Of a stretch of DNA of 38,238 nt, positions 1-38,238 are shown one piece after another; within the stretch, counting starts at the first letter, position 1; each line of letters starts with the position of its first letter. A program made the position numbers and the translations under genes. The DNA lies in the NCBI GenBank assembly GCA_016183435.1, contig JACPEQ010000034.1, forward strand, positions 1-38,238, given 5' to 3'. The DNA comes from Chloroflexota bacterium. GTDB lineage: Bacteria; Chloroflexota; Limnocylindria; P2-11E. The notes beneath the pieces were generated by a model. That model was not told the DNA's origin. It saw only the letters and a program-made list of their open reading frames with translations, and made no database searches.

Positions 1-2634
1 GGCGTCGTCCGGATGGAGAACCAGGCCCGGATATGACACTCCGCCACGGTCCCCGGTCTGGGGGTCTCGTTCGGACGGGGTGGCTCGACGACCTTCCTGC
101 AGGACATGGCCAACAGCGACTGGATCATCTTCATGGGCTCGAACATGGCCGAGTGCCATCCGGTCGGCTTCAAGTGGCCGATGAAGGCCAAGGCGAGGGG
201 CGCGACGCTCATCCACGTCGACCCGCGCTTCACGCGCACGAGCGCCATGTGCGACCTCTACGTGCCCATCCGCGCGGGCACCGACATCGTCTTCCTCGGC
301 GGGTTGATCAACTACATCATCGAGAACAAGAAGTACTTCCTCGAGTACATGATCAACTACACGAACGCCGCCACGCTCATCAACGCCAACTTCAAGGACA
401 CCGAGGACAACGACGGGTTCTTCTCGGGCTACAACGCGCAGACCCGCACCTACGACAACTCGACCTGGCAGTACCAGCGCAAGCCCGCGCCCGCGCGGAA
501 GCCTGAGGCACCGGCGGGCCCTCCGGGGCAGAGCCTCAAGGGCGCGAACATCGCGGAGCTGATCGCGAACCGGATCCCGGGCCAGCCGCTCGAGGACCGC
601 ACGCTCAACAGCCCGAACACGGTCCTGAGCATCCTCACGCGGCACTACGCCCGCTACACACCGGAGATGGTCGAGCGGATCACCGGCACGCCGAAGGAGC
701 TCTTCCTGAAGGTCGCGCAGATCATCACCGAGAACTCTGGCAGGGACAAGACCGGCGTATTCACCTACGCGGTCGGCTGGACGCAGCACACCACAGGCGT
801 CCAGCTCATCCGCACCGCCGGCCTCATCCAGCTCCTGCTGGGCAACATCGGGCGCCCCGGTGGCGGCATCAAGGCGCTGCGCGGTCACGCGCAGGTGCAG
901 GGCGCGACCGACATCTCGACCCTGTACAACGCGCATCCGGGCTACCTGAACACGCCGAGCGCGCGCCGGAACCACGACACCCTGCGCGACTACATCCTCA
1001 CCGAGACCGAGCCGACGTCCTTCTGGTCGAACCGGCCCGCGTACTTCATCAGCCAGATGAAGGCCTGGTTCGGCGACGCCGCGACGGCGGACAACGACTA
1101 CGGCTACGACTGGCTGCCGAAGATCACCGGCGACCACAGCCACCTCCCGAACTTCGTGGAGATGTCGGAGGGCAAGATCAAGGGGATGATCCTCACCGGG
1201 CAGAACCCGGCGACGAGCATCAACTCGACCTTCCAGCGCGGGGCGATGCGGAAGCTCGAGTGGCTCGTCGTGCTCGACCTCTACGAGACCGAGTCGGCGG
1301 CCTTCTGGAAGAAGATCGCGGGATCCACGCCCGAAGACGTCAAGACCGAGGTCTTCTTCATGCCGTCGGCGCATATCGCCGAGAAGGACGGGTCGATGAC
1401 GCAGACCTCCCGGATGATCCAGTGGCACGACAAGGCCGCGGACCCGCCGGGCCAGGCGCGCAGCGACCTGTACTTCTGGTACGCGCTCGGCAAGCGGCTG
1501 AAGGCGAAGTACGCGAGCTCGACGAACAAGCGCGACCTCGCCATCAAGAACATGACGCTGGACTACGACCCCACGCCGGCCGAGGTCGCGGAGTGGAAGC
1601 ACAAGGACGAGCCCTCCGCCTTCAAGATCCTGCGCGAGATCAACGGCTACGACGTGAAGACGGGCAACGTGCTGAACAGCTTCGCGAGCCTCACCGCCGA
1701 CGGCAACACCGCCGCGGGCGCGTGGATCTACACCGGCGTGCTCCAGCTCGTCAGCGGGCAGACCGTCAACCGCGGCCGGATGCTGCCGGGCAAGAACGAC
1801 GGCTGGGTCAGCCCGAACTGGGGCTGGGCGTGGCCGGCGAACCGCAAGCAGCTCTACAACCGCGCCTCGGCCGACCCGGACGGCGACCCGTGGTCGGAGC
1901 GCAAGAAGTTCACGTACTGGGACGCGACCGCCAAGACCTGGAAGAACGACTCGGGTGACGGCATCGACTTCGCGCCCACCAAGGCGCCGGGCACCGCCGC
2001 CAACCCGACGGGTACCGGCATCGCGTTCCACAGCGGACGCGATCCATTCCTGCTCAAGACCGACGGGAAGGGCTGGCTGTTCGCGCCGGCCGGCACGGTC
2101 GACGGGCCGCTCCCGACGCACTACGAGCCGTGGGAGTCACCGGTCAAGAACGCGCTGTACAAGCAGGACCGCAACCCCATCGCGAAGATCTGGGACGTGA
2201 AGGGGAACAAGTACAACGAGTTCGGCGGCGTGCAGTTCCCGCACGTCATCACGACGTACCGCCTCACCGAGCACCACCTCTCCGGCGCGATGACGCGCTG
2301 GCTGCCCTGGCTCGCCGAGCTCATGCCCGACCTGTTCGTCGAGATCCCGCCGGAGCTCGCGGAGGAGAAGGGCATCAAGAACGGCGACTACGTCACCGTG
2401 ACGACGGAGCGCGGCGCCACCGAGGCCCGCGCGCTCGTCACGCGGCGGCTGCGGCCGTTCAAGATCGACGGCAAGACCGTCCACCAGATCGGGATGCCGT
2501 GGCACTGGGGCTACATGGGCATCGCCACGGGCGACGTCACGAACAACATCACGTCGCTCGTCGCCGACCCGAACGTCACCATCCACGAGGCCAAAGCGTT
2601 CACCGCGGACATCAGGAAGGGGAGGGCACGGTGA
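1..2634 (+). CDS. fdnG: Selenocysteine-containing formate dehydrogenase, catalytic (alpha) subunit, 5'-partial
   Basis: Molybdenum/tungsten bis-MGD enzyme that oxidises formate to CO2 and passes electrons to the Fe-S subunit encoded next. Reading frame 1 from base 1 gives 'MENQARI-U-HSATVPGL' with TGA at 34-36. The same context surrounds selenocysteine in FdnG/FdoG ('NQARVUHGPT'), so the TGA is read as Sec, the active-site metal ligand. The ORF track begins only after it, at internal ATG 106. Downstream are the 'MGSNMAECHP' MopB segment and a C-terminal molydopterin-dinucleotide-binding domain ('GDYVTVTTERG', 'HWGYMG'). The N-terminus with the expected Tat signal and first [4Fe-4S] cluster lies outside the window; 877 residues remain. 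Stop TGA overlaps the ATG of the beta subunit by one base. A Sec-dependent respiratory FDH is well supported; physiological direction is inference. Confidence 0.95.
34..69 (+). promoter_or_regulatory. Selenocysteine UGA codon with bacterial SECIS hairpin
   Basis: UGA at 34-36 is followed 18 nt later by the loop GGUCU (55-59). The loop is closed by a 7-bp stem, bases 48-54 (GGTCCCC) with 60-66 (GGGGGTC), including two G-U pairs. In E. coli fdhF the SelB-binding apical loop is also GGUCU, 18 nt after UGA, so both loop sequence and spacing match. The hairpin directs SelB to insert selenocysteine. SelA/B/C/D are not in the window. Confidence 0.9.
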
Positions 2635-3530
2635 TGACGGCCAATGCGAAGGGCATGTTCGTCGACACGACCCTCTGCACGGGATGCAAGGCCTGCCAGG
2701 TCGCCTGCAAGCAGTGGAACGAGCTGCCGATGGAGGACGAGGCCGCGGTCCGCGAGCACCGGGCCTTCCTGGCGACCTCGTACGACAACACGGGACATCT
2801 GAGCTCGACGAACTGGAGGCACGTGAAGTTCATCGAGCAGTTCAGCGAGGACCGCACCGACGCGCGCTGGCTGATGATGAGCGACTCGTGCAAGCACTGT
2901 GAGCAGGCCGGCTGCCTCGAGGTCTGCCCGACCGGCGCGCTCTATCGGACACAGTTCGGGAGCGTCGACATCCACCAGGACGTCTGCATCGGCTGCCGCT
3001 ACTGCGTCGGCGCGTGCCCGTTCGGTGTGATCGACTACAACGGCCGTACCGGCCGCGTGAACAAGTGCATCCTCTGCCAGGACCGGATGGAGACCGGCGA
3101 CGGGACGGCATGCGCGAAGTCCTGCCCCACCTCGTCGCTCACCTACGGTCGCGTCGAGGACCTCAAGGCGATGGCCGCGGCGCGGGTGCGCCAGCTCCAC
3201 GCCCAGGGCAAGACCGACGCGTACGTCTACGGCTGGGACCTCGGCAACAGCGGCGTCATCACACAAGGCCCGAACAAGGGGCAGGTCGTGAAGGACATGG
3301 AGGTGGTCGGCGGGCTCAACGTCTTCTACCTCCTCATGGACCAGCCCTCGGTGTACGGGCTGCCGAGCGCGCCGCAGCTCCCGCAGCGCAACATGACCCC
3401 CTCCGCGGGTGTGGCGCTCATCTCGGCCGCGGTCCTCGGGGTCACCGGTCTCGCGGCGTTCCGCCGGCGGCGCATGGAACCCGCTATGCGGGGGGCAAGC
3501 CCCCCGCAAGCCCCCCAGGCGGTCTCGTAA
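2634..3530 (+). CDS. Formate dehydrogenase iron-sulfur (beta) subunit
   Basis: Ferredoxin-like electron-transfer subunit, 298 aa, linking the catalytic subunit to the membrane partner. Four cysteine clusters for four [4Fe-4S] centres are visible: 'CTGCKACQVACKQW' near residue 15, 'CKHCEQAGCLEVCP' near 85, 'CIGCRYCVGACP' near 120 and 'CILCQDR...CAKSCP' near 140. A single C-terminal transmembrane helix ('AGVALISAAVLGVTGLAAF') is followed by Arg residues, as in FdnH/FdoH. I chose ATG 2634, which overlaps the alpha stop (TGATG) and has the Shine-Dalgarno-like 'AAGGGGAGGG' about 8 nt upstream. The long upstream extension in the ORF track (from 2130) is a shadow frame of the alpha gene. The last codons contain a perfect GC hairpin, annotated separately. 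Confidence 0.95.
   Translation: MTANAKGMFVDTTLCTGCKACQVACKQWNELPMEDEAAVREHRAFLATSYDNTGHLSSTNWRHVKFIEQFSEDRTDARWLMMSDSCKHCEQAGCLEVCPTGALYRTQFGSVDIHQDVCIGCRYCVGACPFGVIDYNGRTGRVNKCILCQDRMETGDGTACAKSCPTSSLTYGRVEDLKAMAAARVRQLHAQGKTDAYVYGWDLGNSGVITQGPNKGQVVKDMEVVGGLNVFYLLMDQPSVYGLPSAPQLPQRNMTPSAGVALISAAVLGVTGLAAFRRRRMEPAMRGASPPQAPQAVS
3488..3507 (+). repeat. Perfect GC hairpin inside the 3' end of the beta-subunit gene
   Basis: GCGGGGGGC-AA-GCCCCCCGC is a perfect 9-bp inverted repeat. A further GCCCCCC follows at 3510-3516, allowing an alternative pairing. It encodes part of the low-complexity tail after the last membrane helix. No T-run follows, so it is not a classical terminator. It could stabilise mRNA or attenuate expression of nrfD, or be a REP-like insertion. 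Confidence 0.6.
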
Positions 3531-3542
3531 GGAGGCGATGAG

Positions 3543-4481
3543 ATGCCCACGTACGTCATCGAGCCCCACTGGGCCAACTGGATGCTCTCGCTGGAGATGT
3601 TCGTCGCGGGCCTCGCCGCCGGCATCTTCTTCTTCATCGCGCTCGCGAACACCACCGGCCGCAAGGAGGACCGCGAGGTCGGCGCGATCCTGGGGTTCTT
3701 CCCGGCGCCGCTCATGCTCATCGCGGCGATCCTCCTCACGGTCGACCTCGGCGAGCCCACCCGCTTCCTCAACCTGATCTTCACGAACCCGGCCGCGGCG
3801 GAGCGGCCGGGTCCCTTCTTCCTCAACCCGAGCTCGCCCATGAACTACGGGACCTACGTGATCCTGGTCTTCGGCGCGCTCACGGTCATCCCGTTCCTCG
3901 ACGCGCTCCGGCACACCGGCCGCCTGCCGTTCGGTCACGGGATCGTCGAGCGGCTCGCGCACGACCCGGTCGGGATGTTCATCTGCGCCGTGTTCGCGCT
4001 CGCCACGGGCTCGTACAGCGGCGTCCTCCTGAACGTCACGAACCAGCCGGTCTGGTCCGACACCTACATCCAGGGCGGCCTCTACGTCGTCTTCAGCGCG
4101 CTCGGCGGCTTCGCGGCCGCCGGCATCGCCGCCGATCGGATGCGGGCACGCGAGACGGCGGGCGCCGTCCGCACCGGGCTCATGGGGATCACGCTCCTCG
4201 CGGGCGTCCTCGTCGCGGTGTTCGTGGCGAACCTCGTCGCGCTCGGGGTGGCCCAGCCGCTCATCGGCACGACGACCGCCTTCGTCGCCCCCGCGTTCTG
4301 GATCGGGGCGGTCGGGCTCGCGATCCTCTACCCGCTCGTCGTCACGACCACCGGTATCCGGCTGCAGCTCGCTCGTGTGAACGTGTCGAGCCTCGCCGTC
4401 GTCGGCACGCTCGCCCTGCTCGGCGTCTTCGCGTTCCGCTGGTCGATCCTGCACTCCGCGCTCGCGGCAGTGGCTCACTAG
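3543..4481 (+). CDS. nrfD: NrfD/PsrC-family membrane anchor subunit of formate dehydrogenase
   Basis: Polytopic membrane protein, 312 aa, with about eight hydrophobic segments, typical of the NrfD/PsrC family that exchanges electrons between Fe-S partners and the quinone pool without haem. The N-terminus 'EPHWANWMLSLEMFVAGLAAG', the 'DLGEPTRF' loop and 'SPMNYGTYV' are family-like. ATG 3543 has a strong Shine-Dalgarno 'AAGGAGG' 7 nt upstream. It takes the place of the cytochrome b gamma subunit of E. coli FDH-N, so the complex is a Sec-FDH with an NrfD quinone module (inference from synteny). It ends with TAG, and the same frame continues directly into FdhE coding sequence. Confidence 0.9.
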   Translation: MPTYVIEPHWANWMLSLEMFVAGLAAGIFFFIALANTTGRKEDREVGAILGFFPAPLMLIAAILLTVDLGEPTRFLNLIFTNPAAAERPGPFFLNPSSPMNYGTYVILVFGALTVIPFLDALRHTGRLPFGHGIVERLAHDPVGMFICAVFALATGSYSGVLLNVTNQPVWSDTYIQGGLYVVFSALGGFAAAGIAADRMRARETAGAVRTGLMGITLLAGVLVAVFVANLVALGVAQPLIGTTTAFVAPAFWIGAVGLAILYPLVVTTTGIRLQLARVNVSSLAVVGTLALLGVFAFRWSILHSALAAVAH

Positions 4482-5408
4482 ACTCGCCGCACGCCTACAT
4501 CGCTCGAGATCGACGAGGCCCGCGCCCGCTGGCGGGAGCTCGCCAAGGCGGACGCGGGCCTCGGTCCGATCGCGGCATTCCACGACGAGCGCCTCGCGGA
4601 CCTCGCGCGGAGCGACGCGCCTGACGTATCGGTCGACATCGCCGCGGAGATCGCGGCGAGCGCAATCCGCGAGGGCACACCGCTCCTCCAGGCCGGGCGG
4701 CTCGCCATCGATCCGGCGGACGTGCTCGAGGAGACGCACCGCGCCGCTCGCAACCTCGCCGAGACGACCGAGCTCGGATCGCCCGGGCAGCGCACCGCCG
4801 AGATCCTCGCGACGGCGCCGCTGGACGTCGGGCCGCTCCTCGGTCCCGTGCTCGACGGCGACCGCGCGGCGCTCGAGCGCGAGGCCGTCCGCCTGCAGCT
4901 CGAGGCCGGTCCGCTCGCGCAGATCCTCGATCTCGCGCTCCAGCCGTTCCTGTGGGAGGCGGCCGCGCAGCTGGCGAAGCTCACGGACCTCGACCGCTGG
5001 GACCGCGGCTACTGCCCGGTCTGCGGCGCGTGGCCCGGGCTCGCCGGGCTCGTCGGGCCCGAGAAGCGCCGGGTGCTGCGCTGCGTGCGCTGCGCCGCGG
5101 CATGGTCGTGGGGCGTCCTGCTCTGCCCGTACTGCGGCAACGACGATCACCGGCGCCTGCGGGTCCTGCTCGAAGAGGGAACATCAGAGCGCATCGACGT
5201 CTGCGAGGAATGCCATGGGTACGTGAAGGCGGTCTCGGCCTACACATCCGTGTCGGCCGCCCAGCTCATCGCGGAGGACGTCGCGACCGCCGACCTCGAC
5301 GTCATCGCGACCGACGGGGGGTACAAGCGACCGGGCGACGTCGACGTCGCCACGGCCGGCGTCCCCCGCTCGTCGCGCCAGCCGCGCCCGGAGGGCGCCC
5401 CCAGCTAG
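4482..5408 (+). CDS. fdhE: FdhE, formate dehydrogenase accessory protein (start codon unresolved)
   Basis: FdhE is a rubredoxin-like cytoplasmic protein needed for maturation of respiratory formate dehydrogenases. CxxC motifs are clear: 'CPVCGAWPG', 'CVRC', 'CPYCG', 'CEECHGY'. The ORF track starts at GTG 4722, but codon use and sequence ('[20 protein letters not shown]') continue upstream in the same frame to the NrfD stop. FdhE proteins are about 300 aa, so the 70 upstream residues belong to the gene. No ATG, GTG, TTG or CTG exists in frame between 4482 and 4721, and no Shine-Dalgarno is visible. Start coordinate 4482 marks the beginning of the open frame, not a proven start; ATC 4509 would give 299 aa. 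The stop TAG shares a CTAG with the convergent prfB stop. Confidence 0.85.
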
Positions 5409-6518
5409 GTCCGGGGACCAGCGGCGCGGGCGCCGTCCGAGGTGCTGAGCGCCGCCTCGATGAAGGGATCGATGTCTCCGTCGAGAACGCGCTGGGTGTC
5501 GCCGACCTCGACTCCTGTGCGGTGGTCCTTCACCAGGGTGTACGGATGCAGCACGTACGAGCGGATCTGGCTGCCCCAGTCCGCCGCGCGCATCTGACCG
5601 CGCAGCTTGGCCTGCTCCTCCTCCTGCTCGAGGATGCGGCGCTCCAGGAGCTTCGCGCGCAGCATCTTCATCGCCGTCTCGCGGTTCTGCAGCTGCGAGC
5701 GCTCGTTCTGGCACGCCGCGACGATCCCCGTCGGCAGGTGTGTGATGCGCACCGCCGTCTCGACCTTGTTCACGTTCTGCCCACCGGCCCCCGCGCTCCG
5801 GTAGGTGTCGAACTTGATGTCGTCCGGCCGGATCTCGACCTCGGTCTCGGTCTCGACCGTCGGCATCGGGTCGACGAGCGCGAAGGACGTCTGCCTGCGT
5901 CGTTGGAAATCGAAGGGCGAGATCCGCACGAGCCGGTGCGTGCCGCGCTCCGTCCGCAGGTAGCCGTAGGCGTACGGGCCCTCGATCGACATGGCCACGC
6001 TCTTGAGGCCCGCCTCCTCGCCCGGCGTCTGGTCGAGGATCTGCGCCCGGAACCCGCGGCGCTCGGCCCACCGCAGGTACATGCGCATGAGCATCTCGGT
6101 CCAGTCGGCGGCGTCCGTGCCACCGACGCCGGCGGAGATGGTGAGGACCGCGTCGCGCGCGTCGTACGGTCCGGAGAGCTGCGCTTCGAGCGCGGCCGTG
6201 GCGACGCTCTCCTCGAGATCGGCCAGATCCTTCTCGAGATCGCGGGCGATCGCGGCGTCCTCGGCCGCGAGCGGGGCGAGCTCGAGCAGGTCCGCGGCGC
6301 GCTTGCGGTACCCGTCCCAGCGCGCGACGCGCCCGCGCACGAGGTCGAGGCGCTTCAGGGTGGCGAGGGCGCGGTCGCGGTCGGACCAGAGGTCGGGCCT
6401 GGAGGCCTCGGCGTCTAGCCGCTCGACCTCGTTGCGGAGGGCAGCGATGTCAAAGGAACACCGCCATTCGGTCGATCCGCTCCCGGAGAGCGGCGAGGGC
6501 GTCGAGGTCGAAAGCCAC
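5405..6518 (-). CDS. prfB: Peptide chain release factor 2 (RF2) with programmed +1 frameshift
   Basis: Recognises UGA and UAA and triggers peptide release. The main frame shows the peptidyl-hydrolysis motif in '[11 protein letters not shown]' and the RF2 selectivity tripeptide in 'ISPFDFQ'. The track start (GTG 6340) is internal. True translation begins at GTG 6518 ('[22 protein letters not shown]'), meets CTT-TGA-C at 6455-6449, and shifts +1 to continue '[15 protein letters not shown]'. The product joins 22 codons (6518-6453) to 6451-5405, 370 aa, close to E. coli RF2 (365). Frameshifting makes expression self-limiting: low RF2 favours the shift. The start lies 5 nt after the stop of the Cys-rich gene, suggesting co-transcription. 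The 3' end overlaps fdhE tail to tail. Confidence 0.95.
6449..6465 (-). promoter_or_regulatory. RF2 programmed +1 frameshift site
   Basis: On the minus strand GGCGGTG-TTC-CTT-TGA-C. The slippery CUU, in-frame UGA and following C match the classical RF2 site (AGGGGG-UAU-CUU-UGA-C), and the G-rich Shine-Dalgarno-like element has the same spacing although it is weaker than AGGGGG. Confidence 0.9.
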
Positions 6519-6523
6519 GGGCG

Positions 6524-6724
6524 CTAGCGCTTGTTGCGCTGACGGTCGAAGGTGGTCGTCACCGGGGTGACGACGGGTGCCAGCTTGCCGGCGGAGAACG
6601 AGATGAACGTGACGCAGGGGCAGTAGGTGTTACGCGGGCAGCGCGGGCAGTCGCCATCGCAGTCGAGGGTCGCGCCGTAGCTGCACTTCAAGCAGTTGTC
6701 CTCGCAGACGATCCATTCCTTCAT
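6524..6724 (-). CDS. Small Cys-rich protein of unknown function
   Basis: 66 aa, with eight cysteines packed into the first 37 residues ('CEDNCLKC', 'CDGDCPRCPRNTYCPC'), suggesting a zinc- or Fe-S-binding fold. The C-terminal third is hydrophobic/neutral then basic ('TTTFDRQRNKR'). ATG 6724 is preceded by 'AGAGAGGA' about 9 nt upstream, a credible ribosome-binding site. It ends 5 nt before prfB, so the two are probably co-transcribed. I do not recognise the family. Confidence 0.6.
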   Translation of the reverse strand: MKEWIVCEDNCLKCSYGATLDCDGDCPRCPRNTYCPCVTFISFSAGKLAPVVTPVTTTFDRQRNKR

Positions 6725-6825
6725 CAGGCGCGATCCTCTCTAGCCCTTCGAACGTGCGGAGCCCGCGACGGATAGGCCTCCGGGAACCTGCTCCCCACTC
6801 CCGAGGTGTGCCGCTTTTCGTACGA

Positions 6826-6854
6826 AGTCTATCGGCGGAAGTGCCCTCTGGGAA
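6826..6854 (-). promoter_or_regulatory. Candidate promoter for the Cys-rich gene and prfB
   Basis: On the minus strand TTCCCA (6854-6849), 17-nt spacer, TAGACT (6831-6826), about 100 nt upstream of ATG 6724. The -35 matches consensus at 4 of 6 bases and overlaps the palindrome at 6851-6872. Weak evidence by itself; supported by its position in the only gap of this cluster. Confidence 0.3.
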
Positions 6855-6872
6855 GGGTCCGCGGACCGTTCC
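6851..6872. repeat. 22-bp near-perfect palindrome in the lgt2/Cys-rich intergenic gap
   Basis: GGAAGGGTCCGCGGACCGTTCC pairs with itself at 10 of 11 positions; the single mismatch is G-G. It sits in the 154-base stretch between the end of the 26-codon micro-ORF and the Cys-rich gene and overlaps the candidate -35. It could be an operator or the hairpin ending the secA-lgt transcript, although no T-run follows on the minus strand. On the plus strand it is followed by TTTTC. Confidence 0.45.
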
Positions 6873-6878
6873 TTTTCG

Positions 6879-6959
6879 CTACGGACCCACGTCGGAACGC
6901 CCTCGGCGGGCGTCCGAGCGCTTGCGGTGGCCGCAGGCCGAACACCCGGGCTGTTTCAC
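6879..6959 (-). CDS. Possible micro-ORF, truncated zinc-ribbon-like peptide
   Basis: 26 aa. GTG at 6959 overlaps the lgt2 stop as GTGA, the coupling pattern used widely in this window. The product contains 'CSACGHRKRSDA', like the first knuckle of a CxxCGHxN zinc ribbon, but the second cysteine pair is missing. It is either a tiny coupled peptide or the 5' remnant of a zinc-ribbon gene. Low confidence. Confidence 0.25.
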   Translation of the reverse strand: MKQPGCSACGHRKRSDARRGRSDVGP

Positions 6960-7738
6960 GACGTTCCGCGCCGGGCGCGCCGCCGCAGCAGCCACAGCAG
7001 CGGGAAGGCGATCAGCGCGTACGCCAGCCCCAGCACCTGCGCCTCCTGGAGCCCGGCGAGCACCACCGGGTCCAGGCGGAGGAACGAGCTCACGAAGCGG
7101 CCCGTCCCGTAGACGCCCAGGACGACGAGGTAGGCGCGGCCCTCCGGGGCCCTGCCGCGGGTGCGGCGCCAGTACGCGTAGGCCGCTGCCGCGATGAGGA
7201 GATCGAAGAGCCCGTCGTACACGACGACGGGGTGCACGAAGGCCGTCTGGCCGAGCGTCTCCGGATGCGTGTACCGGACGCACCACGCGAGCCCCGAGCA
7301 CGCCACGGCGTGGTGCTCGCCGTTGATCACGTCGCCGATCCGGCCGACCGCGAGGCCGGTCACGATCCCGATCGCGGCCACGTCGAGCATGAACCCCACG
7401 GGCAGCCGCATCCACCGAGCGGCGACGATCCCGGCGATCGTCGAGCCGATCGGCGCCGCCGTCACCGCGATCCCGCCACCCGCGAGCGTGAAGATCCGCT
7501 CGGGCGAGTCCGCGTACGTCGCCCAGTTGTCGGCCACGTGACCGAGGCGCGCGGTGATGAGCCCGCCGACGAAGACCGCGATCGCGTACGGGTAGACGCG
7601 CTGGTCGCGGATGAGGTGCCGCGAGAGACGGATGGAGATCAGACCCGCGAGAAGAGAGCCGGCGTACGCGAAGATCGAATGCCACGCGATCCGCACCGTC
7701 CCGATCACGAGATCGGGCGCGAAGGGGATCTCGATCAG
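6956..7738 (-). CDS. lgt: Prolipoprotein diacylglyceryl transferase paralogue 2 (Lgt-like), CTG start
   Basis: Lgt transfers a diacylglyceryl group from phosphatidylglycerol to the lipobox cysteine of prolipoproteins in the membrane. This 260-aa copy has the family signature as 'VGRIGDVINGEHH' and about seven hydrophobic segments, and aligns throughout with the upstream neighbour. The ORF track merges it into a 513-aa frame starting inside the other lgt. Homology begins at '(L)IEIPFAPDLVIG', parallel to the first copy, so the start is CTG 7738, overlapping the preceding stop (CTGA) with 'GGAGGGAG' 8 nt upstream. It lacks the 'AWHG' of copy 1 (it has 'AWHS'), so activity or substrate may differ. 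Confidence 0.85.
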   Translation of the reverse strand: MIEIPFAPDLVIGTVRIAWHSIFAYAGSLLAGLISIRLSRHLIRDQRVYPYAIAVFVGGLITARLGHVADNWATYADSPERIFTLAGGGIAVTAAPIGSTIAGIVAARWMRLPVGFMLDVAAIGIVTGLAVGRIGDVINGEHHAVACSGLAWCVRYTHPETLGQTAFVHPVVVYDGLFDLLIAAAAYAYWRRTRGRAPEGRAYLVVLGVYGTGRFVSSFLRLDPVVLAGLQEAQVLGLAYALIAFPLLWLLRRRARRGTS

Positions 7739-8550
7739 GTGGCGGTCTCCCTCCGGAAGCGGCCGAAGGCGCGGCTCAAGATGCCCGCCTGCAGCAGCGC
7801 GAGCGCGGCGATGGCGACGAGGAGCACGGCCACGGCGACGACCTGGTCCTGGCGCAGGCCCGCGATGGGCGTCGGATCGCCGACGCGGAGATAGCCGATG
7901 AGCCACCGCCCGAGCGCGTACGAGACGAGCCAGGTCCAGAAGATCCGTCCTTCGGGCCGGCGCCACGCGAAGCGGCCGAGGAGCCACAGCACGAGACCGA
8001 CCCCGAGGAGGTCCCAGATCATCTCGTAGCCGATCGCGAGATGGACCGGACCGGGCTGCCCGAGGGTGGCGGGGTTCGTGTACCCGACGCAGATCCGCGC
8101 GACCTCGCAGGGCAGGGCGTGGTGCTCTCCGTTGATGATGTCGCCGATGCGACCGACGCCGAAGCCGAGCCCGATGCCGGCGGCGGCGGCGTCGGCGGTG
8201 CCGCCGATGGGGACGTCGCGGCGCCGCAGCGCGACGAGGAACCCGCCCAGAACGCCGCCGATGGCCGCGCCCCACACGGCGATGCCGCCCGTCCAGATCT
8301 GCGGGACCTGCTCGAGGTGCTGCGAGTAGAAGTCCCAGCGGTCGGCGACGTGCAGCATCCGCGCGCCGATGATCCCGCCGAGCACGCCCCAGGTGGCCAC
8401 CGAGTAGCCTGCGTCCTCGCTGACCCGGCCGCGCAACAGCCGGATGGCGAGCCACACGCCCAGGAAGATCCCGACCGCGGTGAAGATGCCATGCCACGCC
8501 AGCGAGATCGGTCCGAGGTGGATCTCGGGGTCGAACGGGATCTCGATCAA
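7735..8550 (-). CDS. lgt: Prolipoprotein diacylglyceryl transferase paralogue 1
   Basis: 271-aa polytopic membrane enzyme of lipoprotein maturation. It shows the N-terminal 'SLAWHGIF' segment and the Lgt signature in 'GVGRIGDIINGEHH' (usual GRxGNxxNGE; here Asp replaces the first Asn in both copies), followed by 'GYTNPATLGQPGPVHLA'. The track start at 8706 lies inside secA in another frame. I chose TTG 8550, 7 nt after the secA stop, with 'GAGGG' just upstream and the same '(L)IEIPF' N-terminus as copy 2. Likely translated from the prs-secA-lgt transcript. It overlaps lgt2 by CTGA. Confidence 0.9.
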   Translation of the reverse strand: MIEIPFDPEIHLGPISLAWHGIFTAVGIFLGVWLAIRLLRGRVSEDAGYSVATWGVLGGIIGARMLHVADRWDFYSQHLEQVPQIWTGGIAVWGAAIGGVLGGFLVALRRRDVPIGGTADAAAAGIGLGFGVGRIGDIINGEHHALPCEVARICVGYTNPATLGQPGPVHLAIGYEMIWDLLGVGLVLWLLGRFAWRRPEGRIFWTWLVSYALGRWLIGYLRVGDPTPIAGLRQDQVVAVAVLLVAIAALALLQAGILSRAFGRFRRETAT

Positions 8551-8557
8551 CGAGCCC

Positions 8558-11170
8558 TCAACGTCCGTGGCACTTCTTGTACTTCTTGCCGGACCCGCAG
8601 TAGCAGGGGTCATTCCTGCCGAGCTTGCCCTTCGCGGGCGCTGCCCCGTGCGAGCCCCCAGCCATGGCGGCGACCGGCGGACGAGACGGCACGCGCTCGA
8701 GGCCACCGCCGCTCGCGGTGCCCTGGGCGGCGCGCGTCACCCGCTCCTGCTCACGCTGTTGCTCGGTCTCGTCCACGCGCCGCACGCTGACCCGGAGGAT
8801 CATCTGGGCGGCCGTCGTGGCGAGCCGCGCGTTCATCTCCTCCCAGTAGCGGTGCGCCTCCTTCTTGTAGGCGATGAGAGGGTCCTGCTGGCCGTAGCCG
8901 CGCAGGTAGATGCCCTCGCGCAGCTCCTCCATCTGCGTGAGGTGCTCGACCCAGTGCGTGTCGATCGCTCGCAGGAGGACGAGCCGCTCGACCTCGCGCA
9001 TGAGCTCCTCGCCGAGCTCGCGCTCCTTGTCGTCGTACGCCTCGTCGACGATCTCGGCGACGCGACCGAGCAGGTCGTTGCCGGCGTCCTCGAGCTCCGC
9101 GGCGGGGATCTCGCGGCCGATGAGCGCGCCGAGCGCCGCGCGCAGCTGCTCGATGTCGCGCTCCTCGGGGTCGATCGACGCCGCCGCCTCCGCGAGCGCA
9201 GCGGCCTCGTCGTGCAGGAACTCGAGCAGGGTCTCCTTGACCTCGCCCTGCTCGAGGATCTTCCGGCGCTGGCCGTAGATGACGCGGCGCTGCTCGTTCA
9301 GGACGTCGTCGAACTCGAGCGCGCGCTTGCGGATGTCGAAGTTGCGGGCCTCGACCTTGATCTGCGCCTGTGTGATCGCTCCGGTCACCATCTTGGACTC
9401 GATGGGCTGCGAGTCGTCGAACCCGAGCCGGTCCATCAGGGCGGCGACCCGCTCCGACGCGAAGACGCGGATGAGGTCGTCCTCGAGCGAGACGAAGAAC
9501 CGCGACGAGCCCGGGTCGCCCTGGCGACCGGCCCGGCCGCGGAGCTGGTTGTCGATGCGGCGCGCCTCGTGACGCTCGGTCCCGATGACGTGGAGGCCGC
9601 CGAGCGCGACGACACCGTCCCCGAGGAGGATGTCGACGCCGCGGCCGGCCATGTTCGTCGAGACCGTGATCCCGCCCTGCTGGCCGGCCTTCGCGATGAT
9701 GAGCGCCTCGCGCTCGTGGTTCTTCGCGTTCAGCACCTCGTGGTCGAGCCCGTGGCGGTCCATCTCGTCGGAGAGCCGCTGGCTCTTCTCGACCGAGGTC
9801 GTGCCGATGAGGATCGGCTGGCCCTTCTGGTGGCGGGACTGCACGTCGGCGATGATCGCCGCCCACTTCCCCTGCTCGGACTTGTAGACGAGGTCCGGGT
9901 CGTCCCGTCGGACCATCGGCCGGTGCGTCGGGATGACCGTGACCTCGAGCTTGTAGACCTTGAACAGCTCCTCGGCCTCGGTCGCCGCGGTGCCCGTCAT
10001 GCCGGCGAGCTTCGTGTACATGCGGAAGTAGTTCTGGATCGTGATCGTGGCGAACGTCCGGGTCTCGCGCTGGATCTTGACGTTCTCCTTCGCCTCGACG
10101 GCCTGGTGCAGCCCGTCGCTCCAGCGGCGGCCGGGCATCTGGCGACCCGTGAACTCGTCGATGATCACGACCTCGCCGTCCTTGACGATGTAGTCCTTGT
10201 CGCGCTTGTAGAGCGCCCGCGCCTTCACGGCGTTGTCGAGGTAGTGGATCGCGTCCGCGTCGCCGGTGTAGAGGTCGCGCACGTTGAGGAGGCGCTCCGC
10301 CTTGTCGATCCCGGACTCCGTCAGCGTGACCGCGCGGTGCTTCTCCTCGATGACGTAGTCGGTGCCTTCCACCAGGCGCGCGGCCGTGCGCGCGACGCGG
10401 TAGTACGTGTCGGTCGCGTCCTCGGCGGGCGCGCTGATGATCAGCGGCGTCCGCGCCTCGTCGATGAGGATCGAGTCCGCCTCGTCCACGATCGCGTAGT
10501 GGAGCGGCCGCTGCACCATGTCGGTGAGCTGCACGACCATGTTGTCGCGCAGGTAGTCGAACCCGAACTCGCTGTTCTGGCCGTACGTGATGTCGGCGAG
10601 GTACGCCTCCTTGCGCGTGATGTCCCGCCAATGGCGGTGCCGCCAGTCGACGGCGTCGAGCTCGACGGACGGGTCGTGGATCGCGCTCTTGTCGTGGGCG
10701 ATGTAGGCCACGCTCATGCCGAGCGCGTGGTAGATCGGTGCCATCCAGCCGGCGCCCGTCTTGGCGAGGTAGTCGTTCGTCGTCACGAGGTGCGCGCCCT
10801 TGCCTTCGAGGGCGTTCAGGTAGAGCGCGAGCGACGCGACGAGCGTCTTGCCCTCACCGGTCTTCATCTCGGCGATGTGGCCGTTGTGCAGTGCCATGCC
10901 ACCGATGAGCTGCACGTCGAAGTGGCGCTGCTTGTTCGTGCGTTGCGACGCCTCGCGGACCGCGGCGAACGCCTCGCACAGCAGGTCGTCCGGCGCCTCG
11001 CCCTTCGCGAGCCGCTCGCGGAAGATCGCCGTCCGTTGGCGGAGGTCATCGTCGGAGAGCGCGGACATCTCGGGCTCGCGCTCGTTGACGCGCGTGACGA
11101 GCTTGCGGAGCTTCCGCAGCTCGCCCTCGTTCGAGTCGAAGAGACCGCCGATGCGGCCGACGAGGCTCAC
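8558..11170 (-). CDS. secA: Protein translocase ATPase SecA
   Basis: Motor ATPase that drives preproteins through SecYEG. 870 aa, within the usual range. Walker A 'MKTGEGKT' at residues 102-109, DEAD-type motif in 'IVDEADSILIDEARTP', motif 'TNMAGRGVDI' and 'GRAGRQGDPG' of the second nucleotide-binding fold, and the C-terminal zinc/SecB-binding tail 'CYCGSGKKYKKCH'. GTG 11170 is the start, 10 nt after the prs stop; no strong ribosome-binding site is visible. The large plus-strand ORF over the same interval (8444-11221) is a mirror-frame artefact of GC-rich codons. Confidence 0.97.
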   Translation of the reverse strand: MSLVGRIGGLFDSNEGELRKLRKLVTRVNEREPEMSALSDDDLRQRTAIFRERLAKGEAPDDLLCEAFAAVREASQRTNKQRHFDVQLIGGMALHNGHIAEMKTGEGKTLVASLALYLNALEGKGAHLVTTNDYLAKTGAGWMAPIYHALGMSVAYIAHDKSAIHDPSVELDAVDWRHRHWRDITRKEAYLADITYGQNSEFGFDYLRDNMVVQLTDMVQRPLHYAIVDEADSILIDEARTPLIISAPAEDATDTYYRVARTAARLVEGTDYVIEEKHRAVTLTESGIDKAERLLNVRDLYTGDADAIHYLDNAVKARALYKRDKDYIVKDGEVVIIDEFTGRQMPGRRWSDGLHQAVEAKENVKIQRETRTFATITIQNYFRMYTKLAGMTGTAATEAEELFKVYKLEVTVIPTHRPMVRRDDPDLVYKSEQGKWAAIIADVQSRHQKGQPILIGTTSVEKSQRLSDEMDRHGLDHEVLNAKNHEREALIIAKAGQQGGITVSTNMAGRGVDILLGDGVVALGGLHVIGTERHEARRIDNQLRGRAGRQGDPGSSRFFVSLEDDLIRVFASERVAALMDRLGFDDSQPIESKMVTGAITQAQIKVEARNFDIRKRALEFDDVLNEQRRVIYGQRRKILEQGEVKETLLEFLHDEAAALAEAAASIDPEERDIEQLRAALGALIGREIPAAELEDAGNDLLGRVAEIVDEAYDDKERELGEELMREVERLVLLRAIDTHWVEHLTQMEELREGIYLRGYGQQDPLIAYKKEAHRYWEEMNARLATTAAQMILRVSVRRVDETEQQREQERVTRAAQGTASGGGLERVPSRPPVAAMAGGSHGAAPAKGKLGRNDPCYCGSGKKYKKCHGR

Positions 11171-11180
11171 GCGCTATTCG

Positions 11181-12164
11181 TTACCGGACGCGGAGCGGCA
11201 ACTGCACCGTCGGTGACGTGAACAGGGCTCCCACCGATTCGCCTTCGTGGATGCGCCGGATCGTCTCCGCGAACAACGGCGCGACGGACAGCACTCGGAT
11301 CTTGTCGCTCCTCTTCCCGGGAGCAAGCGGGACCGTGTCGGTCACGACCAGCTCGCGGATCCCCGAGCCGCACAGGCTCTCCGCGGCGCCGCCCATGAGC
11401 AGCGCGTGGACGCACGCCACGACGATGTCCTGGATGCCGCCCTCCTTCAGCGCGTTGACAGTGTTCAGCACCGTGCCACCGGTGTTGATGAGGTCGTCGA
11501 TGATGATCGCGCGGCGGTAGCCGATGTCACCGACGATGTCGACGATCTCGGTCTCGCCGGTGTTGCCGCGACGGCGCTTCTCGACGAAGGCCGTCGGCAG
11601 GCGCAGCTTCTCGGCGAAGTTGCGGCCCTTCTTCGCGAAGCCGAGGTCGGGGACGACGACCACCGCGTCATCTCGCCCGGCGTAGTCGTCGGTGAAGTAG
11701 TTGACGAGCGGCAGGAACGCCGAGAGCTCGTCACCGGGGATGCTGAAGAAGCCCTGGACCTGACCCTGATGCAGGTCCATGGTGAGGAAGCGGTCCGCGC
11801 CCGCGACGCCGACCAGGTCCGCGAGCAGCCGCGCGGTGATGGGCACGCGCGGCTGGTCCTTCTTGTCGCTCTGGCCGTACGCGAAGTACGGCATGACCGC
11901 GGTGATGCGGCCGGCGCTGGCCCGGCGGAAGGCGTCGAGCATGATGAGCAGCTCCATGATGTGGTCCGACGTCCCCGGACCCGAAAGGGACTGGATGACG
12001 AAGACGTCATGCTCGCGCGCGTTCTCCTTGATCTGGACGAAGATCTCGTCATTCGGGAACTTGAACACGTCGGCCCGACCCAGCGGCTGGCCGAGCGCTT
12101 CGGCGACATCGTTCGCGAACTCGGGGTGCGCGTTGCCGGTGTAGACGGAGAGGCCCCGGAACAT
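11181..12164 (-). CDS. prs: Ribose-phosphate pyrophosphokinase (PRPP synthetase)
   Basis: Makes PRPP from ribose-5-phosphate and ATP for nucleotide, His, Trp and NAD synthesis. 327 aa. Family motifs: 'FPNDEIFVQIKENAREHDVF' region, 'YFAYGQSDKKDQPR', the 'MDLHQGQVQGFF' loop, and the PRPP-binding loop 'AIIIDDLINTGGT'. The track start at 12242 is too far upstream. ATG 12164 ('MFRGLSVYTGNAHP') has a perfect 'GGGAGGAGG' 6 nt upstream and matches family length. A dispersed repeat lies about 23 nt above the start. Followed by secA. Confidence 0.96.
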   Translation of the reverse strand: MFRGLSVYTGNAHPEFANDVAEALGQPLGRADVFKFPNDEIFVQIKENAREHDVFVIQSLSGPGTSDHIMELLIMLDAFRRASAGRITAVMPYFAYGQSDKKDQPRVPITARLLADLVGVAGADRFLTMDLHQGQVQGFFSIPGDELSAFLPLVNYFTDDYAGRDDAVVVVPDLGFAKKGRNFAEKLRLPTAFVEKRRRGNTGETEIVDIVGDIGYRRAIIIDDLINTGGTVLNTVNALKEGGIQDIVVACVHALLMGGAAESLCGSGIRELVVTDTVPLAPGKRSDKIRVLSVAPLFAETIRRIHEGESVGALFTSPTVQLPLRVR

Positions 12165-12186
12165 GACGTCCTCCTCCCTTCTCCGC

Positions 12187-12236
12187 ATCAACGGGTCCCC
12201 CGGGCGCGCAGACCGAGGCGCCGGAGCGACGAGGTC
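12187..12236. repeat. Dispersed repeat copy A (upstream of prs)
   Basis: About 50 bp nearly identical to 31345-31394. The core 12195-12223 is 29 bp with no mismatch, flanked by shorter matched blocks. On the minus strand it contains the inverted pair GGCGC/GCGCC around a 10-nt loop. Both copies lie in the same orientation in the 5' region of a minus-strand gene. The surrounding stretch 12237-12322 holds two copies of CCGAGCGAGGG and the divergent start region of the next gene. Confidence 0.75.
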
Positions 12237-12322
12237 GAGCACCCGGGCCCGAGCGAGGGGTCCCCCCGAGCGAGGGTCGGAAAGAAGTGTATGTCCCGGC
12301 CACGGTCCTAGGCTGTATCGGA

Positions 12323-12493
12323 ATGCTCATGCGCTTCGGTCACCGCACCCGCTGGATCGCCGTGTGGGTCCTGCTCGCGGTCTGGTTCGTGGCGCTCATG
12401 ACCGGGCTCGGTGGCGGGCTGGCCAACCTGTTCTTGGTGTTCGCCGTGGTCGTCCTGCTCTACGAGCTCCTCGCGGTCGACCGGCCGGCCTGA
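12323..12493 (+). CDS. Small membrane protein, DUF5670 / lmo0937-like
   Basis: 56 aa from ATG 12323, with two hydrophobic helices split by a glycine turn ('WIAVWVLLAVWFVALM', 'GLGGGLANLFLVFAVVVLL'), the pattern of the lmo0937/DUF5670 family. The track start (12287) adds residues with no membrane or family character. A TAGGCT -10-like hexamer at 12309-12314 lies 8 nt before the ATG, so the transcript may be leaderless; no -35 is recognisable. It is the only plus-strand gene between prfB and the right edge. Its 3' end overlaps the convergent PHP gene by 34 bp. Function unknown. Confidence 0.6.
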   Translation: MLMRFGHRTRWIAVWVLLAVWFVALMTGLGGGLANLFLVFAVVVLLYELLAVDRPA

Positions 12494-13245
12494 CGCGGCC
12501 TTTCGCCGCGCAGGAAGCGCTCCTCCGGGAGCGCCGCGTCGCGGATCATCGCCTCCGTGCGGTCCAGCGGCCCGATCTCGCCGTGCGCGTCGGTCCCCAC
12601 GGAGAAGAGCGCGCCGCGCTCGCGCGCGCGCACCAGGAAGGCCTGGTGCGGCACGCGATAGGACTCGTTCACTTCGATCGCGACGCGCGCGTCCACGCAC
12701 ATCTCGATGAGACGCCGTTGCCACTCGACCGGGAAGCTCTCCTCGGGATCCCCGAGCGCGGCCAGCGGCGAGAACGTCGGGTGGCCGACGATGTCGATGC
12801 CGACCTCCTCGATCCCCTGCCGCACGAGGGCGAGCGTGCTCTCGAGGATGCGGCGCTGGAGCGCGGCGTCGGCGAAGCGCGTGGCCTCGGCGAACGGCAA
12901 GGAGCCGCGCTGCCCCTTCAGGAACGCACCGGCCTCGTCGAATCCGACGCGGACGCCGTCGAGGTGCACCTGATGGACAGCGCCGATCGTGTAGTGCAGC
13001 GCCGCGCGCGTGCTCGGCCGCAGCGGCGGTGCGACGCCGAGGTCGTACTCGATGCCGACGCGGAGGCCGAGCCGCGCGGCGTCGTCGAGGTAGCGCAGGA
13101 CGTCGTCGTCGTCGCGCATCTTGTCCCGCCACGGGAAGTGATCGGAGACACCGTGCGGCCGCACCGCCACGCTGCGCGCCCGGTCCTCGAGAGACAGGCG
13201 GCCATCGCTTCGCTCGGTGTGGACGTGGTGATCGAAGAGGGTCAG
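12460..13245 (-). CDS. PHP-domain metal-dependent phosphoesterase, CTG start
   Basis: Polymerase/histidinol-phosphatase superfamily hydrolase, 261 aa. The first metal-binding motif 'DHHVHTERSDG' lies upstream of the track start (GTG 13170), so the gene must begin earlier. The only NUG codon before it is CTG 13245, which overlaps the previous stop as CTGA with 'GAGGAGG' 4-5 nt upstream. Other metal ligands: 'HGVSDH', 'GIEYDL', 'GHPTFSP', and 'GTDAHG' near the end. Substrate unknown: histidinol phosphate, nucleotide or oligonucleotide phosphate are possible. The C-terminus overlaps the convergent small membrane gene. Confidence 0.85.
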   Translation of the reverse strand: MTLFDHHVHTERSDGRLSLEDRARSVAVRPHGVSDHFPWRDKMRDDDDVLRYLDDAARLGLRVGIEYDLGVAPPLRPSTRAALHYTIGAVHQVHLDGVRVGFDEAGAFLKGQRGSLPFAEATRFADAALQRRILESTLALVRQGIEEVGIDIVGHPTFSPLAALGDPEESFPVEWQRRLIEMCVDARVAIEVNESYRVPHQAFLVRARERGALFSVGTDAHGEIGPLDRTEAMIRDAALPEERFLRGERPRQAGRSTARSS

Positions 13246-14351
13246 GCCGCCTCCTCGGGATGCCCGGCCCAGGCGGCCTCGACCATCGTCCAGAGGACGC
13301 CCGAGACGAGCGCCTGCCCTCCGAGCAGGAGCGGCATGCCGACGTCGCGCGCCGCGGCGGTGAACTCCCGCAGAGCCGGGTGCGCGATCGCCTCCGCATC
13401 GAACAGGTCGGAGGCGAAGCGCTCCGCGGCCGTCGGCCGCCAGCCGAGGTGGGCGAACAGCACGCGCGTGTCGAAGAGCATCCCGTCACCGAGCTCGCGC
13501 ATGCGCTCGAAGAACGCGCGCGGGCCGACCTGCTGGTAGAGGAACCCGAGGGCGGTCCGCGCGCGGCCCGACACGTCCCGCCCAGCGGCCTGCATCCCTC
13601 GCTCCTCCGCGAGCATGCGCACGCGACAGGCCGTCTGCGACTCGAGGTAGGTCCACACCGGCGCGCCGACGCGGCCCGCGACGAGCAGCTCGCGCTCCGG
13701 CGTCGTGATCAGCCGCATGAGCGCGTCGACCCGTGACCCGAGCTCCTTCTCCCACACGTCGAGCTGCGCGACCCCGCGCGGGCAGGCCGGGTGGCGACGG
13801 AGCACGGTCGCGTCGGCGGGCGTGTCCACGTCGAGCAGCGTCGCCGACGACCGGACGAGCTGCCGCGATGGCAGCCCGGCCTGCTGATGCAGCAGCCGCG
13901 GGAGCGGATTGTCCGCCGCGGGCAGCGCGATGGCGCGAAGGGCGCTCGTCGGCGTGAAGGCGACGAGATCGGCCGAGTAGTAGTTGTTCGACAGCACGAG
14001 AGCATCGCTGCTCTCGAGCTCGATGCGGATCGCGCGCAGCTGCTCCACGTCGAGCAGCGCGCCGGCGCCGGCACCGATCGCCAGGACGCGGTCGAGCCTG
14101 CGGGCCTCGATGATCCGCGCGAGCTCGCTGCCGAAGTGGAACGGCTGCGTCTCGCTCTCGTCGACGGCGGCGCCGGCGGAGGAGAACGCGGCGCTGGCCT
14201 CGTCGTCGCGCGTGACGGCGACCACGGGGTCGAATCCCGCCTCGATCGCGCGCCGCAGGAGGGTGCGCCCGATGGCGACGCGGATGCCGTCGAGCCGGCG
14301 CTCGACGTCGCCCGTCCCGCCGCGGCCGAAGAAGACGAGGAAGCCGGTCAC
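13242..14351 (-). CDS. Nucleotidyltransferase-like protein of unknown function
   Basis: 369 aa from GTG 14351. The N-terminal ~190 residues look like a nucleotide-sugar or MobA/CofC-type transferase fold: 'GRTLLRRAIEAGFDPVVAVT', 'DRVLAIGAGAGALL', 'DALVLSNNYYSADLVAFTP' and 'LLDVDTPAD' resemble the order in NTP_transf proteins, but the usual glycine-rich GxGxRMG loop is not clear ('FGRGGTGD'). The C-terminal half is helical ('GFLYQQVGPRAFFERMRELGDGML') and I do not recognise it. It overlaps the PHP gene by CTGA, implying translational coupling. Exact reaction not assignable. Confidence 0.6.
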   Translation of the reverse strand: MTGFLVFFGRGGTGDVERRLDGIRVAIGRTLLRRAIEAGFDPVVAVTRDDEASAAFSSAGAAVDESETQPFHFGSELARIIEARRLDRVLAIGAGAGALLDVEQLRAIRIELESSDALVLSNNYYSADLVAFTPTSALRAIALPAADNPLPRLLHQQAGLPSRQLVRSSATLLDVDTPADATVLRRHPACPRGVAQLDVWEKELGSRVDALMRLITTPERELLVAGRVGAPVWTYLESQTACRVRMLAEERGMQAAGRDVSGRARTALGFLYQQVGPRAFFERMRELGDGMLFDTRVLFAHLGWRPTAAERFASDLFDAEAIAHPALREFTAAARDVGMPLLLGGQALVSGVLWTMVEAAWAGHPEEAA

Positions 14352-14413
14352 TCGCGTATTAGATCAGCAGACCAGCGCTCGGACAGGATCCCGCGTCGTC
14401 GGGCTCGCGCTCC

Positions 14414-14604
14414 GGCTCGCTGCTCGCGCCGGACCTCCTCCCGCACCTCAGCTGATGGAGACCGACGACGCGAGGCTGTTCGAGCAATGGACCGCCGCGT
14501 GGAGCGATCTCGTGGAGTTCGAGATCGTTCCGGTGGTCAGCTCGGCCGAAGCGGCCGCTCGCGCAGCTCGAGGCGGAGGAGAAGGCCCAGCAGGAGCGCG
14601 CTGA
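14414..14604 (+). pseudogene. Remnant of a DUF3303-family gene
   Basis: Plus-strand relic between two minus-strand genes. 'QLMETDDARLFEQWTAAWSD' followed by 'LVEFEIVPVVSSAEAAA' is the C-terminal half of DUF3303 proteins. About 15 nt upstream 'GSLLAPDL' occurs in another frame and matches the 'GSWxAPDL' segment that normally precedes it, so a frameshift separates the two pieces. No N-terminal half or start codon fits before 14351. The tail overlaps the end of the glycosyltransferase gene. The remaining spacer 14352-14413 holds nothing else I can identify. Confidence 0.55.
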
Positions 14605-16048
14605 GCAGGGCGCCCGCGAGCACGCGCGCGTCGGCGGAGCCCAGCGAAGCGAGCACGTTCAGCCACTGCGGATCGGACCACAAGAAGAGCTTCGATGGGT
14701 CGAAGTTCACGTTGACCGGCACCGTGTCCCAGCCGTTGGGGTCGTAGACGAGAGCGGCGACGTTGAACAGCAGCAGCGACCACCCCGCGGCGACCCAGAA
14801 CATGACGCGCGCCCAGGTGCGCGACAGGAGGCCCTGCGAGATGCCCCAGGCGATCGCGACGACGAGGGCCGGCATGAGATCGTCCAGGAAGCGCGGCCCG
14901 AAGACGCGTCCGCCCCACCACTCCATGTAGTTGGCGTACGTGACGAGCAGCAGGAGCCACGCGACGGAGAGCCCGCGCAGGCGGAGCGCGACGAGGCCTG
15001 GGCGGCGCCACGCGAGCCCGAACGCGGCAAGGCCGGCGACGATCCAGGGCTCGTAGATCAAGATCCCCCGGCTCGGACTGATGAGCAGGCCGCGAAGACC
15101 GGGCTCCAGTGTCTGCGGGTAGAACGGCTTGTCGCCGTAGCCCTGCTCGAATGGCGACCCGAAGGCGAGCGCGTTGTAGACGAGCAGCGGGACCACGCCG
15201 AGCGCCACGCCGAGGGCGAAGAGGATCGGCGCAAGCGGGCGCACGACGGCGACGCGCGGCCAAGGCAGCCGCGCGACGCCGAGCGCGATGATCGCGGTCG
15301 TCTGGCGCACGCTGACACCGGCCCCCATGACAAGGCCGGCGATCAGCTCGCGACGGATCGAGACCCGCTCTTGGAGCACCAGCCACAGCGCGAGTGCGAG
15401 CGCGAGATGCACACCGGCGTGCTGCCACAGCGCCTGCGCCGAGATCGTCCGAACGCTCGTCCCGAGCCAGTACAGGAACACGAGCGCGAGCGCCCAGCGC
15501 GCGCTCGTGAAGCGCCGCATGACGGACCACAGCAGCAACACCGCGATCGTCTCGATCAGGGCCGCAGCCAGATGACCTGCGCGGACGAGCATGCCGCCGT
15601 CGGCGGGAGATACACCGGCAAGCACGAAGGGCGCCAGCACGGGAAGGGCGAGGAGCGAGATCCCGGGCGGGAAGATCGAGCACACGCGCTCGCCGGGATC
15701 GGGTGGCCGCGGGCCGAGCCCCCGGGGTGACGCGCCGGACTCGGTCGGTGGCACCGGCCGCAGCACGAACGTCTCCTGAGCGCGGAGGCTCGCCTCGCCA
15801 CACGGTCGGAAGAAGTAGGTATCCCGCGGGATGCCCGGCTGACCCGCGATATGGCGAGGCACGCCGTCGGGACCGTAGAGCGTGGCGAACTCGTCGTAGT
15901 CGACGTCGCTCTCGCGAATGAGCGTCCACGCGAAGAGCGTGTTCGCCACGGTGTCCGGGGACCAGATGTCGTTCAGGTCCGCGAACGTCAGAGTGAACAG
16001 TAGCAGGCCGCGGACGACCCAGCGCGCGACGCTGACCCGCTCGGTCAC
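14537..16048 (-). CDS. Polytopic membrane protein, GT-C glycosyltransferase-like
   Basis: 503 aa with roughly ten to twelve hydrophobic helices and an extracytoplasmic loop after the first helix that carries 'DLNDIWSPDTVAN' and 'ESDVDYDEF', the acidic-residue arrangement typical of GT-C (PMT/ArnT-like) enzymes using polyprenyl-phosphate sugars. The track frame extends into comF. I start at GTG 16048, overlapping the comF stop as GTGA ('MTERVSVARWVV'). The substrate is not deducible. Coupling to comF suggests only co-transcription. Confidence 0.7.
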   Translation of the reverse strand: MTERVSVARWVVRGLLLFTLTFADLNDIWSPDTVANTLFAWTLIRESDVDYDEFATLYGPDGVPRHIAGQPGIPRDTYFFRPCGEASLRAQETFVLRPVPPTESGASPRGLGPRPPDPGERVCSIFPPGISLLALPVLAPFVLAGVSPADGGMLVRAGHLAAALIETIAVLLLWSVMRRFTSARWALALVFLYWLGTSVRTISAQALWQHAGVHLALALALWLVLQERVSIRRELIAGLVMGAGVSVRQTTAIIALGVARLPWPRVAVVRPLAPILFALGVALGVVPLLVYNALAFGSPFEQGYGDKPFYPQTLEPGLRGLLISPSRGILIYEPWIVAGLAAFGLAWRRPGLVALRLRGLSVAWLLLLVTYANYMEWWGGRVFGPRFLDDLMPALVVAIAWGISQGLLSRTWARVMFWVAAGWSLLLFNVAALVYDPNGWDTVPVNVNFDPSKLFLWSDPQWLNVLASLGSADARVLAGALLSALLLGLLLRLELRERPLRPS

Positions 16049-16683
16049 TCGTCCACCGCGATGACGTACGCGCGGACATCCCGCGCGCCGCCCGCGCGCG
16101 CGGCGATCGCGGCGGCGTGGCACGTGGCACCTGTGGTCGTGACGTCGTCGACGATCGCGACGCGCAGTCCGCGAAGCGATCCCGCCTCGGAGACGAAGGC
16201 GCCGTCGACGTTGCTCGCTCGCTCCGCGCGATCGAGCTCCACCTGCGGACGCGTGTGCCGGATGCGGTGCAGGGCCGGGAGCACGGGCAGTCCGGTGCGA
16301 CCGGAGACCTGCGCTCCGAGCAGCGCCGCCTGGTCGTAGCCGCGCGCTCGCACGCGCTCCCGGTGCAGGGGCACCGGCACGACGGCGTCGATCCGCGCCC
16401 CCAGGGCAAGGTCGCCTGCGACCATTCCGGCGACGAGCTCGCCGAGCTCCTGCGTCAGCCCCCGCTCGTCCCGGTACTTGCACCGCTGGATCGCGAGCCG
16501 GAGAGGCCCTTCATAGGCCCCCGCGGCGTGGAAGGACAGACCGCATGAGCGGAACGACCTCGGCTCCAGGGCGTGCCGGCATTCGAGGCAGAACCAGGAG
16601 CCGGGCCTGTCGCAGCCGGCGCACAGCGGCGGGACCAGCGCGGTCGCGCTCGCCACCGCGACGGCGCGGGCCAGGTCCTTCAT
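16045..16683 (-). CDS. comF: ComF family phosphoribosyltransferase-like protein
   Basis: 212 aa. N-terminal zinc-finger-like cysteines ('CAGCDRPGSWFCLECRHAL') followed by the family block 'YEGPLRLAIQRCKYRDERGL', 'DAVVPVPLHRERVRARGYDQA', and the PRPP-type loop 'RVAIVDDVTTTGAT'. ComF proteins act in DNA uptake during competence or in amidophosphoribosyl-type reactions; the cellular role varies. ATG 16683 ('MKDLARAVAVAS') overlaps the DUF192 stop (ATGA, reading CATGC region at 16680-16683). A link with the adjacent pilus locus (type IV/Tad pili and DNA uptake) is suggestive but unproven. Confidence 0.9.
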   Translation of the reverse strand: MKDLARAVAVASATALVPPLCAGCDRPGSWFCLECRHALEPRSFRSCGLSFHAAGAYEGPLRLAIQRCKYRDERGLTQELGELVAGMVAGDLALGARIDAVVPVPLHRERVRARGYDQAALLGAQVSGRTGLPVLPALHRIRHTRPQVELDRAERASNVDGAFVSEAGSLRGLRVAIVDDVTTTGATCHAAAIAARAGGARDVRAYVIAVDE

Positions 16684-17030
16684 GCGATCTGGAGGACGTC
16701 CCCCGCTTGCGTCCCGGTCCGCTCCGCGGTGCCTGCGGGCAGCTCGATCACCGCGTCGGCGCCGCGCGCCATGGTCACGGGCACCCATGGTCGCAGCCGC
16801 GAAGCGACCCGCACGACGCGCAACGCGCGGTCCACGAACACGGCGTCGATGGCGGATCGCATGAACAGCATGGTGATCATCGACGTCCTCGTGATGAGCA
16901 GCGCCTCACCGCGGCTCAGGCCGGAGCGTCCCAGGAGACCGATGCCACGAGAGAGAAAGTCGTCGGCAACGGAGCAATGCGTCGCCAGGGTCGTCCCGCG
17001 GGTGGTGTTCTCGATCCGGATCTGCCTCAG
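16680..17030 (-). CDS. DUF192 family protein, CTG start
   Basis: 116 aa. The family hallmarks are 'IENTTRGTTLA' at the N-terminus, 'RGIGLLGRSGLSRGEALLI', 'AIDAVFVDRALRVVRV' and the C-terminal 'VIELPAGTAERTGTQAGD'. The track start (16880) removes the first 50 residues of the domain. The only NUG start before the conserved N-terminus is CTG 17030, overlapping the tadC stop as CTGA. No Shine-Dalgarno is evident, so re-initiation after tadC is likely. Function of DUF192 is unknown. Co-transcribed with the pilus genes. Confidence 0.85.
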   Translation of the reverse strand: MRQIRIENTTRGTTLATHCSVADDFLSRGIGLLGRSGLSRGEALLITRTSMITMLFMRSAIDAVFVDRALRVVRVASRLRPWVPVTMARGADAVIELPAGTAERTGTQAGDVLQIA

Positions 17031-17941
17031 ACGCTCGAGCAGGAGGACATCGCCTGCAGGGCCGCGGGAGCGAGGATGACGATGAAGAGCGACGGGAAGA
17101 TGCAGCCGATCGTCGGGAGCATGATCATGACCGGGGCCTTCGCCGCGCGCTCTTCGGCGCGCTGGCGGCGCTGCATCCGCAGCTGCTCCGACTGGATCCG
17201 CAAGACCTTCGACATCGAGACGCCGAGCTGGTCGGCCTGGATGATCGCCGAGATGAAGTTCTGCAGCTCCTTTTGCTCGACACGCTCGACGATGCCGCGA
17301 AGGGCCTCGACCCGCGACTTGCCTACCCGCTGCTCGCCGGCGGCACGCTTGAACTCCACCGCCATCGCGCCCTTCATCTTCTCGGTCATCTTCACGATGG
17401 CGGCGTCGAAGCCAAGGCCGGCCTCGACGGAGATCGTCAGCAGGTCGAGCGCATCCGGGAGCTGGTCGAGGACCTCGTTCGCGCGCTTTCCCGCCTTGTT
17501 CGACAGGTAGAAGTCCGGCGCCTTGAAGCCGACCACGAGGCCGATCGGGATGGCGATGAGCGTCTGCATCACGTCCGCGGTGATCGCGTTCACCAGCGTC
17601 GAGCCGCCGATCGCGAACACGATGGCCGCGAAGACCTTCACGCCGAGGAAGAACTCGCTGCTCGTCGACTCCATGCCGGCGCGCTTCAGCGCGAGCTGCA
17701 CCCCTGCGGCGGCGTTCGCCGGGTAGAACCGGCCTGCGAGGCGCGCGAGGCCCTGGATGATCGGTTTGAGGGTGCGCTCGGAGAAGGGACGCCGCAGCTC
17801 GAGCTCCTCGAGCGTGCGAGGGCGCACCGCGATCTGCTGCAGCCGCGCTTGGACGGGGTCGAGGCCCGACCCGACGTACACGGACGCGAAGATCAGGACG
17901 ACCGCCACGACCATGATCCCCGCGAGCAGTGCGGCTTCCAC
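17027..17941 (-). CDS. tadC: TadC, type II secretion F-domain inner-membrane protein
   Basis: Membrane platform protein of the Tad/Flp pilus machine, 304 aa from GTG 17941. An N-terminal helix, a T2SSF domain ('LPDALDLLTISVEAGLGFDAA', 'QADQLGVSMSKVLRIQSEQLR'), and C-terminal 'APVMIMLPTIGCIFPSLFIVIL' are all TadC-like. It starts 1 nt after the tadB stop, so the two are translated together. Confidence 0.93.
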   Translation of the reverse strand: MEAALLAGIMVVAVVLIFASVYVGSGLDPVQARLQQIAVRPRTLEELELRRPFSERTLKPIIQGLARLAGRFYPANAAAGVQLALKRAGMESTSSEFFLGVKVFAAIVFAIGGSTLVNAITADVMQTLIAIPIGLVVGFKAPDFYLSNKAGKRANEVLDQLPDALDLLTISVEAGLGFDAAIVKMTEKMKGAMAVEFKRAAGEQRVGKSRVEALRGIVERVEQKELQNFISAIIQADQLGVSMSKVLRIQSEQLRMQRRQRAEERAAKAPVMIMLPTIGCIFPSLFIVILAPAALQAMSSCSSV

Positions 17942-17942
17942 G

Positions 17943-18896
17943 CTAGATCTTGATGTCCGTGATCTTCTGGATGGCGAAGAAACCGATGGTCATCATGACG
18001 CCGCCGACACCGAGGAGGATCTGACCGATCGTCTGCGTGAAGAGCGGCTGCATGAACGCCGGGCTGATCAGATTGATCATGAACGCGATGGCGATCGGCA
18101 GGAACGCGACGAGGTAGCCCGAGTAGCGGCCCTGGGCCGTCAGCGTGTTCACCTCTCCCTTGATGCGCACGCGCTCGCGGATGGTGAAGGCGATCGTGTC
18201 GAGGATCTCGGCGAGGTTCCCACCGACGGACTGCTGGATGCTGATGGCGGTCACCATGAGGTCGAGGTCCTCGCTCTTGATGCGGCGCACCATGTTGTGG
18301 AGCGCCTCCTCCATCCCGAGCCCGAGGTTGACCTCACGCACGACTCGCAGCATCTCCTCCCCCATCGGCGCCGGCGTCTCGCGCGAGACGAGCTCGATGG
18401 ACTGCAGGAAGCTCGACCCAGCGCGCAGGGAATTGGAGAGCAGGGTGATCGTGTCCGGAAGCTGCTTGTTGAAGGCGGAGAGCCGCCCGCCGATGCGGCG
18501 GCCGACCCAGAAGCGCGGGAGGAAGTAGCCGAGCACGACGCCGATGATCCCGGAGATCGGGTCACGGAAGAGGTACAGCGTCAGCCCCAGACCCGCCGCC
18601 ATGCCAAACCGAATGTAGTAGTACTCGCCGACCTTCAGCTTCAGGTTCGCCCGGGCGAGATCCCGCTGGACCTTCATCCGCAGCCGCTTGTCCTCGACGT
18701 CCCCCGTGAGGACCGCCATGTCGACGTCCGGACGGCGCTGCTCCTTCGCCTTGCTCTTGTCCTCCTGATGTCCCTTGCCGGCGGCGTATCGGGCGAGCCG
18801 TTCGTCGATCGAGCCGCCGCTGGTCATCAGCGCGTACACGCCGCCGAAGACGAAGAGGACGCCGATGCCGATGGCGGCGGCGAGCGCGTATTCCAT
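17943..18896 (-). CDS. tadB: TadB, type II secretion F-domain inner-membrane protein
   Basis: 317 aa partner of TadC in the pilus platform. One N-terminal membrane helix, two central ones and the T2SSF block 'QLPDTITLLSNSLRAGSSFLQ', 'MGEEMLRVVREVNLGLGMEEAL', 'ISIQQSVGGNLAEILDTIA', then a pair of C-terminal helices. ATG 18896 has 'GGAG' 5 nt upstream. Lies directly after tadA. Confidence 0.93.
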   Translation of the reverse strand: MEYALAAAIGIGVLFVFGGVYALMTSGGSIDERLARYAAGKGHQEDKSKAKEQRRPDVDMAVLTGDVEDKRLRMKVQRDLARANLKLKVGEYYYIRFGMAAGLGLTLYLFRDPISGIIGVVLGYFLPRFWVGRRIGGRLSAFNKQLPDTITLLSNSLRAGSSFLQSIELVSRETPAPMGEEMLRVVREVNLGLGMEEALHNMVRRIKSEDLDLMVTAISIQQSVGGNLAEILDTIAFTIRERVRIKGEVNTLTAQGRYSGYLVAFLPIAIAFMINLISPAFMQPLFTQTIGQILLGVGGVMMTIGFFAIQKITDIKI

Positions 18897-18918
18897 TAGC
18901 TCCGACCCGGGGACGTTG

Positions 18919-20352
18919 TCACCGGAACAACCCTGCGTTCATGTCGCCGAAGACCGACGGCGGCAGCTTGATGCCCGCGGCCTCGAACTTCTCCGAGAAC
19001 TTCGGGCGGATGCCGGTCGGGCGCAGGCGGCCCTGCACCTTGCCGTCGACGTACGCGGTCTGCTCGAAGACGAACACGTCCTGGAGGACGACCGCCTCGC
19101 CCTCGAGGCCCTGGACCTCCGTGATGTTCGTGATCTTGCGCGAGCCGTCCTTGAGGCGGGAGATCTGGACGATGACGTCCAGCGCGCTCGCGATCTGCTC
19201 CTTGATCGCCCGGGCGGGCAGGTCGACGCCGGCCATGAGGCACATCGTCTCGAGACGGCTGATCATGTCGCGCGGCGTGTTCGCGTGACCCGTCGAGAGC
19301 GAGCCGTCGTGGCCGGTGTTCATCGCCTGCAGCATCGAGAGCGCCTCGCCTCCACGGATCTCACCGACGACGATGCGCTCGGGCCGCATACGGAGCGAGT
19401 TCTTGACGAGATCCATGATCGTGACGGCGCCCTTGCCCTCGATGTTCGCGGCGCGCGACTCCAGGCGAACGACGTGATCCTGCACGAGCCGGAGCTCCGC
19501 GGCGTCCTCGATCGTGATGATCCGCTCGTCCTCGGGAATGAAGCCGGACATGATGTTGAGGAGCGTCGTCTTGCCGGAGCCTGTGCCGCCGGAGATGAAC
19601 ATGTTCAGTCGCGCCTCGACGCACGCGCGGAGGAACTCCATCATCTCCGACGTCGCCGTGCCGAACTTCACGTAGTCCTCGGGCGTGATGCGGTACTTCG
19701 GGAACTTCCGGATCGTGATCACCGGTCCGTTGAGCGCGAGCGGCGGGATGATGATGTTCACGCGGGAGCCGTCCGGGAGGCGCGCGTCCTCGTACGGCTT
19801 CGATTCGTCGACGCGCCGGCCGATCGGCGCGATGATCCGCGCGATGACCCGCATGACGTGCTCATCGTTCATGAACGTCGCGTCCGAGAGCGTCAGCTTG
19901 CCCTTGCGCTCGACGTACACCCGGAACGGACCGTTCACCATGACCTCGGTGATCGTGTCGTCGTTGAGGAGCGGCTGGATCGGTCCGAACCCGAGGATCT
20001 CGTCGAGGATCTGGTCGAGCATCCGCTGACGGTCGGCTCGCGTGATGACGAGCCCGTCCTCGTCGATGAACCGGTTGAACATCTCGTCGATCGTCGATCG
20101 GACGGCCTTCGCGTCCGAGAGATCGAGGCGCGGGTCGAGGTTGTTGATGATCTTCGTCTGCAGCTGCGTGCGCGTGTCGCGCATGCCGTCGCGCGCGGGC
20201 GCAGCCGTCTGGGAGAGCGGGCCCGTGGCGGCCGGCGGCCGATCGAGGACGCGGCCGTCGCCGCCGGGCGGCGCGGCGGGCGGGCGTCCGTCACCTCCTG
20301 GCGACGCTGTGGGGGCCGGACGCGAGCCCTCGATCCGCCGGAGAAGGGACAT
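18919..20352 (-). CDS. tadA: TadA/CpaF secretion ATPase of the Tad pilus
   Basis: 477-aa hexameric ATPase powering pilus assembly. N-terminal 60 residues are Pro/Gly/Ala-rich linker. Then the GspE-like N-domain ('[20 protein letters not shown]'), Walker A '[13 protein letters not shown]', the Asp box '[11 protein letters not shown]', Walker B '[13 protein letters not shown]', and the His box in '[14 protein letters not shown]'. This copy is intact and is a reference for the broken tadA at 26395-27406. Followed by tadB and tadC. Confidence 0.95.
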
Positions 20353-20407
20353 TCCGACGGGGAGTGTACGTCCGGGGTGGTGTCGGCCCGGTCGCTACCG
20401 GGGAGCG

Positions 20408-21679
20408 CTACCGGGCGAAGAGGCGCAAGCCGCCCTTGGCCGGAGCGGCGGCCTTCGTCGCGGCGGCGGCCGGCTGGGCCGCCTCGGACCCGGAGAGCTT
20501 GCCGGCGAGGGTGAAGACGTCCTTGCTCACCTGGCTGTCCTTGTGGCTGATCACGAACGGGACGCCGCGATTGACCGCCAGGACCAGTGTCCGGCCGTCG
20601 GAGATGATCGTGTGGGGGATCTTCCGGCCGAGGCCCGCCTCGATGTCCGTCGCCTTGATGCCGCCTGAGCTGTCGTTGCGGTTCGCGATGAGCTGGACCT
20701 TGTCCTCGCCGTAGCCGAGCTTCTCCGTGATCTCGAGGAAGACGCGGACGTTCTTCATGCTCGTGATCTCGAGCGTCATCGGCGTGAGCACGACGTCCGC
20801 CGTGTCCATCATCGTGAGCACGACCTCCTGGAATGACGGCCATGTGTCCACGACGATGTAGGCGTAGCGCTCGCGCAGCGTGTCCAAGACGTGCTTCATG
20901 TTCGCGCCCGTGATGAGCTCGGCCGATTCCGGCGTCGGCGGAGCGAGCAGGACCTTGATCCCCGACGAGTGCGAAACGAGGACCGACTCCAGCACCTCGG
21001 CGTCCGCCGACTCGAACGACCCGACGAGATCGGCGACCGTCTTCGCCTTCGGATTCATGTTGAGGATCACGCCGATGTCGCCGAATGGCAGGCTGCCGTC
21101 GACGAGGGCGACCGGCTTGCCCGTGGCCTGATGCAGAGCGACGGCGAGGTTCGTCGCGATCGTCGTCCGGCCGACGCCGCCCTTCGGCGAGAACAGCGTG
21201 ACGACCTTCCCCTTCTCGGCCTCTCCGGGGCCGGCCGCCGCGAAGGGCCCGCCGCCGGCCGGAGCGGCCTGGGCGTAGCGCGCTCGCTTCACCTTCTCGA
21301 GCTCGTGGACGTGACGGATCGCGTTGACGAGCTCATCCGCGGAGAAGGGCTTCACGAGGAACTCGCGCGCTCCCGCGAGCATCGAGCGGCGCAGGTAGTC
21401 CTGCTCGCCCTGGACGCTCATCATGATGATCGGCGACCCCGGGACGGTGTTGGAGATGATCTCTGTCGCGGTGATCCCATCCATGTCGGGCATGTTGATG
21501 TCCATGAGGATGACGTCCGGGTTCTGCTCCTTCGCGAGCGCGATGGCCTCCTGACCGCTGCCCGCGCTCCCGACGACCTGGAGATCCGCCTCGAACCCGA
21601 GGAGCTTCGCGAGGTTGTCGCGCGTGTCAGCGATGTCGTCGACGATGAGGATGCGGATCTTCTCCGCGGCCATGACCAT
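20408..21679 (-). CDS. cpaE: REC domain fused to a TadZ/CpaE MinD-like ATPase
   Basis: 423 aa. Residues 1-125 form a canonical receiver domain ('IRILIVDDIADTRD', phospho-acceptor in 'VILMDINMPDMDG', 'FLVKPFSADEL'). After a Pro/Gly/Ala linker comes a ParA/MinD-type ATPase with deviant Walker A 'SPKGGVGRTTIATNLA' (Arg replaces the usual Lys before TT) and 'YIVVDTWPSF'. TadZ/CpaE places the pilus machine at its site; an intact REC suggests phosphorylation input. I start at ATG 21679 ('MVMAAEKIRIL'); GTG 21682 is also possible and the track start 21727 is less likely. The 54-nt gap before tadA holds nothing obvious. Confidence 0.9.
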   Translation of the reverse strand: MVMAAEKIRILIVDDIADTRDNLAKLLGFEADLQVVGSAGSGQEAIALAKEQNPDVILMDINMPDMDGITATEIISNTVPGSPIIMMSVQGEQDYLRRSMLAGAREFLVKPFSADELVNAIRHVHELEKVKRARYAQAAPAGGGPFAAAGPGEAEKGKVVTLFSPKGGVGRTTIATNLAVALHQATGKPVALVDGSLPFGDIGVILNMNPKAKTVADLVGSFESADAEVLESVLVSHSSGIKVLLAPPTPESAELITGANMKHVLDTLRERYAYIVVDTWPSFQEVVLTMMDTADVVLTPMTLEITSMKNVRVFLEITEKLGYGEDKVQLIANRNDSSGGIKATDIEAGLGRKIPHTIISDGRTLVLAVNRGVPFVISHKDSQVSKDVFTLAGKLSGSEAAQPAAAATKAAAPAKGGLRLFAR

Positions 21680-21710
21680 CACCGCGAGGATATCCCCTCT
21701 TCCCGGCGAG

Positions 21711-22202
21711 CTAGGGAGCGAGGGCAAGCGCGATCAGCGCGCCGATCCCCAACGCCACGCCGTACGGGATGCGGCTCTTCATCAGCCGCCAGAACGGATC
21801 GGCCACCTCCGTCTCCGGTGGCGCGAGGCGCCGGAACCCCATGAGGAAGAGCGCGAGGACGCCGCCGGCGAGCGCGCCGTACAGCGCGGCGGTCAGCAGG
21901 AAGAGCGACCCGCGCAGCGCGCCGATCGCCATGAGCATCTTCGCGTCCCCTGCCTTGAGGCCGCCGACGGCGTAGAACGGGTAGCAGACGAGGAACGCAA
22001 GGCCCAGGCCGGCGGCATGATCGAGCGCGCCGCCTGCGAATGGCGCGCCCGGGAACCCCTCGAGGAGGCCGAGCACGAGGCCGAGCAGCATCGTCGGGTA
22101 CGTCACCTGGTTCGGGATACGGTTCCACCGCCAGTCGGTGACGACGACGATCAGTACGAACGCGACGAGGACGAGGTCTTCGGCGATCCGGATCGTGTTC
22201 GT
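21711..22202 (-). CDS. cpaA: Prepilin peptidase CpaA/TadV (A24 family), non-canonical start
   Basis: Membrane aspartyl protease that trims the Flp prepilin. 163 aa with six hydrophobic segments; the second catalytic Asp is in 'GGLKAGDAKML'. The first catalytic Asp is in 'VVVTDWRWNRIPNQ', which lies upstream of the track start (GTG 22106), so the gene must begin earlier. In the 5' extension 'TNTIRIAEDLVLVAFVLI' no ATG, GTG or TTG exists. A strong 'AGGAGGGG' (22213-22206) is placed for ACG 22202, with ATC 22193 as an alternative. Either a rare start or a mutated ATG. Located just after flp in the pilus operon. Confidence 0.85.
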   Translation of the reverse strand, partial: TNTIRIAEDLVLVAFVLIVVVTDWRWNRIPNQVTYPTMLLGLVLGLLEGFPGAPFAGGALDHAAGLGLAFLVCYPFYAVGGLKAGDAKMLMAIGALRGSLFLLTAALYGALAGGVLALFLMGFRRLAPPETEVADPFWRLMKSRIPYGVALGIGALIALALAP

Positions 22203-22224
22203 GGACCCCTCCTGATGCCAGAAC

Positions 22225-22246
22225 GGCGCCCGGGATCACGGGCGCC
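22225..22246 (-). terminator. GC hairpin between flp and the prepilin peptidase gene
   Basis: GGCGCCCG-6 nt-CGGGCGCC forms a perfect 8-bp stem after the flp stop, with only GTTCTGG after it, so there is no strong T-run. It probably protects the flp mRNA 3' end or partly terminates, giving more pilin than downstream machine proteins. Confidence 0.5.
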
Positions 22247-22317
22247 GCCGGCCCCGCCGAAGACTAGAAGACCGACGTCAGGTCGTTGATCTCGGCTCGC
22301 GCCTTGACCGCCGCGGA

Positions 22318-22476
22318 CTACGTCAGGTTGTTGCCAATGTTGCTGAAGATGTTCTGGATCTGGCCGCGCAGGAAGATCATGGCGACGATGACCGCGATGG
22401 CGATGACGGCGATGATGAGTGCGTACTCGACGAGACCTTGCCCGTCGTCCTCGCGCAGGAACGTGCGGAGGTCCAT
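22318..22476 (-). CDS. flp: Flp/Fap pilin (type IVb major pilin)
   Basis: 52 aa, below the ORF-track cutoff. Starts 'MDLRTFLREDDGQGLVEYAL' and continues with a single hydrophobic helix rich in Ile and Val, then 'GQIQNIFSNIGNNLT'. This is the Flp layout: short leader, cleavage after Gly of 'DGQG', Glu at +5-like position ('LVEYAL'), helix. ATG 22476 has a perfect 'AAGGAGG' 8 nt upstream, consistent with high expression. Stop is TAG at 22320-22318; the frame stays open for 17 more codons ('SAAVKARAEINDLTSVF') to a second TAG. First gene of the intact tad operon. Confidence 0.93.
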   Translation of the reverse strand: MDLRTFLREDDGQGLVEYALIIAVIAIAVIVAMIFLRGQIQNIFSNIGNNLT

Positions 22477-22689
22477 GGGGCCTTCCTCCTTCTTTCAGGA
22501 TGGGCGGCGATGGTCGTTCGGGTACTACCGGGCAGGCAACTAGCGAAAAGGTACCGAGGACGCCGGCGCGACGGGACCGACACGGTTCTGATCGTGTGGA
22601 CTGCGTACAAGGGGTGGCGCAAAGCGCCTGGACCGTCGTGCGGCCGCGTGAGCACGCAGTGATCCTACTAAGTCCGTCACGTGTGCGCC
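22477..22689. other. Intergenic leader upstream of flp
   Basis: 213 bases between the Memo gene and flp. It should hold the pilus operon promoter, but I see no convincing -35/-10 or sigma-54 pair. Visible structures are a perfect hairpin GGCGC-AAA-GCGCC at 22616-22628 and an imperfect one just after the Memo stop (GCAC...GTGA / TCAC...GTGC, about 22650-22690) that may end that transcript. Confidence 0.4.
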
Positions 22690-23304
22690 TCAGCACTCCA
22701 GAGGCGAGAGCGTCGCGACCATGTACCCGACGCCGTATGGACCCTCGTACGACAGGACCTCGACGTGCGCCGGTTCGAGCGCCGCGAGCGCGAACACGAA
22801 CGAGCGCAGGCCGCACTCCGCTCCTTCCTCGACCGTGACCGGATCGATCGCGAGGAGCGCGCCGATGTCGGCGCGGCGCACGCCGTCGACGATCGCCTCA
22901 TCTAGCTTGGGCCCGAGGGGGTGGAAGCCGTACGGGCCGTCAACGCGCAGCCGGTGCGAGAGGTCCCCGGACGCGACGACGGCGGTGCGCGCGGCGCCTG
23001 CACCCTCTTGCTCGCGCAGCTCGCGACCGAGCTCGCGGTAGCGCACGTACGACGGCTCATCCGTGAGGACGCGCTCGAGCGGCGGCAGCCGCCCGAGGTA
23101 CGGCCGAAGGAACGAGAGCGGCACGTCGAAGCCGTGCGCGAGATGCGGTGACGAGATGACGATGCGTTCGGGGTGGAGGGCGGCGAGCCAGGCGCAGGCG
23201 CGCTCGACCGCGGCGACGGTCGTGTCCACTTCGTCGCCGCGCTGCGACGCGTACTCGGGCGTGATGATCGGCGGGTGGGGCAGGATGACGCCAGCGACGA
23301 TCAC
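22690..23304 (-). CDS. Memo/LigB-like class III extradiol dioxygenase-fold protein (AmmeMemoRadiSam)
   Basis: 204 aa. Motifs: 'GVILPHPPIITPE', 'IVISSPHLAHGFDV', 'VVASGDLSHRL', and 'FVFALAALEPAHVEVLSYEGP' near the end. The fold binds metal in some homologues; the biochemical role of Memo proteins is unsettled. GTG 23304 overlaps the stop of the radical SAM gene (GTGA). The usual AMMECR1 partner is not found in the window. Shorter than typical Memo (about 260-290 aa). Confidence 0.8.
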   Translation of the reverse strand: MIVAGVILPHPPIITPEYASQRGDEVDTTVAAVERACAWLAALHPERIVISSPHLAHGFDVPLSFLRPYLGRLPPLERVLTDEPSYVRYRELGRELREQEGAGAARTAVVASGDLSHRLRVDGPYGFHPLGPKLDEAIVDGVRRADIGALLAIDPVTVEEGAECGLRSFVFALAALEPAHVEVLSYEGPYGVGYMVATLSPLEC

Positions 23305-24431
23305 GCCCGCCGCGCGACGCCCGGCGTGGCGGTCACGCCGATCGCTGCGGGCCGCTCCCAGATGCCCGGGATCCGCGTGGCGCACTCGGGGCACGACCCC
23401 CGCGTCGGCGTGAGGCGGTCCTCGAGGATCGTGTACCCGAGGCGCCGCACCAGCGTCGCGCCGCAGCCGTGGCAGCGCGTGTCCTCGTACGGCCCGACGC
23501 GCCCGGGCACGTTCCCGCAATAGACGTAGCGGAGCCCCTGCTCGAGCCCGATCTCGGCGGCACGCACGAGCGCCCGCGCGGCGGTGCCGGCGCGGTCGGT
23601 CATCTTGTAGTCCGGGTGGAACGCCGTGACGTGCCACGGCATGAGCGGGTCGACGCTCGCGAGGAAGCGCGCCGCGTCGCGGATCTCCTCCTCTGAGTCG
23701 TTGAGGCCGGGCACGAGGAGCGTGACGATCTCGACCCAGAGGCCGCGGCGCTTGAGCCCGCGGATCGTCTCGAGAACGCTCTCGAGCTTCGCGCCGAGCT
23801 GGCGGTAGCCCGCGTCGCGCATCGCCTTGAGGTCGACCTTGTAGCAGTCGAGATGCGGCCGCAGGAAGTCGAGCACCTCCGGCGTCGCGTTGCCGTTCGA
23901 GACGAACGCGCGGACGAGGCCGCGCTGGCGGCCCTCGTCCATGACCGCCGCGCCCCACTCGCTCGTGATGAGCGGCTCGTTGTACGAGCTCGCGATCATG
24001 GCCGCGTCGTAGCGCACGGCGAGATCGGCGAGCTGCGTCGCCGTGATCTCCTCCGGCGGGACCTGCGCGTGGTCGTCGCGCAGCGCCTGCGACGTCAGCC
24101 AGTTGTGGCAGTACGGGCAGTGGAGGTCGCATCCGAGCATGCCGAAGGTCAAGGCATCACTCCCGGGCAGGACGTGGAAGAACGGCTTCTTCTCGATCGG
24201 ATCGCACTGGAGCGCGCCGACGTACCCGAGGGGGACACGCAGCTCGCCATCGCGGTTGAGGCGCACCTGACAGATGCCGCGCTGCCCGGGGAGGACCATG
24301 CAGCGGTGGCCGCACGCGAGGCAGCGGATCCGCCCCCGGTCCTCCGCTCGGGTGAGCTCGCGCGCGGCCGGAGCGGTGAGCCGGTCCAAGACATCGGCAA
24401 GCGTTCTCGCGGCGTCGGGGACCCGAGGCAC
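23301..24431 (-). CDS. amrS: AmmeMemoRadiSam system radical SAM enzyme
   Basis: 376 aa from GTG 24431, with 'GGAGGAGG' about 6 nt upstream. The [4Fe-4S]-SAM motif is 'CDLHCPYCHNW' near residue 100. An N-terminal 'CLACGHRCMV' cluster and a C-terminal pair 'CHGCGATLV' / 'CPEC' suggest extra metal sites. 'SYNEPLITSEW' and 'NGNATPEVLDFL' are pyruvate formate-lyase-activase-like features typical of AmrS. Substrate unknown; genomically tied to Memo and AMMECR1. Confidence 0.88.
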   Translation of the reverse strand: MPRVPDAARTLADVLDRLTAPAARELTRAEDRGRIRCLACGHRCMVLPGQRGICQVRLNRDGELRVPLGYVGALQCDPIEKKPFFHVLPGSDALTFGMLGCDLHCPYCHNWLTSQALRDDHAQVPPEEITATQLADLAVRYDAAMIASSYNEPLITSEWGAAVMDEGRQRGLVRAFVSNGNATPEVLDFLRPHLDCYKVDLKAMRDAGYRQLGAKLESVLETIRGLKRRGLWVEIVTLLVPGLNDSEEEIRDAARFLASVDPLMPWHVTAFHPDYKMTDRAGTAARALVRAAEIGLEQGLRYVYCGNVPGRVGPYEDTRCHGCGATLVRRLGYTILEDRLTPTRGSCPECATRIPGIWERPAAIGVTATPGVARRA

Positions 24432-24445
24432 GGGACCTCCTCCGG

Positions 24446-24508
24446 GTCATTGTCCTCCGAGCAGGGACATCAGCGACGGGCCGAGGAACACGACCAGCAG
24501 CGCAGACG
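24446..24508 (-). pseudogene. C-terminal fragment of a tadC-like gene
   Basis: The last 20 codons of a T2SSF protein: 'ASALLVVFLGPSLMSLLGGQ' and a stop, directly before the ribosome-binding site of amrS. It mirrors the end of TadBC 0.9 kb away ('PALLIVFLGPPLLSLVQ'), and the DNA is visibly similar with substitutions. The VapBC-like pair lies between the two copies. A relic of a duplicated or replaced tadC. The rest of the stretch 24509-24609 shows no recognisable gene. Confidence 0.65.
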
Positions 24509-24609
24509 CGAACGACCTCGTACGAGCAGGGTTCCCGGGGTCGAGCGGACCGCGGGCTCACGAGCCATGGAGCGCGTCGAGCCTCGCGGCGTCGATGACG
24601 CGGCCGGAC

Positions 24610-25035
24610 CTACGTCGTCGTGCCGGTCCGGCCCCTGTACGCCGACAGTGGAAGCGCGATCGCGGCGGCGACCTCCAGAACGCGCTCGTCGTCGGAGATC
24701 AGTCGCGCGCCGAGGCCATCCGCGAGCGCGACGTACGCAGCGTCGTACGCGGTCAGACCGTGGGCGGTCCACGTGGCGACGCGATCGATCGAAGGCTCGC
24801 TGACGCTGAACGCGAAGCGCGTCAGGTCGACCGCCAGCTGCTGCACCGCGGACGCGTCCCACGACCACCGCCGCGCGGCAGCGTTCAGCAGCTCGAGAGA
24901 GAGCAGCGACGGTACCGAGATCGAGAGGCGGCCCGCCGCGTAGTCCTCGCGGACGACCTTCGCCTCAGCGCCGTGGCGCTGCTGCGGGCGGAACCACTTG
25001 AAGACGACGGACGCGTCGAGCACGACGGCTGTCAC
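24610..25035 (-). CDS. vapC: PIN-domain toxin, VapC-like RNase
   Basis: 141 aa. PIN fold with acidic active-site residues visible in 'VVLDASVVFKWF' (first Asp), 'SLLSLELLNAA' (Glu), 'LTAYDAAYVALA' (Asp) and 'LISDDERVL' (C-terminal Asp). VapC toxins cleave tRNA or rRNA, bound and silenced by the antitoxin encoded just upstream. GTG 25035 overlaps the antitoxin stop by GTGA. TA pairs commonly move horizontally; here it sits between two tadC ends. Confidence 0.88.
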   Translation of the reverse strand: MTAVVLDASVVFKWFRPQQRHGAEAKVVREDYAAGRLSISVPSLLSLELLNAAARRWSWDASAVQQLAVDLTRFAFSVSEPSIDRVATWTAHGLTAYDAAYVALADGLGARLISDDERVLEVAAAIALPLSAYRGRTGTTT

Positions 25036-25289
25036 CGCTCATCCCGCATCCGGCGGATCACGAGGGTGAGGTCCTCTGCGGGAACGGGATTCCGCTCGAA
25101 GAGGTCGTCGACCGACGCCAGGGCGGCGCGCACGGACGGGTCCGCTCCCGGGCCTTTCTCGCTCGCGAGATCCGCGACGGCCAGCTGCTCGACGTACGCG
25201 CTGCGCGTCAGGCCGCGCCGTTTCGCGGCGCGGTCGATCCGCGAGACCACCCGTTGGTCGAGAGAGAGCAGGACCTTCCTCGTCGCCAC
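25032..25289 (-). CDS. vapB: Ribbon-helix-helix antitoxin, VapB-like
   Basis: 85 aa from GTG 25289 ('MATRKVLLSLDQRVVSRIDR'). The beta-strand plus two helices ('RRGLTRSAYVEQLAV') is a ribbon-helix-helix DNA-binding motif; the acidic C-terminal part would bind the toxin. The track start at 25328 lies inside the end of tadBC and ahead of the promoter, so I prefer 25289. A TATACT hexamer ends 7 nt before the GTG and no ribosome-binding site exists, which suggests leaderless translation. The protein likely represses its own promoter. Confidence 0.82.
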   Translation of the reverse strand: MATRKVLLSLDQRVVSRIDRAAKRRGLTRSAYVEQLAVADLASEKGPGADPSVRAALASVDDLFERNPVPAEDLTLVIRRMRDER

Positions 25290-25295
25290 CGACGC

Positions 25296-25311
25296 AGTAT
25301 ATCTGGGATAT
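25296..25311 (-). promoter_or_regulatory. Antitoxin promoter (-10 TATACT) with overlapping inverted repeat
   Basis: TATACT (25301-25296) is followed after 6 nt by the GTG start, fitting a leaderless mRNA. It overlaps ATATC-TGG-GATAT (25299-25311), a perfect 5-bp inverted repeat and a likely operator for the ribbon-helix-helix protein. The AT-rich patch stands out sharply in this GC-rich window. No clear -35 is seen. Confidence 0.55.
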
Positions 25312-25324
25312 CCACAGGTCCGCC

Positions 25325-26398
25325 TCACTGCACGAGCGAGAGCAGCGGCGGACCGAGGAACACGATGAGCAGCGCGGGCAGGACGCAGAAGGTCAGCGGG
25401 AACAACATGAGGACCGGCAGCCGGCGCGCGGCAGCTTCCGCGCGACGCCGATCCGCATCGCGCAGGGCGTCGGCCTGGATCACGAGCAGATCCGCCAGCG
25501 GCGCGCCGAACCGCGTGGACGACGCGATGAGCGCCGCGACTCGCGCCTCGGCCGGCCCCGACGCCGCGAACGCGCCGAAGGCCCGGCGCGCGCCCTGGCC
25601 GAGCGCGAGGTCGGCGAGGAGCCGGCGAGCTTCGGGCAGGCGGCCGACGGCCGGAGCGCGCACGACCAGCGCGCGCAGCGCCTGCTCGAAGGTCATGCCC
25701 GAGTCGAGGCCCACGACGACCGCGTCCAAGAGCGATGCGAGGGCGGAACCGGTCGTTGGGACGCGAAGGAGGCGCCGCAGCCAGATCGCGGCGATGGCCT
25801 CGAGGACGACCGCCGCTCCGAGCATCGCGCGCCCGGGGCCGACGAGGATCGCCACGTAGTCGGGCATCGAGAAGGCGAAGAAGACCGCGCCGAGCGGCGC
25901 GAGCAGGACGAGCACCGCCGCCGAGACGCGTCCCTGCGCGGTCAGGGCGGCCTGCTCGTCCGCGAGCGCGAGCCGGCCCCGCAGCAGCGACGCGACGCGC
26001 GCCAGGCTCCGCGACACGCGGCCGCCGGCGCGGGTGAAGGCCCCGAGCACGATGGCGATGGGCGCGACGTCCTCGTCGGCGACGGTACCGCGGTATGCGA
26101 CGAGCGCGTCATCGAGCCGCACGCCGAGCGCGAGCGATGCCGCCACTCGGCGGGTCGGCGCCGCGAGCGCCGCCGGAAGCGCGGGCGCGACCTCCGCGAA
26201 GGCCTGCGGGAGCGACAGTCCGCTGCCGAGCGCCGAGGCGATCGACTCGACGAGGCCCGGCAGCGCCGCACGACGGTCGCGCCGCCAGTGGCGCCGTTCG
26301 ACCAGAGCCCCCCATCGCCGCACGAACGGCGCGGGCGCGCCAGGCACGAGCGCGACCGCGGCGGCGACGAGCGCCGCGGCGACGAGGACGAGGGTCAG
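25325..26398 (-). CDS. Fused TadB-TadC membrane platform protein of the second tad locus, CTG start
   Basis: 357 aa with two T2SSF domains in one chain. The first is 'LPGLVESIASALGSGLSLPQ' to 'DEQAALTAQGRVSAA', the second 'LLDAVVVGLDSGMTFEQAL' to 'STRFGAPLADLLVIQADALR', followed by a TadC-like end. In the first locus these are separate genes. Translation begins at CTG 26398, overlapping the tadA remnant stop as CTGA; the N-terminal helix 'LTLVLVAAALVAAAVALV' would be broken by any later start. The track shows it fused in frame with the tadA N-terminus, an artefact explained by the tadA deletion. Confidence 0.82.
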   Translation of the reverse strand: MTLVLVAAALVAAAVALVPGAPAPFVRRWGALVERRHWRRDRRAALPGLVESIASALGSGLSLPQAFAEVAPALPAALAAPTRRVAASLALGVRLDDALVAYRGTVADEDVAPIAIVLGAFTRAGGRVSRSLARVASLLRGRLALADEQAALTAQGRVSAAVLVLLAPLGAVFFAFSMPDYVAILVGPGRAMLGAAVVLEAIAAIWLRRLLRVPTTGSALASLLDAVVVGLDSGMTFEQALRALVVRAPAVGRLPEARRLLADLALGQGARRAFGAFAASGPAEARVAALIASSTRFGAPLADLLVIQADALRDADRRRAEAAARRLPVLMLFPLTFCVLPALLIVFLGPPLLSLVQ

Positions 26399-27406
26399 GT
26401 GCCCACGTCGCGCAGCGAGTAGGGATCGCCGCGCGTGGGGTCGATCTCGGCGATCTGGACGATCCGGCGGCGGCCGTCGCCGTCGCGCTCCTGATGCACG
26501 ACGACGTCGATGCCGTGGCGGATCTGCTCGCGGACGGCCGCGAGCGGGATGTCGATGCCCGCCATGAGCGCCATCGTCTCGAGCCGGATGAGCGCGTGGT
26601 AGGCGCCGTTCGCGTGCGCGGTCGTGAGCGAGCCGCGATGGCCGGTGTTCATCGCCTGCAGCATGTCGAGCGCCTCGCCGCCGCGGACCTCGCCGACCAA
26701 CGTTCTCCTGCGGCAGACGCAGCTCGGCGGCGTCCTCGATGGTCACGACGCGCTCGTGCGCTCCGATCGCGAACGCGAGCGCGTTCAGCGTCGTCGTCTT
26801 GCCGCTGGACGTCCCGCCGGAGACGAGGATGCTGCGGCGCCGTCGCACCGCATCCACCAGGAACGCCATGGCCTCGGCGCTCGCGGTGCCGCCGCGCACG
26901 AGGTCGTCCGGCCCGAGCGGCCGCGCCGCGAACCTCCGGATCGTGAGCACGGGACCACCGAGGGCGATCGGGGGGATCGCGGCATGGACGCGCGAGCCGT
27001 CGGGAAGGCGTGCATCGACGAGCGGGTTCGCGAGGTCGATCCGACGCCCGAGCGGAGCGACGAGCCGCTCGATGAGCACGAGGATCTCCTCCTCGTCGCG
27101 GATCTGGATCGCCGTCCGCTCGAGCTTGCCGTCGCGCTCGACCCAGACGCCGCGCGTGCCGTTGACCATGACCTCGCTCACACGGTCGTCGCGAAGCAGC
27201 GGCGCGAGCTCGCCCAGCCCGAAGAGACGGTCCTCGAACCACCGCTCGAGCGCACGCAGCTCCGTCGACGGCACGACGACGCGCTCGGCGGCGAGCGACT
27301 CGCGCAAGAGCGGAGCGATCTGCTCGCGGCGCGGACGCCCGTCGGGCTCCTCGCGCAGGCGCGAGACCAACGCGCGTTCGAGACGTGCGCGCAGCGCGAG
27401 CGTCAC
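26395..27406 (-). pseudogene. tadA: Broken TadA/CpaF ATPase of the second tad locus (internal deletion and frameshift)
   Basis: Starts GTG 27406 overlapping the tadZ stop. The 5' part reads correctly through 'EVMVNGTRGVWVERDGK', Walker A 'SGGTSSGKTTTLN' and '[13 protein letters not shown]'. Then, near 26700, the frame breaks, and the 3' part resumes in another frame as '[20 protein letters not shown]' to 'SLRDVGT'. Compared with the intact TadA, about 35 residues between the Asp box and Walker B are absent. So this is a roughly 100-nt deletion that also shifts frame, not a single-base slip. Either a genuine pseudogene or a local assembly error; the product cannot be a working ATPase. Confidence 0.8.
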
Positions 27407-28329
27407 GCGATGTCGATCGTGAGGATCTCGGCCAGCTCGTCGTACGCGCGGCCGAGCGCGCCACCCACGATCGATGGACCGCGCACAGCGGCGCGGACGG
27501 CGGCCGGATCGTCCGGCAGGGCGCGGAACGTCGGGTGCGCACCGAGACGCTCGGCGCGGCATCGCGAGGCGATCCACCAGACCCGCTCCTCGTCGATCGA
27601 GGCGTCGATGGCGGACAGTGCCGCCGGGTCGTCGGTGCTCACGACCAGGACCCGGTCGGCGTCGTCGATGAGAGCGCGGGTGCGCTCGTCGAAGAGGGCC
27701 GGCGCGTCGACGAGCACCACGTCGGCGATCCGGACCGCGGCGCGCGCGGTGGCGGCCAGCAGAGGGACGCTCGGCATCGGCGAGACGCCGCCGATGACGC
27801 GCAGCCGCTCGCGCTCCGCGGCGACGACGGCGAGATGCTCCGTGGTGAGCTCTTCGACGAGGCCCTCGAGATCGGACCAGGACCCCGGAGCGAGGCGCAG
27901 CCACCACGCGGCGGAGCCGGAGCCCGTCGCATCCAGGACGAGGACCGAGGCGCGCGCCGACAGCCGCGCCGCGAGTCCGGCCACGAGGAGCGTGCGCCCT
28001 GCCCCTCCGCTCGGTCCGGTGACGAGCACGAGCCGGGTGGCTCCCCGTCGACGCGCGGGCACCGCCGCGGCGACGAGCGGCCCGATGGCTTCCGGTGCGG
28101 CGGACGACGCCATCGGGACGGCGCAGCCGGCTGCGCGAAGCAGCCGCTCCTGCTCGGCGCGTGCGATCGCGACACGCGGGACGTCGGGAGCGATCTCCGC
28201 CGCTTTGCCGACCGCCTCGGGATCGGCGAGGTCGACCAGAACGACCTCCGCCAGCTCATCGACGCGCTCGAGGCCGAGCACCTCGACGGCGTCGTCGAAC
28301 GCAGCGCCGCAGACGGCGACCCGGGTCAT
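27403..28329 (-). CDS. TadZ/CpaE-like ATPase of the second tad locus
   Basis: 308 aa from ATG 28329 (ATGA overlap with the upstream stop). The N-terminal 90 residues are receiver-like in shape but lack recognisable phospho-acceptor motifs. The ATPase part has 'LVLVTGPSGGAGRTLL', a degenerate Walker A (GGAGRT in place of GGVGKT), then 'VLVLDATGSGSAAWWLR' and 'ADVVLVDAPALFDERT'. This matches atypical TadZ proteins that locate Tad pili at the pole. Tightly coupled to the following tadA. Confidence 0.75.
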   Translation of the reverse strand: MTRVAVCGAAFDDAVEVLGLERVDELAEVVLVDLADPEAVGKAAEIAPDVPRVAIARAEQERLLRAAGCAVPMASSAAPEAIGPLVAAAVPARRRGATRLVLVTGPSGGAGRTLLVAGLAARLSARASVLVLDATGSGSAAWWLRLAPGSWSDLEGLVEELTTEHLAVVAAERERLRVIGGVSPMPSVPLLAATARAAVRIADVVLVDAPALFDERTRALIDDADRVLVVSTDDPAALSAIDASIDEERVWWIASRCRAERLGAHPTFRALPDDPAAVRAAVRGPSIVGGALGRAYDELAEILTIDIA

Positions 28330-28745
28330 CGCGTCGAGCGAAGGATCGGGATGAGCGCGAGACCGCGGGCGCGAGCGCTCGCGATGGCGGAGGCGTCCTC
28401 CGCGGTCAGCTCGACGACGAGCGTTCGCTCGTCGACGGCCATCACGCGGACCCCCGCCGCGACGTCGGACGCCGTCGCACGCTCGCTCGGGCGCGCGCCG
28501 AGCAGATCGAGGACGTCGTCGTCACGGAGGCCGGGGATGGGCGCGGAGAGCCAGGCCACCGGGATCGCGAGGGCCCACGTGCGCGGACCGAGACGCTCCG
28601 ACAGCGCAGGCGTCGGTGTCGCCGTCTGCGCCGGCGGCGGGACCGCCACGGTGACAGCCGATGCGGTCGCGAGGAGCAGGGCGGCGACCGCGACGGCCAT
28701 GCGTGGCGTCGGGCCGAGGCGCGGCGCCGCGAGGGAACGGATCAC
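28326..28745 (-). CDS. Membrane-anchored small protein, possibly CpaB/RcpC-like
   Basis: 139 aa from GTG 28745 (GTGA overlap). One N-terminal helix ('MAVAVAALLLATASAVTVAV'), a Pro/Thr linker, then a compact domain ('AIPVAWLSAPIPGLRDDDVL', 'VRVMAVDERTLVVELTAED'). The layout and the position before tadZ fit CpaB/RcpC proteins, which carry an SAF domain, but it is about half their length and I see no clear SAF signature. Treat as a hypothetical pilus-assembly protein. Confidence 0.55.
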   Translation of the reverse strand: MIRSLAAPRLGPTPRMAVAVAALLLATASAVTVAVPPPAQTATPTPALSERLGPRTWALAIPVAWLSAPIPGLRDDDVLDLLGARPSERATASDVAAGVRVMAVDERTLVVELTAEDASAIASARARGLALIPILRSTR

Positions 28746-29146
28746 GGGTTCGAGCCGAGCAGCGCGACGTGCGTCCGCCCGCTCAGCGTCACGTGGACCT
28801 CGATCTCGAAGCCGATGGCGATGACGCGCACGTCAGTTGGATCGGCACGGTCGTGCAGCCGCGCGAGGCGCGCGGCGGCGTGACGCGCCGCTCCGGCGAC
28901 AGCCGGGTCGGCGACGAACACGGCGATCTCGGCGCGACCGAGCTCGCGGCCGAGCGCGCGCACACGGTCGAACTGCAGGTCCGCGACGGCGGTGCCGGCC
29001 GCTGCCGCGGCGGCCTCGCCGGCACGCTGCGCGCGCACTCCGTCGAGGATCCGATGGGACACGCCGCTGAGCCCGACGATCGCGGCGGCCGCGACCCCGA
29101 GGAGGATGGCCGTCAGGACGAGCGCCTGGCCGCGCCCGTCGCTCAG
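28742..29146 (-). CDS. TadG/TadE-like pseudopilin-type protein, probable CTG start
   Basis: 134 aa beginning 'SDGRGQALVLTAILLGVAAA', the glycine-glutamine motif plus helix typical of TadE/TadG proteins that act as minor pilins of Tad systems. Two in-frame starts exist: GTG 29155 (overlaps the previous gene by 13 nt) and CTG 29146, which makes a CTGA overlap, has 'GGAG' 8 nt upstream and gives an N-terminus parallel to the preceding tadE ('MSDDGQALV'). I favour CTG. The C-terminal half ('AIGFEIEVHVTLSGRTHVAL') is beta-rich. Confidence 0.65.
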   Translation of the reverse strand: MSDGRGQALVLTAILLGVAAAAIVGLSGVSHRILDGVRAQRAGEAAAAAAGTAVADLQFDRVRALGRELGRAEIAVFVADPAVAGAARHAAARLARLHDRADPTDVRVIAIGFEIEVHVTLSGRTHVALLGSNP

Positions 29147-29535
29147 GGCGTCCACTCCACCACCCGGGCCGCGGATCCACGCACGGTGACGCTCGGAAGA
29201 CCGGCGAACGACAGCGGGACGGGCACCGTGTACTCGATCGCGACCCGAAGGAGCGTGCCGCGCGGGTCCGCGGATCGCGGCGGGTCGTGCTCGCCGGGCT
29301 CGATCCTGGTACGTACGCGTGCGGGATCGAGCGGCGAGACCGCCGCTGCCACCGCCCGCGCGATCTCCTCGTCGTCGTTCGTCAACGATCCCACGCGGGC
29401 GCCCTCGGCGGCGGCATGCTCGAGCGCGAGCCGCGCGACGCCGATCTCGGAAACGAGGACGATCGCGAGCGCGAACAGCAGGAGGAACGGAAGGACGAGC
29501 GCGAACTCGACGAGCGCCTGGCCGTCGTCGCTCAC
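29143..29535 (-). CDS. tadE: TadE-like pilus protein
   Basis: 130 aa from GTG 29535. 'SDDGQALVEFALVLPFLLLF' is the TadE signature: prepilin-like G-x-ALVEFALVLP followed by one helix, then an extracytoplasmic domain. Overlaps the hydrolase stop (GTGA) and is followed by the TadG-like gene, so these are co-translated. TadE is processed by the prepilin peptidase in known systems; the only such peptidase in the window is in the other tad locus. Confidence 0.85.
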   Translation of the reverse strand: MSDDGQALVEFALVLPFLLLFALAIVLVSEIGVARLALEHAAAEGARVGSLTNDDEEIARAVAAAVSPLDPARVRTRIEPGEHDPPRSADPRGTLLRVAIEYTVPVPLSFAGLPSVTVRGSAARVVEWTP

Positions 29536-30572
29536 CGCGGCAACGGAAGCGCGTTGACGACCGTCCCGAGCGGTGTCGACCGCGACGCCAGCGCCGCCGT
29601 GAGCAGGGCGACGCGGGCACCTTCCTCGACGGTCCCCAGAACGCGGTCGATCGCGATGCTCGCGAGCTCGGCCTCGTTCAGCTCATCGACCGATCGGCCT
29701 TCGCTCGGCGCTCGGCGCGTCGCGATCGTGGTGCGGACGACCTCCTGCGCCAGCGGGTGATCGACGATCCGGCCGTGGCCTTCGAGCTCCGCGGCCGACG
29801 CCGGCATGTACTCGCGAACGTCCACCCGTCGATCGAGGACGTCGCGCCGAAGCACGATCGGGTCGGTCACGACGTGAAGGCGGACCGCCGCCTCGGCGCG
29901 GACCGGCAGCGGCGCGCGTGTGCGGGCGAGGTCGCGGACGGCGTCGCTCGTCGGATCGTGGGCGCCCGTGAGGCGCGCCGCGAGGCTCGCGCCGGTCGCG
30001 AACAGCACGTCGGCCTCGAGGGCGGGTCTGATCGCCCGCGCGGCGTTCGCGCCGTTGTGCGGGCTCGCCAGGGCGACGTACGTGGCGATGCCGGTGACCG
30101 TCTTGGAGAGAGCGCGGTCCGCGACGACCCCGCCCATCGAATACGCGAGCACGTGCACCGCTCCGCACTCCTCGGACGCGTCCGCGATCACCGATCTGAG
30201 CTCTTCGCCGTTCCGGCTGACGTCACCGCTGGTGCGGTACGAGCCCTCGTGGACGCCGAAGCGGATCGTCCGGAAGCGGGCGTCGTCGGCGATGTCGCCG
30301 AGCGCGGCGCGGAAGAAGCCCTCGTCGCTGTTGTCGGTCGGTGAACCGAGACCGCCGACGATCACGACGCACTCCGGCCGCGCGTCCGATGGTGGCCGAG
30401 CGGGCGTCGGATGGAGCGGGCGAAGGATCGTGCAGGCAGGGTGGCCCGGGGCGGTATCGCACGCGCCGCCATCGGCGGCGGCGGGCCCCGTGAGCGGGAC
30501 CGCAGTGAGCGCCACGACGAGCGGCAGCGCGAGGTGGATGGGCGGCAGCACGGGTCCGGTCCATCGGCTCAC
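29532..30572 (-). CDS. Secreted alpha/beta hydrolase (lipase/esterase-like)
   Basis: 346 aa from GTG 30572. The N-terminus is a Sec-type signal ('PVLPPIHLALPLVVALTAVP', then Ala-Ala-Ala-Asp). The nucleophile elbow 'AYSMGGVVAD' holds the catalytic Ser; 'ALASPHNGANAA' is the segment often found after it in triacylglycerol lipases and PGAP1-like enzymes. The catalytic Asp/His are not certain. It overlaps tadE (GTGA), tying it to the pilus operon. The track fuses it to an unrelated frame from 31181. Confidence 0.75.
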   Translation of the reverse strand: MSRWTGPVLPPIHLALPLVVALTAVPLTGPAAADGGACDTAPGHPACTILRPLHPTPARPPSDARPECVVIVGGLGSPTDNSDEGFFRAALGDIADDARFRTIRFGVHEGSYRTSGDVSRNGEELRSVIADASEECGAVHVLAYSMGGVVADRALSKTVTGIATYVALASPHNGANAARAIRPALEADVLFATGASLAARLTGAHDPTSDAVRDLARTRAPLPVRAEAAVRLHVVTDPIVLRRDVLDRRVDVREYMPASAAELEGHGRIVDHPLAQEVVRTTIATRRAPSEGRSVDELNEAELASIAIDRVLGTVEEGARVALLTAALASRSTPLGTVVNALPLPR

Positions 30573-30604
30573 ACTTGTGCCGAGGAGCAGACGCCCGGGT
30601 GGGC

Positions 30605-31330
30605 CTAGGGCCGAGCCCTCGCGACCTCCGCCGCGGAGCGCTGCGCGGCGAGCTCCTCGCTGTCGTCGAGGGGCTCGAGCTGGACCCCGCCGTGGCGGCG
30701 CTCGAGCGCCCAGACCAGCAGCATGTCCGCGAGCCACGGGTTCTTCGGCAGGACGGAGCCGTGGCAGTACGTGCCCACGAGCCGGCCCTGCACGGCGCCT
30801 TCGGTCTTGTCCTCGCCGTTGTTGCCGTGGCCGACGACGACGGTCGCGAGCGCGCGGGCCTGTGGCCCCAGGTACGTGTACCCGGAGTGGTTCTCGAAGC
30901 CGATGAGCGTCCCCAGCGGCGCCGCGGCGAGCAGGTTGCCGACGAAGCGGACCTTGCCGGCGCGCGTCGTCACGTCCATCGCGCCCAGCCCCGGGATCGA
31001 GGGGCCCTCCGCGGGCACGTACTCGTGGCCGAGGAGCTGGTAGCCGCCGCACACCGAGAGCGCCGCGGCGCCCGCGGCGAACGCTTGCCGGAGGGCGTTG
31101 CCGTTCGCGCTCCGCAGGTCCTTGGAGACGACGTCCTGACCCTGATCCTGGCCGCCGCCGAAGAAGTACAGGTCGGCCCACTCCGGATCGAGCGTCTCAC
31201 CCGCCTGGAGATCACGCGTCTCGACGCCGATGCCGCGCCACCGCGCCCGCTGCGCAAGGGTGATGACGTTGCCGCGGTCGCCGTAGATGCACATGAGGTC
31301 GGGATAGAGGTGGCAGATGCGCAGGTCCAC
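30605..31330 (-). CDS. gatD: GatD, glutamine amidotransferase subunit of lipid II isoglutaminyl synthase
   Basis: 241 aa, class I glutamine amidotransferase (CobB/CobQ-like). Catalytic Cys in 'LSVCGGYQLLGHEY', His in 'VGTYCHGSVLPKNP', and substrate residues in 'YFFGGGQDQGQDVV'. With MurT it amidates D-Glu of lipid II in monoderm cell walls. GTG 31330 ('MDLRICHLYPDL') has 'AGGA' about 10 nt upstream. Usually adjacent to murT; here about 320 nt separate them. The 32 nt to the hydrolase hold nothing I recognise. Confidence 0.92.
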   Translation of the reverse strand: MDLRICHLYPDLMCIYGDRGNVITLAQRARWRGIGVETRDLQAGETLDPEWADLYFFGGGQDQGQDVVSKDLRSANGNALRQAFAAGAAALSVCGGYQLLGHEYVPAEGPSIPGLGAMDVTTRAGKVRFVGNLLAAAPLGTLIGFENHSGYTYLGPQARALATVVVGHGNNGEDKTEGAVQGRLVGTYCHGSVLPKNPWLADMLLVWALERRHGGVQLEPLDDSEELAAQRSAAEVARARP

Positions 31331-31344
31331 GTTCTCACGATCCT

Positions 31345-31394
31345 ATCGACCCGTCCCCCGGGCGCGCAGACCGAGGCGCCGCGGCGACGAGGTC
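31345..31394. repeat. Dispersed repeat copy B (upstream of gatD)
   Basis: Nearly identical to 12187-12236 in the same orientation; the 29 bp at 31353-31381 are an exact match. It lies 14 nt above the gatD start and overlaps the stop of the small ORF 31393-31626. Part of the 320-base stretch separating gatD and murT. Confidence 0.75.
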
Positions 31395-31626
31395 AATCCC
31401 CCGGTTCGGTGTACCCCACGCGCAGCTCGCTCATCCACTCCTCGAGCTCGATCCCCATCGGATCGGTCGCCGGCATGCCGACGCGCGACACGTGCTTCGT
31501 GCGCGGAGGCTCGGGCAGAGGTCGCGCTACACGGTGCTGACCGAGGAGGAGTATCGAGACCGGGGGGCGCCCGCTGCCGCGGCTGACGTCCTTCATCGAC
31601 GTCGACAGTGGGACCGCGAACGTCAC
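31393..31626 (-). CDS. Possible small protein between murT and gatD
   Basis: Up to 77 aa from GTG 31626, with internal ATG alternatives. The C-terminal part 'GIELEEWMSELRVGYTEPGD' is acidic and has the GC-rich third codon positions of real genes here; the N-terminal half is less convincing and no ribosome-binding site is visible. Its stop lies in repeat copy B. I do not recognise it; it may be a relic. The remaining spacer on either side shows no other feature. Confidence 0.3.
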   Translation of the reverse strand: MTFAVPLSTSMKDVSRGSGRPPVSILLLGQHRVARPLPEPPRTKHVSRVGMPATDPMGIELEEWMSELRVGYTEPGD

Positions 31627-31650
31627 GCGCGAAAGTGCCGTTCGGGCCGT

Positions 31651-33039
31651 TCAGTCCTCCCAGAACTGGCGGACGTAGCCCATACGCGCGAGCGCGTCGC
31701 GGAGCGCGAGCATCGCGGTGTAGGTCGTGACGATCACGACCTCCTCACCGGCCGGAGCGAGGTCGATCGCGCAGCGGATGGCCGCGGCCCAGCCGTCCAC
31801 GACCTGCATGCGCTCGCGTGCCAGGCCGCCGTATTTGAATCGGAGCGCGAGGTCTCGCGCGCGCAGCCCCGTGACGACGGCGTGCTCGACGGCGGGCACG
31901 AGCGCCTCGAAGTCCGCGTCCCAGATCCACGACACGTCGCGGCCGTCCGCGTCGCGGTCGTTGAGCGCGGCGAGCAGCCGGTGCCGGCCGCCCTGCTCGA
32001 GCAGCGCGCCGATCGCCGCGTTGAAGCCGGCCGGGTTCTTCACCAGGACGATCCGGAGGTGCCGGCCCTCGGCCTCGATCGTCTCGAGCCGGCCGAACGC
32101 CGGGCGGAACGCCGCGATCGCGCGGGCGGCCGTGGGCACGCCGATGTCGAGCGCGCGTGCCACGGCGACCGCTGCGAGCGCGTTGTACGCGTTGTACAGG
32201 CCCGGCAGCGGGACCTCGATCGGGTCGACCGCGGAGGCGATCGCACCGGCCAGCCGGAGCCAGCTGCGGTCACGCCGCAGCTCGACCTCGACGGCGGCCA
32301 CGTCGCGCGGCGGTCGGGTCAGGCCGCAGCCAGGGCACGTCCAATCGCCGACGTGCCCGAGGACCACACGCTCGTAGCGCAGGCGCCGGTCGCACCTCGG
32401 GCAGTGCGTCGCGTCGCTGATCGACTGCGCGACGCGCCCGCCCACGCTCGGATCGTCGATGCCGAAGTACACGGTGGGACCGCGATGGTCGTCGCCAAGA
32501 CGGGCGACGATCGGATCGTCGGCGTTCAGCACGAGCATCGTCGTCTCTGGCAGCGTCGCGAACGACGACGCCATCCTGCGCGCCAGCTGGTCGACCTCGA
32601 AGTACCGGTCGAGCTGGTCGCGGAAGAGGTTCGTGACCAGGACGACCCGCGGCTCGATGCGCCCGATCACGCGCGCCACGGAGGCCTCGTCGACCTCGAA
32701 GATCGCGACGTCTCCGTGCGGCGCGCCGGTCCAGTCGGCCTGCGCGAGCAGCGCGGCGGCGATCCCGCGGTCGAGGTTCGATCCGGACCGGTTGTGGATC
32801 GGCGACCACCCTGCCGCACGGACGACGTCGGCGAGCATCCGCGTGGTGGTCGTCTTTCCGTTCGTCCCAGACACGAGCACGGCGCCGTGGGCGAGCCCGG
32901 CGGTCATCGCCGCGATGGCGCCCGGGTCCACGGCGAGCGTGACGAGGCCGGGGAGGGCGGTCGCCCCGCGTCCGAGCGCTCGCAGTCCCGCGCGCGTCAG
33001 CTTGCCGGCGGCGACGGCGGCGGTGGTGCGAAGGGACAC
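31651..33039 (-). CDS. murT: MurT, Mur-ligase-like subunit of lipid II isoglutaminyl synthase
   Basis: 462 aa from GTG 33039. Mur-ligase central domain with P-loop 'VLVSGTNGKTTTTRML' near residue 55, 'IHNRSGSNLDRG' and 'AIFEVDEASV'. A four-Cys zinc ribbon specific to MurT is visible in 'CPRCDRRLRY' and 'CPGCGLTRPP'. The C-terminal DUF1727 region includes 'VLVKNPAGFNAAI' and 'ALNDRDADGRDVSWIWD'. MurT activates the D-Glu carboxylate of lipid II and uses ammonia from GatD. It follows merR by 37 nt. Confidence 0.94.
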   Translation of the reverse strand: MSLRTTAAVAAGKLTRAGLRALGRGATALPGLVTLAVDPGAIAAMTAGLAHGAVLVSGTNGKTTTTRMLADVVRAAGWSPIHNRSGSNLDRGIAAALLAQADWTGAPHGDVAIFEVDEASVARVIGRIEPRVVLVTNLFRDQLDRYFEVDQLARRMASSFATLPETTMLVLNADDPIVARLGDDHRGPTVYFGIDDPSVGGRVAQSISDATHCPRCDRRLRYERVVLGHVGDWTCPGCGLTRPPRDVAAVEVELRRDRSWLRLAGAIASAVDPIEVPLPGLYNAYNALAAVAVARALDIGVPTAARAIAAFRPAFGRLETIEAEGRHLRIVLVKNPAGFNAAIGALLEQGGRHRLLAALNDRDADGRDVSWIWDADFEALVPAVEHAVVTGLRARDLALRFKYGGLARERMQVVDGWAAAIRCAIDLAPAGEEVVIVTTYTAMLALRDALARMGYVRQFWED

Positions 33040-33076
33040 TGGAGGTCAGGCTAGTCGAGCGAGGGTCGGGCCCCGA

Positions 33077-33664
33077 TCAGGCGGGGACGGGCGGCATGTC
33101 GCGGATGACCTGCTCGAGCTCGTCGACGGCGCGGCCGAGACGCAGCGCGAGGATCTTCGCGGCGTCGCCGTCGGCACCCGGATCGTGGAGCTGGCCCTGC
33201 GCCTCAAGGCGTGCGAGCAGAGCGACCGCGGAGCGCAGCCGCGCGATGCCAAGCGATGCGGGCAGCGTCCGGCGCAGCGCGGCGACACGCTCCTCGAGCC
33301 GCTCGAGCCGCCGCCGCAGCTCGTTCTCCATCTCCTCGGGCGTGAGGCGTTCGAGCCGTTCGACGTCGGCGGCGAGCTGGTCCATCTCGCGCTGGACGAT
33401 CTGGGCCGCGCGCTCGAGCGAGTGCCCCTTGTCGAGGGCCTGGCGGATCCGGATCACCTTCTCCATCGCGAAGACGTCGTAGTCGTGCTCGCTGTCGGGC
33501 GACGGGCGCACGAGCCCTTTCTTGGTCCAGTAGATGAGCTGCCGCGGCGTCACCCGGCACACCCGCGCCGCCTCCGCCGCGGACAGCCGCAGCCGCGCGA
33601 GCACCTCGCCGTCGTTCGCCACGACGACCTGCGCCAGCGCCTCCCGACCCTCGGTCTTCGCCAT
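33077..33664 (-). CDS. MerR-family transcriptional regulator
   Basis: 195 aa. A winged-helix MerR domain runs from about residue 28: 'LSAAEAARVCRVTPRQLIYW', 'TKKGLVRPS', then 'HDYDVFAMEKVIRIRQALDK'. A long coiled coil ('EEMENELRRRLERLEERVAA') mediates dimerisation. No Cys-rich metal-binding tail, so a small-molecule or ligand-free type is likely. ATG 33664 sits only 10 nt below a candidate -10, suggesting a leaderless transcript. Target genes unknown; murT directly downstream is one possibility. Confidence 0.85.
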   Translation of the reverse strand: MAKTEGREALAQVVVANDGEVLARLRLSAAEAARVCRVTPRQLIYWTKKGLVRPSPDSEHDYDVFAMEKVIRIRQALDKGHSLERAAQIVQREMDQLAADVERLERLTPEEMENELRRRLERLEERVAALRRTLPASLGIARLRSAVALLARLEAQGQLHDPGADGDAAKILALRLGRAVDELEQVIRDMPPVPA

Positions 33665-33674
33665 CGGAGGCGCG

Positions 33675-33703
33675 ATCGTGGCATCGGTGCCCGGTCATGT
33701 CAA
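33675..33703 (-). promoter_or_regulatory. Candidate promoter of the merR gene
   Basis: TTGACA (33703-33698, perfect -35), 17-nt spacer, CACGAT (33680-33675, 3 of 6), then 10 nt to the ATG, leaving a 5' leader of only a few bases. Confidence 0.5.
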
Positions 33704-33753
33704 CGGATCAGACAGATGGAGCAGAGACCGCCAATGGCACGGGCCGTTGGACG

Positions 33754-34011
33754 CTAGGTCCTGCCGGTCCGCCTTCTCGCCACCTTCTTCAGCACGCGAT
33801 CGGGTGCCGGTGCACGGAGTGACTGGCGATACGCGATCTTCACCGACGCACGGTAGAGACGGATCGCGGTCTTTGGACCGAGGTCCGCCCAGAGCCGGCC
33901 GACCTCGACCGCGATCGGATCCGGAGCGTCGCTCTTCGCGCCGCGCACGGCGTCGATGACCGCTGCGTCCCAGCCCGTGGTGGAGGAACCGACGGCGTCG
34001 ACGATGCGGAC
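33754..34011 (-). CDS. Dodecin-family flavin-binding protein (start codon unresolved)
   Basis: Dodecins form hollow dodecamers that store FMN/riboflavin-type ligands. The segment 'VRIVDAVGSSTTGWDAAVID' and later 'VEVGRLWADLGPKTAIRLYR', 'ASVKIAYRQSL' match the dodecin pattern (KVxELVGSS...W..AV; evv...g.i..yrv.vkvaf). The track start (34089) runs through the 3' end of the NtrC gene in another frame. Between that gene's stop and the domain start no ATG, GTG or TTG occurs; coordinate 34011 is the GTC at which homology begins, and ATC 34005 is a possible start. The basic tail 'RVLKKVARRRTGRT' is extra. It may be a living gene with a rare start or a relic. Confidence 0.6.
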   Translation of the reverse strand, partial: VRIVDAVGSSTTGWDAAVIDAVRGAKSDAPDPIAVEVGRLWADLGPKTAIRLYRASVKIAYRQSLRAPAPDRVLKKVARRRTGRT

Positions 34012-34027
34012 CGCGCTGGGTACGGTC

Positions 34028-35428
<1,401 letters not shown>

Positions 35429-35500
35429 CAGATGTACGCTTCCAGCGCACAATCGCGACTGCGCGCCCCTTCCGTCCGTCTGCTCCCCACTGCGATCGGC

Positions 35501-35529
35501 ATGCTCTGTCCCCTATGCGTACATGTCAA
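35501..35529 (-). promoter_or_regulatory. Candidate promoter of the ntrC-type gene
   Basis: TTGACA (35529-35524, perfect), 17-nt spacer, GAGCAT (35506-35501, 3 of 6), about 70 nt above ATG 35428. It shares TTGACATG and the same spacing with the merR promoter. Confidence 0.45.
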
Positions 35530-35585
35530 ACCGACCAGGGACGCGCCCGGGAGTGGTGGCGGGGGGCAGAAGCCAACGCCCGTCG

Positions 35586-36794
35586 CTACTCGACGTCGCG
35601 GATGGAGCGGAAGAAGGCCCCGACGACCGCGACCGCGAACGTGAGCGCTCCCGCCGCGGCGAGAAGGGGTTGGACCGGGACATCCTCGGCGAGACCGCCG
35701 CTGATCAGGATCATCGGAAGCCACGTCAGGTGCAGCAGAGCGGTCCGCGCGCCGAACACGCGCGCGCGCAGCGCGGGTGGCGTCACCTCCTGCGACAGCG
35801 TCACGTTCGACACGAAGAAGAGCACGTTCGCGAACCCGGCGAGCACGAGCAGTGCGAGCGTCAACGGAAGCCCTGAGGATGCGGCGATGAGCACGACGAC
35901 GACACCGTATGTCGCGAATCCGCCCACGATGAGCCGGCCCTTGCGGATGCCACGCGACACGATCGGGTAGATCACCCCCGCGATCACCGCACCGGCAGCG
36001 ATCGCGGCTTCCGTCGCTGCGAACTCCTCCGCGCCCAGGCCGTACTCCCGGAAGACCAGCACCGGGATCAACCCGTTCATGACCGGGAGCGACAGCTGCG
36101 CGAGCAGGGAGAAGATCGTGTTCGCGCGCAGGACAGTGTGGTCGCGGAGCACCCGGGCGCCGTCCGCGGCATCCGAGAGGACGCCACCCCAGGACAGACG
36201 ACGTGACGCCCGTGAGTGTTGGTCGATCATCCTTAGGAGGATCCCCGAGAGGGCGAACGTGGCCGCGTCGACGTAGAAGGCGCCTTCCCCGAGCACCGCG
36301 ACGAGCGCACCGGCGGCCAGCACGCCGACGATCTCGACCGTCCGATCGGACGCATACACGAGCGAGTTGCTCGTGCCGAGCTGTTCCGCGGGCACGAGCT
36401 CGGGAACGATCGCGAGCCGCGCCGGGTTGAACACGGTCGAGCACAGCGCGGCGACGAGCACGAGCGCATACGCGACCCCCAGCGGCGCCTGGAACCCGAG
36501 CGTCAGCGGGATGGCGCCGATCGCGAGGGCGCGGATGAGATCGCTCGCGATCATCGCCCGCCGGTGGCCCACGGCGTCGGCGATGGCGCCGCCGAAGAAG
36601 CCGAAGATCGCGTACGGCAACGACGCCATGACCACTGCGACGGCCGTGGAGAGCGCCGAGTGCGTGATCTGCCAGGTCACGTACGCGAGCGCGACGACGG
36701 TGATCCGGTCACCGAATCCACTGATGACCTGCGCGGACCAGAGCAGAGCGAAGTTCGGCGAGCGCAGCGCGGCCAGCGAGCGGGCGGCGTTCAT
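35586..36794 (-). CDS. MFS transporter, EntS/TetV-like exporter family
   Basis: 402 aa from ATG 36794, with about 12 hydrophobic segments. 'PNFALLWSAQVISGFGDRIT' at the start and 'GGAIADAVGHRRAMIASDLI' between helices 2 and 3 are the MFS_3 (enterobactin-exporter-like) signature, as are 'FNPARLAIVPELVPAEQLGT' and 'NSLVYASDRTVEIVG'. The cargo is unknown. The start overlaps the DUF5317 stop by ATGA. Confidence 0.9.
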   Translation of the reverse strand: MNAARSLAALRSPNFALLWSAQVISGFGDRITVVALAYVTWQITHSALSTAVAVVMASLPYAIFGFFGGAIADAVGHRRAMIASDLIRALAIGAIPLTLGFQAPLGVAYALVLVAALCSTVFNPARLAIVPELVPAEQLGTSNSLVYASDRTVEIVGVLAAGALVAVLGEGAFYVDAATFALSGILLRMIDQHSRASRRLSWGGVLSDAADGARVLRDHTVLRANTIFSLLAQLSLPVMNGLIPVLVFREYGLGAEEFAATEAAIAAGAVIAGVIYPIVSRGIRKGRLIVGGFATYGVVVVLIAASSGLPLTLALLVLAGFANVLFFVSNVTLSQEVTPPALRARVFGARTALLHLTWLPMILISGGLAEDVPVQPLLAAAGALTFAVAVVGAFFRSIRDVE

Positions 36795-37279
36795 CGCCGA
36801 CGCATCCACGCGAACGGCACCCAGAACCCTCCGGCCGTGAGCAGCACGTCACCGACGCTGTAGACGCTCCGGAACAGCGCCACCGGGATGCGGTCGGCAA
36901 GCATGGCGAGAGCGGTAGCGTCGGTGAGCGGAACGTGGAGCGCGTCGCCGGGCATGCGCGCGCCGGCCGCGGCAAGGGCGACGGTGTCGACAGGCATTCC
37001 CCCGTTCGCGGCGACGACGGTGAGGTTCAAGGCAGCGCCGCCCACGATCAGGAACATGCCGGGCACGACCGTGTTGGCCGCAGCGACCGCGACGATCCCC
37101 GCGAACGCGAGGACGTAAAGGGCCGCGGCAAGATCGCCCGCGCCGCCCGCGACCAGCCGCAGCCCGACCGCGAGCGCCAGGAAAGGCCACCACCGGATGC
37201 GGAGATCGGCGAGTCGGGTGAGGCTGCCGCGGAGCGCCAGTCCCGCGACGATGCCAAGGACGGGGCCGCTAGCCAGCAT
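36791..37279 (-). CDS. DUF5317 membrane protein
   Basis: 162 aa from ATG 37279 ('MLASGPVLGIVAGLALRG'); the track frame adds a Ser/Arg-rich shadow of the HD-GYP gene. Five or so hydrophobic helices with 'LRIRWWPFLALAVGLRLV', 'NGGMPV' and 'DRIPVALFRSVYSVGDVLL' are the DUF5317 pattern. Function unknown. It overlaps the HD-GYP 3' end by 11 nt and the MFS start by 4 nt, so the three genes form one operon. Confidence 0.8.
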   Translation of the reverse strand: MLASGPVLGIVAGLALRGSLTRLADLRIRWWPFLALAVGLRLVAGGAGDLAAALYVLAFAGIVAVAAANTVVPGMFLIVGGAALNLTVVAANGGMPVDTVALAAAGARMPGDALHVPLTDATALAMLADRIPVALFRSVYSVGDVLLTAGGFWVPFAWMRRR

Positions 37280-38238
37280 GAACGGCGTCGCGGGCGACGG
37301 GTTCCCGGGCGAGACGGCGCCGCAGCTCGGCCAGCGTCTCGTACTCGATCGCGGGAAGGTCGCTGTGCTCGAAGGCGGCAGCGCCCTCCTTGACGATGAG
37401 CTGGTCGAGCGCGCGGACGACCTTCGGGTCGAACTGCGTTCCTTTGTGCCTGTTGAGCTGCTCCATTGCCTTGTCATGCCCTGGAGCCTTGCGGTATACG
37501 CGGTCGGCCGTCATCGCCTCGTACGCGTCGGCGACGATGATGATCCGCGAGCCCAGCGGGATCCTTTCGCCCTTCAGTCCCTCCGGGTAACCGGTCCCAT
37601 CGAAGTTCTCGTGGTGATGCAGGACGAGCGACACGAGCGGGCGCAGTGCCGACGAGGGCTCGAGGATCGACGCGCCGTAGATCGCGTGGCGCTGCATGAG
37701 CGCCCGCTCGTCGGGATCGAGGCGCGACGGTTTCAGCAGGATGCGGTCCTCCACGCCGATCTTGCCGATGTCGTGCAGCAGCGCGGCGAGCTCGATCTGC
37801 TCGATCTCCCGCTCGGACACGCCCATCTGGCGCGAGATCGCCCCTGCGATCCGCGAGACGCGATCCGCATGACCGCGGGTGAATCCGTCCTTCGCGTCGA
37901 TCGCCTGAGAGAGGGCGCTGACGGAGCCGAAGAACAGCTCGCGCAGTTCGGTGTACTTCGTGAACGAGTACCGCGCGAGGAGAAGCGGGACGATGAAGAG
38001 GAGCGTGGCCCACTCGCCGACCGCGTTCGCGATCTCGGCCATGAGCCAGCCAAGAGGGACCTGGGACACGAGGCCGACACCGATGTTGCGGATGGACACC
38101 GCGAAGACCCTGCGGACAGGCGCTTGCGTTCGCGCGCTCGCGGCCAACACGCTGAGCGTGTTGTTCACGAGCATGAAAACGCCGCCAGCGAGCACGATCT
38201 GGGCCACGGTCAGAAGTGGGTCGCCCTGAGTGGGCGGC
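37269..38238 (-). CDS. HD-GYP domain c-di-GMP phosphodiesterase with N-terminal membrane domain (5'-partial)
   Basis: Hydrolyses the second messenger cyclic-di-GMP. The HD-GYP domain spans roughly the last 210 residues: HD motif 'LAALLHDIGKIG', 'MQRHAIYGASIL', 'HHHENFDGTGYPEGLKG' (the GYP motif) and 'IIIVADAYEAMTADRVYR'. At least three membrane helices precede it ('NIGVGLVSQVPLGWLMAEIA' and others), so it probably senses a signal at the membrane. The frame is open through base 38238, so the true start lies outside the window; the track start 38207 is internal. C-di-GMP often controls pilus/biofilm activity, which may connect to the tad loci (inference). Confidence 0.93.
   Translation of the reverse strand, partial: PPTQGDPLLTVAQIVLAGGVFMLVNNTLSVLAASARTQAPVRRVFAVSIRNIGVGLVSQVPLGWLMAEIANAVGEWATLLFIVPLLLARYSFTKYTELRELFFGSVSALSQAIDAKDGFTRGHADRVSRIAGAISRQMGVSEREIEQIELAALLHDIGKIGVEDRILLKPSRLDPDERALMQRHAIYGASILEPSSALRPLVSLVLHHHENFDGTGYPEGLKGERIPLGSRIIIVADAYEAMTADRVYRKAPGHDKAMEQLNRHKGTQFDPKVVRALDQLIVKEGAAAFEHSDLPAIEYETLAELRRRLAREPVARDAVHAG

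Follow-up and report, generated by a model that had tools for sequence, protein, structure and literature searches.

CUG as a probable minor start codon at stop-start overlaps in a family of Chloroflexota

CTGA junctions in the window

The window, i.e., the whole stretch of DNA analyzed here, is one entire contig (38,238 nucleotides) of a draft Chloroflexota genome (2.22 Mb in 198 contigs, ~90% complete). On its minus strand it carries five CTGA tetranucleotides in which TGA is the stop codon of one gene and CTG is in frame with the next (Table 1). A sequence-only reading had claimed that four of the downstream genes (lgt2, PHP, DUF192, and tadBC) start at this CTG, and that a fifth, a TadG-like gene, does so by preference. 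The four junctions turned out to be as claimed, each downstream frame lying in the -4 frame of the preceding TGA with CTG at the overlap, and the in-frame region upstream having no ATG, GTG, or TTG near the junction.

Table 1. Coordinates of the CTGA junctions and of the genes downstream of them
Feature	Positions	Strand	Details
CTGA overlap, lgt1-like stop/lgt2 CTG start	7735..7738	-	lgt1-like gene at 7735-8547
lgt2, prolipoprotein diacylglyceryl transferase, 260 aa from CTG	6956..7738	-	PF01790, E=9e-32
CTGA overlap, stop of upstream gene (13242-14351)/PHP CTG start	13242..13245	-	AGGAGG 4 nt before CTG
PHP-domain protein, 261 aa from CTG	12460..13245	-	PF02811 match below curated cut-off
CTGA overlap, tadC-like stop/DUF192 CTG start	17027..17030	-	CTGA also in G002
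DUF192 protein, 116 aa from CTG	16680..17030	-	PF02643 at residues 19-115, E=2e-17
CTGA overlap, stop of tadA C-terminal part/tadBC CTG start	26395..26398	-	
tadBC, type II secretion F-domain protein, 357 aa from CTG	25325..26398	-	PF00482, two stretches
CTGA overlap at TadG-like gene	29143..29146	-	In-frame GTG 3 codons upstream (29155-29153)
TadG-like pilus-assembly protein, 134 aa from CTG	28742..29146	-	No Pfam match

The coding onset was called by a gene finder that ignores start codons and was trained on the genome's own codon usage. It preceded the CTG by 3 codons in lgt2, 2 in PHP, 6 in DUF192, and 2 in tadBC, which is the junction within error, and in these four genes, in the same order, the first downstream ATG, GTG, or TTG (referred to below as canonical starts) was codon 11, 26, 51, and 18. 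At the TadG-like gene, whose product gave no match in a Pfam search, the overlap is present and the preference for CTG is ambiguous; the GTG three codons upstream is a legitimate start, and CTG as the start is only a possibility. The remaining overlaps in the window were said to read GTGA or ATGA, and so they do: the 14 TGA overlaps in the -4 frame with a coding partner comprise three ATGA, six GTGA (one of them GTGATG), and five CTGA. The window is thus rich in CTGA (5/14 of its -4 overlaps). The choice of start codon in bacteria is taken to be nearly universal, AUG, GUG, or UUG, and gene callers assume it; those restricted to ATG, GTG, and TTG would miss CUG starts, as had been proposed.

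Conservation and selection at the junctions

We then compared the junctions with those of relatives, the named ones being metagenome-assembled genomes (MAGs) of uncultured Chloroflexi/Chloroflexota, many apparently from soil or groundwater and some from lake water. The ratio of nonsynonymous to synonymous changes (pN/pS) was computed in the downstream frame, just upstream of the junction and in codons 2 to 10. Position 1 of lgt2 is CTG in 15 genomes (the window's included), GTG in three, and TTG in one, and three further relatives have a GTG at codon 2 instead of codon 1. In the 14 other genomes with a CTG, all separate assemblies, the junction reads CTGATC or CTGATA, the 40 codons before it are free of canonical starts, and downstream such a start first occurs at codon 10 to 55, mostly 28. 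The pN/pS of lgt2 fell from ~1.0 upstream of the junction to 0.35 in codons 2 to 10; when the 15 species with CTG are taken by themselves, the values are 1.05 before and 0.32 from codon 2 on. In the PHP protein the HHVH motif occupies codons 6 to 9, ahead of the first canonical start; position 1 is CTG in the window's genome, GTG in three relatives (G009, G004, and G001), and ATG in two (G012 and G010), and pN/pS dropped from ~1.0 upstream to 0.25 in codons 2 to 10 (0.20 in the CTG species). In the orthologues of both genes, protein-level selection begins at codon 2.

For the other three genes the signal differed in strength. The pN/pS of DUF192 in codons 2 to 10 was 0.79, a weak signal, and since an NTG is missing from the expected start position in most of its orthologues from genus g5, other solutions to the start of this gene exist. 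Position 1 of tadBC is CTG in the window's genome and in G001, G019, and G008, and GTG in G023, G022, G025, and G013; its pN/pS was 0.95 over all and 0.55 in the four CTG species. As the N terminus is poorly conserved across the family, the tadBC case rests on the coding onset, on the GTG orthologues at the same site, and on the first membrane helix, which would be lost with a start at the GTG of codon 18. The TadG-like gene has CTG in three congeneric species and mostly GTG, TTG, or ATG in other relatives, and its pN/pS decreased from 1.25 upstream to 0.51 in codons 2 to 10. Across the family, one and the same site reads CTG, GTG, or TTG in lgt2, CTG, GTG, or ATG in PHP, and any of the four in the TadG-like gene. 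CTG before A is expected from codon bias, and the conservation of CTG alone says little.

The genome is a draft MAG, and the tadA gene in the window has a gap of ~104 bp, so one could ask whether assembly or sequencing errors mask normal starts. This is highly improbable, the same lgt2 junction being present in the 14 separately assembled genomes and errors not being expected to favor CTG at so many starts. Hardly more credible is the synthesis of the downstream proteins as fusions, by ribosomal frameshifting out of the upstream gene, for which speaks that the downstream frame is shifted by -1 against that of the stop codon. No slippery heptamer common to the contexts was seen by inspection, relatives read GTGA or TTGA at the same junctions, and the known prfB site, the one clear case of frameshifting in the vicinity, is different in appearance; for one further CTG start, that of mreB (see below), an in-frame stop just before it rules out such an origin.

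CTG and other putative near-cognate starts across the genome

To count such junctions genome-wide, contig stretches adding up to 1.18 Mb, roughly half of the window's genome (1138 predicted genes), were scanned. The -4 overlaps with the coding onset at the junction numbered 179: 87 GTGA, 73 ATGA, 8 TTGA, and 11 in which CTG is the only NTG start (CTGA only), i.e., ~6%. There were further CTGA sites, 20 of them CTGATG, where the natural start is the ATG of a TGATG overlap, and 14 with another canonical start nearby. Since C is the commonest base before TGA stops that have no -4 partner (188/350), a C in this position is expected in itself, and, measured against how often each could occur, CTG serves much more rarely than GTG; the unexpected feature of the CTGA-only sites is the lack of a usable start elsewhere. 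The same pipeline was applied to 550 kb each of an Azospirillum and a Streptomyces megaplasmid, which are of high GC content and are not whole genomes, and gave 1/39 and 0/40 CTGA-only overlaps, respectively. In the single control case an ATG at codon 11 seems to be the real start; with this case set to 0, the difference between 11/179 and the controls gave a Fisher p of 0.016, or 0.06 when the window was left out.

The -4 geometry holds at all five sites in the window and at seven CTGA-only sites outside it, which belong to a CopC-CopD protein, an XPB helicase, nuoD, miaA, a 3-methyladenine glycosylase, an adenosine deaminase, and a FemAB-like protein. In six of these seven the family alignment begins before the first canonical start: in XPB, position 1 of NF045503 lies at residue 8 (first canonical start at codon 69); in miaA, position 1 of TIGR00174 at residue 10 (codon 26); in the adenosine deaminase, model position 4 at residue 11 (codon 46); in the glycosylase, model position 1 at residue 7 (codon 27); in nuoD, model position 2 at residues 17 to 21 (codon 48); and in CopC, model position 1 at residue 27 (codon 31). 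Homology and selection extend upstream of every ATG, GTG, and TTG, as they do for natural noncanonical starts. The usual start codons are of course the default, and translation could begin at the next one downstream, leaving the conserved upstream segment outside the protein; the lgt2 of the window, if read from the GTG at codon 11, keeps its Pfam domain almost whole. We regard this as very unlikely: PHP would lose its HHVH motif, MiaA its P-loop, adenosine deaminase its HVH, MreB its beginning, and XPB 68 residues; moreover, this reading disregards the selection on codons 2 to 10 of lgt2 and PHP, and in most relatives the next start of lgt2 comes only at codon 26 to 28 or later.

CTG also occurs at starts without a -4 overlap. 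In mreB it directly follows an in-frame stop, position 1 of TIGR00904 falls on residue 2, and the first canonical start is codon 19; in cshA, coding for a DEAD helicase, it stands 6 nt after AAGGAG, with model position 1 at residue 14 and the first canonical start at codon 33. Both are preceded by a Shine-Dalgarno (SD)-like match. Altogether 113 of 835 genes were flagged as having no canonical start at their onset, several of them owing to prfB-type frameshifts or to more distant starts. CTG was enriched at the coding onset of such genes only 1.15- to 1.3-fold, a figure blurred by imprecise onsets, and an SD-like match preceded CTG in 14 of 41 of them versus a background of 16% (p=0.003). Of the onset tests only the SD association is informative. 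In L320 and L323, which belong to another family of the class, nuoC reads GGAAGGAG-7 nt-CTG; its next downstream canonical start is codon 42 or codon 100, of which codon 100 already lies within the Pfam domain, and in-frame canonical codons are also present at least 19 codons upstream.

In some genes codons other than CTG come into question. In five congeneric genomes one aligned codon of nuoD is ATC, ATG, ATA, CTG, and ATG, and most genomes of genus g5 have ATA; in the window's genome the gene reads GGGGAGG-6 nt-ATC, and this spacing together with the aligned ATG, ATA, and CTG of the congeners favors ATC as the putative start. A strict rule by which AUA would overlap UAG, drawn from nuoD, was withdrawn, as in most g5 genomes nuoC is terminated by an in-frame UAG that precedes the AUA by 3 nt, and the ATAG is incidental. 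In infC there is no in-frame ATG, GTG, or TTG, and an ATA lies beside the N terminus, which fits the known habit of this gene of using rare starts, ATT in Escherichia coli and ATC in Streptomyces (PMC5472188). In cysS, AAGGAGG stands 6 nt before an ATC, with a CTG six codons further as an alternative. For infC, nuoD, and cysS, AUA or AUC would appear to fit better than, or as well as, CUG.

These genes lead to the most serious competing explanation, namely that at CTGATC and CTGATA junctions translation starts not at CUG but at the AUC or AUA that shares its A with the UGA (a -1 overlap). Codon 2 is ATC or ATA in 5 of the 11 CTGA-only cases (lgt2, miaA, copC, nuoD, and adenosine deaminase), and the variation at the nuoD site with its well-placed ATC, the ATA of infC, and the three relatives with the lgt2 GTG at codon 2 all point the same way. 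Such a start is, however, impossible for PHP, tadBC, and XPB (codon 2 ACC), for DUF192 (AGG), and for mreB and cshA, and in relatives lgt2 has GTG or TTG at codon 1 while codon 2 stays ATC or ATA. We consider it rather unlikely, albeit clearly less so than the other alternatives, and retain CUG as the preferred reading of the CUGA overlaps. The proteins extended to CTG, ATC, or ATA would be expected to yield N-terminal peptides such as (M)TLFDHHVHTER or (M)FTKQIGIDLGTANVIVYVR.

A probable relaxed choice of start codon and its relation to known systems

On this comparative sequence evidence, translation in this lineage very probably does start at the CUG of CUGA overlaps, genome-wide and in most relatives of the family, and to that extent the proposal that it is a routine re-initiation codon there stands. 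"Routine" is too strong a word, GTGA and ATGA far outnumbering CTGA-only overlaps, and CUG is neither specific to re-initiation, as the starts of mreB and cshA indicate, nor the one unusual start, AUA and AUC being further candidates. Since CUG would also serve without a -4 overlap and other near-cognate codons occur, a relaxed start choice fits better than a dedicated re-initiation codon: we think it quite probable that CUG is a working minor start codon in this Chloroflexota family, as part of a generally relaxed choice. At least ~1% of the genes of the family, conserved housekeeping genes included, would appear to have CUG as their start or, as it seems, AUC or AUA.

The direct observations are the CTGA junctions, the lack of any alternative start, the points at which coding and selection set in, the early family alignments, and the same-site NTG variation; from them we infer initiation on CUG with fMet, its coupling to termination, and expression sufficient for function. 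A ribosome ending the upstream gene at UGA would re-initiate on the NUG that begins one base earlier, using ordinary fMet-tRNA. The stop codon, and sometimes an SD inside the upstream gene, would set the placement, so that the start may have A, G, or U and, more rarely, C as its first base, the initiator tRNA accepting NUG with any first base at reduced efficiency. Away from overlaps, a good SD could support CUG and apparently also AUA and AUC.

Two candidate causes were considered. A loss of initiation factor IF3 was rejected, the factor being encoded in the window's genome as well as in 52 of 60 relatives, among which are all 27 genomes of high quality; it aligns over its full length with solved IF3s and carries a long Pro/Ala-rich tail. 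An altered initiator tRNA found no support in the relatives, the usual anticodon arm CGGGCUCAUAACCCG being exact in many family members, one congener among them; this arm was not found in the incomplete assembly of the window's genome. It is conceivable, though we would put it somewhat short of even chances, that in the whole family, and perhaps the class, CUG, AUA, and AUC (possibly also ACG or GUA) are ordinary, interchangeable starts of housekeeping genes, with IF3 present and the initiator tRNA apparently normal. With both of these in place, discrimination would therefore be lowered at the ribosome, by properties of IF3, or by coupling and SD strength.

Termination-reinitiation has been described at 4-nt ATGA and GTGA overlaps, and also at TAATG, TGATG, and TAGTG, by Huber et al. 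(2019; PMC6728339) and in a follow-up (PMC10666635). As there, a co-directed gene pair shares the bases of stop and start, and the SD can sit inside the upstream gene; unlike there, the start position at the CTGA sites is occupied by CTG and not by ATG, GTG, or TTG, which applies to ~6% of such overlaps, and CTGA is absent from the texts of both these large studies of overlapping genes. Streptomyces sigR has a conserved single noncanonical GTC start that is repressed by IF3 (PMC5472188). With sigR and infC the present genes share natural, conserved starts other than ATG, GTG, or TTG, a strong ribosome-binding site, and misannotation by gene finders; those are single regulated genes, whereas here many unrelated housekeeping genes are concerned and, among the unusual starts, CTG is the most frequent. 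Initiation complexes on CUG have been described with the E. coli tRNA-fMet variant M1, with CUG in the P site facing the CAU anticodon (PMC11497404); that is a laboratory system with a mutant initiator tRNA, while the relatives here have the usual anticodon arm. In mycobacteria, which are likewise high-GC bacteria, an unbiased selection of start codons did not enrich CTG (0.03%) and CTG starts were called scarce (PMC4633059), the opposite of what is proposed here. Our literature search found no paper joining "CTG start codon" with Chloroflexi, and the lineage-wide use of CUG suggested here is new, as a variant of known phenomena.

The findings suggest that at -4 overlaps the site of re-initiation is defined less by the first base of the start than by the stop codon. 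If ~1% or more of the genes indeed start at CUG, AUC, or AUA, many conserved proteins of these bacteria would be truncated or lost in public annotation, and the lineage would be a natural system for testing what IF3, the ribosome, and stop-start overlaps each contribute to the stringency of start codon choice.

Genes apparently lacking a standard start codon

In infC of the window genome there was no in-frame ATG, GTG, or TTG, and an ATA adjoined the N-terminus; the encoded IF3 has a C-terminal tail that is rich in Pro and Ala and roughly 90 residues long. For ManC and LamB/YcsF, the family domain began far upstream of any of these three codons, the sole candidate starts being GTA, ACG, ATC, or an internal CTG. 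We also considered the DUF192 orthologues of another genus, g5 (stretches L064, L066, L068-L070, L073, and L077). In most of these genomes no NTG was found from the preceding in-frame stop to the conserved region, and an ACG 1 base past the upstream UAG was almost invariant.

Locations of the genes discussed
Gene	Stretch	Positions	Strand
infC	L259	5466-6224	
ManC	L272		minus
LamB/YcsF	L220		minus
nuoD, copy 1	L221	5644-6021	
nuoD, copy 2	G000:C184	5799-6173	
prfB (release factor 2)	window	about 6452-6520	minus
tadA (CpaF-like ATPase)	window	26395-27404	minus

prfB and tadA in the window

The window prfB contains the classical programmed +1 frameshift motif CTTTGAC, which was found again in relatives near this locus. 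Compared with tadA of the relative G001, that of the window was ~104 bp shorter, the absent segment lying between LPQEN and VGEVRGG, and the reading frame shifted at the same point, so tadA is broken in the window assembly, through either a genuine deletion or an assembly collapse.

The start of nuoD

The window genome holds two nuoD copies, 95% identical over the available part; the duplication is possibly due to a strain variant within the assembly. In L297, L306, L308-L311, L313, L315, and L318 the AUA right behind nuoC appears to be the start of nuoD, and in other genera this position is occupied by CTG or ATG.
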